Below, piece by piece: positions 1 through 64,000 of a DNA stretch of 64,000 nucleotides. The notes under the pieces were generated by a model. The model did no database searches and was not told the DNA's origin. It saw nothing but the letters and a program-made list of their open reading frames with translations. Each line of letters begins with the position of its first letter. The first letter of the stretch is position 1. The DNA is from Agromyces mariniharenae. GTDB lineage: Bacteria > Actinomycetota > Actinomycetes > Actinomycetales > Microbacteriaceae. Made by a program: the position numbers and the translations under genes. The stretch is taken from positions 2,340,891 through 2,404,890 of the forward strand of contig NZ_VSSB01000001.1 in assembly GCF_008122505.1 (NCBI RefSeq), read 5' to 3'.

Positions 1-653
1 ACGAGATCGGTGATCTCGCGGTCGCTCCCGTACGACGTCAGCACCTCGTTCAGCAGGCGTCGCACCATCTCGGGCGTGATCCACTCGCGCGCGTGCTGCG
101 CTGCGAGGAACACCGTCGTCGGACGGCTGCCCTCGGCGACCTTGCCGGGGTTGCGCGTCACGCGGACGGCCTGCATCTCGGTGCCCTCCCACGTCGTGCC
201 GAACGTGACGAGCTCGGCGATGTCGGGATACGCGGCCGCCTGGGCCGCGAGCTCCTCCGCGATGCCCCCCTCGCCGAGGTAGGTGCGGAACACGCCCTCG
301 GGAACCGCCTCAGCGGAGAACGAGCGCATCCGCTGGTCGGCCGCTCCCTCGTCGACCACGGGCTGCAGGTCGATGCCCTGCTTCCGGACCTGCTCGGCCT
401 GCACGGCCGGCAGGACGACCTGCACGGCGAACGTGCCGTCCTCGGCCGGCTCGACCCGGAGCTCGCCCTCGGCGCGGTCGACGCCGAGCTCGGCGATCGT
501 CGCGAGGCCCTGCTCATCGACCGTGGCCTCGTACACGCCGACGCCGACGGTATCCGGCAGGTCGGATGACGGTGGACTCGCCATGGCCGGCGCGGCGCCG
601 ACCCCCGAGATGACCAATGCCGCTGCGGTGGCGACGGCGAGCTGACGGAACAT
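1..653 (-). CDS. secreted M14 zinc carboxypeptidase (N-terminal part, cut by window edge)
   Basis: About 217 residues are visible; the gene runs off the left edge. It starts at ATG 653 behind an AAGGGGG ribosome site. The first 25 residues are a classic signal peptide (hydrophobic AAALVISG core, cleavage after AMA), so the enzyme is exported. After a roughly 120-residue prodomain-like stretch comes the first zinc motif of the M14 family, QHAREW near residues 186-191 (His and Glu zinc ligands), followed by ITPEM. The family removes C-terminal residues from peptides. The remaining ligand His and catalytic Glu lie outside the window, so activity is inferred. A second, unrelated-looking M14 gene lies at 41.3 kb. 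Confidence 0.85.
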   Translation of the reverse strand, partial: MFRQLAVATAAALVISGVGAAPAMASPPSSDLPDTVGVGVYEATVDEQGLATIAELGVDRAEGELRVEPAEDGTFAVQVVLPAVQAEQVRKQGIDLQPVVDEGAADQRMRSFSAEAVPEGVFRTYLGEGGIAEELAAQAAAYPDIAELVTFGTTWEGTEMQAVRVTRNPGKVAEGSRPTTVFLAAQHAREWITPEMVRRLLNEVLTSYGSDREITDL

Positions 654-880
654 GCGTACCCCCTTGTGCGCGATGCGTCTTCGCCGGGGTGATCACCCGG
701 CCGTCCGCTCGCGGAGGTTCGCCGCGACACGAACGATCCTCATCTTGGTCCCCGGCTCGGGTGCGGGTCAACCCGTTGCGGAGAACATTCGCCGAATCGG
801 GGACCCGAGCCCCTGAGTCGCCGCCGCGAGGCCCTGCCCCTTCCGGCCGCGGTGTCGGCGCCGCGTGCGAGCATGGGTGC

Positions 881-3800
881 ATGCCCGCCGAGCCCGCCTC
901 CCGCCCCGGCGCGCGCGGCGAACGGCCGCACGACTGGCGTCGCGCGATCGCCTCGCTCACGGCTGCGCCCTCGGGTCTGCCGGCGGCGTCCGACGAGAAG
1001 GATGCCGCGTCGCGGACTTCGCGCGACGCCCGACCGACCGCCGCTCCGCGCCCCCTCGCGATGCAGTTCGAGCTGCGCCGCGACGTGCCCCGACGGCCCG
1101 GGGAGTGGCAGGGGCGCCGCGACGAGCCCGCCCGGCGCGCGGCATCCGTCGACCGGCTCGCGGTGCGCCCGGTCACCGCCGGCGCGCGGGGTCGCTGGGT
1201 CAAGGCCGGGCTCACGTGGCAGAACATCGCCTACCAGGCGAGCGCCGGCGGATTCGACCACGCGCAGTCGCGATGGTTCGGGCAGTTCGCGCTGCTGAAG
1301 GGCGGCTCGACCGCGGTGTACCAGCCCTCCGGGTCCGAGTGGATCGCGCTCGACGAGTTCGAGAGCCCCCTGCTCTGGGCGCTGCTCGCCGAGGCGCGAC
1401 GGCTCGGCATCGCGCTCGCCGGATCGACGGCGACGCCCGCGGTCGTCGTGCACGACGCGGCATCCGTGGCGCTCGACGCGACGATCGGCGACGACGGCGA
1501 CCTCGTGCTCGAGCCGATCGTGCGCCTCGGCGACGAGGCCGCGGACGCTCGCCCGGTGCAGCACGTGCGCCGGATCGGCGGCCACGGCCTCTACCGCTTC
1601 GACTTCGACGCCGGGGTGCTCGAGCTCGCGCCCCTGGCGGCGCCGCTCGGGCCTGCCGAGTCCGCCGCGCTCGACGACGGCCGCCACGTGCGAGTGCCCG
1701 CCGCGGAGGTCCCCGAGTTCCTGCGGGCGCACGTCCACCGGCTCGCGCGGTCGATCGCGATCGTGAGCCGCGACGACAGCTTCGCGCCGCCGGCGCCGCC
1801 GCCCGCGACGCTCGTGCTCGACGCGCGGCACGAGCCCGGCGACGTGCTGCGGCTCGCGTGGCGGTGGGAGCACGCCGACGGGCGCGCGACCCCGGTCGAC
1901 GCGTCCGTGGCCGCCTCCGCCGCCGACCCCGACCTCGACGACGACCTGCTCGCCCGGGTCGCCGACGTGCTCGGCTGGGTGCCGCTCGAGGCGGTGCTCC
2001 TGCGCGGCGCCGACGCCGCCGAGTTCACGGTCGAGCGGATGCCGCGACTCGAGCGCCTGGCCGAGCGCGGTGCGCTGCGCATCGACGTGCGCGGCATCCG
2101 GCCCGACTACCGCCGTGCCGAAGGCGAGCCGCGCCTGCGGATCACGGCCGTCGAGTCGCAGAAGGCCGACTGGTTCGACCTCGGCGTGCAGCTCACCGTC
2201 GACGGTCGACCCGTGCCGTTCCAGCGGCTCTTCACCGCGCTCGCGAAGGGCCAGCGCCGCCTGCTGCTCGTCGACAAGACGTACCTCTCGCTCGCGGATC
2301 CCCTGTTCGATCCGCTCCGCGAGCTCATCGAGGAGGCCGGCACGGTCGCCGAATGGGAGACCGGCACGCTCCCCATCCACCGCAGTCGCATGGGACTCTG
2401 GGCCGACTTCGAGGACCTCGCGCACGAGGCCGAACCCGCGGTCGCCTGGCGTCGCATCGTCGAGGGGCTCTCGCACGGGGGCGTCGAGGAACTGGCACCG
2501 CCCGAGGGGCTCGCGCTGCCGTTGCGGCCGTACCAGCTCGCGGGGTTCCGGTGGCTGGCGTTCCTGTGGGCGAACCGGCTCGGCGGCGTCCTCGCCGACG
2601 ATATGGGGCTCGGCAAGACGGTGCAGGCGCTCGCGCTCATGCAGCACGCGCGCAACGCGGTGGTCGCACCCTCGTTCCTCGTCGTCGTCCCCACGTCGGT
2701 CGCGTCGAACTGGATGCGCGAGGCGGCGCGCTTCACGCCCGACCTCCGGGTCGCCACGGTCACCTCGACCGAGGCGCGGCGTCGCGGCCGCATCGCGGAG
2801 GCCGCGGCATCCGCCGACGTCGTGGTCACGACCTACGCGGTGCTGCGGCTCGAGGCCGCAGCGTTCGCCGCGCTCGAGTGGGGCGGGCTCCTGCTCGACG
2901 AGGCGCAGTTCGTGAAAAACTCCGCGACGAAGGTGCACGACGCCGCCCGCGGCATCCGTGCGCCGTTCCGGCTCGCCATGACCGGCACGCCGATCGAGAA
3001 CCACGTGGGCGACCTGTGGGCGATCCTGCGGATCGTCGCGCCCGGCCTGTTCCCGTCGCGGCGCGCGTTCGACGAGACCTACCGCCGCCCGATCGAGCAG
3101 GACGGCAACGTCGAGCGGCGCGAGCGGCTGCGCCGCCGCATCCGCCCGCTCATCCTGCGCCGCACGAAGGAGCTGGTCGCGCCCGAGCTGCCGCCGAAGC
3201 AGGAGCAGGTGCTCGCCGTCGAGCTCGCGCCCGCGCACCGGCGCCTCTACGACGCGACCCTGCAGCGCGAGCGGCAGAAGCTCCTCGGCCTCGTCGACGA
3301 CCTCGACCGCCAGCGATTCATCGTCTACCGCTCGCTCACCTTGCTGCGCATGCTCGCGCTCGACGCCGCGCTCATCGACGAGGAGCGGTACGCCGGCTAC
3401 CCGTCGGCCAAGCTCGACGCGCTGTTCGAGCAGCTCGACGACGTGCTCGCGGAGGGGCATCGGGCGCTCGTGTTCAGCCAGTTCACCTCGTTCCTCGGGC
3501 GCGCGAGGGCTCGACTGGATGCCGCGGGCATCCCCTCCGCGTACCTCGACGGGTCGACGCCGGTGCGACGCCGCGACGCCGAGATCGCGCGGTTCCGCGC
3601 CGGCGAGGCATCCGTGTTCCTCATCAGCCTGAAGGCGGGCGGGTTCGGCCTCAACCTCACCGAGGCCGACTACGTGTTCCTGCTCGACCCGTGGTGGAAT
3701 CCGGCGAGCGAGTCCCAGGCCGTCGACCGCGCCCACCGCATCGGCCAGGCGAAGCAGGTCATGGTCTACCGGCTCGTCGCGCAGGGCACCATCGAGGAGA

Positions 3801-3988
3801 AGGTCATGGCGCTGAAGGCGCGCAAGGGCGAGCTGGTCGCGTCGATCCTCGACGCCTGGGCGGATGCCGCGAGCTCGCGTGGCGGCGATGCGGGCGTCGC
3901 GTCGGGCCCCGCAGGCCGGCGGGGCGCCGGCCTGCGCGCGGCCGAGACGCTCACGGCCGACGACCTGCGGCAGCTGCTCGAGGGGTGA
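881..3988 (+). CDS. Snf2-family DNA-dependent ATPase/helicase
   Basis: 1035 residues. Start chosen at ATG 881 because the protein upstream of it is low-complexity Arg-rich read-through. The C-terminal half holds a complete Snf2 ATPase: Walker A DDMGLGKT near residue 573, DEAQ box near 673, TGTPIEN near 701, then the helicase C lobe with VFSQFTSF near 864, GLNLTEAD, and DPWWNPASESQAVDRAHRIGQ-type motif VI near 936-956. The 500-residue N-terminal part matches the usual actinobacterial Snf2 layout, but I see no Cys-rich SWIM zinc finger. Family members remodel protein-DNA complexes using ATP; the specific substrate cannot be read from sequence. It converges with the P-type ATPase gene with only 3 bases between the stop codons. 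Confidence 0.9.
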   Translation: MPAEPASRPGARGERPHDWRRAIASLTAAPSGLPAASDEKDAASRTSRDARPTAAPRPLAMQFELRRDVPRRPGEWQGRRDEPARRAASVDRLAVRPVTAGARGRWVKAGLTWQNIAYQASAGGFDHAQSRWFGQFALLKGGSTAVYQPSGSEWIALDEFESPLLWALLAEARRLGIALAGSTATPAVVVHDAASVALDATIGDDGDLVLEPIVRLGDEAADARPVQHVRRIGGHGLYRFDFDAGVLELAPLAAPLGPAESAALDDGRHVRVPAAEVPEFLRAHVHRLARSIAIVSRDDSFAPPAPPPATLVLDARHEPGDVLRLAWRWEHADGRATPVDASVAASAADPDLDDDLLARVADVLGWVPLEAVLLRGADAAEFTVERMPRLERLAERGALRIDVRGIRPDYRRAEGEPRLRITAVESQKADWFDLGVQLTVDGRPVPFQRLFTALAKGQRRLLLVDKTYLSLADPLFDPLRELIEEAGTVAEWETGTLPIHRSRMGLWADFEDLAHEAEPAVAWRRIVEGLSHGGVEELAPPEGLALPLRPYQLAGFRWLAFLWANRLGGVLADDMGLGKTVQALALMQHARNAVVAPSFLVVVPTSVASNWMREAARFTPDLRVATVTSTEARRRGRIAEAAASADVVVTTYAVLRLEAAAFAALEWGGLLLDEAQFVKNSATKVHDAARGIRAPFRLAMTGTPIENHVGDLWAILRIVAPGLFPSRRAFDETYRRPIEQDGNVERRERLRRRIRPLILRRTKELVAPELPPKQEQVLAVELAPAHRRLYDATLQRERQKLLGLVDDLDRQRFIVYRSLTLLRMLALDAALIDEERYAGYPSAKLDALFEQLDDVLAEGHRALVFSQFTSFLGRARARLDAAGIPSAYLDGSTPVRRRDAEIARFRAGEASVFLISLKAGGFGLNLTEADYVFLLDPWWNPASESQAVDRAHRIGQAKQVMVYRLVAQGTIEEKVMALKARKGELVASILDAWADAASSRGGDAGVASGPAGRRGAGLRAAETLTADDLRQLLEG

Positions 3989-3991
3989 GGG

Positions 3992-6745
3992 TCAGCGCGC
4001 GACGGCCGTCGGCGCGACCCTCCGTCCCGGCTGACGGCTCGCCGCCCGGCGCCGGCGGATCCACTTGTCTCCCTCGACCACGACGAGCAGGATCAGCGTC
4101 AGCCCGATGCACTCCAGCCACTGCCAGCCCGTGAGCGACACCGTGCCGAGCGCTCGCTGCAGCAGCCCGACCTCCGTCGACGCCACGATGAGCACGACCG
4201 GCCAGATGAGGATCTTCGTCACCGCCCAGATCGGCGGGAGCAGGCCCGACTCGGGCGTGCGACGCATGAGCAGCGCGCTCAGCACCGTGGCGAGCCCGAG
4301 CACGACGTAGGCCATGGTCATCGACGCCGTCGGCTCGCTCGGGCTCGGCTCGTCGGGTCCCCACACGAGCGGGACCAGCGCGATGAGGAAGATGACCGCG
4401 CCGTAGACGAGCCACTCGACGAGCGACACCGGGTTCACGACGCCGATCCTCGGATCGCGCGGCGGGTGGTTCATGATGCCGGGCGGGTTCGCGTCGGCGG
4501 CGATCGCGAGCACGGCGAACAGCGCCACGAAGAAGTTGATGAACAGCACCTGCGCCGGGAAGAGCGCGACGCCCTCGGCGATCGAGAATGCGCTCGCGGC
4601 GAGGAACAGCATGATCAGGCTGAGCAGCTGCGTCATCTGGAAGCGGAGGTACGCCGTGATCTTCGAGTACACGATGCGGCCGAGCTCGACCGCGTGCACG
4701 AGCGTCGCGAAGTTGTCGTCGGTGAGCACGAGCTTCGCCGCCTGCTTCGTGACCTCCGAGCCCGATCCCATGGCCACGCCGATGTTCGCCTGCTTGATCG
4801 CGGCCGCGTCGTTCACGGCGTCGCCCGTCATGGCGACGATGTTCCCCTTCGCCTGGAGCAGGCCGACGAGCCGCAGCTTGTCGTCGGGCGTGACGCGACC
4901 GAACACGTGCAGGTCGGGGAGTCGGCGCGACAGCTCCTCGTCGCTCATCTGCTTGAGGTCGGCGCCGCTCACCGCGCCCGCGCCGAGCCCGAGCTCCGCA
5001 CCGATGGCGCCCGCCGTGACGGCGTGGTCACCGGTGATCATGCGCACGTCGATGCCGGCGGCGTGTGCGACCTCGACGGCCGCCTTGGCCTCGGGGCGCA
5101 GCGGGTCGACGATGCCGACGATCCCGATGAGCACGAGCTCCTCGACCCACGACATCGGATCGGCGGCGATCCGTCCCTCGTCGGCGTCGTCGACGAAGCG
5201 AGCCGCGAAGGCGAGGGTGCGCAGGCCGGTCGCCGAGAGGCGCTCGAGTTCGGCGGTCGCCGAGTCGGCGGCGACGGGCACGATCTCGCGGTCCTCGCCG
5301 AGCATGGTCGTGCACCGCTTGAGCACCACGTCGGGCGCGCCCTTCACGAGCAGCACCAGCCGCTTCTCGCCGCGGACGGGGATCCGCTGCAGCGTCGCCA
5401 TGAACTTGTAGTCGGAGTCGAACGGCACCTCGGCCAGCCGCGGGTACTCGCGGCGGGCGTCGTCGGCGTCGACGCCGAGCTTCGCGGCGAGCACGATGAG
5501 CGCGGCCTCCGTCGGGTCGCCGACCACGTCGCCCTCGGTCGAGACCGTCGCGTCGTTCGGCAGTCCGATCGCGAGCCCGAGCGTCGGCGCGTCGAGCGGC
5601 TCGTCCGTCGTGCCGAGCACGCGTCCGTCGAACGAGTACCCCTCGCCCGTGACCCGGTAGGTGTTGCCGCCCGCCCACGCGGTGCGCACCGTCATCTGGT
5701 TGAGCGTGAGGGTGCCGGTCTTGTCGGAGCAGATGGCGCTCGTCGCGCCGAGTGTCTCGACGTCGTTGAGCGACGCCACGATCGCCCGCTCCTTCGCGAG
5801 CTTCGAGGCGCCCCACGCGAGCAGGCTCTGCACGAACACGGGCAGGCCGGTCGGGATCGCGGAGATCGCCACGGCTGTCGCGAGGAACAGCAGCTCGTCG
5901 AGGCTCTGTCCGCGTGCGAAGCCGATGAGCACGATCACGAGCACCGCGCTCCACGCGATGATGCCGAGCACCTTCGTCAGGCTGTCGAGCTCGAGCTGGA
6001 GCGGCGACTTCTTGTCGCCGACCTGCGTGAGCAGCGAGGCGATGCGGCCCATCTGGGTGCGCATGCCCGTCTCGACCACGACGATGCGGGCGGTCCCGCG
6101 CGTGACCGACGTGTTCTGGAAGACCATCGACGTGCGGTCGGCGAGCGCCGTGTCGGGTGCGTTCTCGGCCGGGCCCTTCGGGATCGGCAGCGACTCGCCG
6201 GTGAGGGCGGACTCCTGCGTCTCGAGGTTCGCCGACCGCAGGATGCGACCGTCTGCCGGCACCAGGTCGCCGGACTCGAGCTCCACGATGTCGCCCGGCA
6301 CGAGCTGGGTGGCATCGACCTGCGACAGGCTCCCGTCGCGCACGACGCGGGCCTGGGGCGTCTGCAGCTTGGCGAGCGCGTCGACGCTGCGCCGCGCCTT
6401 CACCTCCTGGCGCGTGCCCGTGATGACGTTGAACAGCACGAGGATCGCCACGATGATCGCCGTCGTGAACTGCTGGATGAGCAGCGACACGATCGTCACC
6501 GCGATGAGCATGAGCGTCATGAGCTCGAGCACCTGGCTCAGCGCGATCCGCCACACGCTCGGCGGTGGAGCGCTCTGCAGGGCGTTCAGGCCGACCTCGG
6601 CGCGCCGCTTCTCGACCTCGGCCGCGGCCAAGCCGCGCGCCCCGTCGGTCTTCGCCTCGGTCACGGCGGTGTCGGGCGCGAGGGCCCACCATTCGACGCC
6701 GTGATCCTCCGCCTCGGTCGTGGTGCTCTGGACTTCGATGCTCAC
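3992..6745 (-). CDS. P-type cation-transporting ATPase with altered ion-site motif
   Basis: 917 residues from GTG 6745 (GGGGG ribosome site just upstream). An N-terminal cation-ATPase domain and two membrane helices are followed by the TGES actuator loop, the helix-4 motif, phosphorylation site DKTGTLT (Asp341), the nucleotide domain, the hinge GDAVND near 641-646 and a six-helix C-terminal membrane block. It belongs to the type II/III P-ATPases that pump cations across the plasma membrane at the cost of ATP. Two motifs are unusual: the helix-4 PEGLP of calcium pumps reads P298-T-G-L-P, losing the ion-binding Glu, and the hinge GDGVNDAPAL reads GDAVNDAAAI. The catalytic Asp is intact, so it should be active, but the ion is unknown. 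Confidence 0.9.
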   Translation of the reverse strand: MSIEVQSTTTEAEDHGVEWWALAPDTAVTEAKTDGARGLAAAEVEKRRAEVGLNALQSAPPPSVWRIALSQVLELMTLMLIAVTIVSLLIQQFTTAIIVAILVLFNVITGTRQEVKARRSVDALAKLQTPQARVVRDGSLSQVDATQLVPGDIVELESGDLVPADGRILRSANLETQESALTGESLPIPKGPAENAPDTALADRTSMVFQNTSVTRGTARIVVVETGMRTQMGRIASLLTQVGDKKSPLQLELDSLTKVLGIIAWSAVLVIVLIGFARGQSLDELLFLATAVAISAIPTGLPVFVQSLLAWGASKLAKERAIVASLNDVETLGATSAICSDKTGTLTLNQMTVRTAWAGGNTYRVTGEGYSFDGRVLGTTDEPLDAPTLGLAIGLPNDATVSTEGDVVGDPTEAALIVLAAKLGVDADDARREYPRLAEVPFDSDYKFMATLQRIPVRGEKRLVLLVKGAPDVVLKRCTTMLGEDREIVPVAADSATAELERLSATGLRTLAFAARFVDDADEGRIAADPMSWVEELVLIGIVGIVDPLRPEAKAAVEVAHAAGIDVRMITGDHAVTAGAIGAELGLGAGAVSGADLKQMSDEELSRRLPDLHVFGRVTPDDKLRLVGLLQAKGNIVAMTGDAVNDAAAIKQANIGVAMGSGSEVTKQAAKLVLTDDNFATLVHAVELGRIVYSKITAYLRFQMTQLLSLIMLFLAASAFSIAEGVALFPAQVLFINFFVALFAVLAIAADANPPGIMNHPPRDPRIGVVNPVSLVEWLVYGAVIFLIALVPLVWGPDEPSPSEPTASMTMAYVVLGLATVLSALLMRRTPESGLLPPIWAVTKILIWPVVLIVASTEVGLLQRALGTVSLTGWQWLECIGLTLILLVVVEGDKWIRRRRAASRQPGRRVAPTAVAR

Positions 6746-6834
6746 AAGACCCCCAGGGACGTCGTGCCGACTGTGGCCAGAGTAATGCCGAAGCAGCGAC
6801 GAGTGGGAGAGTCCGAACGGGGGAATCCGAACCG

Positions 6835-8181
6835 TCAGCGCCCGAATCGGCCCCAGCGGTCGCGGCGGCGCGAGCGCGGCTCGTCGAGCCCGATGTGCAC
6901 GCGGGTGCGCTTGCGCTCCCAGATGACCATGCCCGCGCCGAGCGCCCAGAGCGGCACCTGCGTGAGGAACGCGAGGCGGAACGCCTCGAGCGAGTAGGTC
7001 GCGGGCGTGCCGGCGCCCTGCGCGTCCATGGCGATGCCGATGAACAGGATCGCGAGGAGGCCGGCGAGGAAACCGCCGCCGTTCACGATGCCGGTCGCGG
7101 TGCTGAGACGGTGGCTCGGGTTGAACGTGCGCGCGTGGTCGAACGCGATCATCGACGCCGGACCGCCGGTGCCGAGGGCGGCCGCGAGCAGGAACAGGAG
7201 CAGGAGGGGGGCGGGCCCCGGCCAGAGGATGACGGCGAGCCACGCCACCGCCTGGATCGCGATCGTCGGCAGCACGAGCATGCGCGATCGGCGCATGGGG
7301 TGCCGGCTCGACAGGGCGCCGATGACCGGACCGACGAGGATGCCGAAGATCACGAACGACGTGACGACGAGCGACGCGACGGCGGGCGACAGGCCCTCGC
7401 CGGCGGTGAGGAACGGGAAGCCCCACAGCATGACGAACGCGGTGCCGGCGAACGGCGTCGCGAAGTGCGACCAGAACGCGAGCCGCGTCGCGGGGTGCGC
7501 CCACGACTCGCGGAAGCCCTCGCGCAGGTCGGCCGCGCTCGTCACGACGCGGATGGCGCCGGTCTCGGTGTCGACCGCGACGTCGGCGTTCCGATCGGGC
7601 GGGTGGTTGCGGATGATCGCGAACGTGAGGATCGAGAACAGCACCCCGAGCCCGGCGAGGCTGCCGAACGCGATGGTCCACGAGGTCGCATGCAGCAGCG
7701 CGGCGAGCGGGAGGATCGAGATGATCTGCCCGAACTGCCCGACGAGCCCGGTGAACTGCACGAGCACAGGCGCCTGCCGGTCGGGGAACCACACCGCGAT
7801 CAGGCGCAGCACGCTCGGGAAGACGGCCGCGTCGCCGGCGCCGATGAGCACGCGGGCGAGGATGCCGATGCCGACGTCGGTGGCGAAGGCCATCACGAGC
7901 TGCCCGAGCGCCATGAGCACCATGCCGGCCGTCACGATCGGCCGGGCGCCGAACCGGTCGAGGAGCAGGCCCACGGGGATCTGCATCGCGCCGTACACGG
8001 CGAGCTGGATGACCGCGAACATCGACAGCGCCGAGGCATCCGCGTCGAACCTGACGGCGGCGTCGACGCCGACCGACGAGAGGGACGTGCGGTTCGTGAC
8101 CGAGAGCACGTAGGCGGCCACGCCGACGGTCCACACCAGCCACATGCGCCACGGGCGCGCGGGGGTGGGGAGAATCGTCAC
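6835..8181 (-). CDS. MFS transporter, 12-helix
   Basis: 448 residues from GTG 8181. Hydrophobic segments are spread as two sets of six with a loop of about 40 residues in the middle (DRNADVAVDTETG region). The MFS signature LLLDRFGARP sits between helices 2 and 3, and ARVLIGAGDAAVFPS is typical of helix 4-5 in nitrate/anion or sugar-acid type carriers. The substrate cannot be assigned. The start is only 67 bases after the stop of the acid-sugar kinase on the same strand, so it could be the last gene of that operon and move the same substrate or product, but it could equally be independent. Confidence 0.85.
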   Translation of the reverse strand: MTILPTPARPWRMWLVWTVGVAAYVLSVTNRTSLSSVGVDAAVRFDADASALSMFAVIQLAVYGAMQIPVGLLLDRFGARPIVTAGMVLMALGQLVMAFATDVGIGILARVLIGAGDAAVFPSVLRLIAVWFPDRQAPVLVQFTGLVGQFGQIISILPLAALLHATSWTIAFGSLAGLGVLFSILTFAIIRNHPPDRNADVAVDTETGAIRVVTSAADLREGFRESWAHPATRLAFWSHFATPFAGTAFVMLWGFPFLTAGEGLSPAVASLVVTSFVIFGILVGPVIGALSSRHPMRRSRMLVLPTIAIQAVAWLAVILWPGPAPLLLLFLLAAALGTGGPASMIAFDHARTFNPSHRLSTATGIVNGGGFLAGLLAILFIGIAMDAQGAGTPATYSLEAFRLAFLTQVPLWALGAGMVIWERKRTRVHIGLDEPRSRRRDRWGRFGR

Positions 8182-8248
8182 TGGGCCTTCAGGGGGATCG
8201 GTGCCGCGGCGGCATCCGCGCGCCGCCGTTCCAGCCTAGTCGGGGTGG

Positions 8249-9562
8249 TCAGCGCTCCGAGGCGGAGAGCTCGGGGGCTGTGGAGGGCTCCGGCGCCTCG
8301 CCGACGCGCGGTGCCCGCACGCCGACCGCCGCGAGCACGTCGACGAGCGTGGAGGGGTCGCCGACGTTGCCGGGCACGACGATGTAGAGCTTCTCCTCGC
8401 CCTCGGGAGTGACGACCCGCCAGGCCGAGACGCCCGGCAGCACCTGGCCGAGCACGGTCGCGGTGCTGGCGCCGAGGCCGACGCGCGCGATCTCGGCCGA
8501 GGTGATGCCGCCCTTCGACACGACCACGTCGACCGAGTCGCGCAGGCGTGCGGTCGCGCTCGTGAGCGCGGTCATCACGCGCTCGCCGTGGTCGAGCGTG
8601 TTGTGCGCGCGGTCGCGCTGGCGGGCGGATGCCACGACGGCGAGCCCGTGCACGGCCGCGGCCACCGCGGCGGCGTTCGCCACCCGTTCGCCCTCGGCCG
8701 CGGGGTCGGCGAGCGCGCGGCCGGTGTCGACCACGGATGCCGCGCCGAAGTCCCGCTCGACCGGCTCGAGCTGTCGCGTGGCGCCGATCGTGTGCGATCC
8801 GCAGACGAGCAGCGTCGGGGCGGGATCGCGGCGCAGCGGGCTCGGCAGCAGGCCCGTGCTCGCCACGCCGGCGAGCTCCGCAGCGAGCGGGGAGGCCGAC
8901 CGCACGACGACGACGACGCCCGACGCCCATGCGGCGCGCACCGCCGAGGCGATCGCCCGGATGTCGTCGTCGGTCTCGGCGTCGGGCACGACCACGGTGC
9001 CGGGCGCCGCGCCCACGAGGGCGGCGAGCAGGTCGGGGCCGCCCGAGCGCACGTCGCCCAGCGGCACGCGCACGCCCTCGCGCCCGGTCTTCTCGGCGAC
9101 GTACTCGGTGAGCACCGCGGAGCGGAACGGGAACACCGGGTCGTCGGCGTACTCGCTCTCGTGGGCGGGGATCGCCCGGTCGCCGACCCGCACGTAGTGC
9201 GTGCCGTCGACGGTCGTGCGTCCGCCGTCGGGGAAGGCCGGGACGAACAGGATCACGTCGTCGGGCCCCGTGAAGACGGCGGTCTCGGGGAAGACGTGGC
9301 CGCGCAGGGTCGAGTCGCCGCGGAGCACGACGTGCACCGGCTCGCCGAGCGCGTCGGCCGCGGCATCCCGCTCGCTCCGGATGCGCTGCAGGAGCGCGAT
9401 CGCGTCGGGCTCGTGCATGGCGCGGGTGTTGGTGAGCAGGTAGACGCTGTCGGCGCGCCGCAGCGACTGCGTGAGCACCTCGGCGTCCCAGTCGAGCAGG
9501 ACCTCCACGCCCGTCGCCGACTGCGTGCCGGTGGGGTCGTCGTCGAGCACGATGAGCTTCAT
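8249..9562 (-). CDS. four-carbon acid-sugar kinase (DUF1537 family)
   Basis: 437 residues. ATG 9562 overlaps the TGA of the upstream transketolase subunit by 4 bases (ATGA), so translation is coupled. The N-terminal domain opens with DDDPTGTQ (residues 7-14), the acid-sugar binding signature of DUF1537. The C-terminal nucleotide-binding domain shows GSHTIGATRQL and VSKGGITSAEIA, typical of the family, and ends with a VPGNVG loop. Characterised members (OtnK, DtnK and relatives) phosphorylate the terminal hydroxyl of tetronates or keto-tetronates before cleavage to triose phosphates. The exact substrate here is not decided by sequence; the neighbours suggest a keto acid sugar or a branched relative. 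Confidence 0.88.
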   Translation of the reverse strand: MKLIVLDDDPTGTQSATGVEVLLDWDAEVLTQSLRRADSVYLLTNTRAMHEPDAIALLQRIRSERDAAADALGEPVHVVLRGDSTLRGHVFPETAVFTGPDDVILFVPAFPDGGRTTVDGTHYVRVGDRAIPAHESEYADDPVFPFRSAVLTEYVAEKTGREGVRVPLGDVRSGGPDLLAALVGAAPGTVVVPDAETDDDIRAIASAVRAAWASGVVVVVRSASPLAAELAGVASTGLLPSPLRRDPAPTLLVCGSHTIGATRQLEPVERDFGAASVVDTGRALADPAAEGERVANAAAVAAAVHGLAVVASARQRDRAHNTLDHGERVMTALTSATARLRDSVDVVVSKGGITSAEIARVGLGASTATVLGQVLPGVSAWRVVTPEGEEKLYIVVPGNVGDPSTLVDVLAAVGVRAPRVGEAPEPSTAPELSASER

Positions 9563-10566
9563 CGGAGCTCCTCCAGCACGCGCTCGACGATCGCGGCCTT
9601 CGAGAGGCCGTAGCGGTCGTGCAGGGTCGGCAGGGCGCCGGCGTCGAGGAACGCGTCGGGCAGGCCGATGGGCACGACCCGGCGGGTGAGGCCGCGGCGC
9701 ACGAGCGCCGAGGCGACGGTCTCGAAGAGTCCGCCGACGACGGTGTGGTTCTCGAGCGTCACGGCGAGCCGCGGGGTGTCCAGCTCGGCGAGCACGGTGG
9801 CCTCGTCGAAGGGCTTGAGCGTCGGCGCATGCACCACGGCGACGTCGACCTTGTGCGCGGCGAGGGCCTCGGCCGCCTGCAGCGCCCGCATGGTCATGAG
9901 GCCGCTCGAGACGAACACGACGTCGTTGCCGGGGCGCACGACCTTGGCCCTGCCCAGCTCGAACGTGTAGTCGTACTCGTCGAGCACGGTGGGCACGTTG
10001 CCGCGCAGCAGGCGCAGGTAGGTCGGCCCCGCGTGCGCCGCCAGCTGCGGCACGGCCTGTTCGAGGTCGACCGAGTCGCACGGGTCGACGATCGTGAGGT
10101 TCGGCATGCCGCGGAAGATGGCGACGTCCTCGGTCGCCTGGTGGCTCGGGCCGTACCCGGTGGTGAGGCCGGGCAGGCCGCCGACGATGTTGACGTTGAG
10201 GTTGGGCTCGGCGATGTCGAGGCAGATGAAGTCGTAGGCCCGACGCGCGGCGAACACCGAGTACGTCGACGCGAACGGCACGAGGCCGGTCTCGGCCATG
10301 CCCGCGGCCGCGCCGAACAGCAGCTGCTCGGCCATGCCGACCTGGAAGAACCGGTCGGGGTGGGCCTTCGCGAACACGTGCATGTCGGTGTACTTCGAGA
10401 GGTCGGCCGAGAGGCCGACGATGCGCGGGTCGGTCTCGGCGAGGGCGGCGAGCGCGCGCCCGAACGGGGCCGGCGCGGTCTTCTGCCCGGGATCGGCGAA
10501 CGAGGCGATCATCGCCGAGGTCTTCAGGCGGGGCGCGGTGACGGCGCCGTCCTTCACGGTGCTCAT
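9559..10566 (-). CDS. split transketolase, C-terminal (pyrimidine-binding) subunit
   Basis: 335 residues; ATG 10566 overlaps the stop of the N-terminal subunit (ATGA). It contains the transketolase pyrimidine domain with the catalytic-Glu motif VGMAEQ near residue 79 and ASTYSVFAARRAYDFI, then the transketolase C-terminal domain. With the preceding gene it would rebuild one thiamine-diphosphate enzyme from two chains, as in archaeal-type and pathway-specific transketolases. Its position between an acid-sugar kinase and a transporter argues against a housekeeping pentose-phosphate role and for transfer of a two-carbon ketol unit from the kinase product. Confidence 0.9.
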   Translation of the reverse strand: MSTVKDGAVTAPRLKTSAMIASFADPGQKTAPAPFGRALAALAETDPRIVGLSADLSKYTDMHVFAKAHPDRFFQVGMAEQLLFGAAAGMAETGLVPFASTYSVFAARRAYDFICLDIAEPNLNVNIVGGLPGLTTGYGPSHQATEDVAIFRGMPNLTIVDPCDSVDLEQAVPQLAAHAGPTYLRLLRGNVPTVLDEYDYTFELGRAKVVRPGNDVVFVSSGLMTMRALQAAEALAAHKVDVAVVHAPTLKPFDEATVLAELDTPRLAVTLENHTVVGGLFETVASALVRRGLTRRVVPIGLPDAFLDAGALPTLHDRYGLSKAAIVERVLEELR

Positions 10567-11438
10567 GCGTTCACGCTCCCTGCGTAACCGGCGGTCAGTT
10601 GGTCGCGGCAGGCCTGCCACTCGTGCTCGTCGATGCGCATGAAGTGCGCCTTCTCGCGCTGCTCGAGGAGCGGCACCCCCCGGCCGATCCTCGTGTCGCA
10701 GAGGATGACCGAGGGCGTGCCCTCCGGTGCGGCGTGCGCCGCGGCGCGGTCGAACGCGTCGAGGAGCGCCTCGACGTCGTTGCCGTCGACGCGCTGGGTG
10801 AACCATCCGAAGGACGCCCACTTGTCGTGGGCCGGCTCGATGCCGAGCACCGTCTCGGTCTTCCCGTCGGCCTGCAGCGCGTTCATGTCGACCATCACGA
10901 TGAGGTTGCCCAGCCGGTGGTGGTGGGCGCCCATCGCGGCCTCCCACGTCGAGCCCTCGTCGAGCTCGCCGTCGGAGACGAAGGTGAACACGCGCGCCGG
11001 GTTGGCCTGGAGCCGCAGCCCCAGCGCCACCCCCACCGCCACCGCGAGGCCGTGGCCGAGCGACCCGCCCGAGATCTCCATGCCGGGCGTGTAGCTCGCC
11101 ATGCCCGACATCGGCAACCGCGAGTCATCCGACCCGTAGGTCTCGAGCTCTTCGACCGGGATCACGCCCGCCTCGGCGAGGGCTGCGTAGAGGCCGATGG
11201 CGTAGTGCCCCGTGGAGAGCAGGAACCGGTCGCGTTCGCCCCAGTGCGGGTCGTCGGCCCGGTAGCGGAGCTGGTCGCGGTAGGTCACGGCGAGCAGGTC
11301 GGCCACGCCGAGGGCCTGGCCCACGTAGCCCTGGCCCTGCACCTCGCCCATGTCGAGCACGTGGTGCCGGATCCGGTAGGCGGCGTCGCGCACGGCGGTC
11401 ACCCGGTCGGTGCGAACGGCGGTCGCGTTGTCGGTCAT
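10563..11438 (-). CDS. split transketolase, N-terminal (TPP-binding) subunit
   Basis: 291 residues from ATG 11438 with a GGGAG ribosome site. The thiamine-diphosphate domain is complete: HVLDMGEVQGQGYVGQALG near the start, LLSTGHYAIGLYAAL, GGSLGHGLAVAVG, and the cofactor/metal motif VSDGELDEGSTWEAA followed by NLIVMVDMNALQADG. It is about half the length of a one-chain transketolase and overlaps the C-terminal subunit gene by 4 bases, so equal production is expected. Related two-subunit enzymes include the apulose-4-phosphate transketolase AptAB; the true donor here is unknown. Confidence 0.9.
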   Translation of the reverse strand: MTDNATAVRTDRVTAVRDAAYRIRHHVLDMGEVQGQGYVGQALGVADLLAVTYRDQLRYRADDPHWGERDRFLLSTGHYAIGLYAALAEAGVIPVEELETYGSDDSRLPMSGMASYTPGMEISGGSLGHGLAVAVGVALGLRLQANPARVFTFVSDGELDEGSTWEAAMGAHHHRLGNLIVMVDMNALQADGKTETVLGIEPAHDKWASFGWFTQRVDGNDVEALLDAFDRAAAHAAPEGTPSVILCDTRIGRGVPLLEQREKAHFMRIDEHEWQACRDQLTAGYAGSVNA

Positions 11439-11482
11439 GGTGTTGCTCCCGTGGTGGTGGGGGTGGTGACGGATGCCGCGGC

Positions 11483-12784
11483 TCAGCCGAGCTCGCCGGT
11501 CTTGATCGGTGCGGTCTCCCTCGTGATCACGGCGACCACGGTCGAGATCACGCCGAGCGCCATGAAGATCAGCGCGGGACCGACCCAGCCGATCCAGCCG
11601 TACATCGCCGTCGCGAGGAAGGGCAGGAGGCCGGCGACGATCGAGGCGCCGTTGTAGCCGAGCGAGATGCCCGAGGCGCGCACGTTGCGGTCGAACAGCT
11701 CGGAGAACCAGGACGCCTCGACCGCGAAGATCGGGTCGTGGCTGAAGAGGAGGCTCATCGCGACGGCGACGATCACCATCACGACGGCGCCCGTGTTGAT
11801 GAGCAGGAACATCGGGAACGCGAACAGGATCGTGAACACCGAGCCGATGAGGAACACGCGCTTGCGACCGATCCTGTCGCTGAGGGCGCCGTAGAGCAGG
11901 TGGCTCACGAGGCCGAGCGCGGAGCCGATGATCGTGCCGTAGAGCACGTACTGGGTCTCGGTGATGCCGGCGAGCACGACGTAGGAGATCACGAAGCTCG
12001 TGGTGATGTAGTAGCCGCCGGTCTCGGCGAGGCGGAGGCCGATGATGCGGAGCACCGAACGCCAGTCGCGCTTCAGGACCTCCACGGCCGGGCGCTTGTG
12101 GATCTCGCCGGCGGCCTTCATCTTCTCGAAGTCGGGGGACTCGGTGATGCCGAGGCGGATCCAGAGGCCGATGGCGACCATCACGATCGAGAGGAGGAAC
12201 GGCACGCGCCACACCCAGTCGCCCTCGAAGATCGCCGCCGACAGCAGGAAGGTGCCGTTCGCCAGCAGGAGGCCCGCGGGGATGCCGATCTGCGTGACAC
12301 TGCCGAAGAATCCGCGGCGCGCCTTCGGCGCGTGCTCGACGGTCATGAGCACGGCGCCGCCCCACTCCGCGCCGTAGCCGATGCCCTGCACGGCCCGCAG
12401 CACGATGAGGAGGATCGGCGCGAGGACGCCCACCGTCGCGTAGGTGGGCAGCACACCGATGAGGAAGGTCGCGACGCCCATGATGGCGAGCGCGGCGATG
12501 AGGATGGTCTTGCGGCCGACGCGGTCGCCGAAGTGCCCGGCGAGGTAGCCGCCGAGGGGGCGGAAGAAGAACCCGATCGCGAGCGTCGCGAATGAGGCCA
12601 GGATGCCGATCAGCGGGGTGTCGGCGGCGAAGAACGCGGTGCCGAAGTAGGCGGCCGCGGCGGTGCCGTAGATGAAGAAGTCGTAGCTCTCCACCGCGGT
12701 GCCGATCATCGACGCGATGGAGACCTTCAGGGGATTGTCGCGCTGCACCGTGGTGGCGGGCGGGCGCTCGGCCGTGCTGGTCAT
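11483..12784 (-). CDS. MHS-family metabolite:proton symporter
   Basis: 433 residues, ATG 12784 with GGAGGAA ribosome site. Twelve predicted helices. The N-terminal signature GTAVESYDFFIYGTAAA and the loop GDRVGRKTILI are hallmarks of the metabolite:H+ symporter branch of the MFS (ShiA, KgtP, ProP, PcaK relatives), which import organic acids and zwitterions. GVGYGAEWGGA-type residues in helix 4-5 and a second SDRIGRKRVF loop at mid-protein fit. It lies between the dehydrogenase and transketolase genes, 51 and 44 bases from them, so it most probably imports the acid sugar that the cluster degrades. Confidence 0.9.
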   Translation of the reverse strand: MTSTAERPPATTVQRDNPLKVSIASMIGTAVESYDFFIYGTAAAAYFGTAFFAADTPLIGILASFATLAIGFFFRPLGGYLAGHFGDRVGRKTILIAALAIMGVATFLIGVLPTYATVGVLAPILLIVLRAVQGIGYGAEWGGAVLMTVEHAPKARRGFFGSVTQIGIPAGLLLANGTFLLSAAIFEGDWVWRVPFLLSIVMVAIGLWIRLGITESPDFEKMKAAGEIHKRPAVEVLKRDWRSVLRIIGLRLAETGGYYITTSFVISYVVLAGITETQYVLYGTIIGSALGLVSHLLYGALSDRIGRKRVFLIGSVFTILFAFPMFLLINTGAVVMVIVAVAMSLLFSHDPIFAVEASWFSELFDRNVRASGISLGYNGASIVAGLLPFLATAMYGWIGWVGPALIFMALGVISTVVAVITRETAPIKTGELG

Positions 12785-12835
12785 GGGTGTTCCTCCTTGA
12801 ACGGATGCTGCAGGTCGGGTGTTGCGGATGGTGGG

Positions 12836-13714
12836 TTATCGCGTGAGCGCGGCGGCCCGGGTGTAGGTCTCGATGACGCGGGAGTCGTCGCGTGCGCCGA
12901 GGCCGGCGTCGGCCGCGGCGAGGTAGCGCGTGCGGGCCGCGTCGAGCAGTGGAGTCTCGGCGCCCGCGCCGCGAGCGGCGTCGGCGACGAGGCCGGAGTC
13001 CTTGACGAAGATGTTGATCTGGCTGGTGACCTCGACGTCGGTGTCGCCGAGCATCCGCGGGCCGCGGTCGGACAGCATCCAGGACGCGGCGGCGCCCGAC
13101 TCGACGAGCGGGAGCACCTGTGCGGCGTCGAGCCCGAGCGACTCGGCCAGGGCGAGTGCCTCGGCCGCGGCGACGATGTGCACGGCGCAGAGGTGCTGGT
13201 TGACCACCTTGATCGCCTGCCCGTCGCCGAGCGAGGGGCCCACGACCTTCACCGTGCCGAGCGGCGCGAGCACCGGGACGATGCGGTCGGCGTCGGCGGG
13301 CGTGCCGGACAGGAACATCGTGAGCTCGCCCGTGCGGGCGCGGGCGACGCCGCCGGTCACGGGCGCGTCGACCACGCGGGCGCCCGCCCGCTCGAGCCGG
13401 TCGCCCTGCTCGACGACGGCGGCGGGGCCGACCGTGCTCATGACCACCCAGGTCTGGCCGGCGGTGGTGCCGGCCGCGAGCGCGGCGTCGACGAGCTCGG
13501 CGAGCTGGTCGGGGGTGGCGACCATGACGATCACGGTCGCGGCGTCGGCGACGTCGGCGATGCTCGCGACGGCGCGGATGCCGGCGGCGGCGGCGCGCTC
13601 GTGGGCTGCGGGGAAGGGGTCGACACCCGTGACGTCGGCGCCGGCCTCGTGGAGGCGGACGGCCATCGGGAGCCCGATGGCCCCGATGCCGACGAAGGCG
13701 ATGTGCTCGGTCAT
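12836..13714 (-). CDS. NAD(P)-dependent beta-hydroxyacid dehydrogenase (threonate dehydrogenase-like)
   Basis: 292 residues from ATG 13714 (AAGGAGC ribosome site). N-terminal Rossmann domain with GIGAIG at residues 9-14, the substrate motif DAPVTGGVARA near 113-123, and the catalytic Lys motif GDGQAIKVVNQ near 162-172. This is the 3-hydroxyisobutyrate dehydrogenase superfamily, which includes L-threonate 2-dehydrogenase LtnD and apionate oxidoisomerase-type enzymes that travel with DUF1537 kinases. It is the first gene after the operator-flanked promoter, consistent with catalysing the first step, oxidation of the imported acid sugar to a keto acid. Confidence 0.88.
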   Translation of the reverse strand: MTEHIAFVGIGAIGLPMAVRLHEAGADVTGVDPFPAAHERAAAAGIRAVASIADVADAATVIVMVATPDQLAELVDAALAAGTTAGQTWVVMSTVGPAAVVEQGDRLERAGARVVDAPVTGGVARARTGELTMFLSGTPADADRIVPVLAPLGTVKVVGPSLGDGQAIKVVNQHLCAVHIVAAAEALALAESLGLDAAQVLPLVESGAAASWMLSDRGPRMLGDTDVEVTSQINIFVKDSGLVADAARGAGAETPLLDAARTRYLAAADAGLGARDDSRVIETYTRAAALTR

Positions 13715-13763
13715 GGTGTCGAAGCTCCTTTGGTCCGGATCGCGGGCCGGTCAGCCGGCCCTG

Positions 13764-13778
13764 ATTGGTTCTACCAAT
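13764..13778. promoter_or_regulatory. FadR/GntR operator O2 (perfect palindrome)
   Basis: ATTGGT-TCT-ACCAAT is a perfect inverted repeat around a 3-base centre. It fits the TGGTNNNACCA consensus of FadR-subfamily regulators. It lies just downstream of the predicted -10 box, where a bound repressor would block transcription, and its centre is exactly 60 bases from the second copy. Confidence 0.85.
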
Positions 13779-13791
13779 CCGTTCTGCGTCG

Positions 13792-13821
13792 ATGATAGGC
13801 ACACCCGCGACGTGATGTCAA
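13792..13821 (-). promoter_or_regulatory. sigma70-type promoter of the acid-sugar operon
   Basis: On the minus strand TTGACA (13821-13816) is followed by an 18-base spacer and TATCAT (13797-13792). This is a near-consensus housekeeping promoter pointing at the dehydrogenase start at 13714. It sits between the two palindromic operators. Confidence 0.8.
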
Positions 13822-13823
13822 CA

Positions 13824-13838
13824 ATTGGTTCAACCAAT
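13824..13838. promoter_or_regulatory. FadR/GntR operator O1 (perfect palindrome)
   Basis: ATTGGT-TCA-ACCAAT, the same palindrome as at 13764 with a different central triplet. It ends two bases from the -35 box of the operon promoter, so a dimer here would hinder RNA polymerase. Confidence 0.85.
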
Positions 13839-13878
13839 GTGGCACGTGGGCGAGCGGAGCCTTCGCACCGCGTGGGCG

Positions 13879-14586
13879 TCAGCGCACCGGTTCGATGTGG
13901 AGCTGCAGCCAGTTCTCGAAGTGCTCGCGCATGGCTGCTCGTGCGGCATCGGGATCGCGTGCTTCGAGCGCGTCGACGACGTCGTAGTGCACGGCGTCGG
14001 TGCGCCGCACCCCGTGCTCGTCGACCGGCTCGACCCGCACCGCCTGGAGCCGGCGATAGCGGATGGTCTCGCGGAGCACGTGGCTGAAGCCCTCGTGCAT
14101 CAGCCGGAAGATCGGGTTGTCGACGATGCCGTTGAGCCGGGAGTGGAAGCGCACGTCGGCTTCGAACGCGGCCTCGTGGTCGCCGGCCTTCGTGGCGGCG
14201 ATCATGGCGTCGACATCGGCCCGAAGGGCCTCGACCTGCTCGTCGGAGGCGACCCGGGCGGCCTGCTCGGCGATGGACTCCTCGAGGAGCACGCGTGCGT
14301 CGGCGAACTGCTGGTCGTTGAGGTAGCCGAGCTGCCGGGAGATCGTGAAATAGCTGCGCACGAAGTCGTCGCCGGGAGTGTCGATGTAGGTGCCTCGGCC
14401 CTGCGTGCGGTGGAGGAAGCCCAGCAGCTCGAGCACCGAGAGCTGCTCACGGAGCGCGCCGCGGCTCATGTTGAGCGCCTCGCCGAGTTCCCGCTCGGGC
14501 GGTAGGCGTCGCGCGGTCGTGCCGGGCTCCGGCGTCGCAAGGCGCATGAGCTCGCTCACGATCGACTCGAGCGATGCCGTGGCCAT
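13879..14586 (-). CDS. FadR-subfamily GntR transcriptional regulator
   Basis: 235 residues when started at ATG 14586, which has a purine-rich GGGGGAGATGGAG ribosome site. An upstream in-frame ATG at 14631 would place a putative operator (14608-14622) inside the coding region, so the shorter form is preferred. The winged helix reads LPPERELGEALNMSRGALREQL, and the C-terminal helical FCD domain (ADVRFHSRLNGIVDNP, MREHFENW) binds a small acid ligand and often a metal in this family. The gene is upstream of, and on the same strand as, the acid-sugar genes; the matching palindromes at their promoter and at its own leader suggest it represses both until the sugar acid or an intermediate binds. Confidence 0.9.
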   Translation of the reverse strand: MATASLESIVSELMRLATPEPGTTARRLPPERELGEALNMSRGALREQLSVLELLGFLHRTQGRGTYIDTPGDDFVRSYFTISRQLGYLNDQQFADARVLLEESIAEQAARVASDEQVEALRADVDAMIAATKAGDHEAAFEADVRFHSRLNGIVDNPIFRLMHEGFSHVLRETIRYRRLQAVRVEPVDEHGVRRTDAVHYDVVDALEARDPDAARAAMREHFENWLQLHIEPVR

Positions 14587-14607
14587 GCCGTCTCCATCTC
14601 CCCCATG

Positions 14608-14622
14608 AAAGGTCCAACCATT
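14608..14622. promoter_or_regulatory. putative autoregulatory FadR-type half-conserved operator
   Basis: On the minus strand the site reads AATGGT-TGG-ACCTTT: it keeps TGGTNNNACC of the two perfect palindromes at 13764 and 13824 but loses the outer right bases. It lies about 22 bases upstream of the chosen regulator start, a place suited to autoregulation. Confidence 0.5.
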
Positions 14623-14700
14623 CGCGTCCATGCTACGGGAGCAGGCTGGAGATTCGTTCGAGGTGCCGCGCGCGGCCGTCGGAGGCTCTGGTCGAGACGC

Positions 14701-14737
14701 CGGAGGGCCGGGGTGGACGTGTCACCCCGGCCCTCCG
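14701..14737 (-). terminator. strong hairpin terminator of the ABC exporter operon
   Basis: A perfect 15-bp stem (CGGAGGGCCGGGGTG and its complement) with a 7-base loop starts 16 bases after the exporter stop codon. There is no U-run, which is common for GC-rich actinobacterial terminators. Confidence 0.75.
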
Positions 14738-14752
14738 TGAACCGCTCCGCTC

Positions 14753-16897
14753 CTAGAGGTCGCCCTCCGCGGCCACCGCGTCGACCTTCTCCTCGATGAT
14801 GTCCTCGAGGGGGCGGGTCGTCTGCGCGGGAGCCTTGCTCGCCTGCTCGGCGGCCTCTTCCGCGTCGAGGTCGGTCGCCGCCTGCTCGAACTGCGAGTTG
14901 TAGAGGCGCCAGTACGCGCCCTGCTTCGCGATGAGCTGCTCGTGGTCGCCCTGCTCGACGATGTCGCCGTGCTCCATCACGAGGATGAGGTCGGCGTCGC
15001 GGATCGTCGAGAGCCGGTGGGCGATCACGAACGAGGTGCGACCCTGTCGCAGCGCCGCCATGGCGTGCTGCAGCAGCAGCTCGGTGCGGGTGTCGACCGA
15101 GGACGTCGCCTCGTCGAGGATCAGCACCGAGGGCTGCGACACGAACGCGCGGGCGATCGTGATGAGCTGCTTCTCGCCCGCCGAGACGTTCGAGGCCTCC
15201 TCGTCGAGCACGGTCTCGTACCCGTCGGGCAGCGAGTGCACGAACCGATCGACGTACGTCGCCTTCGCGGCGGCGATGATCTCGTCGTCGGTCGCGGTCT
15301 CGCGGCCGTAGCGGATGTTCTCGCGGATCGTGCCGGCGAACAGCCACGGGTCCTGCAGCACCATGCCGGTGCGGGCGCGGACGTCGTGCCGGGCGAGCTC
15401 GGCGATGTCCTGCCCGTCGAGCAGGATGCGGCCGCCGTCGAGCTCGTAGAACCGCATGATGAGGTTCACGAGCGTCGTCTTGCCGGCGCCCGTCGGTCCG
15501 ACGATCGCGACCGTCTGCCCGGGCTCGACGCGGAACGACAGGTCGCTGATGAGCGGACGGTCGGGCGTGTACGAGAACGAGACGTTCTGGAACTCGATCG
15601 TGCCGTCGCCCTCCACCGGCGCCGGCGCGTCGGAAGCGTCGGGGTCCTGCTCGTCGGCGTCGAGCAGCTCGAAGACGCGCTCGGCCGAGGCGGTGCCCGA
15701 CTGGACGACCGCGGCCATGCCGCCGAGCTGCGACAGGGGCTGCGTGAACTGCTGCGAGTACTGGATGAACGCCTGCACGTCGCCGAGTCGGAGCTGCCCG
15801 CTCGCGACCATGAGGCCGCCGAGCACCGCGATGCCCACGTAGGTCAGGTTTCCGACGAACATCATGCCGGGCATGATGATGCCCGAGAGGAACTGCGCCT
15901 TGAAGGAGGCCTCGTAGAGCTCCTCGTTCTCGTCGCGGAACTTCTGGCTCGAGTCCTGCTCGCGGCCGAAGACCTTGACGAGGGCGTGGCCCGAGAAGGA
16001 CTCCTCGACGCGTGCGTTCAGGCGGCCGACCTTCTTCCACTGGACGCCGAACGCGGCCTGCGACTTCGGGCCGATGACGCCGAAGATCACGCCCATGAGG
16101 GGCAGCGCGACGAGGGCGACGAGCGAGAGCTGCCACGAGATCGAGAACATCATGATGATCACGCCGAGCACCGTGAGCACGCTCGTGAGCGCGCTCGACA
16201 GCGACTGCTGCATCGTCTGCGTGATGTTGTCGATGTCGTTCGTGACGCGCGAGATCAGCTCGCCCCGCTGCATCCGGTCGAAGTAGCTGAGCGGCAGGCG
16301 GTTGACCTTGGACTCGACGTCCTCACGGAGTCGGAACATGGCCTTCACCATGATCACGTTGATGACGTAGCCCTGGATCCACGAGAGCACGGATGCCACG
16401 ACGTAGAGCATCAGCACGACGATGATGACCTGGCTGAGGCGTACGAAGTCGATGCCCTCGCCGGGTGTCAGCGTCGCCGCGCCGACGATGTTCGCCAGGT
16501 CCTCCTGCCCGGTGGCGCGGAGTTGCTCGACGACCTGCTCCTGCGTCACGCCCGAGGGCAGCTGCAGGGAGATGAAGCCCTCGAAGATGATGTTCGTCGC
16601 CTCGGCGAGCACCTTCGGCGCGATGACCGTGAGCACGACGCCGATGGCGCCGAGCAGCGAGACGAACGCGAACGACCACTTCCACGGCGCGAGCAGGCCG
16701 AGCATCCGCCGGAAGCTCTTGCCGAAGTCCTGCGCCTTGCCGGGCTTCACGCTGTCCCAGTCGCCGGAGTTGAGGCGGGCCTGCTCGGCGAGCTCGGCCT
16801 CCATCCGCTCCTCTTCGGTCAGCTCGGGCTCGACCACGGGTGCGCCGCGGCGGCCACGGCCGCGTCCGCGGCCCTCGTTCTTCATGTCCGCGCTCAT
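14753..16897 (-). CDS. heterodimeric ABC exporter, half with canonical Walker B
   Basis: 714 residues. ATG 16897 overlaps the stop of its partner by 4 bases (ATGA). A charged 70-residue N-terminal tail precedes six membrane helices (residues about 75-400) and a nucleotide-binding domain: Walker A GPTGAGKTT near 464, Walker B LDEATSSVD near 589 with its catalytic Glu, and H-loop AHRLSTI. The ABC signature is atypical, SAGEK instead of LSGGQ. In heterodimeric type IV exporters (TM287/288, BmrCD) this combination belongs to the subunit that supplies the working catalytic Glu while its odd signature faces the partner's inactive site. Likely a drug, lipid or peptide exporter. Confidence 0.92.
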   Translation of the reverse strand: MSADMKNEGRGRGRGRRGAPVVEPELTEEERMEAELAEQARLNSGDWDSVKPGKAQDFGKSFRRMLGLLAPWKWSFAFVSLLGAIGVVLTVIAPKVLAEATNIIFEGFISLQLPSGVTQEQVVEQLRATGQEDLANIVGAATLTPGEGIDFVRLSQVIIVVLMLYVVASVLSWIQGYVINVIMVKAMFRLREDVESKVNRLPLSYFDRMQRGELISRVTNDIDNITQTMQQSLSSALTSVLTVLGVIIMMFSISWQLSLVALVALPLMGVIFGVIGPKSQAAFGVQWKKVGRLNARVEESFSGHALVKVFGREQDSSQKFRDENEELYEASFKAQFLSGIIMPGMMFVGNLTYVGIAVLGGLMVASGQLRLGDVQAFIQYSQQFTQPLSQLGGMAAVVQSGTASAERVFELLDADEQDPDASDAPAPVEGDGTIEFQNVSFSYTPDRPLISDLSFRVEPGQTVAIVGPTGAGKTTLVNLIMRFYELDGGRILLDGQDIAELARHDVRARTGMVLQDPWLFAGTIRENIRYGRETATDDEIIAAAKATYVDRFVHSLPDGYETVLDEEASNVSAGEKQLITIARAFVSQPSVLILDEATSSVDTRTELLLQHAMAALRQGRTSFVIAHRLSTIRDADLILVMEHGDIVEQGDHEQLIAKQGAYWRLYNSQFEQAATDLDAEEAAEQASKAPAQTTRPLEDIIEEKVDAVAAEGDL

Positions 16898-18627
16898 GCC
16901 CGTGCTCCCGCCGCCAGCTGCGACTCGACGATCTGGCGATACGTCTCGCAGGTCTCGAGCAGCTCCTCGTGGGTTCCGATGCCCACCATGCCGCCGTCGT
17001 CGAGCACGACGATGCGGTCGGCGTCGGTGATGGTCGACACGCGCTGGGCGACCACGATCTTGGTCACGTTGGGCAGCTCGCGCCACAACGCCTGCCGCAG
17101 CCTCGCGTCGGTGGTGAGGTCGAGCGCCGAGAACGAGTCGTCGAAGACGAGGATGTCGGGCTCGTGCACGATCGCCCGCGCGATGGCGAGGCGCTGGCGC
17201 TGGCCGCCGGAGACGTTCGTGCCGCCCTGCGAGATGCGTCCGTCGAGGCCGCCCTCCTTCTCGGCGACGAAGTCGCTGCCCTGGGCGATGGCGAGGGCCT
17301 CCCACAGCTCGGCATCCGTGGCATCCTCACGACCGAACCGCAGGTTCGAGGCGATCGTGCCGGCGAACAGGAACGGCCGTTGCGGCACGAGTCCGATCGT
17401 CTTCCAGAGCCGGTCGAGGTCGGCCTCGCGCACGTCGACGCCGTTCACGAGCACGGAGCCGCCGGTCACGTCGAAGAGCCGGGGGATGAGCGACACGAGC
17501 GTCGTCTTGCCGGCGCCCGTCGAGCCGACGATGGCGACGGTCTCTCCGCGGTTCGCGCGGAACGAGATGCCCTCGAGCACGGGGTGCTCGGCGCCCGGGT
17601 ACTGGAACGCGACGTCGCGGAACTCGATCGTGCCGACCTCGGGGAAGGCCGAGACCGGGTTCTCGGGACGTGCGAGCGTCGACTGGTTGTCGAGCACCTC
17701 GCCGATGCGCTCGGCCGAGACCGCGGCGCGCGGGATCATGATCGTCATGAAGGCGGCCATGAGCACGCCGCCGAGGATAATGCCGACGTACTGCATGAAG
17801 GCGAAGAGCGTGCCGATCAGCACGTCGCCCTCGTCCACCTCGATCGCGCCGAACCAGAGCACGGCGACGACGGTGACGTTGAGCACGAGCATGAAGAGCG
17901 GGAAGAGCGTGATGAACAGGGTGCCGACGCGGCGGCCGACATCCATGATGTCGGTGTTCGCCCCGCGGAAGCGCTGCTCCTCGATGCGCTCCCGCACGAA
18001 TGCGCGCACGACGCGGATGCCCGTGAGCTGCTCGCGCAGGATGCGGTTCACGTTGTCGAGCTTCTTCTGGTACGAGCGGAACAGCGGCACCATGCGGGTG
18101 ATCACGACGGCCGCGACGACCAGGATGATGAGCACCGATGTCCAGATGAGCCAGCTCAGCCCGACGTCTTGGCGCAGGGCCATGACGATGCCGCCGATGG
18201 CGAGCAGCGGCGCCTGCACGAGCATGGTCGCGCCCATCATGGCGAGCATCTGCACCTGCTGCACGTCGTTCGTGTTGCGGGTGATGAGCGAGCCCGGGCC
18301 GAACTGCGACACCTCGCGCTCGGAGAACCCGCTCACCTTGTCGAAGACGTCGTTGCGGATGTCGCGGCCGAGCTTCATCGCCGCCTTCGCCGCGAAGTAG
18401 GTCGCGATGATGGCCGCCGTGATCTGGGCGAGCGAGATCGCCAGCATGAACGCGCCGGTCGACCAGATGTACTCGGTGTCGCCCTTGCTCACCCCCTCGT
18501 CGATGATGTCGGCGTTGAGGCTGGGCAGGTAGAGCGACGCGAGCGCCGACACGAACTGGAACACCAGCACGCCGAGCAGGAGCCACCCGTATGGTCTGAG
18601 GTAGCGGATCAAGAGTTTGCCGAGCAT
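16894..18627 (-). CDS. heterodimeric ABC exporter, half with degenerate ATP site
   Basis: 577 residues from ATG 18627 with GGAGA ribosome site; translation upstream of it is Arg/Pro noise. Six membrane helices, then Walker A GSTGAGKTT near 365 and a canonical VSGGQRQRL signature. Walker B reads FDDSFSALD near 493 with Asp in place of the catalytic Glu, and the switch His is Gln (AQRVSTI near 526). Both changes mark the degenerate-site subunit of heterodimeric exporters. The overlap with the next gene implies stoichiometric synthesis. Substrate unknown. Confidence 0.92.
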   Translation of the reverse strand: MLGKLLIRYLRPYGWLLLGVLVFQFVSALASLYLPSLNADIIDEGVSKGDTEYIWSTGAFMLAISLAQITAAIIATYFAAKAAMKLGRDIRNDVFDKVSGFSEREVSQFGPGSLITRNTNDVQQVQMLAMMGATMLVQAPLLAIGGIVMALRQDVGLSWLIWTSVLIILVVAAVVITRMVPLFRSYQKKLDNVNRILREQLTGIRVVRAFVRERIEEQRFRGANTDIMDVGRRVGTLFITLFPLFMLVLNVTVVAVLWFGAIEVDEGDVLIGTLFAFMQYVGIILGGVLMAAFMTIMIPRAAVSAERIGEVLDNQSTLARPENPVSAFPEVGTIEFRDVAFQYPGAEHPVLEGISFRANRGETVAIVGSTGAGKTTLVSLIPRLFDVTGGSVLVNGVDVREADLDRLWKTIGLVPQRPFLFAGTIASNLRFGREDATDAELWEALAIAQGSDFVAEKEGGLDGRISQGGTNVSGGQRQRLAIARAIVHEPDILVFDDSFSALDLTTDARLRQALWRELPNVTKIVVAQRVSTITDADRIVVLDDGGMVGIGTHEELLETCETYRQIVESQLAAGARA

Positions 18628-18797
18628 GGTTCTCCGGGAAGGGCGGGGTGGATGGCGGGAGCGTGAGGGACCCGCGGGGGCGCGACGCCGAACCCCCGAT
18701 CGGCATCGCACCCGCTAGTCTGCATCGAACCCCGACCCTCCGACATCATCCGTCCGGCCGATATCGCTGAGAGCGCAATCATGGGCGCGATCGGGCC

Positions 18798-19484
18798 TCA
18801 GAGGACGGGGCTGGGCGCCATCCGATAGGCCGTCAGCGAGGCGATCGCGAGCCACGCCCAGCCGGCCACGACGGCGAGCCAGAGCAGTCCCACGCCGGCG
18901 GGCGCCATGGCGAGCGCCGCTCCGCCGAGGAAGCCGAGCACGATGACGGCGGCCGCGACGTACGACGTGATCGCGACGCCGCGCCGGCGCTCGCGACGGA
19001 ACCAGCCGCCCGCGACCACGGCGGCCGCGGCCAGGCTCATGAACCCGATCGCGCCCGCCACGAGGTGCAGCAGGCCGCTCACCGACGCCGTCGTGGCATC
19101 CGTGCCCCCGGGCGGGAAGCCGCCCATCGGGTCGGGCGGGAACAGCGCCGCGCCGAAGAGGCTCACGCCGTAGAGGCCGAGCAGGATGCCGGTCGCGACC
19201 CCCCGGCCGCCCGGCAGCAGCCGTGCGAAGCCCAGCGCCGCGGCGAGCACCATGAGCCCGCTGAGCACGAGGTTCAGCGCCTGGATCCAGCCGAGCGGTC
19301 CGAGCAGCAGCAGGCTCAGGGCGTGCCGCGACAGGTCGAAGCCGGGAACGAGGAGCGCCTGGGCGAGCCCGACCACGAGGTAGAAGGGTCCGGCCACGAC
19401 GCCCCAGCCGAGGAGCGACTTCGTGACGGCCCGGCCGCGATCGAACGTCGCGCGGGGCGTGGTTCCGGGGACTGCGTTCGACAT
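18798..19484 (-). CDS. DUF998 integral membrane protein
   Basis: 228 residues from ATG 19484 (AAGGTGAG ribosome site). About six hydrophobic helices; WIQALNLVLSGL and the FPPDPMGGFPPGG loop are typical of the DUF998 family of unknown function. It diverges from the TetR gene at 19613, with a palindrome between them, so it is the probable target of that regulator. An alternative start at 19535 would read through the regulator's promoter region. Confidence 0.8.
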   Translation of the reverse strand: MSNAVPGTTPRATFDRGRAVTKSLLGWGVVAGPFYLVVGLAQALLVPGFDLSRHALSLLLLGPLGWIQALNLVLSGLMVLAAALGFARLLPGGRGVATGILLGLYGVSLFGAALFPPDPMGGFPPGGTDATTASVSGLLHLVAGAIGFMSLAAAAVVAGGWFRRERRRGVAITSYVAAAVIVLGFLGGAALAMAPAGVGLLWLAVVAGWAWLAIASLTAYRMAPSPVL

Positions 19485-19558
19485 CGTGCTCACCTTGTCC
19501 GTCTTCGTTCGTGTGGTGCGAGGGGTCGTGGGCATTTTCTGCCCTCTTCGGTGTAGTA

Positions 19559-19576
19559 TTGCACCGAGTCATGCAA
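19559..19576. promoter_or_regulatory. putative TetR operator in the DUF998/TetR divergent region
   Basis: TTGCA-N8-TGCAA inverted repeat between the two divergent genes. A further GAGTGCAA element follows about 14 bases later. Location supports a regulator site; sequence alone does not prove it. Confidence 0.45.
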
Positions 19577-19612
19577 AAGTAAACGGATGAGTGCAAGAGA
19601 TTCGGAGCCGGG

Positions 19613-20272
19613 ATGAACAGCGCGACGTCGACGACCGGCCGGGCCGATTACGAGGACCCGCGCATCACGCGCTCCCGCGCGCTCATCATGGAGGCCGCCA
19701 CTCGCGTCTTCCTGCAGCGCGGCTACCCCGGCACGAGCGTCGACGACATCGCCGCCGAGGCCGGCGTCTCGAAGCGCACCGTCTACAACGTCTTCGACGA
19801 CAAGGAGCAGCTCTTCCGCGCGATCCTCGACCAGGCGATCACGACGGCCGAGCGCTACTCCCTCGCGTTCGGCGAGACCGCGGGCGGGGCCGACGACGTC
19901 GAGGCGGCGCTCACGGCGCTCGCGCGCGAGCTCGCGGCATCCGTGCTCAGCGGTCGCGTGGTGCCGCTGCGGCGGCTGCTCATCGGCGAGGCGTCGCGCT
20001 TCCCCGAGTTCGCCGCGGAGTACTACGAGCGGGCGCCCGGACGCGTGATGACGGCCGTCGCCGGCGCGCTGCGCGGCTTCGGCGAGCGCGGGCTGCTGCG
20101 CATCGACGACCCCGAGCTCGCCGCAGAGCACTTCGCCTTCCTCGCGATCGGGCCGTCGCTCGACCGGGCGCTCTTCGACCTCGAGAGCGACACGGATGCC
20201 GCGACGGCGACCCGCGCGGTCGAGCGCGCCGACCGCGGCGCCGCCGCGTTCCTCCGCGCCTACGCGGCCTGA
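19613..20272 (+). CDS. TetR/AcrR-family transcriptional regulator
   Basis: 219 residues from ATG 19613. The N-terminal helix-turn-helix is clear (DIAAEAGVSKRTVYNVFDDKEQLF, residues about 44-67), preceded by ALIMEAATRVFLQRGYPGTS. The C-terminal ligand domain resembles the TetR_C group with LRRLLIGEASRFPEFAAEYYE. It most probably represses the divergent DUF998 gene and itself. The ligand is unknown. Confidence 0.88.
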   Translation: MNSATSTTGRADYEDPRITRSRALIMEAATRVFLQRGYPGTSVDDIAAEAGVSKRTVYNVFDDKEQLFRAILDQAITTAERYSLAFGETAGGADDVEAALTALARELAASVLSGRVVPLRRLLIGEASRFPEFAAEYYERAPGRVMTAVAGALRGFGERGLLRIDDPELAAEHFAFLAIGPSLDRALFDLESDTDAATATRAVERADRGAAAFLRAYAA

Positions 20273-20310
20273 GCTGCGCGTCGCGGCCGACGCCCGCGGA
20301 GTCGTTCCGG

Positions 20311-20381
20311 ATTCAGGCATTCAGCCCGGATTCAGGCCGGTTCGTGGCATCCGCGCCTGAATCCGCGCCGATCGCCTGAAT
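20311..20381. repeat. intergenic palindromic repeat, copy A (19-nt period family)
   Basis: Left arm ATTCAGG, second ATTCAGG 19 nt later; right arm two CCTGAAT units also 19 nt apart; the loop carries GGCATCCG. The arms pair over 26 nt with mismatches only in the middle. It lies between the TetR stop and aidB. Five related elements follow in the window. Confidence 0.85.
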
Positions 20382-20452
20382 CGCGCCGGGGCGCGAGCGG
20401 GAGGGGTGGCGAGGGCGGTCCGTGAGACCAGAATGGACCGCGGAGGTCGACG

Positions 20453-22156
20453 ATGAGCACGCACGAGGTCCTGAACCAGGCACCGGCCCGTGAGGGCGTC
20501 GACGAGTTCGCGGCGAACGTGCCGCTCGTCGAGGCCGTCGCGCGCTGGGGGCGCGGGGGGTCGCAGACGGGCGGCGGCTCGCCCGCGCCCGATTCGCCCG
20601 ACGCCGACGGCATCGACGCGGCATCCGTGCTGCACGACCTCGGACGGCACGTCGGCTCGGCCGCCTTCCAGCGCGACGCGGAGCGGGCGAACACCCAACC
20701 GCCGGTGCTGCACACGCACGACCGGTGGGGCGACCGCATCGACGAGGTCGAGTACGACGACGCGTACCACCGCATCATGGCCGCGGCGGTGGGCGCCGGC
20801 GCGCACACGTCGGCGTGGGCCGAGCCGGGTCCGGGCGCGAACGTCGAGCGCGCGGCGGCGTTCTTCCTGCTCGCGCAGGTCGAGCCCGGGCACGCGTGCC
20901 CGGTGTCGATGACGCACGCCGCCGTGCCGACGCTCGAGCTCGCGGCATCCGGGCTCGCGCGCGACTGGATGCCGCGGCTGCTGAGCCGGGAGTACGAGCC
21001 GGGGCTGGGCGGGTCGGGGGTCGCCAAGCGGTCGGCGCTCGTCGGCATGGCGATGACCGAGAAGCAGGGCGGATCGGACGTGCGTGCGAACACGACGCGC
21101 GCCGAGCCGACCGGATCCGACGGGCCGTGGGGCCGCGAGTTCCGGCTGACGGGCCACAAGTGGTTCTGCAGCGCGCCGATGAGCGACGCGTTCCTCGTGC
21201 TCGCGCAGGCGCCCGGCGGGCTCAGCTGCTTCTTCGTGCCGCGCGTGCTGCCCGACGGCTCGCGCAACGTGTTCCGCATCCAGCGCCTGAAGGACAAGCT
21301 CGGAAACCGGTCGAACGCGTCGAGCGAGATCGAGCTCGACGGCACGGCGGCGTGGCTCGTCGGCGACGAGGGCCGCGGCGTCGCGACGATCGTGCAGATG
21401 GTCACCCGCACGCGACTCGACTGCGTCATCGGCACGGCCGCGGGGATGCGCCAGGCGGTCGCCGAGGCTTCGTGGCACGTGCGACACCGTCGCGCGTTCG
21501 GCGAGCTCCTCGTCGACCAGCCCGCGATGCAGGCGGTCGTGGCCGACCTCGCGCTCGAGTCCGAGGCCGCGACGGTCACGGCGATGCGGCTCGCGCGCGC
21601 CTACGACGATGATGCGGATGCTTCGGAGCAGGCGTTCCGGCGCCTCGCCACGGCCGTGTCGAAGTACTGGGTCTGCAAGCGCGGCCCCGGTCATGCGCAT
21701 GAAGCCCTCGAGTGCCTCGGCGGCAACGGCTACACGGAGGCGTTCCCGCTCGCCCGGCGCTACCGCGAGCAGCCGCTGCTCGCCATCTGGGAGGGCTCGG
21801 GCAACGTCATCGCGCTCGACGTGCTGCGGGTGCTGGCCCGCGAGCCCGAGGCGTTCGACGCGTTCTTCGCCGTGGTCGCCGACGCGACGGGGGAGCACGC
21901 CGCGCTCGACCTCGAGGTCGCCGAGGCGCAGGCGGTCGTGCTCGAGGTGTCGCGGGATCCCGCGAGCGGCGCCGTGCGCGCCCGGGAGCTCACCGAGCGG
22001 CTCGCGCTCGTGCTGCAGGCGTCGCTGCTCGTGCAGCACGCGCCGGCCGCCGTCGCCGACGCGTTCGTGCGCTCGCGGATCGAGGGCGACGGCGGCACCA
22101 TGTACGGCGCGCTGCCGCCCGGCCTCGACACGGCCGCGATCCTCGCGCGGGCGTAG
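20453..22156 (+). CDS. aidB: AidB-like acyl-CoA dehydrogenase family flavoprotein
   Basis: 567 residues from ATG 20453 (GGAGG ribosome site). The opening LNQAP, long N-terminal domain, GMAMTEKQGGSDVRAN flavin-site motif, ECLGGNGYTEAFPLARRYREQPLLAIWEGSGNV and a C-terminal helical extension are diagnostic of AidB rather than of ordinary acyl-CoA dehydrogenases. E. coli AidB binds FAD and DNA and is induced by alkylating agents to protect DNA. The position of the C-terminal DNA-binding domain agrees in length (E. coli 541 residues). No operon partner; a palindromic repeat lies just upstream. Confidence 0.85.
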   Translation: MSTHEVLNQAPAREGVDEFAANVPLVEAVARWGRGGSQTGGGSPAPDSPDADGIDAASVLHDLGRHVGSAAFQRDAERANTQPPVLHTHDRWGDRIDEVEYDDAYHRIMAAAVGAGAHTSAWAEPGPGANVERAAAFFLLAQVEPGHACPVSMTHAAVPTLELAASGLARDWMPRLLSREYEPGLGGSGVAKRSALVGMAMTEKQGGSDVRANTTRAEPTGSDGPWGREFRLTGHKWFCSAPMSDAFLVLAQAPGGLSCFFVPRVLPDGSRNVFRIQRLKDKLGNRSNASSEIELDGTAAWLVGDEGRGVATIVQMVTRTRLDCVIGTAAGMRQAVAEASWHVRHRRAFGELLVDQPAMQAVVADLALESEAATVTAMRLARAYDDDADASEQAFRRLATAVSKYWVCKRGPGHAHEALECLGGNGYTEAFPLARRYREQPLLAIWEGSGNVIALDVLRVLAREPEAFDAFFAVVADATGEHAALDLEVAEAQAVVLEVSRDPASGAVRARELTERLALVLQASLLVQHAPAAVADAFVRSRIEGDGGTMYGALPPGLDTAAILARA

Positions 22157-22186
22157 GTCGCGAGCCTGCGCGGGCGCTCCCTCGCC

Positions 22187-22771
22187 TCAGCTCCGGATCG
22201 GCACGTACCGCGCGACCGTCACGCCCTTCGGAGTCGTCGTACTGTGCGTGAGCTCCATCGGCTGGTGCGTGGAGCCGAACAGCTTCGTGCCGGTGCCGAG
22301 CACGAGGGGGTGGATCACGAGCACGTACTCGTCGATCAGGTGCGCCGCCGCGAGCGACCGCACGACCATGCCGCTGCCGAGGATCGAGAGGTCGGGGCCA
22401 TCGCCGTGCTTCAGCGTGGCCACCGTCTTGATCGCGTCGCCGGCGAGGAGCGTCGAGTTCTCCCACTCGAGCCGGGTCGCCGCGTTCCGCGACACCACGA
22501 ACTTCTCGACGCGGTTCAGGTACTCGGTGTACGGGTTGCCGTCGGCCTGGTGCGGCCAGAACGCCGCCATGCTGCGGTACGTGCGGTGCCCGAACAGCAT
22601 CGCGCCGTCGGCGCCCATGCCGACGGCCATCTCGGCCGCCAGCGCGTCGTCGCTCCCCGCGATGGCCCATCCCCCGTACGGGAACTCGCCGCGGGTGTCC
22701 TCCTCACGCGACGCCGGCGCCTGCATGACGCCGTCGAGGGAGATGTTCTCGGTCACGGTGATCCTGCGCAT
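22187..22771 (-). CDS. dihydrofolate-reductase-fold (RibD C-terminal like) reductase
   Basis: 194 residues. Start ATG 22771 lies nine bases behind GGAGG; an ATG three codons earlier is too close to that site. MRRITVTENISLDGVMQAP, GHRTYRSMAAFWP, ILGSGMVVRSL and LVIHPLVLGTGTKLF are typical of the YyaP/YwjB-type DHFR-fold proteins, presumed NADPH-dependent reductases of unknown substrate. It converges with aidB. Confidence 0.85.
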   Translation of the reverse strand: MRRITVTENISLDGVMQAPASREEDTRGEFPYGGWAIAGSDDALAAEMAVGMGADGAMLFGHRTYRSMAAFWPHQADGNPYTEYLNRVEKFVVSRNAATRLEWENSTLLAGDAIKTVATLKHGDGPDLSILGSGMVVRSLAAAHLIDEYVLVIHPLVLGTGTKLFGSTHQPMELTHSTTTPKGVTVARYVPIRS

Positions 22772-22834
22772 GCGGCCCATCCTCCGCCCGGATGCCGCGC
22801 GCCGCCAGTGTCGGGCTCTGCGTGCCGCGCATGG

Positions 22835-22891
22835 CGAGAGTGCTCGAATGGTCGGTATCCGACGCCGGAAGCGACCGTTCGAGCACTCTCG
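22835..22891. repeat. long 20-bp stem inverted repeat
   Basis: Arms CGAGAGTGCTCGAATGGTCG and its complement with one G-T pair, 17-base loop. It lies between the Nudix stop (22918) and the reductase start (22771), both on the minus strand. It could end Nudix transcription, but there is no U-run. Confidence 0.75.
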
Positions 22892-22917
22892 AGAAGATGG
22901 GGGCGAGGCGAGCGGGA

Positions 22918-23376
22918 TCAGCCCGCGAGCAGCCGCTCGAGCGCCGCGAGCGCCGGGCGCTGGCCCTTCACGAGGCGGTCGAGCGCCTCGTCGGGGGTGA
23001 ACCAGGCCGCGGCATCCAGCTCGGGGAACGACTGGCGCCGCCCTGACCGGGGCGGCCACTCGATCTCGAACAGGTTGCTGCGCACGTCGTCGGGGTCGAA
23101 GTCGGACTCGCCCGCGAACACGTGCACCACCTTGCCCGAGGAGTAGCGGAACGCGCCGAGCTCCCGGTACTCGACATCGGGCGCGGGCCGGCCCACCTCC
23201 TCGGCGAACTCGCGCAGCGCGGCGGCGAGCGGCGTCTCGTCGGTGAAGGTGCCCTTGGGGATCGACCAGGCCGACGCATCCTTGCCGCGCCAGAACGGCC
23301 CGCCCATGTGCCCGAGGAACACCTCGAGCCCCGGCTGCCGCCGGTAGAGCAGGATGCCCGCGCTGGTCTCCGCCAT
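22918..23376 (-). CDS. Nudix hydrolase
   Basis: 152 residues from ATG 23376, apparently leaderless (TAGCGT six bases upstream). The Nudix box is GTFTDETPLAAALREFAEEVG: E-x7-REFAEEVG is intact, while the spacing from the first Gly to the first Glu is four residues instead of the usual five. AGILLYRR and WSIPKG place it with ADP-ribose/diadenosine-type or uncharacterised housekeeping Nudix proteins. It follows the GlcNAc-kinase-like gene by 26 bases on the same strand. Confidence 0.88.
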   Translation of the reverse strand: MAETSAGILLYRRQPGLEVFLGHMGGPFWRGKDASAWSIPKGTFTDETPLAAALREFAEEVGRPAPDVEYRELGAFRYSSGKVVHVFAGESDFDPDDVRSNLFEIEWPPRSGRRQSFPELDAAAWFTPDEALDRLVKGQRPALAALERLLAG

Positions 23377-23402
23377 GCGGACACGCTACCCCCGCCGCGC
23401 GC

Positions 23403-24416
23403 TCAGCCGCGCCAGACGAACGGCGGATGCCCCGTCGGCGCCTCGCCCGCCGCGACGAGCCGCGCGAGCCGCACGGCCCCGTCGAGCGGCGTCCCAGCGG
23501 CCGCGACGAGCGTCGCGGCGGGGGCGAGCCGACCGAACTCGGCCGCGAACGACTCGGCAAACGCGCCGCCCGCCGCGAACACCCCACCCGTCCCGGCCGC
23601 GAGCGGTGGCACTTCGGGGTCGAGCGCGGCGGCGAGCGTGGCCGCGACCTCGGTGCCGGCCCGCCGCATGATGTCGGATGCCACGGCGTCCCCGGATGCC
23701 GCGAGCCCCGCGACATCCGCCGCGAACCCGGCGAGCAGGCCCGCACGGTCGGGCCGCGTGAGCAGCTGCCCGGGCCAGGACGGCGCCGCGCCGAACCGCG
23801 CCACGGCCGCCTCGAGGAGCGCCGCGGCATCCGTCGTCACGCCGTCGTGCGTGCGGATCGCCGCCTTGAGCGCCTCGATGCCGATCCACGCGCCGGAGCC
23901 GCGGTCGTCGAACAGGTGGCCCCAGCCGCCGACGCGCTTCCAGCGGTCGCGCAGGTCGGTGCCGATCGCGATCGCGCCCGTGCCCACGGCGACGACCGCG
24001 CCGCCGCGTCCGCCGAGGACGCCGAGGTGCGCGGTGACCGCGTCGATCGCGAGCGCGACGGGCGCGCCGGCGGCATGTGCGAGCCGAGCGGCCGCATCGT
24101 CGGGGGAGCCGACGAGGGAGGCGAGGCCGGTGGCGCCGACGCCGACGCCGGTGAGCGCGGCATCGGGCCACGTGGTTCGCACGTCGGCGATGAGGGCTAC
24201 GGCGACGTCGACGGTGCTCGATCCGCCGGATGCCACGGCGACCCGGCCGCCCTCGAGCACGCGCCGCTCGGCGCCCACGGGTGCGCCCGCCGCGCCGGAC
24301 CCTGCGAGCGGCTCGAGCGCCGCGCGCGATCCCGTGCCGCCGACGTCGATGCCGAGCACCCAGCGTGCGGCGCCGGACTCGCCGGACTCCCAGCCGCGCG
24401 ATGCGACACTCTTCAC
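23403..24416 (-). CDS. BadF/BadG-family ATPase, N-acetylglucosamine kinase-like
   Basis: 337 residues from GTG 24416, leaderless-looking (TAGGCT six bases upstream). ASKHA-fold signatures: phosphate-1 loop LGIDVGGTGSRAAL near residue 21, AVVAVGTGAIAIG, WGHLFDDRGSGAWIG and C-terminal AAGGAFAE. The GWGxxxDDxGSGxW motif is that of eukaryotic-type N-acetylglucosamine kinases, so phosphorylation of GlcNAc or a similar amino sugar is the best guess. It diverges from the muropeptide-recycling operon, whose NagZ-like enzyme would release GlcNAc needing exactly this step. Confidence 0.8.
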   Translation of the reverse strand: MKSVASRGWESGESGAARWVLGIDVGGTGSRAALEPLAGSGAAGAPVGAERRVLEGGRVAVASGGSSTVDVAVALIADVRTTWPDAALTGVGVGATGLASLVGSPDDAAARLAHAAGAPVALAIDAVTAHLGVLGGRGGAVVAVGTGAIAIGTDLRDRWKRVGGWGHLFDDRGSGAWIGIEALKAAIRTHDGVTTDAAALLEAAVARFGAAPSWPGQLLTRPDRAGLLAGFAADVAGLAASGDAVASDIMRRAGTEVAATLAAALDPEVPPLAAGTGGVFAAGGAFAESFAAEFGRLAPAATLVAAAGTPLDGAVRLARLVAAGEAPTGHPPFVWRG

Positions 24417-24496
24417 GGCCCGAGCCTACGGCCGGGGCATCCGACGCGCCCTCGTGAGGTCGCAGGTTTCCGGAAGATCACGATTTCGGAAATAAC

Positions 24497-24525
24497 TTGC
24501 AAACATTGCATCGCTCACGAATACT
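24497..24525 (+). promoter_or_regulatory. promoter of the amino-sugar recycling operon
   Basis: TTGCAA (24497-24502), 17-base spacer, AATACT (24520-24525), about 65 bases before the SBP start. The stretch is clearly AT-richer than its surroundings. TTGCA recurs within the spacer, which may be part of an operator. Confidence 0.55.
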
Positions 24526-24589
24526 ACTTCCCAGTGTCACATTCCGGGCGCGTGTCGCGCCATCGAGATTTCCAATGAAGGAGGCATCC

Positions 24590-25882
24590 ATGAAGAAGCG
24601 CTTGCTGCCCGTCGCCGTGCTCGCCACGGCCGCGTTCGGGCTCACCGCGTGTGCGGGCGGGTCGAACAGTGGAGACGGCGGTGACGTCAGCGCCGAGGGC
24701 GAGACCCTCAACGTCTGGATCATGGAGGGCACGAACCCCGACTCCGACGCGTTCTTCGACGAGGTGGGCGAGGCGTTCACCGAGGAGACCGGCGCGGAGC
24801 TCAACGTCGAGTTCGTGCAGTGGGCGGACGCCCACGACCGGTTCGTGACGTCGATCGCCGGCGGCACGACCCCCGACGTCGCCGAGACCGGCACCACCTG
24901 GACCGCGGAGTTCGCCGACGCCGGCGCGCTCGCCCCCATCGGCGACTACGTCGACGACGAGGGCCTGGGCGACGACCTCGTCGAGGGCCTCGTGACCTCG
25001 GGCACCTACGACGACGAGCTCTACGGCATGCCCTGGTACGCCGGCGTGCGCTCGCTCGTGTACCGCTCCGACATCTTCGAGGAGCTCGGCCTCGAGGCGC
25101 CGACCAGCTGGGACGAGATCGTCGCGGCGGGCGAGGCCATCAAGGCCGCCCACCCCGAGATGATGGCGTTCGCGGTCCCCGGCGACGCCGAGTTCGGCGT
25201 GTACCCGTGGGTCTGGGGCGCCGGCGGCGAGGTCTCCGTCCAGGAGGGCGACGAGTGGGTCTCGGGGCTCGACAGCGCCGAGTCGCAGGAGGGCATCCAG
25301 TTCTACACCGACCTCGCGCTGAAGCACGGCTTCTCGTCGGCCGGTGCGACCACGTGGAAGGAGACGGACGTCCTCGACAACTTCTCGCAGGGCAACGTCG
25401 CCATGGCGCTCATGGGCTCGTGGACGCCCGCCGCGATCGTCGAGAAGAACGCCGAGCTCGAGGGCAAGTTCGCCGCCACCCCGATCCCCGGCAAGGACGG
25501 CGGCATCGCCCCTTCGGTCTTGGGCGGCTCGCACCTCAGCATGTTCAACACCGCGAAGAACCCCGAGCTCGCGTGGGAGTTCATCAAGCTCATGACCACC
25601 GGTGAGTTCGCCGAGCAGTGGGGCGAGCAGTCGGGCTACTTCCCGGGCCAGCAGTCGCTCCTCGCCGAGACCATGGAGTCGGACGACCCGCTGGTCGCAC
25701 CCTTCGCCACGCAGCTCGTCGACGGCGGCGGCACCGTGCCGGTGACGCCGAAGTTCGGCGCCGTGCAGGCGAAGAAGACCACGAACACCGCCATCCAGGC
25801 GATCCTCTCCGGGCAGAAGACGGTCGAGCAGGCCACGTCCGACGCCGCAGCGGAGATGAACGAGATCATGAACGGCAACTGA
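24590..25882 (+). CDS. sugar ABC transporter substrate-binding lipoprotein
   Basis: 430 residues from ATG 24590, chosen for the AAGGAGG site eight bases upstream. The N-terminus is a lipoprotein signal (KKR, hydrophobic core, lipobox LTAC with Cys about residue 21), so it is anchored outside the membrane. The rest is a family-1 carbohydrate-binding protein (TLNVWIMEGTNPDSDAFFDE, GTTPDVAETGTTW, FSQGNVAMALMGSW). First gene of a seven-gene operon with two permeases, NagZ-like, AnmK, MurQ and MurR, so it most likely captures GlcNAc-anhydroMurNAc, anhydroMurNAc or a related amino sugar. Confidence 0.9.
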   Translation: MKKRLLPVAVLATAAFGLTACAGGSNSGDGGDVSAEGETLNVWIMEGTNPDSDAFFDEVGEAFTEETGAELNVEFVQWADAHDRFVTSIAGGTTPDVAETGTTWTAEFADAGALAPIGDYVDDEGLGDDLVEGLVTSGTYDDELYGMPWYAGVRSLVYRSDIFEELGLEAPTSWDEIVAAGEAIKAAHPEMMAFAVPGDAEFGVYPWVWGAGGEVSVQEGDEWVSGLDSAESQEGIQFYTDLALKHGFSSAGATTWKETDVLDNFSQGNVAMALMGSWTPAAIVEKNAELEGKFAATPIPGKDGGIAPSVLGGSHLSMFNTAKNPELAWEFIKLMTTGEFAEQWGEQSGYFPGQQSLLAETMESDDPLVAPFATQLVDGGGTVPVTPKFGAVQAKKTTNTAIQAILSGQKTVEQATSDAAAEMNEIMNGN

Positions 25883-25886
25883 GTCC

Positions 25887-26858
25887 GTGACCTCGACGAT
25901 CCAGGTACCGACGTCCGCGCGGGGGGCCGAGTCCCCCCGCGCGGGCGGCGGCCCCGTTCAACGCAAGAACCCGATCACGCGGCTGCGGCCGTGGCTGCTG
26001 CTCGCGCCCGCCCTCGCGGTGCTGGCCGTGCTGCTGCTCTGGCCGCTCGTGCGCGTGTTCCTCTTCTCCCTGCAGGACTACGGCCTGCGCGAGATCGTCT
26101 CGGGCGAGCCGAACTGGATCGGCATCGACAACTACCTCGAGGTCTTCACCGACCCCACCCTCTGGACCGTCGTCCTCCCCAACACCGTGGGCTTCGCGGT
26201 GCTCGCCGTCGCGGGCACCGTCGCCCTCGGCACGGCCGTCGCCGTGCTCATGGCCTCGCTCGGACCCTTCTGGCGCACCATCGTCGGCAGCGCCATCATG
26301 ATCGCCTGGGCCATGCCCGCGGTCACCGGCACCTACGTCTGGGTCTGGATCTTCGACGCCGACCGCGGCATCTTCAACGAGACCCTCCAGGCCCTCGGGC
26401 TCCAGGACGAGCCCGTCAACTGGTTCACGAACCGGTACACCTTCTACGCCATCGTGCTGCTCAACGTCGTGCACCACGGCTTCCCGTTCGTCGCGATCAC
26501 GATCCTCGCCGGCCTCCTCGGCGTGCCGAAGGAGATGCTCGAGGCCGCCGAGATGGACGGCGCCGGCCCGTGGCGCCGGTTCTGGCGCATCATCGTGCCG
26601 AACCTCAAGCAGGTCTTCGCGGTCGTCATCATCCTGTCGACCATCTGGGACTTCAAGGTCTTCGCGCAGGTCTACCTCATGCCCGGTGGCTCGGGCTCGA
26701 ACCGCGAGGCGCTGAACCTCGGCGTGTGGTCGTACGTCGAGTCGTTCGGGCAGAACCGCTACGGCTTCGGCTCCGCCATCGCGGTGCTGCTCACCCTCGT
26801 GCTCCTCGCGATCACCGTCGTGTACGTGCGCACCATGCTGAAGGAGGAGGAGCTGTGA
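25887..26858 (+). CDS. sugar ABC transporter permease (MalF type)
   Basis: 323 residues from GTG 25887, four bases after the SBP stop. Six helices after a 35-residue cytoplasmic tail; the EAA loop that docks on the ATPase is EAAEMDGAGPWRRFWRIIVP near residues 217-236. No ATPase gene is present in the operon. In actinobacteria such importers share a genome-encoded MsiK-type ATPase, which is the expected partner. Confidence 0.92.
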   Translation: MTSTIQVPTSARGAESPRAGGGPVQRKNPITRLRPWLLLAPALAVLAVLLLWPLVRVFLFSLQDYGLREIVSGEPNWIGIDNYLEVFTDPTLWTVVLPNTVGFAVLAVAGTVALGTAVAVLMASLGPFWRTIVGSAIMIAWAMPAVTGTYVWVWIFDADRGIFNETLQALGLQDEPVNWFTNRYTFYAIVLLNVVHHGFPFVAITILAGLLGVPKEMLEAAEMDGAGPWRRFWRIIVPNLKQVFAVVIILSTIWDFKVFAQVYLMPGGSGSNREALNLGVWSYVESFGQNRYGFGSAIAVLLTLVLLAITVVYVRTMLKEEEL

Positions 26859-27781
26859 GCACCGTGACGCCCGCCCCCACGACCGCGCCCGCGGCATCCG
26901 CTGCCGTCGCCGGCCCCGCCGACGTGACCCGCCGCATCGCGCGCAGCCGCCGCACCGCCCGCAAGACCCGCGCCGCCGCGCTGAAGGCCGTGCTCGTCGT
27001 GCTGCTGCTCGCGTTCACGCTCTTCCCCGCGTTCTGGATGCTCTCGAGCGCGTTCGACGCGAAGGCCGGCACCGGAGGCCAGACGCTCCTCCCGCGCGAG
27101 TTCACGTTCGACAACTTCTCGTACGTGCTCACCGATGGCGGGTTCGACGTGTTCCTGCGCAACTCGGCGATCGTCGCGCTCGTCACCGTGGTCGCGAGCG
27201 CCGTGCTCTCGCTGCTCGCCGCGGTCGCGGTCGCCCGCTTCCGCTTCCGGTCGCGCACCGCGATCCTGCTCATGATCCTCATCGTGCAGATGGTGCCGCT
27301 GGAGGCGCTCGTCATCCCGCTGTTCGTGCAGGTGCGCGACCTCGGCATGCTCAACACGCTCCTCGGTCTCATGGTCGTGTACGTCGCGCTCTCGCTGGCG
27401 TTCGGCATCTGGATGCTGCGCGGATTCGTCGCGGCCGTGCCGGTCGAGCTCGAGGAGGCCGCCTACATCGACGGCGCGAGCTGGGGGCGGATGTTCCGCT
27501 CCGTGCTCCTCCCCCTCGTGATGCCCGGGCTCGTGGCGACCTCGGTGTTCTCCTTCATCACCGCGTGGAACGAGTTCATCTTCGCCATGACGCTGCTCGG
27601 CGGGGCATCCGAGAACTACACCGTGGCCATCGGCCTGAAGCAGTTCTTCGGCGAGCACACGAACGAGTGGGGCTACATCATGGCCGCCTCGACGATCATC
27701 ACGATCCCCGTCATGATCTTCTTCGTCATCGTGCAGCGACGCCTGTCGGCCGGACTCGTGGCAGGTGCGGTCAAGGGATGA
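26855..27781 (+). CDS. sugar ABC transporter permease (MalG type)
   Basis: 308 residues from GTG 26855, overlapping the previous stop (GTGA). N-terminal basic tail (RRIARSRRTARKTR), six helices, EAA motif EEAAYIDGASWGRMFRSVLLP near residues 203-223. Completes the heterodimeric membrane channel with the preceding gene. Confidence 0.92.
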   Translation: MSTVTPAPTTAPAASAAVAGPADVTRRIARSRRTARKTRAAALKAVLVVLLLAFTLFPAFWMLSSAFDAKAGTGGQTLLPREFTFDNFSYVLTDGGFDVFLRNSAIVALVTVVASAVLSLLAAVAVARFRFRSRTAILLMILIVQMVPLEALVIPLFVQVRDLGMLNTLLGLMVVYVALSLAFGIWMLRGFVAAVPVELEEAAYIDGASWGRMFRSVLLPLVMPGLVATSVFSFITAWNEFIFAMTLLGGASENYTVAIGLKQFFGEHTNEWGYIMAASTIITIPVMIFFVIVQRRLSAGLVAGAVKG

Positions 27782-29343
27782 GCGCCGTGCACGACCCTGG
27801 GCTCCGTCGGCTGGTGGGCGCGGTGCTCTGGCCCGGGTACCTCGGGCGCGAGCTGCCCGACTGGCTGCGCCGCGAGCTCGCCGACGGCGGCCTCGCGGGC
27901 GCGGTGCTGTTCTCGCACAACCTTCCCGGTGGTCGAGTAGCGCCCGGCGAAGCCGGACGCGTATCGAGACCCGCGTCCGCATTCCGCGACCTCCGCGACG
28001 ACGTCCTCATCGGCATCGACGAGGAGGGCGGCAACGTCACCCGCCTCGAGGCGGCGACGGGCTCCACGCTCCCGGGCGCCGCCCAGCTGGGCTTCGTCGA
28101 CGACACGGATGCCACCGCCGCGACCGGCCGCGCGCTGGCGGAGCGCTCGCTCGCAGCCGGCGCGAACGTGGTGCTCGCCCCCGTCGCCGACGTGAACACC
28201 AACCCGCGCAACCCGGTGATCGGCGTGCGCGCGTTCGGCGAGGCGCCCGAGCTCGTGTCGCGGCACGTCGCCGCGGCCGTGCGCGGCATCCAGTCGGCGG
28301 GGGCCGCCGCCTGCGTGAAGCACTTCCCGGGCCACGGCGACACGCACGTCGACTCGCACCACGCGCTGCCGACGCTCACGATCGACGTCGACGAGATCGA
28401 GCGGATGCACCTCCCGCCGTTCCGCGCCGCGATCGAGGCCGGCGTCGCCGCCGTCATGACCGGGCACCTCGTGGTGCCCCAGTGGGGCGACGCCCCGGCG
28501 ACCCTCAACCCGTCCGTGCTCTCGCGCCTGCGCACCATGGGCTTCGAGGGCGTCATCGTGACCGATGCGCTCGACATGGCGGCGGTGCGCGCGACCGTCG
28601 GCGCGGGGCCCGGAGCCGTGCAGGCGCTCCTCGCCGGGGCCGACCTGCTCTGCATCGGCAACCCGCGCAACCCGGGCTCCGCCGCGGCGCCCGACCAGGA
28701 CGAACAGGACTTCCGCGAGGTGCAGGCCGCGATCCTCGCCGCACTCGACGACGGCACCCTACCCGTCGTCGCGCTCGAACGCGCGGCGGATCGGGTGCGG
28801 AAGCTCGGCGCCGCGCTCGCCGGTGGGGGATTCACCGGCGGGCGCGCCGAGGCGCCGGGAACGACGGATGCCGCGAACTGGGGAGTCGACGCGGCATCCG
28901 TCGCCCGGCTCGCCATGACGGTCGACGGACCCGTCGCGCCGGCACCTGGACCCCGGACCGTGCTCGACGTGCGCGGTCGCGCGACCATCGCGGTCGACGG
29001 CGATGCCGATTACGTGGCCGGCGCGCTCGCCGCGGGCGGACGCGTCGTGCGGCTCGACACGAGCGCCGTGCCGGGCGACGACCTGCGCGGCGCCGTCGCC
29101 GCGGCCGCCGAGGCGCGAGGCGCGTTCGTCGTGCTCGTCGACGCGGTCGGCGCGCACAGCGCCCAGCGCGACGTGATCGAGCAGCTCGGCGCGATCCGCC
29201 CGAGCGCGGTCGTCGTGAACGTGGGGATGCCCGGCGGGCGTCTCCCGCTCGCGACCGTGCACACGCGGGCCGCGAGCCGACTCGCCGCCGAAGCCGCGAG
29301 CGCGCTGCTCGCGTCGGGCTCGCGCCTGGAGGCGACCGCATGA
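27778..29343 (+). CDS. GH3 beta-N-acetylhexosaminidase (NagZ-like) with in-frame repeat insertion
   Basis: 521 residues, ATG 27778 overlapping the permease stop (ATGA). The NagZ loop KHFPGHGDTHVDSH (residues 181-194) carries the His/Asp acid-base dyad, and IVTDALDM supplies the nucleophile Asp263; IDEEGGNVTRL is also typical. NagZ removes GlcNAc from muropeptides and GlcNAc-anhydroMurNAc. No signal peptide, so it acts in the cytosol on imported disaccharide. A C-terminal GH3-C-like domain is present. Residues about 52-65 (GRVAPGEAGRVSRP) are encoded by a palindromic repeat-like sequence and look like an insertion between two conserved strands. Confidence 0.88.
   Translation: MSAVHDPGLRRLVGAVLWPGYLGRELPDWLRRELADGGLAGAVLFSHNLPGGRVAPGEAGRVSRPASAFRDLRDDVLIGIDEEGGNVTRLEAATGSTLPGAAQLGFVDDTDATAATGRALAERSLAAGANVVLAPVADVNTNPRNPVIGVRAFGEAPELVSRHVAAAVRGIQSAGAAACVKHFPGHGDTHVDSHHALPTLTIDVDEIERMHLPPFRAAIEAGVAAVMTGHLVVPQWGDAPATLNPSVLSRLRTMGFEGVIVTDALDMAAVRATVGAGPGAVQALLAGADLLCIGNPRNPGSAAAPDQDEQDFREVQAAILAALDDGTLPVVALERAADRVRKLGAALAGGGFTGGRAEAPGTTDAANWGVDAASVARLAMTVDGPVAPAPGPRTVLDVRGRATIAVDGDADYVAGALAAGGRVVRLDTSAVPGDDLRGAVAAAAEARGAFVVLVDAVGAHSAQRDVIEQLGAIRPSAVVVNVGMPGGRLPLATVHTRAASRLAAEAASALLASGSRLEATA
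27931..27971. repeat. palindromic repeat embedded in the NagZ-like coding sequence
   Basis: GGTCGAGTAGCG ... CGTATCGAGACC around a perfect inner hairpin CCGGC-GAA-GCCGG (27944-27956). It resembles, from memory, dispersed intergenic repeats with GGTCGAGTAGCG/CGTATCGAGACC ends in Microbacteriaceae. It is read without a stop in the NagZ-like frame. Confidence 0.6.
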
Positions 29344-30587
29344 TCGTGCTGTCCCTGCAGTCGGGCACCTCCGCCGACGGCATCGACGTCGCCGTCGTCG
29401 AGATCTCGCGGATCGAGGAGGACTCGCACCTGGCCATGCGCCTCCTCCACGCCGACACGGTCGACTGGGCGCCCGACCTCCGTGACCGCGCACTGGCCGC
29501 GACCACCGGCGAACCGCTGACCGCCGGCGCCTTCTGCGAGCTGGACACCCGGCTGGGACAGGCGTTCGCGGATGCCGCGGCCGCCGGCTCCCGCGCCGCG
29601 GGCGTCGTGCCCGACCTCGTCGTCTCGCACGGCCAGACGATCTTCCACTGGGTGGCCGACGGCCGCGCCCGGGGAACGATGCAGCTCGGCGAGCCCGCGT
29701 GGATCGCCGAGGCCGTCGGCGCGCCCGTGCTCTCCGACCTGCGAGCAGCCGACATCGCCGCCGGCGGCGAGGGCGCTCCGCTCATGGCGGTCTTCGACCG
29801 GGCCTGGCTCGGCGCCGAGGCTGCCGCGACGGGCCGCGCGCTCGCGACCGTGAACCTCGGCGGCATCGCCAACGTGCAGGTGGTGCATCCCGACGGCGAC
29901 GTCGTGGCGTTCGATAGCGGACCCGGCAACGGGCTCATCGACGCCGTCGTTGCACGGGCGACCGACGGCGGGCGGTCCTTCGACGAGGACGGCCGGCTGG
30001 CGGCATCCGGACGCGTCGACGAGGCGCTCCTCGCCGAGCTGGAGCGTCATCCGTACTTCGCGGCACCCGTGCCGAAGACCACGGGGCGCGAGACGTTCGA
30101 CCTCGGCGTCGTCGACCGCGCCGTCGCGGCCGTCGCGGCATCCGCCGTCGTGGCATCGGGCGGCGCGGCGACCGCGGATCCGCCCGCCCTCGAGGACCTC
30201 GTCGCGACGCTCACCGAGCTGACCGCGCACACCGTGGTCGACGCGATCCCCGGCGACCCGGCCGTGCTCATCGCCTCGGGTGGTGGGGCGCGCAACCCCG
30301 TGCTGCTCGGGCGCATCGCGGCGCTGGCCGCCGAGCGCGGCATCGTCGTCGAGTCGAGCGAGGTGCGCGGGATCGACCCGTCGTTCAAGGAGTCGCTCAT
30401 GTTCGCCCTGCTCGGCTACCTCAGTTGGCACGGCGTTCCGGCGCGGCTGTCGTCGGGCGGTTCGGGGGAGCCGCGCGTCGCCGGCCGGTTCACGAGCGGT
30501 CGGATGCCGCTCCGCCTGCCGCCGCCGCTCGCCGGCGTCGCATCCGTCACCATCACCAGCACCGACCACGGGGGAGCACCGCGATGA
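29340..30587 (+). CDS. anmK: anhydro-N-acetylmuramic acid kinase
   Basis: 415 residues; ATG 29340 overlaps the GH3 stop (ATGA). ATP-site motif SGTSADGID at residues 8-16, SHGQTIFHW, LSDLRAADIAAGGEGAPL and FDSGPGNGLIDA are the AnmK signature set. The enzyme opens the 1,6-anhydro ring of anhydroMurNAc and phosphorylates it to MurNAc-6-phosphate. It sits between the NagZ-like and MurQ genes, the exact order of the pathway. Confidence 0.95.
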   Translation: MIVLSLQSGTSADGIDVAVVEISRIEEDSHLAMRLLHADTVDWAPDLRDRALAATTGEPLTAGAFCELDTRLGQAFADAAAAGSRAAGVVPDLVVSHGQTIFHWVADGRARGTMQLGEPAWIAEAVGAPVLSDLRAADIAAGGEGAPLMAVFDRAWLGAEAAATGRALATVNLGGIANVQVVHPDGDVVAFDSGPGNGLIDAVVARATDGGRSFDEDGRLAASGRVDEALLAELERHPYFAAPVPKTTGRETFDLGVVDRAVAAVAASAVVASGGAATADPPALEDLVATLTELTAHTVVDAIPGDPAVLIASGGGARNPVLLGRIAALAAERGIVVESSEVRGIDPSFKESLMFALLGYLSWHGVPARLSSGGSGEPRVAGRFTSGRMPLRLPPPLAGVASVTITSTDHGGAPR

Positions 30588-31570
30588 ACCACACCGTCCC
30601 GGCCGAGGACCATCGCGCGTTGCGCGAGCTCCTCGGCGAGCTCGCCACCGAGGGCGTGAACGACGCGCACGGCGAGTTCGACCTGCTCGCGACCGAGGCG
30701 CAGCTCGCCGCGATGCAGGCGGAGAGCGCGCAGGCGGTCGCTGCGGTGACGGATGCCGCGCCGCAGGTCGCCGCGGCGATCGACGCGATCGTGCCCCGGC
30801 TTCGCGCCGGCGGCCGGCTCGTCTACCTGGGCGCCGGCACCGCCGGACGCATGGGCGTGCTCGACGCGAGCGAGATCCCGCCGACGTTCGGCACCGACCC
30901 GTCGCTCGTCGTCGGCGTCATCGCGGGCGGCGAGATCGCGTTGCGCTCCGCCGTCGAGGACGCCGAGGACGACGCCGCCCGCGGCGCCGCCGACCTCGAG
31001 GCGATCGGGCTCACCCCCGCCGACGCGGTCGTCGGCATCTCGGCATCGGGGCGCACGCCCTACGTCGTCGGCGCGCTCGAGCACGCCCGCGCGCTCGGCG
31101 CGCTCACGGTCGGGCTCTCGTGCAACGCCGGGAGCCGGATCGGCGAGGTCGCCGACCTCGCGATCGAGACGGTCGTCGGACCCGAGATCGTCGCCGGGTC
31201 GACCCGCCTCAAGGGCGGCACCGCGCAGAAGCTGGTGCTCAACGCCATCTCGACGATCGCGATGGTGCGCCTCGGCAAGGTCCACGGGAACCTCATGGTC
31301 GACGTGCAGGCGACCAATGCGAAGCTGCGCGCCCGTGCCGAGCGCATCGTCATGCTCGCGACGGGCGTCGATGCGGCGGCGGCATCCGCGGCCCTCGAAT
31401 CGGTCGGCGGCTCGGTGAAGGCGGCCATCCTCGTGACCATTACTGGGGTGTCACCCGATGACGCACTCGCGCGCCTCTCGACGCACGATGGGGTGTTGCG
31501 CGATGCTCTGACTGAGGTTCGCGCGGTGCCGATGCCCGTGATCCGTCCAGAGGAGACCGATGTCCGTTGA
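30584..31570 (+). CDS. murQ: N-acetylmuramic acid 6-phosphate etherase
   Basis: 328 residues; ATG 30584 overlaps the anmK stop (ATGA). SIS-domain sugar-phosphate site GAGTAGRMGVLDASEIPPTFG near residues 83-103, ISASGRTPYV, and TRLKGGTAQKLVLNAIST are MurQ hallmarks. It removes the lactyl ether from MurNAc-6-P to give GlcNAc-6-P and lactate. NagA and NagB are not in the window. Confidence 0.95.
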   Translation: MNHTVPAEDHRALRELLGELATEGVNDAHGEFDLLATEAQLAAMQAESAQAVAAVTDAAPQVAAAIDAIVPRLRAGGRLVYLGAGTAGRMGVLDASEIPPTFGTDPSLVVGVIAGGEIALRSAVEDAEDDAARGAADLEAIGLTPADAVVGISASGRTPYVVGALEHARALGALTVGLSCNAGSRIGEVADLAIETVVGPEIVAGSTRLKGGTAQKLVLNAISTIAMVRLGKVHGNLMVDVQATNAKLRARAERIVMLATGVDAAAASAALESVGGSVKAAILVTITGVSPDDALARLSTHDGVLRDALTEVRAVPMPVIRPEETDVR

Positions 31571-32450
31571 CGTGCTCCAGAGTGTGCGGCAGTCCCTGCC
31601 GCGCCTGAGCTCGTCGGAGGCCCGCGTCGCGGAGGCGATCATCGCCGACCCCTCGATCGTCGTCGACCTCACGATCACCGACCTGGCGAAGCGGTGCGGC
31701 ACCTCGCTCTCGACCGTCGCGCGGTTCTGCCAGACGCTCGGCTACAGCGGCTATCGCGAGTTCCGCATGGAGGTCGCGAGCGCCATCAGCCGCGAGGCTG
31801 CCGAGCGCGACCGGTTCGGGCTCGCCGACTCCGACATCGGACCCGACGACCCCGCCGCCGACGTGGTCGCCAAGATCGCGTTCCACGAGGTGCTCGCGAT
31901 CGAGCAGACCGTGCAGGCGCTCGACATCGCCGAGCTCGACCGCGTCGTCGACGCGATCGCCAGCGCCGCGCACGTCGATCTCTACGGGTTCGGCGCCAGC
32001 GGCCTCACCGCACAGGACCTGCAGCAGAAGCTCGCGCGCATCGGCATCTCGGCGTTCTGCTCGGTCGACGTGCACCTTGCGCTCGTCTCGGCCGCGCTGC
32101 GCAAGCCGGGCGACGTCGCGATCGGCATCTCGCACTCGGGCCTCACGACCGAGACGATCCACGCGCTGAGCGTCGCCCGGGATGCGGGTGCGACCACGGT
32201 CGCGCTGACGAACTCGCCCGACTCGCCCGTCACCGAGGTCGCCGACATGGTGCTCACGACCCAGGCGCGCGAGTCGACCTACCGCATGGGCGCCATGTCG
32301 AGCCGCATCGCGCAGCTCGCCGTCGTGGATTTCGTGTTCGTGCGCGTCGCCCAGCGCCGGCACGAAGACGTCGCGGCGCCGCTGCGCCGCACCTACGAGG
32401 TGACCGCGAGCCACAAGGTGAGCTCGCGGAAGCGGCGCGAGCAGGGGTAG
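31560..32450 (+). CDS. MurR/RpiR-family transcriptional regulator
   Basis: 296 residues, ATG 31560 inside the end of murQ (11-base overlap, GGAG site upstream). N-terminal RpiR helix-turn-helix (ITDLAKRCGTSLSTVARFCQTLGYSGYREF, residues about 40-70) and a C-terminal SIS sugar-phosphate domain (YGFGASGLTAQDLQQKLARIG, ISHSGLTTETI). The natural ligand in such operons is MurNAc-6-phosphate. As the last gene of the operon it is probably a self-regulating feedback repressor. It ends in a basic tail. Confidence 0.92.
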   Translation: MSVDVLQSVRQSLPRLSSSEARVAEAIIADPSIVVDLTITDLAKRCGTSLSTVARFCQTLGYSGYREFRMEVASAISREAAERDRFGLADSDIGPDDPAADVVAKIAFHEVLAIEQTVQALDIAELDRVVDAIASAAHVDLYGFGASGLTAQDLQQKLARIGISAFCSVDVHLALVSAALRKPGDVAIGISHSGLTTETIHALSVARDAGATTVALTNSPDSPVTEVADMVLTTQARESTYRMGAMSSRIAQLAVVDFVFVRVAQRRHEDVAAPLRRTYEVTASHKVSSRKRREQG

Positions 32451-32480
32451 GGGTCTCCCGCCATACGCCCGTCGCGCGCG

Positions 32481-32551
32481 ATTCAGGCAATCACCCTCCG
32501 CTCAGGACGCTTCCGCGGATTCCCGCCTGAATCCGGTCCGATCGGGTGAAT
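32481..32551. repeat. intergenic palindromic repeat, copy B (degenerate)
   Basis: ATTCAGG at the left end, GCTCAGG 19 nt later; right arm CCTGAAT and GTGAAT 19 nt apart. This is the least well preserved of the six. It follows the murR stop by 30 bases. Confidence 0.7.
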
Positions 32552-32677
32552 CCGGTGCCACTACGCTCCTCCCGAGCGTCCGCTCCGGGCTCGCGCCATG
32601 CGGACGATCGGCTCGATTGTGGCCGACCCGCGCGTGTACGCCGGGTGTTGTCGCCCTCCGTGCGTACCGTGGGCGCC

Positions 32678-32899
32678 ATGACGAACCAGGTGCAGATCAC
32701 GGTCGCGCCCGACGTGCTCGACGAGCCGTGCCCCCGCTGCGAGTCGACCGCCGTGCGAGCGGTCGTGTACACCCGCACGGTCGACGTCGTCATCGACGCG
32801 GATGCTGCCGCCGACCCGTTCGCCGCAGACGGACCCCTGTTCGACTGCCGCGAGTGCGGCTTCGAGTGGGGCGAGCTCGTGCGCGACCTCATGCGCTAG
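32678..32899 (+). CDS. small zinc-ribbon protein
   Basis: 73 residues from ATG 32678, with TACCGT seven bases upstream (leaderless promoter pattern). Two Cys pairs, CPRC at residues 18-21 and CREC near 57-60, can hold one zinc ion. The middle is acidic (VDVVIDADAAADPF). No known function; not clearly linked to its neighbours. Confidence 0.7.
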   Translation: MTNQVQITVAPDVLDEPCPRCESTAVRAVVYTRTVDVVIDADAAADPFAADGPLFDCRECGFEWGELVRDLMR

Positions 32900-32998
32900 G
32901 CGGAGGTCCGGCGGAATCCATCGCGCGGGAGAGGAACCCGCGCCCGCCTGTGGATAACCCGGCGAGACGGGCGGCCGGGCTCACCTAGGCTCGACGCC

Positions 32999-33580
32999 AT
33001 GCCGATCCCCCGCCGCCGCCGAGCCGTGCGACGGGGCGCTTCGGTCGTCGCGGCGACGGGCCTCGCGCTCGCGCTCGCCGGATGCGTCGGCGCGCCCACG
33101 CCGACACCCACGCCGACGGCGGCCGACACGCCCGCGCCGATCTTCGCGTCGGACGAGGAGGCGCTCGCGGCGGCGGAAGCTGCGTATGCGAAGTACAACG
33201 ACGCGTCGGCGGTCGTTACGGCGGACGGAGGAACGAATCCCCAGCGTGTGGACGAAACGGTTACATCGGCGTACGCCGAGACACTTCACGAAGAGTTCGC
33301 GGCACTTGCGGACGCGGGCCTTCGCATGACTGGCGAAACCACGTTCTATGAGGCGGCGCTTGCGGAGAATGCGGTGGATACAGAAGGCGCAAGGGTCACG
33401 ATCTACCTTTGCCGTGATGTGAGTGCTGTGAGGGTTGTTGCGTCGGACGGTAGCGATGTAACCCCCGCAGATCGTGACGCATCCGCTCCGACTCAAGTGT
33501 TTCTGGTGTCGACTGCCGAGAATCCCAGTGTCCTGCTCGTCGACGGGGTAGATCGTTGGACTGGCGAAGATTTCTGTTGA
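32999..33580 (+). CDS. hypothetical secreted lipoprotein, atypical codon use in 3' part
   Basis: 193 residues from ATG 32999, leaderless (TAGGCT seven bases upstream). Arg-rich n-region, hydrophobic core and lipobox LAGC (Cys about residue 29), then a Thr/Pro linker (PTPTPTPT). The mature domain has two Cys (YLCRDVS and the final DFC) and ends WTGEDFC, a pattern I associate with actinobacterial lipoproteins found beside PKD-type proteins. From about position 33200 onward, codon usage becomes AT-richer (many NNT, NNA codons), unlike the 5' third. Confidence 0.7.
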   Translation: MPIPRRRRAVRRGASVVAATGLALALAGCVGAPTPTPTPTAADTPAPIFASDEEALAAAEAAYAKYNDASAVVTADGGTNPQRVDETVTSAYAETLHEEFAALADAGLRMTGETTFYEAALAENAVDTEGARVTIYLCRDVSAVRVVASDGSDVTPADRDASAPTQVFLVSTAENPSVLLVDGVDRWTGEDFC

Positions 33581-34398
33581 TTCCGAGCGCGCTTGCGCTG
33601 ACGGCGGCAATAGCAATTGCGTCGCCGGCGAAGGCGGATGGTGGTAGCGGCTGCTCTGACGCGCTGGCGGGTTTGGGCTGCCCCGATGTTGGAGGCAGCC
33701 TCAGCACAGGGGAGGCAATTCTCGAGGCCATTCGGCCAGGCAGTGAGCAAGGCTCCACTGAGGAATCCGAGCAGCCGGTGGGCGCTCCAACTGTTGGCAC
33801 CGACACCTCGGAGTCGCCGCCTCCCCCGCCCCCACCAGCCAACTGCAGCCCCAACAACCTCACGCTCTGCGCGGGCGATCCGGCCGCGCCGCAGGAGGAG
33901 CCCGCGGCACCGATCGTCGTGACGCTCCGCGACATCGCGTCGTTCCGCCCGGCGACGCCCGGCAACGGGATGGAGCCCGGGGGATGGGCGGTGGTCGGGC
34001 TGCCGGCGAACTTCGTGGCGGCGGCATCCGTCGAGGTGGTCTCCGGCACGTTGCTCGGGCAGCCCGCCGACGTCCGGTTCACGCCGGTCGGCTACCGCTG
34101 GAGCCACAGCGACGGCGGGATCGTCGAATCGGGCAGCCCCGGCGCGACGTGGGACGCCCTCGGGCAGCGGGAGTTCAGCCCGACTCCGACCAGCCACGTC
34201 TACGTCGCTCCGGGCGAGTATACGGCCGAGCTGGAGGTCGCGCTTCGCGCCGAGTACCGGTTCGCGGGTTCGCCCTGGCGGTCCATCGCGGGCACCCTCG
34301 CGGTGACGGGCCCGCCGCAGCGGGTGCTCGTGGGCGAGTTCGACACGGTGCTGACGCGCGGCGACTGCATCGCCGACCCGTCAGGGCCCGGCTGCTGA
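33556..34398 (+). CDS. secreted PKD-like domain protein
   Basis: 280 residues from TTG 33556, overlapping the lipoprotein gene by 25 bases. A second TTG at 33577 overlaps the stop (TTGA) but would delete the basic start of the signal peptide, so the longer form is favoured. Signal peptide DWRRFLLIPSALALTAAIAIASPAKA, a Ser/Glu/Pro-rich linker with a PPPPPPP run, then a PKD-like beta domain (FTPVGYRWSHSDGG ... SHVYVAPGEYTAELEV). The first half shares the lower GC of the upstream gene; the second half returns to host composition near 33840. Likely surface-exposed; function unknown. Confidence 0.72.
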   Translation: MDWRRFLLIPSALALTAAIAIASPAKADGGSGCSDALAGLGCPDVGGSLSTGEAILEAIRPGSEQGSTEESEQPVGAPTVGTDTSESPPPPPPPANCSPNNLTLCAGDPAAPQEEPAAPIVVTLRDIASFRPATPGNGMEPGGWAVVGLPANFVAAASVEVVSGTLLGQPADVRFTPVGYRWSHSDGGIVESGSPGATWDALGQREFSPTPTSHVYVAPGEYTAELEVALRAEYRFAGSPWRSIAGTLAVTGPPQRVLVGEFDTVLTRGDCIADPSGPGC

Positions 34399-34424
34399 GT
34401 TCCAACCCACGACGACGTCGAGCC

Positions 34425-35564
34425 CTACCACGTCGACGGCGTGTGCTCGCCGCTGCGGCCCTGGTTCGCCACGATGGTCGCGTCGAGCAACCGCCGAACA
34501 CCGGCCATGCCGTCGATCGCGAAGGCCGCACGCTGCCGCTCCGCGCCGGTGCCTGCGCGGCGCAGGCGTCGCACCGAGCTCTGGACGGCGTCGAGGTCGC
34601 CCTCCTCCTCGAGCTCGTCCGTGAGCATGAGGACGAAGCGGCCCAGCACGTCGCCGGCCGGAGCGAGTCCGCCGGAGATCGGGTCGAACACGTCGGCGCG
34701 CATGCCGTGGTGCGCCGAGTGCATCAGCGCCGCGCTGAGCAGCTCGGGCGGCACCTCGGCCGAGGCGTTCGCCGCGGCATCCGTCGCCTCGGGCCTCGTG
34801 AGTGCGTGACTCACCACGGCGCGGCAGAGCGCGGCGACGAGCAGGGTCGACTCGACGTCGAGCTGCGCGTCGGCCATGCGGAACTCGATCGTGGGGAGGT
34901 GTTCGGAGAGGCGGACGTCCCACGAGATCAGGCCGAGGTCCTTCGTGCCGCCGATGCCGAGGAGCCGGTGGACACGGCGGTCGTAGTCGGCGGCGTCGAT
35001 GAACGAGGGCGGGCAGCCCGCGATCGTCCAGCGGCGCAGCAGGATGGTGCGCCAGCTGTCGTAGCCCGTGTCGTGGCCGCGCCACAGCGGCGAGTTCGTC
35101 GAGATGGCGGTGAGGAGGGGCATCCACGGCCGGACGGCGTTGAGCGCGACGACGCCCGCCTCGCGGTCGGGCACGCCGACGTGGACGTGCAGGCCGCTCA
35201 GCTGGTGGTCGGCGATGATCCCGCCCAGGTCGGCGACGATGCGGTGGTAGCGCTCGACGTCGGCGATCGAGGGGAACGGCGTCGTCTGCGGGGGAGTGCC
35301 CACGCTCGCGGCGACGACGCCGAGCGCGTCGGCGCGCTCGGCCACGAACCGCCGGAAGCCGAGCAGGGCCGATCGCGCCTCCTCGAGCGAGGAGAACACG
35401 GCCGACGCGTGCTCGACCTGCGAGGCGAGGAACTCCTTGTGCGTGACGTCGGCCCACTGCGGCGACGCCATCAGGGCGCCGTACACGTCGGCCGCGACAT
35501 CCGCCGGGCGCAGCGTCATGCGCTCGAGGAACTGGAACTCCTCTTCGATTCCGAACGTCCTCAC
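34425..35564 (-). CDS. carboxylate-amine ligase, glutamate-cysteine ligase type 2 (YbdK-like)
   Basis: 379 residues from GTG 35564 (GGAGGGG site upstream). N-terminal FGIEEEFQFL is the GCS2 signature; HQLSGLHVHVG and TIEFRMADAQLDV carry family metal/ATP residues. YbdK-type enzymes form gamma-glutamyl amides weakly, and actinobacterial relatives act in ergothioneine or thiol pathways. With no such genes nearby, the amine partner is unknown. Confidence 0.88.
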   Translation of the reverse strand: MRTFGIEEEFQFLERMTLRPADVAADVYGALMASPQWADVTHKEFLASQVEHASAVFSSLEEARSALLGFRRFVAERADALGVVAASVGTPPQTTPFPSIADVERYHRIVADLGGIIADHQLSGLHVHVGVPDREAGVVALNAVRPWMPLLTAISTNSPLWRGHDTGYDSWRTILLRRWTIAGCPPSFIDAADYDRRVHRLLGIGGTKDLGLISWDVRLSEHLPTIEFRMADAQLDVESTLLVAALCRAVVSHALTRPEATDAAANASAEVPPELLSAALMHSAHHGMRADVFDPISGGLAPAGDVLGRFVLMLTDELEEEGDLDAVQSSVRRLRRAGTGAERQRAAFAIDGMAGVRRLLDATIVANQGRSGEHTPSTW

Positions 35565-35731
35565 GACGTGACCCCTCCGCCGACCCCGACCTGACCTCGA
35601 AACTGTCCCCCGATTCGACCATCGGTGGCTGGAATCCTCCTGTCAACCCCGTGACGGATGAACGGTTCTCGGCTATCCGGTGATCCCCGAGGGAACGGCG
35701 CATCGGGAGGAAAGACCCGTCCGGGGGCACG

Positions 35732-35758
35732 TGTCGAGAACGCGACGGCAGCCTCGAC
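35732..35758 (+). promoter_or_regulatory. putative ECF42-dependent promoter
   Basis: TGTCGA (35732-35737), 17-base spacer, CGAC (35755-35758), about 70 bases before the DGPF gene. As I recall, ECF42 targets in Streptomyces have TGTCGA at -35 and CGA(C/T) at -10. The neighbouring sigma gene belongs to that group. Confidence 0.65.
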
Positions 35759-35828
35759 ATACTGGTGGGAGCGCGGTCCAGCCTCCTGAACGAAACGACG
35801 ACGACGCACGATCGAAGGAGCGATTCCG

Positions 35829-36203
35829 ATGAAGTACCTCATCCAGATCTACAGCAACCCCGAGTCGCGGGCGATGTGGGACAGCTTCACGCCCGAGCAG
35901 CAGGCCGAGGGCTACGCCTACTACCAGGCGATCAGCGAGGAGCTCGTGTCGAGCGGCGAGTACGTCGCCGCCGAGGCGCTCGCCGACGCCTCGCTCGCGA
36001 AGCGCGTGACGCAGACCGACGGCAGCGCCGTCGCGAGCGATGGCCCGTTCGCCGAGACGAAGGAGCTGCTCGCCGGGTTCTACCTCGTCGACTGCGAGAC
36101 CGAGGCCCGCGCGGTCGAGATCGCCGCCCGCTTCCCCGAGGCCGAGTTCGGGCTCATCGAGGTGCGCCCGGTGCTCGACATGGCCGCCCGCGGCGACGTC
36201 TGA
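35829..36203 (+). CDS. DGPF/YCII-related protein
   Basis: 124 residues, ATG 35829 behind AAGGAG. MKYLIQIYSNP opening, the DGPFAETKELLAGFYLVDC motif (SDGPF near residues 69-73) and EVRPVLDM end are typical of DGPF-domain proteins related to YciI. Such proteins are conserved partners of ECF42 sigma factors; their biochemical role is unclear. The sigma gene follows 26 bases later. Confidence 0.9.
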   Translation: MKYLIQIYSNPESRAMWDSFTPEQQAEGYAYYQAISEELVSSGEYVAAEALADASLAKRVTQTDGSAVASDGPFAETKELLAGFYLVDCETEARAVEIAARFPEAEFGLIEVRPVLDMAARGDV

Positions 36204-36229
36204 GGACGGGCGCGACGCCGGGTGAGACG

Positions 36230-37468
36230 ATGAGCGACGCCGTGAGCGACGCCGTCCGAGCACTGCGAGATGCCGCACCGTCGGCGCTCGCAGTGCTCGT
36301 GCGGCGCTACGGCGACTTCGAAGCGTGCGAGGACGCCATGCAGGAGGCGCTCATCGCGGCATCCGCCCAGTGGCCTCGCGACGGCGTGCCCGACAGCCCG
36401 CGCGCGTGGCTCGTGCAGGTGGCGTCGCGGCGCTACATCGACCAGGTGCGATCGGATGCCGCCCGCCGACGCCGCGAGTCGCTCGCCGCCGACCTCGAGC
36501 CGCCGCCCACCCCGGTCCCCGGCGTCGACGACACCCTCGCCCTGTTCCTGCTCTGCTGCCACCCCGCGCTCACCACGCCGTCGCAGGTGGCGCTCACGCT
36601 GCGGGCGGTCGGCGGACTCACCACCGCCGAGATCGCCCGCGCGCTGCTCGTGCCCGAGGCCACCGTCGCCCAGCGCATCTCGCGGGCGAAGGCGCGCATC
36701 AAGGCGAGCGACGAGGGCTTCCGGATGCCGCGCCCCGACGAGCTCGAGGCACGGCTCGGCGCGCTCCGCAGCGTGCTCTACCTCGTCTTCACCGAGGGGC
36801 ACACCGCGAGCTCGGGCGACCGGCTCGCCCGGGTCGACCTCTCGGCGGAGGCGATCCGGCTCACCCGACAGCTCCACGACGCCGACCCCGATGCCTCGGG
36901 CGAGACGACCGGGCTCCTGGCGCTCATGCTCCTCACCGACGCGCGCCGTGCCGCCCGCACCGACGACGCTGGTGCGATCGTGCCGCTCGACGAGCAGGAC
37001 CGGTCGCGCTGGGACCGGGCCATGATCGACGAGGGCGTCGCGCTCGTGACCGCGGTGCTCGACCGGGCGCCCATCGGCCCGTACCAGCTGCAGGCCGCGA
37101 TCGCGGCGGTGCACGATGAGGCGGACTCGACCGCGACGACCGACTGGCTCGAGATCCTCGGGCTCTACGACCTGCTCGCGCGCATGGCCCCGAGCCCGAT
37201 GGTCACGCTCGGACGCATCGTCGCCCTCGCCATGGTGGAGGGTCCCGAGCCGGGGCTCTTGGCGCTCGACCGCGCCGAGGCGGAGCACGACGGCGGGCTG
37301 TCCGACCACCACCGCACCTGGGCGGTGCGCGCACACCTGCTCGAGCAGTCGGGGTCGACGGATGCCGCGTCGCTCGCGTTCGCCGAGGCGGCGCGCCGCA
37401 CGCTCAACGGGCCGGAGCAGCGCTACCTCGCCGCGAAGGCCGAGCGCCTGCGCAGCTCGACGGGCTGA
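36230..37468 (+). CDS. ECF42-group extracytoplasmic-function sigma factor with C-terminal extension
   Basis: 412 residues from ATG 36230. Region 2 (residues about 12-80: YGDFEACEDAMQEALIAA, WLVQVASRRYIDQVR) and region 4 (TTAEIARALLVPEATVAQRISRAKARI, about 140-166) are followed by a 240-residue helical, TPR-like extension with LFTEGH-type YLVFTEGHTA and YQLQAAIAAVHDEA. This layout plus the DGPF neighbour identifies group ECF42, which lacks an anti-sigma factor and needs its C-terminal part for activity. It likely drives the DGPF operon from the TGTCGA-N17-CGAC promoter. Confidence 0.92.
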   Translation: MSDAVSDAVRALRDAAPSALAVLVRRYGDFEACEDAMQEALIAASAQWPRDGVPDSPRAWLVQVASRRYIDQVRSDAARRRRESLAADLEPPPTPVPGVDDTLALFLLCCHPALTTPSQVALTLRAVGGLTTAEIARALLVPEATVAQRISRAKARIKASDEGFRMPRPDELEARLGALRSVLYLVFTEGHTASSGDRLARVDLSAEAIRLTRQLHDADPDASGETTGLLALMLLTDARRAARTDDAGAIVPLDEQDRSRWDRAMIDEGVALVTAVLDRAPIGPYQLQAAIAAVHDEADSTATTDWLEILGLYDLLARMAPSPMVTLGRIVALAMVEGPEPGLLALDRAEAEHDGGLSDHHRTWAVRAHLLEQSGSTDAASLAFAEAARRTLNGPEQRYLAAKAERLRSSTG

Positions 37469-37500
37469 GCGGCCGCCCGCGGGATCGCGCACTCGCCGCA

Positions 37501-37562
37501 GGAATCCCGTCCGTGCGCCGGAATCCGGACCGGGCGGGATTCCAGCGCGTCAGCGGGATTCC
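37501..37562. repeat. intergenic palindromic repeat, copy C (variant unit GGAATCC)
   Basis: Same geometry as the ATTCAGG family: GGAATCC units 19 nt apart in the left arm, GGATTCC units 19 nt apart in the right arm, short GC loop. The unit differs from that in the other five copies. It lies between the convergent sigma gene and DUF1905 gene. Confidence 0.75.
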
Positions 37563-37571
37563 AGCGTGCGT

Positions 37572-37865
37572 TCAGAGGTCGAGCACCTCGAGGGCGACCT
37601 CGACGTCGTCGCCCTCCTCGATGCGCTCTGCGGTGCGCACGGCCTTCTTCACCGGCAGCACGTAGCTGCCCTGCTTCGAGTCGGGGAACACCGAGGTCGA
37701 CCAGGTCGTGCCGCCCACCGTGACGCGCACGCGCACCGACCCGAAGCCGCGCGGCATGCGCGGCACCTCGCGGATGTCGTCGCCGATCTCCTCGGGCAGG
37801 GTCACGAAGAACCAGCCGCCCTGCGCGCTCCACTCCCAGAGCGGCGCCGTGAAGCGGAATCGCAT
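37572..37865 (-). CDS. DUF1905 family protein
   Basis: 97 residues from ATG 37865, leaderless-looking (TAGCAT six bases upstream). FRFTAPLWEWSAQGGWFFVTLP, GGTTWSTSVFPDSKQGSYVLPVKKAVR and a closing VEVALEVLDL are characteristic of DUF1905, a small beta-barrel family of unknown function. The stop codon is 10 bases beyond repeat C. Confidence 0.88.
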   Translation of the reverse strand: MRFRFTAPLWEWSAQGGWFFVTLPEEIGDDIREVPRMPRGFGSVRVRVTVGGTTWSTSVFPDSKQGSYVLPVKKAVRTAERIEEGDDVEVALEVLDL

Positions 37866-37874
37866 GCCCGGATG

Positions 37875-38231
37875 CTACCGGCGACCACCGACGCGCCGGC
37901 GCCGGTCGCCCGGTCGGGACGCCGCCGGCTCGTCGGGGAGCGGAACCGTGGTGTGCTCGTCGGGCGCGCGCAGGGGCAGCGTCACGGTGACGGCCGGTGC
38001 GGTCGTGGCAGCCACGCCGGGCCCGACCGTCGCACTCGCCGGTTCCGCGTGCGGCGCGGTCGTGCGGGGCGGCGCGTCCTCCCGGAACAGGGCGACGAGC
38101 CGCTCGTGCGCGTCATCGTGCGGGGGCCGCGGCGCCGTGTGCGGGCTCCACTTCGCGCCGTCCCAGTAGCGCAGGATCGCGGCATCCGCGTCGTCGTCGT
38201 ACCACCCGGCCGCGCGTCGAGGCTCAGGCAC
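37875..38231 (-). CDS. DUF2510 domain protein
   Basis: 118 residues from GTG 38231, overlapping the end of the TauE/SafE gene by 8 bases. The first 30 residues, AAGWYDDDADAAILRYWDGAKWSPHT, are a DUF2510 domain (the W-Y-D...RYWDG..W motif). The rest is low-complexity Ala/Pro/Thr and ends in an Arg-rich tail (RRRRVGGRR). Such domains usually tag actinobacterial envelope proteins, but there is no membrane segment here. Confidence 0.75.
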   Translation of the reverse strand: MPEPRRAAGWYDDDADAAILRYWDGAKWSPHTAPRPPHDDAHERLVALFREDAPPRTTAPHAEPASATVGPGVAATTAPAVTVTLPLRAPDEHTTVPLPDEPAASRPGDRRRRVGGRR

Positions 38232-39039
38232 CGTCGCGTTCCTTCCGCGTGAGCCGCACGGCGCGCACGGCGAGCTGCACGGCCGCAACGACCATGAGCG
38301 CGGCGAACAGCCACGCCGACCACTCGGGCGAGAGCAGGAACGCGATCGCGACGCCGCCGAACGAGGCGATGGTCGCCGCGATGCCGACCACGAGGGCGAC
38401 CCGGAGGTCGACGATGCCCGCCCGCGTGTTCGCGACCGTGCCGCTGATCGCGGTGGGGAGCATCACGGCGAGCGACGTGCCCTTCGCCACGAGGTCGCTC
38501 ATGCCGAACAGCGCGATGAACGCGGGCACCATGATGACGCCGCCGCCGATGCCGAACAGGCCCGAGGCGATGCCGATCACGATGCCGAGCGCGATCATGC
38601 CGAGGATGGGAAGGACGTCGAACTCGATCGAGGAGTCGCCGCGAACGGGCGCGACGAGCACCATTCGCACCGCCACCGCGATGAGCAGGCCGACGAACAG
38701 CCACCGCAGCCAGCCGAGCGAGAGCCGCCGCAGCAGCCACGAGCCGATCCACGACCCGACGATGCCGCCGATCGCCACGAACAGCGCCGCGAGCAGGTCG
38801 ATCTCGCCGTTCGCGAAGTACGTGAGCGACCCCGCGAGTGCGGCGGGCACGATGGCCGCGAGCGAGGTGGCCGACGCGCGACGCTGGTCCATGCCCGCGA
38901 AGAGGATGAGGAGCGGGACCATGAGGATGCCGCCGCCGACGCCGAACGCGCCCGACAGCAGTCCGCCCGCCGCCCCGACGAGCGCGAGACGCACCCACGG
39001 CACGCGCGCCTGATCGGCGGGAGCGTCGGGGGAGGTCAC
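38224..39039 (-). CDS. TauE/SafE-family anion exporter
   Basis: 271 residues from GTG 39039, leaderless-looking (TACGCT six bases upstream). Eight hydrophobic helices arranged as two repeats, each opening with a Gly-rich motif: GLLSGAFGVGGGILMVPLL and GIASGLFGIGGGVIMVPAF. This twin motif defines the TauE/SafE (DUF81) family, which moves sulfite or sulfonates. No sulfur genes nearby, so the substrate is open. Confidence 0.92.
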   Translation of the reverse strand: MTSPDAPADQARVPWVRLALVGAAGGLLSGAFGVGGGILMVPLLILFAGMDQRRASATSLAAIVPAALAGSLTYFANGEIDLLAALFVAIGGIVGSWIGSWLLRRLSLGWLRWLFVGLLIAVAVRMVLVAPVRGDSSIEFDVLPILGMIALGIVIGIASGLFGIGGGVIMVPAFIALFGMSDLVAKGTSLAVMLPTAISGTVANTRAGIVDLRVALVVGIAATIASFGGVAIAFLLSPEWSAWLFAALMVVAAVQLAVRAVRLTRKERDGA

Positions 39040-39070
39040 CCGCCCAGCGTAGCGGCGCGCGGCCGCGGGA

Positions 39071-39622
39071 TCAGGCCGCGCGGTCGCCGGCGGCGAGCAG
39101 CACGGTGGACTCGGTGCGCTCGGTGGCGCCGATGCTTATGGACGGGTCGGCGACGACGTCGGGCAGCGACTCCATGGCCGGAACCGCCACCGGCAGCGCC
39201 GCGGCCACCCGGGCGGATCGGCGTACCATGCGGCCGGCGAGCACGAGCAGGACGCCGAAGACGGCGCCCGCCGTGTTCATCACGAGATCGCGCGGGTCGG
39301 AGATGCGGTGCGGCTCGGGCACCTGGATGAGCTCGATGACGGTGGTGAACGCCAGCCCAGCGAGCAGCGCGAGCGCCCAGCGGCGGCGTGGGATGAGCAG
39401 GGCGGCGAGCACGCCGACGGGGATGAACAGCGCCACGTTGAACGCCATCTCGGAGAGGTACCCGGTGGTCCAGGTGGTCGTCGCCGTCCACGACTCGGGA
39501 TTGAGGATGCCGCCGTCGAGCTGGCTGCCGCTGCTCGTGCGCCAGGGCGTGGGCCCGACCGTCACCCACAGCACGAGGGCTGCGTAGGCGAGGGCGACGA
39601 ATCGCAGGGGGCGGCGGTTCAT
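39071..39622 (-). CDS. VanZ-like membrane protein
   Basis: 183 residues from ATG 39622 (GGAGGA site). Four or five helices; EMAFNVALFIPVGVLAALL, VIELIQ and DPRDLVMNTAGAVFGVLL are VanZ-family motifs. The C-terminal 45 residues are a soluble Ser/Val-rich tail. VanZ relatives can lower glycopeptide binding, but most are uncharacterised. Confidence 0.85.
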   Translation of the reverse strand: MNRRPLRFVALAYAALVLWVTVGPTPWRTSSGSQLDGGILNPESWTATTTWTTGYLSEMAFNVALFIPVGVLAALLIPRRRWALALLAGLAFTTVIELIQVPEPHRISDPRDLVMNTAGAVFGVLLVLAGRMVRRSARVAAALPVAVPAMESLPDVVADPSISIGATERTESTVLLAAGDRAA

Positions 39623-40039
39623 CCCACGATTCTCCTCCGGTTCCCTATGAGCAGGCTGGCACGTTGCCGCATGTCCGCCGATCACCGCCGATGCCCTCCT
39701 GTCGAGGACGAGTCGCGCCGGCTGGGGGTCGAGTCGGCCGGGTCGGGCGCGCCGCATCGCCGCGTCACCGCACGTCACCTGTGGATGAAACCGTGCCGGA
39801 TCGGCCGGAGTGCATTAGTGTTGGTTGACCTCCATCAGCGGGCATTCGCCCGCGCCTCCACCTGATTGCCCGGAGGCGGACCGATCCGCATGGCATGACC
39901 CGATACGAGACGGCGGATGCCGAGTGCACCCCGCCCCTCGCCCAAGACGCCTCGGCGGCACCGTGTCGCCGGAGCCGCGATCGACCGCCGATCGCACCGG
40001 GCACGCAGCCGGCGGCCCGCATGAGAGAAGGACAGCAGT
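39623..40039. other. 417-base gap: long leader of cspA
   Basis: No coding sequence with plausible codon use. A TANNNT hexamer (TAGTGT, 39816-39821) may be a -10 box, and a hairpin GCGGGC-ATTC-GCCCGC lies at 39838-39853. From there a leader of about 190-210 bases would precede cspA, the size expected of cold-shock mRNAs whose 5' region folds differently at low temperature. Confidence 0.45.
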
Positions 40040-40243
40040 ATGGCAACCGGAACCGTCAAGTGGTTCAACGCCGAAAAGGGCTTCGGCTTCATCGCCCCCG
40101 ACGACGGCAGCGCCGACGTCTTCGCGCACTTCAGCGCCATCACGGGCAGCGGCTACCGCTCGCTCGAAGAGGGCCAGAAGGTCGAGTTCGAGGTGGCGCA
40201 GGGCCCCAAGGGCCTGCAGGCCGAGAACATCCGCGGGCTCTAG
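40040..40243 (+). CDS. cspA: cold-shock protein of the CspA family
   Basis: 67 residues from ATG 40040 (AGAAGGAC site). RNP1 motif [11 protein letters not shown] and RNP2-like VFAHFSAI are intact, with [11 protein letters not shown] at the start. Binds single-stranded RNA/DNA as an RNA chaperone. Its length and composition fit the family exactly. Confidence 0.95.
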
Positions 40244-40256
40244 GCTTCGCACAACC

Positions 40257-40289
40257 GGACGCCGTCGCGACTCGCTCGCGGCGGCGTCC
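40257..40289 (+). terminator. hairpin terminator of cspA
   Basis: 13-bp stem GGACGCCGTCGCG with its complement (one G-T pair), 7-base loop, 13 bases after the cspA stop. Confidence 0.7.
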
Positions 40290-40346
40290 GTCGTCTCGGC
40301 CGGGGCCGGACACGGCGGTCGGGCTCAGCCGGGGCGTGACTCGGGC

Positions 40347-41219
40347 TCAGCTGGGGCGCACGGATGCCGCGGCATCCGTCACCTCGTCGCGCCACGAGTG
40401 CCGCGGCTCGTATCCGAGCATGCGGCGCGCCTTGTCGATCGAGAGCATCGTGTCGTTGACGCCGAGGTCGCCGCGCACGGGCACGTCGGGGAACACCTCC
40501 GCGACGAGCTCGGCGTTCGGCCGGGTCATGACGGTGTCGGCCGCGGCGATGATGTAGCGCTCGAAACCGGGGTGCGCCGTGGCGAGCGCGAGGCTCACGG
40601 CCTGCGCGCCGTCGCGTGCGTCGATGTAGCCCCAGAGGTTCCACTTGCGCAGGCTCGCGTCGGCGTCGAACGACGGGAACGCGTCGTAGTCGGCGGGGTC
40701 CATGACGTTCGAGAAGCGCAGCGCCGTGATCGAGAGCTCGGGGTGCCAGCGCACGAGCTCGATCGCCATCTGCTCCTCGAGGTGCTTCACGAGCGAGTAC
40801 GTGCTCTCGGGCCGGGCCGCGTACTCCTCGTCGACGGGGATGTACGGCGGCGGCACGTCGAAGGGGAGGCCGAGCACCGTCTCGCTCGACGCGTAGACGA
40901 TGCGCGTGATGCCGAGGCGGCGGGCCGCCTGGAACACGTTGAACGTCGACAGCATGTTGTTGTGGAAGGTCGCGACATCGCTCACGATGCCGGGCGCCGG
41001 GATCGCGGCGAGGTGCACGATCGCGTCGACCCCGGCGTGCCGGTCGTCGACGCCCGCGATGGCGTCGATCACCTGACCGTAGTCGGTGAGGTCGACCCGA
41101 GTGACCGACTCGCGGTCCCCCTGCTGGTCGAGGTTCACCACCTCGTGGCCCTCGTCGCGGAGCGTGCGGACGACGGTGCGGCCGAGCTTGCCCGACCCTC
41201 CGGTGACGGCGATGCGCAT
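40347..41219 (-). CDS. NAD-dependent epimerase/dehydratase (extended SDR)
   Basis: 290 residues from ATG 41219, leaderless-looking (CAGACT six bases upstream). GGSGKLG (residues 7-13) binds NAD(P), and the catalytic YSLVK motif sits near residue 142 after the YASSETV strand. The sequence resembles sugar-nucleotide or uronate dehydrogenase-like SDRs; substrate unknown. Confidence 0.88.
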   Translation of the reverse strand: MRIAVTGGSGKLGRTVVRTLRDEGHEVVNLDQQGDRESVTRVDLTDYGQVIDAIAGVDDRHAGVDAIVHLAAIPAPGIVSDVATFHNNMLSTFNVFQAARRLGITRIVYASSETVLGLPFDVPPPYIPVDEEYAARPESTYSLVKHLEEQMAIELVRWHPELSITALRFSNVMDPADYDAFPSFDADASLRKWNLWGYIDARDGAQAVSLALATAHPGFERYIIAAADTVMTRPNAELVAEVFPDVPVRGDLGVNDTMLSIDKARRMLGYEPRHSWRDEVTDAAASVRPS

Positions 41220-41235
41220 GCCCCAAGTCTGGCAC

Positions 41236-41266
41236 CGGATGCCGCGGCGGCGCGTCGCGGCATCCG
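41236..41266 (-). terminator. hairpin between epimerase and M14 genes
   Basis: Perfect 11-bp stem CGGATGCCGCG / CGCGGCATCCG with a 9-base loop, 7 bases beyond the M14 stop. The stem is made of the GGATGCC motif that is common across the window. Confidence 0.7.
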
Positions 41267-41273
41267 TCGCCGT

Positions 41274-42845
41274 TCAGCGCCGGCGCGCGCCCGCTTTCGT
41301 GGACGCCTTCGCCGTCGGTGCGCCGTTCTCGACGGCCTTCGGCTTCGCGTTCGACCCGGTCGTCGCCCGGCCGCGCGCCGCCGGCGCCTTCGGCTTCGCA
41401 CCCGGCGGCTGCACCATCAGGCGCTCGATCGCCTTCGCCATCGTGACGCCGCGCATGGCGTCGAGGTGCACCTCGATCGCGCGGAGGTCCTTCCGCAGCT
41501 CGGGGTCGTCGACGCGCGTCCGGAGCCGCCGCACGACCCTCACCCCCACGTCGACCTCCTCGGTCGTGAGCTTGGCCGTGTCGTCGCGGGCGAGGCCCGC
41601 GCTGCGCTTCACGAGCTCGGCGGTCTCGCCGAGCAGGTCGCGGTCCTGCAGCGCCGCGGCCAGCACGGGCACCTCCACGCGTTCGAACAGGGCGATCCAC
41701 TCGCGTCCGGCGTCGGTGGTGGCGAGCAGCTTGTCGCGCACCTTCCGCAGCGCGTTGACCTCGGTCTGCGCGCGGAAGAACTGGAGTCCGATGAGCTCGA
41801 TCGCGCAGATGCTCTGCTGGAGCAGCGCCACCATGCCCGACTTCGCGTCGCGCTTCACGGGCTCGGGGTCGGCGGGGTGGAACGATTCCTCGGCCGAGCC
41901 CACGTAGGGTCCCGTCTCGAACGTGAACCCGTAGGTCTTGCCGAGTCGTGAGCTCGCGATGTGCCGGCTGTAGGCGTAGTCGCTCCACGTGCCGGTGGTG
42001 GGGTAGAGGGCGACGCTCGCCTGGTTCGCGTAGGTGCGACCCCGAACCGCCGCGATGGCGTCGCGGATGCGTCCGCCGACCGTCGTGAACCGCTGCAGGT
42101 CGCGCGGCGGGAGGTACTCCTGGTAGCCGGGGACGCCGATCGGTGCGCACGTGCCGGTCGGCAGCGTCGTGAACTTCTTCGACGGATCGGTGGTCTGCGT
42201 CGGGGCGTGCCCCCACGGCCAGAGGATGAGCTCGGAGTACGAGTGCACGTCGACGAACGTGTCGACACGGTGCGTGTCGAGCAGGTGCTTCACGTTGCGG
42301 TTCTCGGGCTCGCTGAACGCGCTCGGCCCGACGTAGATGTCGGTGCACGGGTTGCACGAGGTCTGGCCCTGCGTCACGCCCCACACGAAGTCGGCGTTGC
42401 GGTTGAGGTCGACGCCGATGCACGAGGTGCCCGCGTTCGAGCGACGGTTCTTGCGCCACATGCCGTCGACGGTCATCACGTGCACGCGCCCGTCGGGATT
42501 CACGCACGGGACCATCCAGATGTCGAGGGCCTCGAGGATGAGCTTGACGTCGGCGGCGGGCCAGCGCCGGCCCCCGTACACGAGGTCCCGCTCGTTGACG
42601 TAGCTCGTGAACAGGTCGACGGCGAGCTCGACGATCGCGTCGGGATTCATGAGCTCACGCGCGTGCGTGCCGCCGACGAGCAGCACGCCGCGTCGCTCGG
42701 GTCCCGTGCCGGCGCGCAGCCGGAGGGCGAAGACGGGGCGTCCCTGCACGGATGCCTCGGGGAGCTGGATCCGCGTGAAGTAGTCGGGGAACCAGGTGGC
42801 GAGGAGCTGCGTCAGCGAGTCGAGCTGCGCGACGGTGCGGTACAT
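41274..42845 (-). CDS. M14 zinc carboxypeptidase without signal peptide
   Basis: 523 residues; its ATG shares one base with the stop of the upstream gene (TGATG). Zinc ligands are visible: GGTHARELMNPD (His60/Glu63 region), VDVHSYSE for the third ligand, the substrate motif VDLNRNADFVWG, and FTFETGP with the catalytic Glu near residue 325. After about residue 360 comes a helical extension and a low-complexity Ala/Lys/Arg tail (KASTKAGARRR). No secretion signal, unlike the M14 gene at the left edge, so it may act inside the cell or leave with help. Confidence 0.85.
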   Translation of the reverse strand: MYRTVAQLDSLTQLLATWFPDYFTRIQLPEASVQGRPVFALRLRAGTGPERRGVLLVGGTHARELMNPDAIVELAVDLFTSYVNERDLVYGGRRWPAADVKLILEALDIWMVPCVNPDGRVHVMTVDGMWRKNRRSNAGTSCIGVDLNRNADFVWGVTQGQTSCNPCTDIYVGPSAFSEPENRNVKHLLDTHRVDTFVDVHSYSELILWPWGHAPTQTTDPSKKFTTLPTGTCAPIGVPGYQEYLPPRDLQRFTTVGGRIRDAIAAVRGRTYANQASVALYPTTGTWSDYAYSRHIASSRLGKTYGFTFETGPYVGSAEESFHPADPEPVKRDAKSGMVALLQQSICAIELIGLQFFRAQTEVNALRKVRDKLLATTDAGREWIALFERVEVPVLAAALQDRDLLGETAELVKRSAGLARDDTAKLTTEEVDVGVRVVRRLRTRVDDPELRKDLRAIEVHLDAMRGVTMAKAIERLMVQPPGAKPKAPAARGRATTGSNAKPKAVENGAPTAKASTKAGARRR

Positions 42846-43192
42846 CAGCCCTCCTCCTCACGCGGGATGCCGGCGACGCGTTCGTCGAGCCAGCGCTTCG
42901 CGTCCTCGTCGGACTGGATGAGCTTCGGATCGAGCGGCTCGATCGGCACGGTGCGGAACACCCGCACCTCGTAGCCGCGCCGCACGAGCTCGGCGAGCTC
43001 GTCCGCCGTGACGACCACCCGCACCCCGCCCTGCGGATCGGGGATGCGGTCGAGGTCGAGGTCGGACACCTGGCTCAGGGCGACGTCGCGCTCGCCGGGG
43101 TGGACCGTCGCCTCGAAGCGGGCGCCCTGCTGGCGGCCCGGCCCCTCGTCGACGCCGTCATCGCGCTCGTCGCGCTTCGATCGCCTGGCCAT
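42845..43192 (-). CDS. hypothetical protein coupled to the M14 peptidase
   Basis: 115 residues from ATG 43192 (GGGGGAAG site). Charged N-terminal half (RRSKRDERDDG), then a compact domain VRVVVTADELAELVRRGYEVRVFRTVPIEPLDPKL. Not recognised. Stop and start overlap the following M14 gene, so the two are co-translated; it could be a propeptide-like or regulatory partner of the peptidase. Confidence 0.65.
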   Translation of the reverse strand: MARRSKRDERDDGVDEGPGRQQGARFEATVHPGERDVALSQVSDLDLDRIPDPQGGVRVVVTADELAELVRRGYEVRVFRTVPIEPLDPKLIQSDEDAKRWLDERVAGIPREEEG

Positions 43193-43206
43193 GGGACTTC
43201 CCCCTC

Positions 43207-43244
43207 AGGTCGATGGCACGCCCGAAGGTCGATGGCGCGCCCGA
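43207..43244. repeat. 19-bp tandem duplication
   Basis: Two adjacent copies of AGGTCGATGGCACGCCCGA differing at one base, in the gap between two divergent genes. A shorter GCGGGCACGTCGA repeat follows. Recent slippage is the simplest cause. Confidence 0.75.
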
Positions 43245-43437
43245 CGTGCTCGCGCGGGCACGTCGACTCGTGCGGGCACGTCGAACGGGCTCCCCCCGGA
43301 CCCCTCTGGGCGTCAACGTACTCCCGCCGCAGAAGTGACGCAACCTCATGTTCCGATGGGCTCTCGGATGCCGCGTCGGACACGTCGGATGCCGCAACCC
43401 CCTCCCACCGGACGGGCACCGAGCCTAGCCTCGCACC

Positions 43438-44094
43438 ATGCCAAGGGACGTCGAGCGACCCGGCGCCGAGCAGTGGGTCCCCGAGGACGCGAACGTCGAC
43501 GAGCTGCGTCGCGCCGCGCCCGACTGCCGTGGCTGCGAGCTCTGGCGCGACGCCACGCAGGTGGTGTTCTCGCGCGGTCGCCAGGGGGCGGCGCTCATGC
43601 TCGTGGGCGAGCAGCCCGGTGACCGCGAGGACCTCGAGGGGGAGCCCTTCGTGGGTCCGGCCGGGCGGCTGCTCGCCGACGCGGTCGACGCGGCGGGCAT
43701 CGCCCGCGAACGGGTGTACGTCACGAATGCCGTGAAGCACTTCCGCTTCGAGCGGCGCGGCAAGCGGCGCATCCACGAGAAGCCGTCGGTCGCCCACATC
43801 GTCGCCTGCCGCCCCTGGCTCGAGGCCGAGTTCGAGGCGGTCCAGCCCGCGGTCGTGGTCGCGCTCGGAGCGACCGCGGCCCGCTCGGTGCTCGGTCGCA
43901 CGGTGCGCATCGGCGAGATCCGCGGCAGGGTCATGCCGCCGGATGCCGCAGGCGGGGCACCCGCGCTGCCGGCGCCCGTGCTCGTGACGACGCATCCGTC
44001 GGCGTTGCTTCGGATCGACGACGCCGCCGACCGAGCCGCAGCCTTCGAGGCGCTCGTCGACGACCTGCGCACGGCAGCGGATGCCGCGGGCTGA
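43438..44094 (+). CDS. udgX: UdgX-type uracil-DNA glycosylase
   Basis: 218 residues from ATG 43438 (TAGCCT six bases upstream, leaderless pattern). Iron-sulfur Cys pair CRGC (30, 33) plus Cys124, motif A GEQPGDREDLEG, VTNAVKHFRF, and the UdgX-specific loop KRRIHEKP with His113, which in UdgX forms a covalent bond to the abasic site after uracil removal. HPSALLR is motif B. UdgX therefore tags uracil sites irreversibly, unlike family 4 enzymes. No operon partner. Confidence 0.95.
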   Translation: MPRDVERPGAEQWVPEDANVDELRRAAPDCRGCELWRDATQVVFSRGRQGAALMLVGEQPGDREDLEGEPFVGPAGRLLADAVDAAGIARERVYVTNAVKHFRFERRGKRRIHEKPSVAHIVACRPWLEAEFEAVQPAVVVALGATAARSVLGRTVRIGEIRGRVMPPDAAGGAPALPAPVLVTTHPSALLRIDDAADRAAAFEALVDDLRTAADAAG

Positions 44095-44204
44095 TCTACC
44101 GCGACCGCGGTTCGTGCGCGCGGCATCCCGGCGTCTTCGGAGCTTCGCTCAATAGGGTCGTCGAGACGCCGATGTTCGCGGACGACCCTGAGGAGGATCC
44201 CCCG

Positions 44205-44558
44205 ATGCAGTGCCCCAACGACGGAACCGTGCTCGTGATGAGCGAGCGCAGCGGCATCGAGATCGACTACTGCCCGACCTGCCGCGGCGTGTGGCTCGAC
44301 CGCGGCGAGCTCGACAAGATCATCGAGCGCGACGCCCGCGAGTTCGGCCAGGCCGCGTCGGCCGCCCAGGCCCCCGCAACGCCGCCCGCGCCGCCGCAGG
44401 CGCCCCAGTACCAGCAGCCGGCCTATGGGCAGCAGTCGTACGACCCCCGGTACGACCGCGGCTATGACAACCGCGGCTACGACAACCGCGGTTACGGCGA
44501 CCAGGGCCAGTACCGCAAGAAGAAGAAGGAGAGCTGGCTCTCCGACCTCTTCGACTGA
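44205..44558 (+). CDS. TFIIB-type zinc-ribbon protein with Gly/Tyr-rich tail
   Basis: 117 residues from ATG 44205, chosen for AGGAGG upstream; an earlier ATG at 44172 has none. MQCPNDGTVLV ... DYCPTCRGVWLDRGELDKIIERD is a zf-TFIIB domain (CxxD, CPxC). The rest is a disordered Pro/Gln/Tyr region with RGYDN repeats and a final KKKKESWLSDLFD. Function unknown in the family. Confidence 0.88.
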   Translation: MQCPNDGTVLVMSERSGIEIDYCPTCRGVWLDRGELDKIIERDAREFGQAASAAQAPATPPAPPQAPQYQQPAYGQQSYDPRYDRGYDNRGYDNRGYGDQGQYRKKKKESWLSDLFD

Positions 44559-44593
44559 GCCTCGACCCCACGGATGCCGCGCGCTCGGCCGCC

Positions 44594-44664
44594 ATTCAGG
44601 CGATCGGCGGCGATTCAGGCTGCGCTGCGGCATCCGCGCCTGAATTCCCGCCGATCGCCTGAAT
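44594..44664. repeat. intergenic palindromic repeat, copy D (best preserved)
   Basis: Left arm starts ATTCAGGCGATCGGCGG with a second ATTCAGG at +19; the right arm is its complement over 27 nt with two mismatches. The loop contains GCGGCATCCG. Lies between two convergent genes (zinc ribbon and PfpI). Confidence 0.88.
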
Positions 44665-44698
44665 CGGGGCATCCGCCGGCACGTCACCGACGTGGGAC

Positions 44699-45400
44699 TC
44701 AGGCGGCGAGCGCCTCGAGCACCCGGCGCGCGACCGAGGCGCTCGACTGGGGGTTCTGCCCGGTGATGAGGTTGCGGTCGACGACGACGTGGTCGCTCCA
44801 GGGCGCAGCCGACTCGATGACGGCGCCGGCGTCGCGGAGCGCGGTCTCGACCCACCACGGGGTGTTCTCGCCGGTGCCGCCGGTGCGCTCCTCCTCGTCG
44901 GTGAAGACGGTGAGGCGGCGCCCGGCGAAGGCATTGGTGCCATCGGCGAGCGTCGCCGACAGCAGCGCGGCGGGTCCGTGGCAGAACGGCGCGATGATCG
45001 TGCCGGCGTCGTTCGCGGCGACGAGCACGCGGCCGACGCCCGCGTCGGACGCGAGGTCGGCCATCGGGCCATGGCCGCCCGGAAGCACGACCGCGGCGTA
45101 GTCGGCGGGGTCGACGTCGGCGACGGGTACCGCGGCGGCGAGCTCGCCGGCGATCGACGCGAGGTACGCCTCCAGCTCGCGCACCGTCTCGGCGCTCCCG
45201 ACGACCGCCGCGTCGAGGCTCACCGCGTCGACGGTGGGCGTGACGCCGCCCGGCGTCGCGATCGTGACGCGGTGGCCGGCTGCGACGAGGTCGCGGTGCG
45301 CCGTCACGAGCTCCTCGGCCCAGAAGCCGGTCGGATGCTCCGACCCGTCCTTCATGGTGAGGCTGGTCGCCCCGGTGACGATCATGAGGAGGTTGCGCAT
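44699..45400 (-). CDS. DJ-1/PfpI-family protein (Hsp31-like)
   Basis: 233 residues from ATG 45400. Catalytic Cys elbow IIAPFCHGPAALL (Cys near residue 137), VVLPGGHGPM and NTPWWVE fit the Hsp31/type 1 glutaminase-fold group. Such proteins act as glyoxalase III, chaperones or amidases. Ends just beside repeat D. Confidence 0.9.
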   Translation of the reverse strand: MRNLLMIVTGATSLTMKDGSEHPTGFWAEELVTAHRDLVAAGHRVTIATPGGVTPTVDAVSLDAAVVGSAETVRELEAYLASIAGELAAAVPVADVDPADYAAVVLPGGHGPMADLASDAGVGRVLVAANDAGTIIAPFCHGPAALLSATLADGTNAFAGRRLTVFTDEEERTGGTGENTPWWVETALRDAGAVIESAAPWSDHVVVDRNLITGQNPQSSASVARRVLEALAA

Positions 45401-45468
45401 TCGTGGTCCTGTCCTGAGTGGTGTGCGAGTTGGGGGATGGGGTTCGTGGATCGGGTCGCACCTTCGCG

Positions 45469-45535
45469 ATTCAGGCGATCGCCCGCGATTCAGGACGGAT
45501 TCCGTGATCTCGGCCTGAATTCCGCGCGATCGCCT
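45469..45535. repeat. intergenic palindromic repeat, copy E
   Basis: ATTCAGGCGATCG with second ATTCAGG at +19; right arm CCTGAATTC and CGATCGCCT, last AAT lost where a 17-bp tandem array begins. Lies between PfpI start and the MFS stop. Confidence 0.85.
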
Positions 45536-45602
45536 GCGCAGCCTGCGGGCCTGCGCAGCGTGCGGGCCTGCGCAGCGTGCGGGCCTGCGCAGCGTGCGGG
45601 CC
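45536..45602. repeat. four tandem copies of a 17-bp unit
   Basis: GCGCAGCGTGCGGGCCT repeated four times (first copy one change, last copy one base short), directly abutting palindrome E. No spacers of unique sequence, so not CRISPR. Confidence 0.9.
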
Positions 45603-45626
45603 ATGCGTGCATGGTCCGGGCGCGAC

Positions 45627-46862
45627 TCAGGCGACGGATGCCGCGGGCTCGCGCTCGGGTGAGGCGGGCGTCGTCGCGGCATCCGCTCGGGGCGCGTTCG
45701 CGGCATCCGCTCGCCCTGCGCGACGAGCGGCGACGGCCGCGACCGTCATGACCGCGAGCGCGGCGAGCGTGATGACCGTGCCGGCCCAGATGGGCGACGT
45801 GTAGCCGAGGCCCGCGGTGATGCCGACGCCGCCCGCGAACGCGCCGAGCGCGTTGCCGAGGTTGAACGCGCCGATATTCGCACCCGACGCGAGCGTGGGG
45901 GCCGAGGCGGCGTAGCGCATGATGCGGCTCTGGAGCCCGGGCACCGTGCCGAACCCGAAGGCGCCCATGAGCACGAGCAGCACCACGGTGGCGACGGGAC
46001 TCCAGGCGAGCCAGGCGAAGAGCGCCAGCACGACGACGAGCGCGCCGATGAAGGCGAGCAGGGTGCCGTCGATCGAGCGGTCGGCGAGGCGTCCGCCGAC
46101 CCAGTTGCCGACGACGAGGCCCGCGCCGAAGAGCACGAGCAGCCACGGCACCGCGTTCGCCGCGAAGCCGCTGACCTCGGTGAGCGTGTAGGCGATGTAG
46201 GTGAACGCCCCGAACATGCCGCCGAAGCCGAGCACGGTGACGAGGAGCGAGAGCCACACCTGTCCCGAGCGGAACGCGCCGAGCTCGCGACGCAGGCTCG
46301 GGGCCGGCCCGTCGCGGTGGAGTGCAGGGACGAGCGTGGCGATGCCGACGAGGGCGAGCACGCCGATCGCCGCGATCACCCAGAACGTCGAGCGCCAGCC
46401 GAACTGCTGGCCGAGGAACGTGCCGAACGGCACGCCGAGCACGTTCGCGGCGGTGAGGCCGGTGAACATGATCGCGATGGCGCCCGCGGCCTTCTCGGGA
46501 GCGACGAGGCCGGCCGCGACGACCGAGCCGATGCCGAAGAACGCGCCGTGGCAGAGCGCCGCGATGACGCGTCCGGCCATCATGAGCTCGTAGGTCGGGG
46601 CCAGCGCCGAGAGGGCGTTGCCCACGATGAAGAGCACGAGCAGGCCCATGAGCACGGGCTTGCGGGGGAGACGGGTGGTGGCGGCCGTGAGCCCGAGCGC
46701 CCCCACGACGACGGCGAGCGCGTAGCCCGAGATGAGCCAGCCCGCCGCCGCCTCGGTGACGCCGAAGTCGGCGGCCACCTCGGGCAGCAGGCCCATGATG
46801 ACGAATTCGGTGAGGCCGATGCCGAAGCCCCCGATGGCGAGGGCGACGAGTCCGAGTGGCAT
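45627..46862 (-). CDS. MFS efflux transporter (DHA1/AraJ type)
   Basis: 411 residues from ATG 46862 (AGGAGA site). Twelve helices, short loops; GLTEFVIMGLLPEVAADFGVT opening and TGLTAANVLGVPFGTFLGQQFGWRSTFW are the motifs of AraJ/CmlA-like drug or sugar efflux pumps. It diverges from a MarR gene with palindromes between, so MarR probably represses it until a toxic compound binds. Confidence 0.9.
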   Translation of the reverse strand: MPLGLVALAIGGFGIGLTEFVIMGLLPEVAADFGVTEAAAGWLISGYALAVVVGALGLTAATTRLPRKPVLMGLLVLFIVGNALSALAPTYELMMAGRVIAALCHGAFFGIGSVVAAGLVAPEKAAGAIAIMFTGLTAANVLGVPFGTFLGQQFGWRSTFWVIAAIGVLALVGIATLVPALHRDGPAPSLRRELGAFRSGQVWLSLLVTVLGFGGMFGAFTYIAYTLTEVSGFAANAVPWLLVLFGAGLVVGNWVGGRLADRSIDGTLLAFIGALVVVLALFAWLAWSPVATVVLLVLMGAFGFGTVPGLQSRIMRYAASAPTLASGANIGAFNLGNALGAFAGGVGITAGLGYTSPIWAGTVITLAALAVMTVAAVAARRAGRADAANAPRADAATTPASPEREPAASVA

Positions 46863-46909
46863 GCGGAAGATCTCCTGGGAAGCGGTAAGATAGTTGCAGA
46901 CGCGCTCTA

Positions 46910-46942
46910 TTGCGAACGCAGGCATAATACTTGCACACGCAA
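46910..46942. promoter_or_regulatory. MarR operator candidates between MFS and marR
   Basis: TTGCGAACGCA (46910-46920) and TTGCACACGCAA (46931-46942) are short palindromes flanking CATAAT. A wider pair TAGTTGC (46891) and GCAACTA (46956) encloses them. The region is AT-rich and holds both divergent promoters. Confidence 0.6.
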
Positions 46943-46991
46943 ATACAAAGCGCAAGCAACTACTTTCGCCGACCAGACCGAGGAGCATCAC

Positions 46992-47447
46992 ATGGGCATC
47001 GCCGACGACGCGGTCGAGGTGCGCGCACAGGGCTGGCGCACGCTCGCGGCACTGCACGGCATGATCGAGGCCGAGCTCGAGCGCGCGCTCGCGGCGTCGG
47101 TCGACCTCTCGGTCGTCGAGTACACCGTGCTCGACGCGCTGAACCGGCAGGACGGCTGGCACATGCGCATGCAGCAGCTGGCCCGCGCCGCCGCGCTCAG
47201 CCCGAGCGCCACCACGCGCCTCGTGAACCGGCTCGAGGATCGCGCGCTGCTCACGCGCATCCTCTGCGCCGACGACCGGCGCGGCATCTACACCGAGCTC
47301 ACGCCGGCCGGCCGGGCGCTCTACGAGCGGGCGCGCCCGATCCACGACGAGACGCTCGAGCGCGTGCTCGCCGAGGCCGCCGACCAGCCCGAGCTCTCGC
47401 CCGTCGTCGAGGCGCTGCACGGCGCCGCGGTGCCGGCCGCCGGCTGA
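46992..47447 (+). CDS. MarR-family transcriptional regulator
   Basis: 151 residues from ATG 46992 (GAGGAGC site). Winged helix QQLARAAALSPSATTRLVNRLEDRALLTRILCADDRRGIYTELTPAG, with the DDRR wing typical of MarR. Two helices at each end form the dimer. Divergent from the MFS pump it most likely controls. Confidence 0.92.
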   Translation: MGIADDAVEVRAQGWRTLAALHGMIEAELERALAASVDLSVVEYTVLDALNRQDGWHMRMQQLARAAALSPSATTRLVNRLEDRALLTRILCADDRRGIYTELTPAGRALYERARPIHDETLERVLAEAADQPELSPVVEALHGAAVPAAG

Positions 47448-47484
47448 GCGTCGAGCGGCGCGGCTGCGGCGCGACGCGAGCACG

Positions 47485-47553
47485 ATTCAGGCGATCGGTC
47501 GCGATTCAGGCCGCGATGCGGCATCCGTGCCTGAATCGGGACCGATCGCCTGA
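47485..47553. repeat. intergenic palindromic repeat, copy F
   Basis: ATTCAGGCGATCGGTCGCG then ATTCAGG at +19; right arm CCTGAATCGGG and CCGATCGCCTGA. Loop holds GCGGCATCCG. It abuts a TGAGC tandem array, just as copy E abuts a 17-bp array. Confidence 0.88.
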
Positions 47554-47598
47554 GCTGAGCTGAGCTGAGCTGAGCTGAGCCGGAGCCGGAGCCGGAGC
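47551..47598. repeat. TGAGC x6 and CGGAGC x3 tandem arrays
   Basis: Six perfect TGAGC copies (47551-47580) followed by three CGGAGC copies. The array begins inside the last bases of palindrome F. Confidence 0.9.
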
Positions 47599-47631
47599 CG
47601 AGCTGAGCCGAGCACGATCGCTGACACGACA

Positions 47632-47668
47632 ACGCGGCATCCGCCGCCAGAGATGACGGATGCCGCGT
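47632..47668. terminator. bidirectional hairpin terminator
   Basis: Perfect 12-bp stem ACGCGGCATCCG / CGGATGCCGCGT, 13-base loop, between convergent marR and VOC genes, 8 bases from the VOC stop. Confidence 0.75.
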
Positions 47669-47676
47669 CGTGATCG

Positions 47677-48093
47677 TCAGGCGGCCGCGCCGCCGATGTT
47701 GACGAGCCAGCTCACGCCGAAGCGGTCGACGAGCATGCCGAAGGCGTCGCCCCAGGGCGCGACCTCGAGCGGCTGCACGACGGTGCCGCCGTCGGCGAGC
47801 TTGTCCCAGTAGCCGCGCAGCGTCGCGTCCTCGTCGTTCGTGCCCGAGAGCGACACCGAGAATCCCGAGATGCCGTTGTAGTCCATGTGCTTCGGGGTGT
47901 CGGCGCCCATGAGCGTGAGTCCCGGTCCGTCGAGCTGCGCGTGCATCACGAGGTCGTTCTCCGACGGGTCCTGGGCCGACTGGAAGTCGGCGAACGTCGA
48001 GACGTTCAGGTCGCCGCCGAAGACGGAGTGGTAGAACTCCATCGCCTCGCGGGCGTTGTCGCGGAAGTTCAGGTACGGGTTGAGCGTGACCAT
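47677..48093 (-). CDS. VOC-family protein (PhnB/3-demethylubiquinone-like)
   Basis: 138 residues from ATG 48093 (TGGAGG site). LNPYLNFRDNAREAMEFYHSVFGGDL and the closing WGDAFGMLVDRFGVSWLVNI are the standard PhnB-type glyoxalase-fold pattern. Metal residues of true glyoxalases are not conserved; function unknown. Confidence 0.9.
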   Translation of the reverse strand: MVTLNPYLNFRDNAREAMEFYHSVFGGDLNVSTFADFQSAQDPSENDLVMHAQLDGPGLTLMGADTPKHMDYNGISGFSVSLSGTNDEDATLRGYWDKLADGGTVVQPLEVAPWGDAFGMLVDRFGVSWLVNIGGAAA

Positions 48094-48174
48094 CGTGGCC
48101 TCCAGATCTTGGTTGGTCCTCCGCCCGATTCTGCTCCGGATGCCGCGGCGACGCGAGGGGGTCCCGGCAAACTC

Positions 48175-48203
48175 TTGACGACCATCCGGCATGGGCGTAC
48201 TCT
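48175..48203 (+). promoter_or_regulatory. promoter of the ArsR-SRPBCC operon
   Basis: TTGACG, 17-base spacer, TACTCT, about 52 bases before the arsR-type start. Confidence 0.7.
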
Positions 48204-48211
48204 CGTAATCA

Positions 48212-48225
48212 ATCAAACGGTTGAT
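48212..48225. promoter_or_regulatory. ArsR operator candidate
   Basis: ATCAA-ACGG-TTGAT perfect palindrome just downstream of the -10 box and upstream of the AAAGGAGG ribosome site; well placed for autorepression. Confidence 0.65.
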
Positions 48226-48254
48226 CAAGCATCGAGTTGACAAAGGAGGCGGCC

Positions 48255-48656
48255 ATGATCTACGACCCGAGCGCCGACGACCGCCTCGACCGGGCCTTCA
48301 TGGCCCTCGCCGACCCGGTGCGCCGTCGCATCATCGCCCGGCTCAGCCGGGGCCCGGCGACGGTCAACGAGCTGGCCGAGCCGTTCGAGATCACCAAGCA
48401 GGCGGTCTCGAAGCACATCCAGGTGCTCGAGCAGGCGGGGCTCGTGACGCGCACGCGCGACGCGCAGCGCCGGCCCGTGCACCTGGATGCGGCGCAGCTC
48501 GAGGCGCTCACCGCATGGATCGACCGCTACCGGCTGATCCACGAGCAGCAGTTCCGCAACCTGGACGCCCTGCTCACCGGCCGCGGCACGGACGCCGCGG
48601 CACCCGACACCGAAGCCCCGAACACCGGGGCTGCACAGGAAGCGACGGAACCATGA
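48255..48656 (+). CDS. ArsR-family regulator
   Basis: 133 residues from ATG 48255 (AAAGGAGG eight bases upstream). Winged helix ATVNELAEPFEITKQAVSKHIQVLEQAGLV at residues about 37-66, opened by FMALADPVRRRIIARL. No metal-binding Cys, so it belongs to the metal-free ArsR group that pairs with SRPBCC proteins. Disordered Ala/Pro/Glu tail. Confidence 0.92.
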   Translation: MIYDPSADDRLDRAFMALADPVRRRIIARLSRGPATVNELAEPFEITKQAVSKHIQVLEQAGLVTRTRDAQRRPVHLDAAQLEALTAWIDRYRLIHEQQFRNLDALLTGRGTDAAAPDTEAPNTGAAQEATEP

Positions 48657-49126
48657 CGAACCCCGTCACCATCAACGCCCCCGAGGGGCTCCCCTTCATC
48701 GAGATCATCCGCGAGTTCGACGCCCCGGTCGAGGCCGTCTTCCGCGCCCACCGCGAGCCCGAGCTGGTGAAGCAGTGGCTCGGGCCGAACGGCTACGAGA
48801 TGGACATCGAGCGCTGGGACTTCACGACCCAGGGCGGCTACCGCTACGTGCACCGCAATCCCGAGGGTGAGGAGTACCGGTTCAACGGCACGTTCCACAC
48901 CGTGCGCGACAACGAGTTCGCCGTGCAGACCTTCGAGTTCGAGGGGTACCCCGATGTCGTCGCGGTCGAGTCGATGACCTTCGAAGACCTGGGCGACGGC
49001 CGCTCCCGACTCCGCGGCTGGTCGACCTACCCGAGCGTCGAGGCACGCGACGGCATGGTCGAGTCGGGCATGGAGATCGGCCTGCGCGAGGGCTTCGAGC
49101 GCCTCGACGCGATCCTCGCCGCCTGA
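48653..49126 (+). CDS. SRPBCC (AHSA1-like) protein
   Basis: 157 residues; ATG 48653 overlaps the arsR stop (ATGA). REFDAPVEAVFRAHREPELVKQWLGPNG is the AHSA1/START-like signature; a hydrophobic ligand pocket is expected. ArsR-AHSA1 pairs are very common in actinobacteria, and the protein probably binds the inducing ligand or protects against it. Confidence 0.92.
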   Translation: MTNPVTINAPEGLPFIEIIREFDAPVEAVFRAHREPELVKQWLGPNGYEMDIERWDFTTQGGYRYVHRNPEGEEYRFNGTFHTVRDNEFAVQTFEFEGYPDVVAVESMTFEDLGDGRSRLRGWSTYPSVEARDGMVESGMEIGLREGFERLDAILAA

Positions 49127-49206
49127 CGAGCACCCACCGGCGCACCGGCGCGATCGCCTCGGGCCCGGCCGGCACCACACCCACCACACCGAGAACGGAG
49201 CACACC

Positions 49207-49647
49207 ATGGACTGGACCCTCGAGGTCGTCCTCCTCCCCGTCACCGACATCGACCGGTCCGTCGCGTTCTACCGCGACCAGGTCGGGTTCGACCTCGACC
49301 ACGACACGCGCAACGAGCAGATGCACGTCGTGCAGCTCACCCCGCGCGGGTCCGGCTGCTCGATCGTGATCGGCGACCTGCCCTCGCAGCGCGAGATGGC
49401 GCCGGGCTCGATGCGCGGGCTGCAGCTGGTCGTCGCCGACGCGGCCGCCGCCCGTGAGGAGCTCACCTCCCGCGGCATCGAGTGCAGCGAGATCACCGTG
49501 TTCGACGAGCGCGACGGCGGCACCTTCTTCGGGTTCGCCGATCCCGACGGCAACACGTGGGCCGTGCAGCAGATCACGGCGCGCGGCGAGCGGCCGCTCA
49601 TCCCGCTCGACGCCCGCCAGCGCTTCGGCGCCGAGCAGGAGGGCTGA
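49207..49647 (+). CDS. VOC/glyoxalase-family protein
   Basis: 146 residues from ATG 49207 (GGAG site), 80 bases after the SRPBCC gene and probably in its operon. LPVTDIDRSVAFYRDQVGFDLDHD and FFGFADPDGNTWAVQQI are the two beta-alpha-beta-beta-beta modules. His/Glu metal positions are partly present; reaction unknown. Confidence 0.9.
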   Translation: MDWTLEVVLLPVTDIDRSVAFYRDQVGFDLDHDTRNEQMHVVQLTPRGSGCSIVIGDLPSQREMAPGSMRGLQLVVADAAAAREELTSRGIECSEITVFDERDGGTFFGFADPDGNTWAVQQITARGERPLIPLDARQRFGAEQEG

Positions 49648-49680
49648 CGGCGGGGCCGACCGGGCCTACCGCACCACGCG

Positions 49681-49731
49681 GCGGATGCCGCGAGCCCATC
49701 CCCCACGAGGAGATCGGCCCGCGGCATCCGC
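49681..49731. terminator. inverted repeat after the VOC gene
   Basis: 12-bp perfect arms GCGGATGCCGCG and CGCGGCATCCGC, 27-base loop, about 35 bases after the VOC stop. Another stem built from the GGATGCC motif. Confidence 0.5.
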
Positions 49732-49859
49732 TCGTCTGCGCCCCCGTCTGCGCGTTCGCGCCGCGCCACCCGATCTCGGGTGGAAACCCTGCGACATCCG
49801 ACCCCAGACCCATTGCATCGAGCCGCGTCCGCAGCGATCATGATCCGGGGGGTTCTGAC

Positions 49860-50465
49860 ATGGGGAGGCAGGCGAAGGCGACCTGGATCGGCGAGCACGG
49901 AACCGCGGCATCCGTGACGCTGCACCTCGAGGCCGCCGGATTGCAGATCTCGGGCGAGCGCCGGGCGCGCGTGCCCCGTTCGGCGTGGTCGCATGTCGAG
50001 GCGGCCGACGGCGTGGTGTCGTTCGAGGCCGACGGGCGCATGTACCGGTTCGAGCTCGGCGCGGCGGCGCCGACGTGGGCGACGGCGCTCACCACGCCGC
50101 CGCCGTCGCTCGCCGAGAAGCTCGGGGTGTCCGAGGGCGAGACGGTCGCAGTGCGGGGTGCGCTGCCGCTGCACGAGCTCGACGACGCCCTGGCCGGTGC
50201 CACGCGGGTGCCCCCATGGGAGGCCGACGTGGTGGTGGTCGTCGTGCACAACGACGGTGAGCTCGAGTCGCTGCCCGCGTGGTTCCGCGAGTGCGGCATC
50301 GCCTCGCACGTGTGGGTCGTGCACGGCAAGGGCCGCGCGAGCACAGCGCCCGGCGACAACGCCGTGCGCGCCGTGCTGCGTGGGTCCGGGTGGCGCGACA
50401 CGAAGGTCAGCGCCGTCGCCGACGACTGGTCGGCCACGCGCTACTCGCCGACGAAGGCGTCATGA
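49860..50465 (+). CDS. hypothetical protein, C-terminal half DUF3052-like
   Basis: 201 residues from ATG 49860. N-terminal half is a beta-rich stretch (ATWIGEHGTAASVTLHLEAAGL); from about residue 80 the pattern LAEKLGVSEGETVAVRGALP ... ADVVVVVVHNDGELESLPAWF ... HVWVVHGKG resembles DUF3052, a Rossmann-like family of unknown function. It is translationally coupled to the PhzF gene (ATGA). Confidence 0.7.
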   Translation: MGRQAKATWIGEHGTAASVTLHLEAAGLQISGERRARVPRSAWSHVEAADGVVSFEADGRMYRFELGAAAPTWATALTTPPPSLAEKLGVSEGETVAVRGALPLHELDDALAGATRVPPWEADVVVVVVHNDGELESLPAWFRECGIASHVWVVHGKGRASTAPGDNAVRAVLRGSGWRDTKVSAVADDWSATRYSPTKAS

Positions 50466-51322
50466 GCTCGGAGCCCAGGGTCCTGCGGTACACCGCGTTC
50501 GCCGACGATCCCGAGGGCGGCAACCCGGCGGGCATCGTGCTCGACGCGTCGACGCTCGACGACGCGGCCATGCAGGCGATCGCGACCGAGGTCGACTACT
50601 CCGAGACCGCCTTCGTGACGGCTCGCGAGGGCGACGTGCGCACCGTGCGCTACTTCTCGCCGATCTCCGAGGTGCCCTTCTGCGGGCACGCGACCATCGC
50701 CACGGCGGTCGCGATCGCCGAGCGCGAGGGCCCGGGCGTGGTTCGATTCGCGACGCCCGTCGGCGAGATCGTGATCGAGACGCGCGCCGACGCCGGCGGC
50801 CTGTACGCGGCGTTCACGAGCCCGGACACCGAGGTCGCGCACTTCCCCGAGTTCGCGCTCGACGCCCTGCTCGAGCTCATCGGCGTCGACCGCGTGCACC
50901 TCGACGAGCGGTATCCGCCTCGGATCGCCACCGCCGGCGGCCGGCACCCGATCATCGTCATCGCCGACTCCCACGTGTTCGACGACTTCGGCTTCGACCC
51001 CGGCGCGATGCGCGCGTTCATCGACGCGCAGGGCTGGCCGCTCACCATCGCCGTGCTGCATCGGGTGTCGGATGCCGCGGAGGGCGCCCTGCACTTCGAG
51101 GCGCGCAACATCTTCCCCGTCGGCCGCATCGCCGAGGACCCTGCGACCGGCTCGGCCGCCGCCGCGGTCGGCGGCTACCTGCGGGGGATCGGCGCGGTGC
51201 GTCCGCCCGCGCGCGTGGTGATCGAGCAGGGCCGGCACGTCGGACGCCCCGGGCGGCTCATCGTCGACATCCCCGAGCAGGGCGGCATCGTCGTGAGCGG
51301 GCGGGCGGTGGCGATCCGCTGA
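50462..51322 (+). CDS. PhzF-family isomerase
   Basis: 286 residues, ATG 50462 overlapping the previous stop. YTAFADDPEGGNPAGIVLD, the active-site Glu region DYSETAFV, PFCGHATIATAVAI and EDPATGSAAAAVGGYL are PhzF motifs (diaminopimelate-epimerase fold). No phenazine genes nearby, so this is a general PhzF-like isomerase of unknown substrate. Confidence 0.92.
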   Translation: MSSEPRVLRYTAFADDPEGGNPAGIVLDASTLDDAAMQAIATEVDYSETAFVTAREGDVRTVRYFSPISEVPFCGHATIATAVAIAEREGPGVVRFATPVGEIVIETRADAGGLYAAFTSPDTEVAHFPEFALDALLELIGVDRVHLDERYPPRIATAGGRHPIIVIADSHVFDDFGFDPGAMRAFIDAQGWPLTIAVLHRVSDAAEGALHFEARNIFPVGRIAEDPATGSAAAAVGGYLRGIGAVRPPARVVIEQGRHVGRPGRLIVDIPEQGGIVVSGRAVAIR

Positions 51323-51416
51323 GGCGCGGGCGGGGCATCCGTCGAGCAGCAGCGGCACCCGGCCGACGTCGCGATCCCGGCAACCGCCTTCCGAACTCGC
51401 GGCTAGGCTCGATCGC

Positions 51417-52406
51417 ATGCAGACCCGCACCCTCGGCCGCACCGGCCGCACCGTCTCCGCGATCGGCCTCGGCACCTGGCAGCTCGGCGCCGACTGGGGC
51501 GACGTCGACGAGTCCGACGCGCTCGCCGTGCTCGACGCGGCCCACGAGTCCGGCGTCACGTTCTTCGACACCGCCGACGTCTACGGCGACGGCCGCAGCG
51601 AGACGCTGATCGGGCGCTGGCTGCGTGAGCACCCCGGCTCGGGCGTGACGGTGGCCACGAAGATGGGCCGACGGATGCCGCAGGAGCACGCCAACTACTC
51701 GCTCGACCACTTCCGCGCCTGGACCGACCGCTCGCGCGCGAACCTCGGCGTCGACACGCTCGACCTCGTGCAGCTGCACTGCCCGCCGACCTCGGTGTAC
51801 GCCGACGACCGGGTGTTCGACGCGTTGGACACGCTCGTCGACGAGGGCGCGATCGCCGATTACGGCGTGAGCGTCGAGACGGTCGAGGAGGCGCTCGCCG
51901 CGATCGCGCGTCCGCGGGTGGCGAGCGTGCAGATCATCCTCAACGCGTTCCGCCTCAAGCCGCTCGACGACGTGCTGCCCGCCGCCCGCGCGAACGGCGT
52001 GGGCATCATCGCGCGCGTGCCCCTCGCCAGCGGACTGCTCTCGGGCCGCTACACGCTCGAGACCGAGTTCCCCGCGAACGACCACCGCAGCTTCAACCGG
52101 CACGGCGAGTCGTTCGACGTCGGCGAGACGTTCTCGGGCGTGGACTACGCGACCGGGGTGCGCGCGGCATCCGAGTTCACCGAGCTCGCGCGCGAGACGG
52201 CGCCCGACGCCACCGCTGCGCAGGTCGCGCTCGCTTGGGTCGCCGCGCAGGACGGCGTGAGCTCGGTCATCCCCGGGGCTCGCAGCCCAGAGCAGGCCCG
52301 GGCGAACGCGGCCGCGGGCTCGCTCGAGCTGCCGGCGTCGTTCCAGGCGCAGGTGCGCGAGCTCTACGACCGCGACATCCGACCGCTCGTGCACGACCGC
52401 TGGTAG
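51417..52406 (+). CDS. aldo/keto reductase
   Basis: 329 residues from ATG 51417, leaderless (TAGGCT seven bases upstream). Catalytic tetrad is visible: DTADVYG (Asp, Tyr), ATKMG (Lys) and QLHCPP (His). C-terminal SSVIPGARSPEQARANA is the NADPH phosphate site. Similar to YajO/YhdN-type general reductases. Converges with the phosphoketolase gene. Confidence 0.93.
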   Translation: MQTRTLGRTGRTVSAIGLGTWQLGADWGDVDESDALAVLDAAHESGVTFFDTADVYGDGRSETLIGRWLREHPGSGVTVATKMGRRMPQEHANYSLDHFRAWTDRSRANLGVDTLDLVQLHCPPTSVYADDRVFDALDTLVDEGAIADYGVSVETVEEALAAIARPRVASVQIILNAFRLKPLDDVLPAARANGVGIIARVPLASGLLSGRYTLETEFPANDHRSFNRHGESFDVGETFSGVDYATGVRAASEFTELARETAPDATAAQVALAWVAAQDGVSSVIPGARSPEQARANAAAGSLELPASFQAQVRELYDRDIRPLVHDRW

Positions 52407-52424
52407 GCGAGCCCGCGGCGCACC

Positions 52425-54830
52425 TCAGCGCGACTCGTACTCCCAGCCGGTGACCCAGTCGGGGTCGATGCCGTGCTCGTACGCGTACTCGCGTGCCGCG
52501 GCCCGCGCCGCGTGCCACTCGTCGGCGATCTCGGCCACGCCGGTTCGCTCGGCGAGGCCCGGCACGCGGTGGATCACGTCGAGCGCGAGCCGGTACCGGT
52601 CGAGGTCGTTGAGGTGCAGCATGTCGAACGGCGTCGTCGTGGTGCCCTTCTCGACGAACCCCCGCACGTGCAGGTTGGCGTGGTTCGTGCGCCGGTAGGC
52701 GAGCTGGTGGATGAGCGACGGGTACCCGTGGAACGCGAACACCACGGGCCGGTCCTTCGTGAAGATCGCGTCGAACGCGAGGTCGTTGAGTCCGTGCGGG
52801 TGATGCGACGGATCCTGCAGCCGCATCAGGTCGACGACGTTCACGACGCGCACGCGCAGGTCGGGCAGGCGCTCGCGCAGCAGCAGCGCAGCGGCCACGG
52901 TCTCCATGGTCGGCACGTCGCCCGCGCACGCCAGCACGACGTCGGGCACGGATGCCGCGGGGTCGGCCGCGTCGTACCCGGGCTCGTTGCTCGCCTCGGC
53001 CCAGATGCCGACGCCCTGCTCGACGTGCGCCTCGGCCTCGGCGTGCGTCATCCACTGCGGCGCCGGCTGCTTGCCCGCCACGATGACGTTCACCCGGTTC
53101 TGCGTGTCGAACGCGTGCCGCATGACCACGAGCAGCGTGTTCGCGTCGGGCGGCAGGTACACCCGCACGACGTCGGCCTGCTTGTTCACCACGACGTTGA
53201 GGAAGCCCGGGTCCTGGTGCGAGAAGCCGTTGTGGTCCTGCCGCCACACGTGCGACGACAGCAGGTAGTTAAGGGAGGCGAGGTCGCCGCGCCATGGCAC
53301 GTGCGTCGCGGACTCGAGCCACTTCGCGTGCTGGTTGAACATCGAGTCGACGATGTGGATGAACGCCTCGTAGCTCGTGATGAGCCCGTGCCGACCGGTG
53401 AGCAGGTAGCCCTCGAGCATGCCCTGCATGAGGTGCTCGCTGAGCGCCTCCGTCACGCGGCCCGACCGTGCCAGGTGCTCGTCGAGCGGATGCAGCGACT
53501 CCGCCCACACCCGCTTCGTCACGTCGAACACCGCGCCGAGCCGGTTCGAGAGCACCTCGTCGGGGCCGAAGAGCCGCACGTCGTCGGGATTGCGCCGCAT
53601 GAGCTCGGCGAGCCAGGCGCCGGACACCCGCGTCGACTCGGCGGAGTCGCCGCGATCGCCCGGGTCCACGTCGACGGCGAAGTCCTCGGTCGGCGGCAGG
53701 TCGAGCGGCCGCACGATGCCGGCGTTCGCCACGGGGGTCGCGCTCATCCGCAGCTCGCCGCGGGGGCGCAGCGCGTCGAGGTCGGCGACCGGCCGCCCGT
53801 CGGCGTCGAAGAGCTCCTCGGGCCGGTACGAGCGGAGCCAGGCCTCGAGCATCGCGAGGTGCTCGGGGTTCTCGCGCACCTCCGCGAGCGGCACCTGGTG
53901 GGCGTGGAACGTGCCCTCCACCTGCACCCCGTCGACCACGCCGGGGCCGGTCCAGCCCTTGGGCGTGCGGAGCACGATGGCGGGCCAGCGCGCCGCGTTC
54001 ACGTCGAACGCGCCGGCCGCGGCATCCCCCCGGATCGCGCCGATGCGCTCGTAGGCGACGTCGATCGCGTCGGCGAGGCGGCCGTGCACGGCCATGTGGT
54101 CCTCGCCGTCGAAGCCGCCCGTGACGAGCAGCGGCTCGTAGCCGTTGCCGCGGAAGAAGTCGACGAGCTCCGCCTCGGGTATTCGCGCGAGCAGCGTCGG
54201 GTTCGCGATCTTGTAGCCGTTGAGGTGCAGGATCGGCAGCACCGCGCCGTCGGTGACCGGATTCAGGAACGAGTGCCCGCGCCAGCTCGCCGCGAGCGGC
54301 CCGGTCTCGGCCTCGCCGTCGCCGATGACGCACGCCACCACGAGGCCCGGGTTGTCGAGCGCCGCGCCGAACGCGTGCATGAGCGAGTACCCGAGCTCGC
54401 CGCCCTCGTTGATCGACCCGGGCGTCTCGGGCGCCGCGTGCGACGGGATGCCGCCGGGGAAGGAGAACTGGCGGAACAGCTTCTCCATGCCCGGCCGGTC
54501 GAGCGTGGTCGCCGGGAACAGCTCGGAGTACGTGCCGTCGAGCCAGGTGTTCGCGACCATCGCCGGGCCTCCGTGACCCGGCCCGCACACGTACAGCGTC
54601 GGCGTGTCGCGCTCGACGATCGCGCGGTTGAGGTGCGCGTAGACGAGGTTCAGGCCGGGCGACGTGCCCCAGTGCCCGAGCAGACGCGGCTTGACGTCGT
54701 CGGGCTCGAGCGGGCGATCGAGCAGCGGGTTGCGCATGAGGTAGATCTGGCCCACGCTCAGGTAGTTCGCCGCGCGCCACCACGCGTCGACGACCTCGAG
54801 GGCGACGGATGCCCCGCCCCTCGATGCCAT
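52425..54830 (-). CDS. xfp: xylulose-5-phosphate/fructose-6-phosphate phosphoketolase
   Basis: 801 residues from ATG 54830 (GGGAGC site). Thiamine-diphosphate motifs [19 protein letters not shown] and [15 protein letters not shown]; further family blocks [32 protein letters not shown] and [14 protein letters not shown]. Full family length. It cleaves xylulose-5-P or fructose-6-P with phosphate to acetyl-phosphate plus a sugar phosphate. No acetate kinase or phosphotransacetylase is adjacent. Confidence 0.95.
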
Positions 54831-54844
54831 GTCGTCGCTCCCGC

Positions 54845-55312
54845 TCAGACCGGCCGCCTCCCGAGTGCGAGCAAGGACCAGCCGTAGAGCACGGCGATCA
54901 CGCCCGTGCCGGCGGCGAGGAGCGCCACGCCGAACGCGACGATCGAGGTGAAGAGCGAGGTGCGCAGGTACGAGGCGGTCGCCGCCGTCTCGCGCATCGG
55001 GTCGTCCTGGTCGAGCTCGGCGTAGGTCTGGCCGCCGGTCGCCTCCAGCGCGTGCTTCTGGATGACCTCCGCCTGCGCCCATGCGGTGATCGGGTCGAGC
55101 ACCTGCTGGCCCTGCGCGAACGCGGCGTCGTCGCTGACGACGATGTTCTCCTCGGCCAACTGGGTGGTCACGCCGATCCAGGCGGCGACGCCGCCGAGGA
55201 TCATCAGCGCGCCGATGATGATGCCGACGATGCCGGCGAATCGGGAGCCGCCGCTGCCTCGGCGCGGCTGCTCGGTCGTGGTGCGTTGGGTGTCGTCCAC
55301 CTGTCCGCTCAT
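54845..55312 (-). CDS. two-helix membrane protein of unknown function
   Basis: 155 residues from ATG 55312. Polar tail, helix 1 ([22 protein letters not shown]), a roughly 65-residue external loop with [25 protein letters not shown], helix 2 ([26 protein letters not shown]). Relatives are often labelled LigA-like dioxygenase in actinobacterial genomes, but no catalytic site is visible. It lies 14 bases upstream of the phosphoketolase and is likely co-transcribed. Confidence 0.8.
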
Positions 55313-55466
55313 GGCTAGTTCCCCCTCCCCGTCGGGGGCGATTCCCGCCCTCGGGGGCAGCGTATCGGGCGGCGCCGGTCGGGCGGAAGGGCGAAAGTCC
55401 CTGTCCCGGCGCGGTGCTCCGAGTCGGCGTCGAGCGCGAGGGACGTCCGAGTCGTGCGTGCGCCGG

Positions 55467-55472
55467 TAGGCT
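55467..55472 (+). promoter_or_regulatory. leaderless -10 box (TAGGCT) of a short upstream ORF
   Basis: TAGGCT ends seven bases before ATG 55480, the same spacing as at 32999 and 51417, so transcription probably starts at that ATG. Confidence 0.55.
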
Positions 55473-55479
55473 CGTGGCG

Positions 55480-55524
55480 ATGATCCGCCCGTCCCGTGCA
55501 CCGCGTCAGGGCGTGCGCGCGTGA
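55480..55524 (+). CDS. 14-codon leader ORF upstream of AEC transporter
   Basis: [14 protein letters not shown] followed by TGA; the stop overlaps the GTG start of the transporter (GTGA). Four of 14 codons are Arg. It could be a coupling leader peptide; coding is predicted only from the leaderless box and the overlap. Confidence 0.4.
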
Positions 55525-56441
55525 TCGGCATCCTGACCGGCTTCGCGGTCATCGCCCTCGCCGTCCTCGTCGGCTGGCTGGCGGCCCGCACCGGGGTGCT
55601 CCCGCCCGAGGCGAGGCCCGTGCTCGCCCGCCTGAACTTCAACGTGCTGGCGCCGTTCCTGCTCTTCTCGGTGCTCGCGACGGCCGACGTCGGCGCGCTG
55701 TTCTCGGCGCTCCTGCCCGTCTCGGCGGTCACGGCCGTCGCGATGATGGCGATCTTCGCCCTCGTCGCGATGCTCGCATGGCGGCGCACGCTCGCCCAGA
55801 CCGTGATCGGCTCCCTCGCCTCGGGGTACGTGAACGGCAACAACTTCGGCATCCCGATCGCCGTCTACATGCTCGGCGACGCCGCCTGGTCGGCGCCGGT
55901 CGTGCTGCTCCAGCTGCTGCTCTTCGCCCCGATCGCGCTCGCCGTGCTGGGCGCGAAGGTCGAGGGTCGCGCGTCGGCGTGGGAGATCGTCCGGTCGACG
56001 TTCACGAACCCGATCATCGTCGGCTCGCTCCTCGGCGTGCTGGTGGCCGTCACGGGTCTGGAGCTGCCCGCGTACGTGCTCGAGCCGATCGAACTCATCG
56101 GCCACGCCGCGGTGCCGCTCATGCTCATCGCCTACGGCCTGTCGCTGCACGGCCAGCGGCTCCTCGAGCCCGGCACCGGCCGCCGCGACGTGCTCCTCGC
56201 GTCGGCGCTGAAGCTCGTGGCCATGCCGCTCGCCGCGTGGGCGCTCGGGCGGTTCGCGTTCGGGCTCGACGGCATCGAGCTCTATGCCGTCACGGTGCTC
56301 GCCGCGCTGCCGACCGCGCAGAACGTGTTCGTGTTCGCGCAGCGGTACGAGACGGCCGAGGTGGTGGCCCGCGACACGGTCTTCGTCACCACGATGGGAT
56401 CGGTCCCGGTGCTCTTCGCGGTGGCGCTGCTGCTCGGCTGA
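55521..56441 (+). CDS. AEC-family (auxin efflux carrier-like) transporter
   Basis: 306 residues from GTG 55521. Ten hydrophobic helices in two five-helix halves; LNFNVLAPFLLFSVLAT, SGYVNGNNFGIPIAVYMLGD (the conserved N-x-G-x-P half-helix) and AALPTAQNVFVFAQRY are family motifs. Bacterial members export malate, amino acids or other organic acids. Start is coupled to the leader ORF above. Confidence 0.9.
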   Translation: MIGILTGFAVIALAVLVGWLAARTGVLPPEARPVLARLNFNVLAPFLLFSVLATADVGALFSALLPVSAVTAVAMMAIFALVAMLAWRRTLAQTVIGSLASGYVNGNNFGIPIAVYMLGDAAWSAPVVLLQLLLFAPIALAVLGAKVEGRASAWEIVRSTFTNPIIVGSLLGVLVAVTGLELPAYVLEPIELIGHAAVPLMLIAYGLSLHGQRLLEPGTGRRDVLLASALKLVAMPLAAWALGRFAFGLDGIELYAVTVLAALPTAQNVFVFAQRYETAEVVARDTVFVTTMGSVPVLFAVALLLG

Positions 56442-56535
56442 CCGCACGCGGCAGGATGGTCGCGAGTGCGCTCGCCGAACCACGGGCGTGCGCGACCCTC
56501 GCGACCTGCGCGACCCTGCGACCGAAGGAGACCGG

Positions 56536-57324
56536 ATGCCGTTCCGCACCGACGACGGACAATCCCTCGGCGAGCTGCTGCTCGCCCAGCGCCCGGCCGA
56601 CGGCTACCGCTTCGAGGTGCGAGCCGGATTCGTCTACGACGACCCGGTGTCGGGGCGCCGCTACACGGTGCCCGCCCGCGCGCCAGGCGCGCCCCTGCCC
56701 GACCCCGGCGTGCCGGAGCCGGCCACGCATGGCGTGACCGACCTGGCGTCGGTGCCCATGTGGATGTGGAGCTTCATCGCGAGCTACGGTCGCCAGTCCG
56801 CGCCGGCGATCCTGCACGACGAGCTGTCGCTGGACGCGGTGGACCTCGGCGATCGACGCGCCGCCCTCGTGCAGCGCCGCGAGGACGACCGGGTCTTCCG
56901 CACGGCGCTCCGCGAGCAGCGCGTCCCGGTGCTGCGCTCCTGGCTGATGTGGGCGTGGGTCGCCGCCGACCGCGAGCGGCAGTTCGGCGGTGCGGCCGGC
57001 GTGCTGCTGCTCGTGCAGGTGATCGTCGGCGCGATCGTGGTGGTCGGGTCATCCGTCGCCGCGTTCTGGAACCCGTGGTGGCTGCTCGCGCTGCCCGCCG
57101 TCGCGCTCGCCGCCTGGCCGTGGGCGGCCGCGGGCCTCGCGACGCTCGTGCTGCTGCTCTCGGGCTCGCTCGCGGTGCTCGGCCCGCTGCTCGCGCTGCA
57201 CCTCGCCGCGCTCGTGCCGTTCCGGCTCGTCGAGGCGCTCGTCGAGGTGCTCGCGGGGGGCGACCCGCGCGGCGTGCTGCGGCCGACGGTCGCGCCGCCG
57301 CCCGAGCGCCGCGACGACGGCTGA
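56536..57324 (+). CDS. DUF1353 protein with C-terminal membrane helices
   Basis: 262 residues from ATG 56536 (GAAGGAG site). DUF1353 core GVTDLASVPMWMWSFIASYGRQSAPAILHDEL (residues about 67-98), a phage- and bacterium-associated family of unknown function. From residue 150 on there are two or three strong membrane segments, a less common fusion. Confidence 0.8.
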   Translation: MPFRTDDGQSLGELLLAQRPADGYRFEVRAGFVYDDPVSGRRYTVPARAPGAPLPDPGVPEPATHGVTDLASVPMWMWSFIASYGRQSAPAILHDELSLDAVDLGDRRAALVQRREDDRVFRTALREQRVPVLRSWLMWAWVAADRERQFGGAAGVLLLVQVIVGAIVVVGSSVAAFWNPWWLLALPAVALAAWPWAAAGLATLVLLLSGSLAVLGPLLALHLAALVPFRLVEALVEVLAGGDPRGVLRPTVAPPPERRDDG

Positions 57325-57336
57325 GCACTCGCGGCG

Positions 57337-59415
57337 TCAGATCACGGTGGTGTCGGATGCCGCGGGCGTCGCGTCGGGCGTCCAGCCGTGGAAGTGCTTC
57401 GCCCACCACGTCGCCCATGCGCCCTCGGGCTGGAGGTTGGCGCGCCGGGCCGCGAGCTCGCGGCGGTACTCGTCGCTCGCGATCGCGATCCCGAGGCGCA
57501 TCGGCTCGGGCGGCGGCACGACGCGGGGCGTGGCCTCGAGGGTCTCCTGCTCGGGCACGGTCCGCGGCGCGGGCGAGAATCGGGGCTCCACGATCACGAA
57601 CACCGCGACGGCCGCGAGGAGCACGCCGCTCACGACGAGCCAGCCGGTGTCGGGCTGCGGCTCCCACCAGTCGAGGATCGCGAACCAGACGACGACGGCC
57701 GCGCCGAACACGTAGAGCGCACGCGGGATGGCGGTGAGCACCAGCCAGGTGCGAACGTCGAGGGGGCAGCGGTCCCACACGATCGAGCGCTCGGTCTGCT
57801 TCTGCATGAGCTGGTTGAGCCAGACGAGCAGGGCCGCGACGAGCGCCGACGCGACGACCCAGCCGATGGTGGAGAGGCGCGGAGGCGTGCTGCCCCGGTC
57901 GATGAGGAACGCGACGGATGCCGCGGCCCCCGAGCCGTCGAGGCCGGGCACGAGCCCGATCACCCACGCGACCGCGTCGGCGACGGCCTGGATGAGCCAG
58001 GCGAACAACGCGGAGGCGCCCGAGAGGCCGGGCAGGATGGCCGCGATGACGAACGCCGCGATGGTCGAGAGGCCGAGCGACTTCTTGTCGATCACGACGA
58101 GCCTGTTGCGGATGTACTCCACCGGCTGCGGCACGGGCGGGAACTCGTCGCCGAGCAGGTGCCGCGCGGTCGGCTCCACCACCTGCACGGTGTTCGCGTA
58201 GTAGACGCCGTGGTCGAGCCAGGGCTGGCTCGTGTTGTGCACGGCGTGCTCTTCGGGGCCGAGCGCGATCGTCGAGGCTGACGGGAAGTACGCGGCCTGC
58301 CAGCGCTTGCGCGCGGCATCCTTCGTGTCGGTGATCGGACCGGCCGAGAACGGGTCCCAGATCGCCCAGTGGTTCGACCAGGCGACATGCGGCTTGCCCT
58401 CGCGCCGGTTCGCCGAGTTGCGGTCGATCCAGGTCTTCACGGGCGTGTAGACGTCCTTGCGGCCCTGCCACTTCTCGCGCCCGAGCAGCACCACCGCCGC
58501 ACCCACGGTCGTGAGCCGGCGCACGTTGAAGTCGGCCGGATCGAGCTCCTCGAACAACGCGAACGTAGCCACCGCGGCGCCCTGCGAGTGCGCGAAGAGG
58601 TGCACGTCGCCGTCGCCGACGAGGTCCTTCGCCTGCGCGAGCGCGTCGCGCACGACGAGGCGCATCGCGGACGCCCGCACGGGACGCTCCTTCCACGACG
58701 CGACGTCGCCGATCGACTCGACGAGCTGGTCGAGGACGCCCTGCGCGAGGTCCTTGAACCACGGGATGAGCAGCAGCGGGCTGAGCAGCGGCAGGATCGG
58801 CGTCAGCACGACGCCGAGCAGCACCAGGAACGTCCAGACGACGACGAACGCGATCGTCGACACCACGACCCGGATGAGGTCGACGACGAGGTTGAGCCAG
58901 CGGGGGAGCAGCAGGGTCTCGCGCGGAGCGCGCAGGTGGTGCCCGAGCGTGAGCCACGACAGCACGACCATCGTGTTCCAGAACAGGCCGAGCGTGCGCG
59001 TGATCGCGCGCCACATGAACGGCACCGCCCACCGGAACACCTGCGCCCGCGTCATGGGCACGAACGACTCCGACCACCGCGCCTCGAGGATCGCGATCCT
59101 GCGCTCGACCGTCTCGACCGCGGCATCCGCTGCGTCGGGGTCGCGGTGCTTCGGGAACCGGACCGTCGCCGTGACGATCGGGGTGTCGCCCGAGAGGTCG
59201 GAGTCGTGGATCGTCACCCCATGGGTCTCGTCGGCGCCGATGATGCGGTCGCGCGCGACCCAGTCCATGCGCTCGAGGAGCGGCTCGGCCCACTCGAGGA
59301 GGATCTGGCTCTTGAACGCGTTGCCCATGCCGTGCACCACCACGAGGGCGGCGTCGAAGGTGCCGAGCTCGGGTCGGGTCGCCGACTCGGGACCCTTGGC
59401 CGGGGCGATGAGCAT
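57337..59415 (-). CDS. large membrane-anchored alpha/beta-hydrolase
   Basis: 692 residues from ATG 59415 (AGGAGG site). Alpha/beta-hydrolase start VVVHGMGNAF (residues about 25-34), nucleophile elbow FAHSQGAAV near 285-293 (Ser in GxSxG-like HSQGA), two membrane segments inserted before it (about 145-230) and three to five more in the C-terminal half. VYTPVKTWIDR and HAVWSNHWAIWDPFSAGPI-type residues may carry the catalytic acid/His region. Probably a lipase or esterase at the membrane; I do not recognise a named family. Confidence 0.75.
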   Translation of the reverse strand: MLIAPAKGPESATRPELGTFDAALVVVHGMGNAFKSQILLEWAEPLLERMDWVARDRIIGADETHGVTIHDSDLSGDTPIVTATVRFPKHRDPDAADAAVETVERRIAILEARWSESFVPMTRAQVFRWAVPFMWRAITRTLGLFWNTMVVLSWLTLGHHLRAPRETLLLPRWLNLVVDLIRVVVSTIAFVVVWTFLVLLGVVLTPILPLLSPLLLIPWFKDLAQGVLDQLVESIGDVASWKERPVRASAMRLVVRDALAQAKDLVGDGDVHLFAHSQGAAVATFALFEELDPADFNVRRLTTVGAAVVLLGREKWQGRKDVYTPVKTWIDRNSANRREGKPHVAWSNHWAIWDPFSAGPITDTKDAARKRWQAAYFPSASTIALGPEEHAVHNTSQPWLDHGVYYANTVQVVEPTARHLLGDEFPPVPQPVEYIRNRLVVIDKKSLGLSTIAAFVIAAILPGLSGASALFAWLIQAVADAVAWVIGLVPGLDGSGAAASVAFLIDRGSTPPRLSTIGWVVASALVAALLVWLNQLMQKQTERSIVWDRCPLDVRTWLVLTAIPRALYVFGAAVVVWFAILDWWEPQPDTGWLVVSGVLLAAVAVFVIVEPRFSPAPRTVPEQETLEATPRVVPPPEPMRLGIAIASDEYRRELAARRANLQPEGAWATWWAKHFHGWTPDATPAASDTTVI

Positions 59416-59488
59416 CTGGTCCTCCTGCGTCTCGGGCGGCGCGGGGCGCGACGCCTGACCGCACGCTAGTGGTCGGCCGATCGCCGGA

Positions 59489-59800
59489 TCAAGCGACTTC
59501 CCCCGAACGCGGGGCGCGGCGACGGCGCAGCGCACCGTAGGCGCGCATGAGCTGCGGCACGACGACGTACACCGCGAGCGGCACGACGACGAGCGTGAGC
59601 ACGAAGGCCCGCAGCACCGGATGCCACGACTCCGCGATCGGGGCGATGAGCACCATGCCGACGGCGACGAGCGGGAAGATCGCGAGCCACGTGATCACGG
59701 CGCGCACGTGCACCGACGGCGGGGCGGGGACGGCGCGGACGGTCGTGGGCGCGGCGGTCGTCGGCGCGGCCTCGACGACGGGGCTGGGGGCGGTGGTCAT
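59489..59800 (-). CDS. small two-helix membrane protein
   Basis: 103 residues from ATG 59800 (GAGGAG site). Ala/Thr/Pro-rich cytoplasmic tail, two helices (VITWLAIFPLVAVGMVLIA and AFVLTLVVVPLAVYVVV), basic end RRRRAPRSGEVA. Divergent from a TetR gene with two matching palindromes between; likely its target. Resembles DUF2798-type proteins in size and layout. Confidence 0.78.
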   Translation of the reverse strand: MTTAPSPVVEAAPTTAAPTTVRAVPAPPSVHVRAVITWLAIFPLVAVGMVLIAPIAESWHPVLRAFVLTLVVVPLAVYVVVPQLMRAYGALRRRRAPRSGEVA

Positions 59801-59821
59801 GGCGACTCCTCATGTCATTTC

Positions 59822-59835
59822 CAACTGAACGGTTG
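59822..59835. promoter_or_regulatory. TetR operator candidate 1
   Basis: CAACTGAACGGTTG, fitting CAACYGNNCRGTTG; 22 bases upstream of the small membrane protein start. Confidence 0.7.
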
Positions 59836-59863
59836 TAATTGAACCACGTCCCGATCGAATTCG

Positions 59864-59877
59864 CAACTGGTCGGTTG
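59864..59877. promoter_or_regulatory. TetR operator candidate 2
   Basis: CAACTGGTCGGTTG, second copy of the palindrome, 42 bases (four helical turns) from the first and overlapping the expected -35 region of the tetR promoter (TAGACT at 59886). Confidence 0.7.
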
Positions 59878-59897
59878 GAAATTGCTAGACTGGGGGC

Positions 59898-60497
59898 ATG
59901 GCCTGGGACACCGAGCGCACGAAGCGACTGCTGCTGGATGCCGCGACCGCCGAGTTCAGCGAGCACGGGCTCGCCGGTGCGCGCGTCGACCGCATCGCGG
60001 CGGCCGCAGGCGTCAACAAGGAGCGGATCTACCAGTACTTCGGCAAGAAGGACGACCTGTTCGCGGCCGTGCTCGCCGCCCGCCTCCGCACGTCGATGGA
60101 CGAGGTCCCGATGCGCGGGGTCGGCGCCGAGGCGGTGGGCGACTACGCCGGCCGCCTCTTCGACCACCACCTCGCCGACGGCGTCATCCCGCGGCTGGTC
60201 TTCTGGGAGGGGCTCGAGCGCGGCGCGGCCACCGCGGCCGACGCCGCGCGCGCGGCCTACCACGAGCAGAAGGTCGAGCGCTTCCGCGAGCTGCTGCCCG
60301 GCGTCGACCGCGAGGCGGCCGGCGAGCTGCTGCTCACGATCGTGTCGCTCGTGAACGCGTGGCCCGTGCTCGGCCACCTCGACGCGTTCCTCGTCGACGG
60401 CGGCTCCGACCGGGCGGCGCGCCGTCGCGCGGTGCTCGTCGCGTCGGCGTCGGCGCTCGCCCGCGACGCGATCGACGCCGCGGCATCCGCCGCCTGA
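59898..60497 (+). CDS. TetR-family regulator
   Basis: 199 residues from ATG 59898 with TAGACT six bases upstream (leaderless). Helix-turn-helix DRIAAAAGVNKERIYQYFGKKDDLF at residues about 31-55; TetR_C ligand domain after it. Probably represses the divergent membrane-protein gene and itself. Its last codons and stop lie in a 40-bp unit that is tandemly duplicated. Confidence 0.9.
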   Translation: MAWDTERTKRLLLDAATAEFSEHGLAGARVDRIAAAAGVNKERIYQYFGKKDDLFAAVLAARLRTSMDEVPMRGVGAEAVGDYAGRLFDHHLADGVIPRLVFWEGLERGAATAADAARAAYHEQKVERFRELLPGVDREAAGELLLTIVSLVNAWPVLGHLDAFLVDGGSDRAARRRAVLVASASALARDAIDAAASAA

Positions 60498-60560
60498 GCC
60501 GCACGCTCGGCACCTCGCCGCGGCATCCGCCGCCTGAGCCGCACGCTCGGCACCCCGCCG
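60481..60560. repeat. 40-bp tandem duplication covering the tetR stop codon
   Basis: Two adjacent 40-bp copies (60481-60520, 60521-60560) with one base difference; each contains GGCATCCGCCGCCTGA, so the tetR end is copied outside the gene. A third partial copy begins at 60561. Confidence 0.9.
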
Positions 60561-60837
60561 CGGCATCCGTCGACCGCGTCGGCGAGGTTCAGGGAGAACC
60601 CTGATGCCCGCCGTTCGGGGCGTGCGTAGCGTGGGATCCGGTCGTCGAGCCGCGGACCGCAGGGGGAACTGTCACCGCGGACGGCGACCGGAGAGCCGGT
60701 CGGCACCTGGTCGCGAATCGGGTGCGACCGGCTCCCCCCGTTCTCCCCGGAATCGCCGGGACGACCAGCCCACCATCGCTCACGACGAGCGCACACGACC
60801 CGGCCGCGACGAGTCCGGCCCGACGAGCGGAGCACCC
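60498..60837. other. 340-base non-coding gap
   Basis: Besides the tandem duplication I see no coding sequence, no clear hairpin and no good promoter; a GAGCGGAG ribosome site for the LGFP gene ends it. Confidence 0.5.
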
Positions 60838-61551
60838 ATGGACCACACGACGCGAGCCGAGCGCCTCACGCAGGCTCGACCGGCGCACGCCGCCCTGCTG
60901 CCGAAGCGGCTCGACCGCGCGGTGAGCTGGACGGACTTCCGCACCGCGGTGCGGTACGACCCGGCCAACCGGCTGCTCATCGCCGTCCCGGCCATCAGCG
61001 CCAAGCGCGCCGAGCACGCGTGGCTCGGCGAGGCCGTCACGCTGCACACGCAGCTCGGCGACGCCGACGTGTACCGCCGCGGCTACGAGCACGGCGCGGT
61101 GTACTGGTCGGAGCGCACGGGCGCGCACGAGGTGCACGGCGAGATCGCCGAGCGCTGGCTGGCGGTCGGCGGCGAGCGGTCGTTCCTCGGACTGCCGACG
61201 ACCGACGAGCAGCGCCTCGACGGGCTCTCGCGCGACGCCGGCGGCTTCGCGCACTTCGAGGGCGGATCGATCTACCGCACGTCCCGCCACGGCGCCGCCA
61301 TCGTGCACGGCATGGTGCGCGACATCTGGGCGCTGCTCGGCTGGGAGCGCTCGAACCTGGGCCTGCCCGTCGCCGACGTGCTCGTCGACCCGGCGACCGG
61401 AGCGATGAGCGGATGCTTCGAGCACGGCACCATCGCCTGGTCGCCGTCGCGCGGGCCCGAGATCACCGTCGCCGACGCCTGCGCCGCCCTCGACGCCTCC
61501 GACCGCGACGCGCTCGGACGGCTGAGCACCGCGTTCGCGCCAAAGGCGTAG
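60838..61551 (+). CDS. LGFP-repeat protein
   Basis: 237 residues from ATG 60838. At least two LGFP units: EIAERWLAVGGERSFLGLPTTDE and RDIWALLGWERSNLGLPVADV, with GGFAHFEGGSIYRT and GCFEHGTIAWS between and after. LGFP repeats usually anchor secreted actinobacterial enzymes to the wall. Here there is no signal peptide and an unknown N-terminal 80-residue domain, so an intracellular or leaderless-export role is possible. Confidence 0.82.
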   Translation: MDHTTRAERLTQARPAHAALLPKRLDRAVSWTDFRTAVRYDPANRLLIAVPAISAKRAEHAWLGEAVTLHTQLGDADVYRRGYEHGAVYWSERTGAHEVHGEIAERWLAVGGERSFLGLPTTDEQRLDGLSRDAGGFAHFEGGSIYRTSRHGAAIVHGMVRDIWALLGWERSNLGLPVADVLVDPATGAMSGCFEHGTIAWSPSRGPEITVADACAALDASDRDALGRLSTAFAPKA

Positions 61552-61590
61552 CGGCGCGCCCCCGCTCGGCCGCATGACAGACTCGGTCGG

Positions 61591-64000
61591 GTGACCGCGC
61601 CGCTCCTCGACCTCGCCCCGCGCCCGTACGACGCCGACGCGATGTACGACGCGTTCGTGGAGTGGGCCGCCGGCCGGGGCTTCTCGCTCTACCCCGCGCA
61701 GGACGAGGCGATCATCGAGATCGTCTCGGGCGCGAACGTGATCCTGTCGACCCCCACCGGCACGGGCAAGTCGCTCGTCGCGGTCGCGGCGCACGCGGCA
61801 TCCGTCGCCCGTGGCGGCCGCAGCTACTACACGGCGCCCATCAAGGCGCTCGTGAGCGAGAAGTTCTTCCAGCTCGTCGAGATCTTCGGCGCCCAGAACG
61901 TGGGCATGGTCACGGGTGACAGCTCGGTCAACCCGGATGCCCCGATCATCTGCTGCACGGCCGAGATCCTCGCGAACCTTGCCCTCCGGCACGGCGCCGA
62001 CGCCGACGTCGACCAGGTCGTCATGGACGAGTTCCATTACTACGGCGATCCCGACCGCGGGTGGGCGTGGCAGGTGCCGCTCATCACCCTGCCGCGCGTG
62101 CAGTTCGTGCTCATGTCGGCGACGCTCGGCGACGTCACGGCCATCGCCGACGACCTCACTCGCCGCACCGGTCGCGACACCGCACGGGTCACGGGCGTCG
62201 ACCGCCCGGTGCCGCTCCACTTCTCGTACGCGAAGACGCCCGTGCAGGAGACCGTCGAGGAGCTGCTCGACACCCGGCTCGCGCCCGTCTACATCGTGCA
62301 CTTCTCGCAGGCCGCGGCGATGGAGCGCGCGCAGGCGCTGTCCTCGATCCGGGTCGTGTCGCGCGAGCAGCGCGACGAGATCGCCGGGGCGATCGGCGGG
62401 TTCCGGTTCACGACCGGGTTCGGCAAGACGCTCTCGCGGCTCGTGCGGGCGGGCATCGGCGTGCACCACGCGGGGATGCTGCCGCGCTACCGGCGGCTCG
62501 TCGAGACGCTCGCGCAGCGCGGGCTCCTGCGCGTGATCTGCGGCACCGACACGCTCGGCGTCGGCATCAACGTGCCGATCCGCACGGTCCTCATCACGGC
62601 GCTCTCGAAGTACGACGGCCAGCGGATGCGGCAGCTCACCGCCCGCGAGTTCCACCAGATCGCGGGCCGCGCGGGCCGCGCCGGCTACGACACGGCCGGC
62701 ACCGTCGTCGTGCTGGCGCCCGACCACGAGATCGAGAACGAGGTCGCGGTGCGCAAGGCCGGCGACGACCCGAGGAAGCTCAAGAAGGTCGTGCGGAAGA
62801 AGGCGCCCGCCGGATTCGTGACCTGGGGCGAGGGCTCGTTCGAACGGCTCGTCGCCGCGGAGCCCGAGGCGCTCGTGCCGCAGCTGCAGCTGACGGCGGC
62901 GATGCTCATCAACGTGATCGGGCGGGGCGGCGACGTCGTCCGCGGCATCCGCTCGCTCGTCTTCGACAACCACCAGTCACGGGCGCGGCAGTACGAGCTC
63001 GCACGGCGGGCCCTGGAGATCCTGCGGACGCTGAAGGTCGCCGGCGTGGTCGAGATCCTCGAGCCCACCGCGCCCGGGCGCCTCGCCGACCTGCGCCTCA
63101 CGGTGGACCTGCAGCCGAACTTCGCCCTCAACCAGCCGCTGTCGCCGTTCGCGCTCGCCGCGATCGAGCTGCTCGATCCCGAGACGAGCGAGCAGGGCAC
63201 GGGGCACTACGCGCTCGACGTCGTTTCGATCATCGAGTCCACGCTCGACGATCCGCGGCCGATCCTCTCGCAGCAGCAGTACAAGGCGCGCGGCGAGGCC
63301 GTGGCCGCGATGAAGCGCGACGGCATCGAGTACGACGAGCGCATGGCGCTGCTCGAGGAGGTGACCTGGCCGAAGCCGCTCGACGAGCTGCTCGCCGTCA
63401 CGTTCGAGACGTTCGCGTCGAGCCAGCCGTGGGTGCGCGACTTCGAGCTCTCGCCGAAGTCGGTGGTGCGCGACATGTTCGAGCGCAGCATGTCGTTCGG
63501 CGAGTACGTCTCCTTCTACCAGCTGCAGCGGAGCGAGGGGCTCGTGCTGCGGTACCTCTCCGATGCGTTCCGCGCGATCCGCCAGACCGTGCCGAGCGAC
63601 GCGAAGGACGAGGAGCTGCTCGACATCATCGAGTGGCTCGGCGAGCTCGTGCGGCAGGTCGACTCGAGCCTCGTCGACGAGTGGGCCGAGCTCGTCGACC
63701 CGTCGTCGCACCTGCCCGAGGACGAGCAGGCCGTCGTGCCGCCCGCGCCGCCGTCGGTGGTCACCAATCGTCGCGCGTTCACGGTGCTCGTGCGCAACGA
63801 GCTGTTCCGGCGGGTGCAGCTCGCGGCGCTCGAGCGCGACGACGAGCTCGCCGAGCTCGACCCCGACGTCGGATGGCCCGACGCGCTCGACCGCTACTAC
63901 GGCGAGCACGACGAGATCCTCACGGGCGGCCCGGCGCGCTCGCCGCGGCTCGTCACGATCGACGAATCGGATGCCGCGAGCGGCCTGTGGCGCGTCGAGC
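61591..64000 (+). CDS. superfamily-2 DExH helicase, DUF3516 type (cut by window edge)
   Basis: 803 codons visible from GTG 61591; runs off the right edge. Walker A STPTGTGKS near residue 52, motif II DEFH near 145, SAT near 171, motif V TDTLGVGINVP near 322, motif VI QIAGRAGRAGYD near 354. The C-terminal half with SRARQYELARRALEIL and later FSLQ-type helical blocks corresponds to DUF3516, found with actinobacterial Ski2-like helicases. Probably unwinds RNA. CAGACT lies seven bases before the GTG (leaderless pattern). Confidence 0.92.
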   Translation, partial: MTAPLLDLAPRPYDADAMYDAFVEWAAGRGFSLYPAQDEAIIEIVSGANVILSTPTGTGKSLVAVAAHAASVARGGRSYYTAPIKALVSEKFFQLVEIFGAQNVGMVTGDSSVNPDAPIICCTAEILANLALRHGADADVDQVVMDEFHYYGDPDRGWAWQVPLITLPRVQFVLMSATLGDVTAIADDLTRRTGRDTARVTGVDRPVPLHFSYAKTPVQETVEELLDTRLAPVYIVHFSQAAAMERAQALSSIRVVSREQRDEIAGAIGGFRFTTGFGKTLSRLVRAGIGVHHAGMLPRYRRLVETLAQRGLLRVICGTDTLGVGINVPIRTVLITALSKYDGQRMRQLTAREFHQIAGRAGRAGYDTAGTVVVLAPDHEIENEVAVRKAGDDPRKLKKVVRKKAPAGFVTWGEGSFERLVAAEPEALVPQLQLTAAMLINVIGRGGDVVRGIRSLVFDNHQSRARQYELARRALEILRTLKVAGVVEILEPTAPGRLADLRLTVDLQPNFALNQPLSPFALAAIELLDPETSEQGTGHYALDVVSIIESTLDDPRPILSQQQYKARGEAVAAMKRDGIEYDERMALLEEVTWPKPLDELLAVTFETFASSQPWVRDFELSPKSVVRDMFERSMSFGEYVSFYQLQRSEGLVLRYLSDAFRAIRQTVPSDAKDEELLDIIEWLGELVRQVDSSLVDEWAELVDPSSHLPEDEQAVVPPAPPSVVTNRRAFTVLVRNELFRRVQLAALERDDELAELDPDVGWPDALDRYYGEHDEILTGGPARSPRLVTIDESDAASGLWRVE

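Follow-up and report, generated by a model that had tools for sequence, protein, structure and literature searches.

Intergenic four-unit palindromes and an associated gene for a protein with predicted AbiEi-like and Vsr-like folds in Agromyces mariniharenae and other Actinobacteria

Within a stretch of 64,000 nucleotides from the genome of the soil bacterium Agromyces mariniharenae (hereafter the window), six palindromes repeat a 7-bp unit at a fixed distance, and one of them does so with a unit different from that of the other five. The locus raises the question of what keeps the spacing and the symmetry when the unit itself is exchanged.

Palindrome families in the window and in the genome

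The six elements (Table 1) were found at the places named in the original prediction, the units of each arm following one another at a period of 19 nt in all six. Not all of the units are intact, those at 32481, 45469 and 47485 being altered in part; when the altered fourth units are counted, the right ends of the last two elements move from 45535 and 47553 to 45539 and 47555.

Table 1. Palindromic elements of the window, with their units and neighbouring genes.
Family	Position	Strand	Units	Gap between inner units (nt)	Gene context
A	20311–20381	.	ATTCAGG at 20311 and 20330; CCTGAAT at 20356 and 20375	19	
A, worn	32481–32551	.	ATTCAGG, GCTCAGG, CCTGAAT, GGTGAAT	19	
B	37501–37562	.	GGAATCC at 37501 and 37520; GGATTCC at 37537 and 37556	10	convergent ECF-type sigma factor gene and DUF1905 gene
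A	44594–44664	.	all four units intact	19	convergent zinc-ribbon protein gene and DJ-1/PfpI gene
A	45469–45539	.	fourth unit altered to CCTGCGC	19	beyond the 3′ end of an MFS transporter gene
A	47485–47555	.	fourth unit altered to CCTGAGC	19	convergent MarR-type regulator gene and glyoxalase-like gene

The window was scanned for four 7-mers with the identity of the unit left free, and the result was compared with 60 shuffles. At period 19, allowing up to one mismatch yielded four places (shuffle mean 0.017) and allowing up to two yielded six (shuffle mean 0.15, maximum 1); the other periods from 14 to 26 gave 0–2 places each. Four of the six places are the elements at 20311, 37501, 44594 and 47485, and the remaining two, at 52491 and 58644, are probably due to chance. 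The elements at 32481 and 45469 were missed because they are too altered for a free-unit scan, and they were recognised by their likeness (66% and 61%, respectively) to the copy at 20294–20383. A comparison of the window with Rfam gave no match at gathering thresholds.

Two tandem repeats abut the right ends of elements in the window: a 17-bp repeat of 4.4 copies (45532–45607) next to the element at 45469 and a 5-bp CTGAG repeat of 12 copies (47550–47613) next to that at 47485. Both adjoin the place where the fourth A unit is altered. The raw count of GGATGCCGC/GCGGCATCC in the 64 kb is 79, with the two strands summed and occurrences within genes and in intergenic DNA taken together.

At least three palindrome families are present in the Agromyces genome: family A (unit ATTCAGG) with nine copies, eight found by pattern plus the element at 32481, family B (GGAATCC) with 14 copies, and family C (TGCGCCA, period 20) at 14 places. 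Further copies of A and B are thus found genome-wide; the exact half-patterns ATTCAGG-N12-ATTCAGG and GGAATCC-N12-GGAATCC occur 12 and 26 times in the whole genome, and the reversed-pattern controls gave 0. According to a hand count, the units of family A are slightly more worn than those of B (10 of 252 letters against 5 of 392, p = 0.03). The B copy at C1:803760 carries extra tandem 19-bp units. Runs of 19-bp units expanded from one arm with the period kept were noticed for GGAATCC in locus L015 of the same genome and for ATTCAGG at G173:C93:98837 and G294:C181:47103.

The gene context of the 23 A and B elements was tabulated with a simple in-house gene caller. All are intergenic, with 11 lying between convergent, 11 between tandem and one between divergent genes; for comparison, the gaps of more than 60 nt in the window comprise 20 tandem, nine divergent and three convergent ones. 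A gene 3′ end adjoins 22 of the 23 elements, in 20 of these at 6–40 nt, which agrees with the earlier description of the elements as lying just past gene ends. Of the terminator role that had been considered possible, no sign was seen at the four elements between 36000 and 48500, none of which is followed by a T-run.

All 23 elements also lie within 1.16 Mb of dnaA in the 4.08-Mb genome, although this bound was set only after looking. They could then be chromosome-organising sites that mark the origin half of the chromosome, and groupings in other genomes are consistent with this (eight elements within 1.13 of 2.19 Mb in G026, 13 within 1.04 Mb in G009 and five within 0.92 of 1.78 Mb in G117). 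However, family C is spread more widely, up to 1.62 Mb from dnaA and with two of its places on contig C2, and both A and B are absent from most members of the genus, which leaves this explanation with a very small probability.

The partner gene and the elements on its flanks

A gene of 336 aa is bracketed by two B copies in the Agromyces genome, and its paralogue at C1:266048-266995 (L105) is bracketed by two C copies. A linked transposase (RAYT) or DNA-binding gene had been named as something to look for; a linked protein gene does exist, but it is not a RAYT, and it codes for an AbiEi-like/Vsr-like putative nuclease linked to families B and C, not to A. Two PF04480 (DUF559) genes of the same genome were considered as partners and rejected, as their stretches contain no palindrome.

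Comparison of predicted models assigns residues 1–206 to the AbiEi fold, and the predicted fold of residues 209–327 matches Vsr and the homing endonuclease I-Bth0305I, so that the partner protein appears to combine an AbiEi-like DNA-binding module with a Vsr-like nuclease domain. The Pfam match is AbiEi_4, most members are recognised by AbiEi models of PADLOC (32 of 38 by PDLC02228), and the best matches in a viral fold library are phage proteins named after DUF559 and Vsr. Acidic and basic residues of the predicted nuclease domain are invariant in the 38 aligned members. A sequence search of the PDB with the partner protein gave no match, and that of NCBIfam no relevant match.

The PADLOC matches, as well as the patchy distribution of homologues (69 of 120 relatives), would suit a defence-type AbiEi-like nuclease, the palindromes then serving as self marks or storage sites. 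In the locus examined, however, the gene is a single one set between two convergent host genes, Stealth and metallophosphoesterase, and has no AbiEii nucleotidyltransferase toxin gene next to it. Insertion together with palindromes of its own at either end is, moreover, typical of a mobile element. We regard a defence role as highly unlikely.

The flanks of homologues in relatives were scanned for two direct copies of a 7-mer followed by two inverted ones, again with the unit left free. One set of 70 loci, with 140 flanks of 500 bp, gave 41 at period 19, 12 at period 20 and 0–4 at the other periods from 13 to 26 (shuffled means 0–0.33); for 80 named loci (159 flanks), the respective numbers were 36, 16 and 0–1. 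The pooled set without duplicates comprised 125 distinct loci out of 150, from relatives across Actinobacteria. A four-unit palindrome stands beside the gene at 67 of them, on both sides at 31, and 58 have none; with periods 19 and 20 only, 64 loci carry an element and 30 are two-sided. The 98 flank elements divide into 72 at period 19, 22 at period 20, three at period 21 and one at period 18, the last four probably being chance matches. As a control, 527 flanks adjoining other genes were taken from 400 kb of G009; none had an element at period 19 or 20, six had one at period 18 and one at period 21.

A dozen or more unit sequences occur among the flank elements, including GGAATCC, TCGGAGG, GAGTGCC, TGCGCCA, TTGAGTG, TGAACCC, GGACACA, GAGAAACC, TGTTTCC, ATCCGCT, TCAGGGT and GTGAGGA. 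As originally predicted, it is the arrangement and not the sequence that the elements have in common, and the spacing in other copies is fixed rather than random, with 94 of the 98 at period 19 or 20. At two-sided loci the period is equal on both flanks in 29 of 31 cases, and the unit agreement is 5.9 versus 3.3 in random pairs. The genome G102 has three homologues, one of them with an internal stop, and three different units, each on both flanks of its gene. The unit classes follow the protein tree, with 8 changes versus 19.9 in shuffles, in a test on 38 members chosen for a unit in a class of two or more.

Dispersed copies, predicted from the units of the flanks, were found for Dietzia and for family C. 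In three genomes, half-matches to the Dietzia unit ATCCGCT at period 20 numbered 32, 44 and 16, against a control of 0. TGCGCCA at period 20, the unit of L105, accounts for 17 half-matches at the 14 places in the Agromyces genome, 20 in G004, 13 in G012, 11 in G036, four each in G005 and G022, three in G030 and single ones in four genomes, compared with a control total of 4 over 60 genomes. For TCGGAGG, five half-matches were found in G018, the gene of which is flanked by this unit, one each in four other genomes and none in the Agromyces genome (control 2). With genome sets defined from the fetched homologue loci and not from all homologues, at least two B half-matches were present in five of six genomes with a B-flanked gene versus 3 of 114 others, and at least two C half-matches in all four genomes with a C-flanked gene versus 3 of 33 others.

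Protein and palindromes are best explained as a mobile system resembling REP/RAYT, in which the palindrome provides four binding sites for a dedicated protein, and we consider this likely. The AbiEi-like winged-helix module would read one 7–9 bp unit per 19–20 bp repeat, with four modules on each palindrome. The partner gene, bracketed by two palindromes of its own, would insert in intergenic space, and the palindrome alone would scatter, mostly to places just beyond gene 3′ ends. When the specificity of a protein lineage changes, the four units would change together, and the spacing (19 or 20) and the inversion would stay. The Vsr/I-Bth0305I-type domain would probably nick or cut at the palindrome, and copying into intergenic gaps would be the probable means of spread. 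Four protein sites had been proposed to lie on one face of the DNA; four sites remain the best reading, but they are not simply on one face because 19 bp corresponds, by arithmetic, to about 1.8 turns of B-DNA.

Gain and loss, unit conservation and arm pairing

In G000, G009, G026 and G015, the convergent genes for Stealth and metallophosphoesterase enclose the partner gene with its two palindromes. Among 30 metallophosphoesterase-family loci in relatives, the insertion is present in four; in 14, both host genes are in the stretch and the insertion is absent, and in 12 the Stealth gene was not seen. The insertion-free junctions have 55–273 nt between matches in 12 cases and about 0.8 and 1.2 kb in two. 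No target-site duplication was obvious by eye, the flanks being too diverged. No counterpart of the window elements was found in the syntenic stretch of G009, where no period-19 place with up to one mismatch was found in 400 kb, nor any in the matching gaps even with up to three mismatches.

Orthologous elements were compared in nine pairs from six sites, one of the sites being supported by right-hand neighbours only. The identical letters number 240 of 252 in the units, 113 of 192 in the spacers and 29 of 70 in the loops, the last two counts excluding pairs of unequal length. The units are therefore kept while the DNA between them drifts, and gene conversion among copies could add to this conservation.

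Units kept at orthologous places between drifting spacers are also expected of working operators, and autorepression of the operon through inverted repeats is described for both AbiEi and Rv2827c (PMC7319586). The AbiEi-like protein might accordingly be a regulator that controls its own gene and acts at other gene ends, the nuclease domain being a relic or having another role. We find this unlikely: a copy also stands behind the gene at the 31 two-sided loci, the position of nearly all A and B elements at gene 3′ ends is unsuited to promoter control, the predicted nuclease residues do not vary, and the gene and its palindromes are gained or lost as one block.

A hairpin or cruciform fold had been suggested as well, and the evidence on it is divided. 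Compared with shuffled sequences, folding is much stronger in five window elements (z −4.0 to −9.1) and no better in 32481, and the arms of family A match beyond permutation (p = 0.009, n = 9), whereas for B (p = 0.85) and for Dietzia (p = 0.06; 0.43 once an identical pair is removed) no arm match beyond the family consensus was detected. An RNA hairpin or cruciform DNA acting with no dedicated protein, e.g., as a bidirectional terminator, would fit the 11 of 23 elements between convergent genes, but such a structure would require neither a cognate gene nor inner units that repeat the outer ones at a constant 19 nt, and no T-run follows the four elements named above; such an explanation seems very improbable.

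Comparison with known systems and the partner of family A

According to PMC3733652 and PMC3116915, REP/REPIN–RAYT systems (REPtrons) consist of short dispersed extragenic palindromes, with several families per genome and, for each family, a nuclease-type gene that its own repeats flank. The present system likewise has extragenic palindromes that are dispersed, and its gene is accompanied by repeats of its own family, at least one at 67 of the 125 loci and one on either flank at 31; these traits support the REP-like role suggested originally. In contrast to REP/RAYT, the enzyme folds, by prediction, like AbiEi plus Vsr and not like the HUH tyrosine transposase (TnpA-REP), four units are repeated at 19–20 bp, and the copies are counted in tens where REP sequences are counted in hundreds. 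REP repeats end on one side in a GTAG or CGTC tag (PMC3733652), which is missing from the A and B sequences. The likeness is functional, and the system was not filed under REP/RAYT because it departs from that group in two defining features, enzyme class and tag.

With AbiEi antitoxins of type IV toxin-antitoxin systems, including Rv2827c, the partner shares the predicted fold of the N-terminal 206 residues and the PADLOC matches. The published binding sites are two 23-bp inverted repeats for AbiEi and four for Rv2827c (PMC7319586). Unlike these antitoxins, the partner has a predicted C-terminal nuclease domain and no toxin gene in the locus examined, and its sites are also found behind the gene and scattered through the genome. 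The predicted fold of residues 209–327 resembles that of Vsr and the EDxHD homing endonucleases (I-Bth0305I); unlike the I-Bth0305I type, the gene does not reside in an intron or intein and is bracketed by palindromes with dispersed copies. In place of the known DNA-binding parts of Vsr/EDxHD enzymes, the partner carries the AbiEi-like module. MITEs and insertion sequences likewise have gene-less copies alongside a gene-bearing form whose ends match, and as with them the insertion is present or absent at one site, but the system lacks a DDE or HUH transposase and has an entire palindrome at each end. By eye, no target duplication was seen between the flanks, which are too diverged.

No homology of either its enzyme pairing or its four-site repeat to any mobile system was found. 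No description of the system was found in the open-access literature, preprints and most subscription papers lying outside the search. We give an even chance to a new actinobacterial class of mobile DNA, in which a Vsr/homing-type nuclease on an AbiEi module spreads four-site palindromes and the unit has been re-specified repeatedly within a fixed 19/20-bp two-site geometry. If true, this would be a second, unrelated route to REP-like dispersed palindromes, through a Vsr-type nuclease and not an HUH transposase, and genomes would hold a natural series of matched protein–DNA specificities. Since many genes have their own unit on both flanks, matched protein–DNA specificities are legible in genome sequences and open to testing; the repeats could also be followed in culture as they spread. 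For a protein family so far annotated as AbiEi antitoxin or hypothetical protein, a concrete genomic context also emerges.

Family A makes up five of the six window elements, and its partner gene was not found. No homologue was detected in the window, in the stretches around the A elements of the Agromyces genome, in L070 and L071 of G009 or in 3-kb stretches from a search of 398 genomes, and ATTCAGG is the unit of none of the 98 flank elements. The nearest is TCAGGGT at L205 (Microbacteriaceae bacterium BIN30), where it brackets a homologue at period 20; this is a weak lead to the partner of A. We infer that family A is an orphan that once had a nuclease partner, now lost or too diverged. The 20 and 4 TGCGCCA period-20 half-matches of G004 and G022, where no homologue flanked by this unit was seen, resemble it as orphan families. 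The host genes on either side of a single B element (L028, C1:1571325 in the Agromyces genome) are about 11 kb apart in G009 (L070, G009:C1:1464500-1478800), and a family A element lies near each end of the extra DNA.
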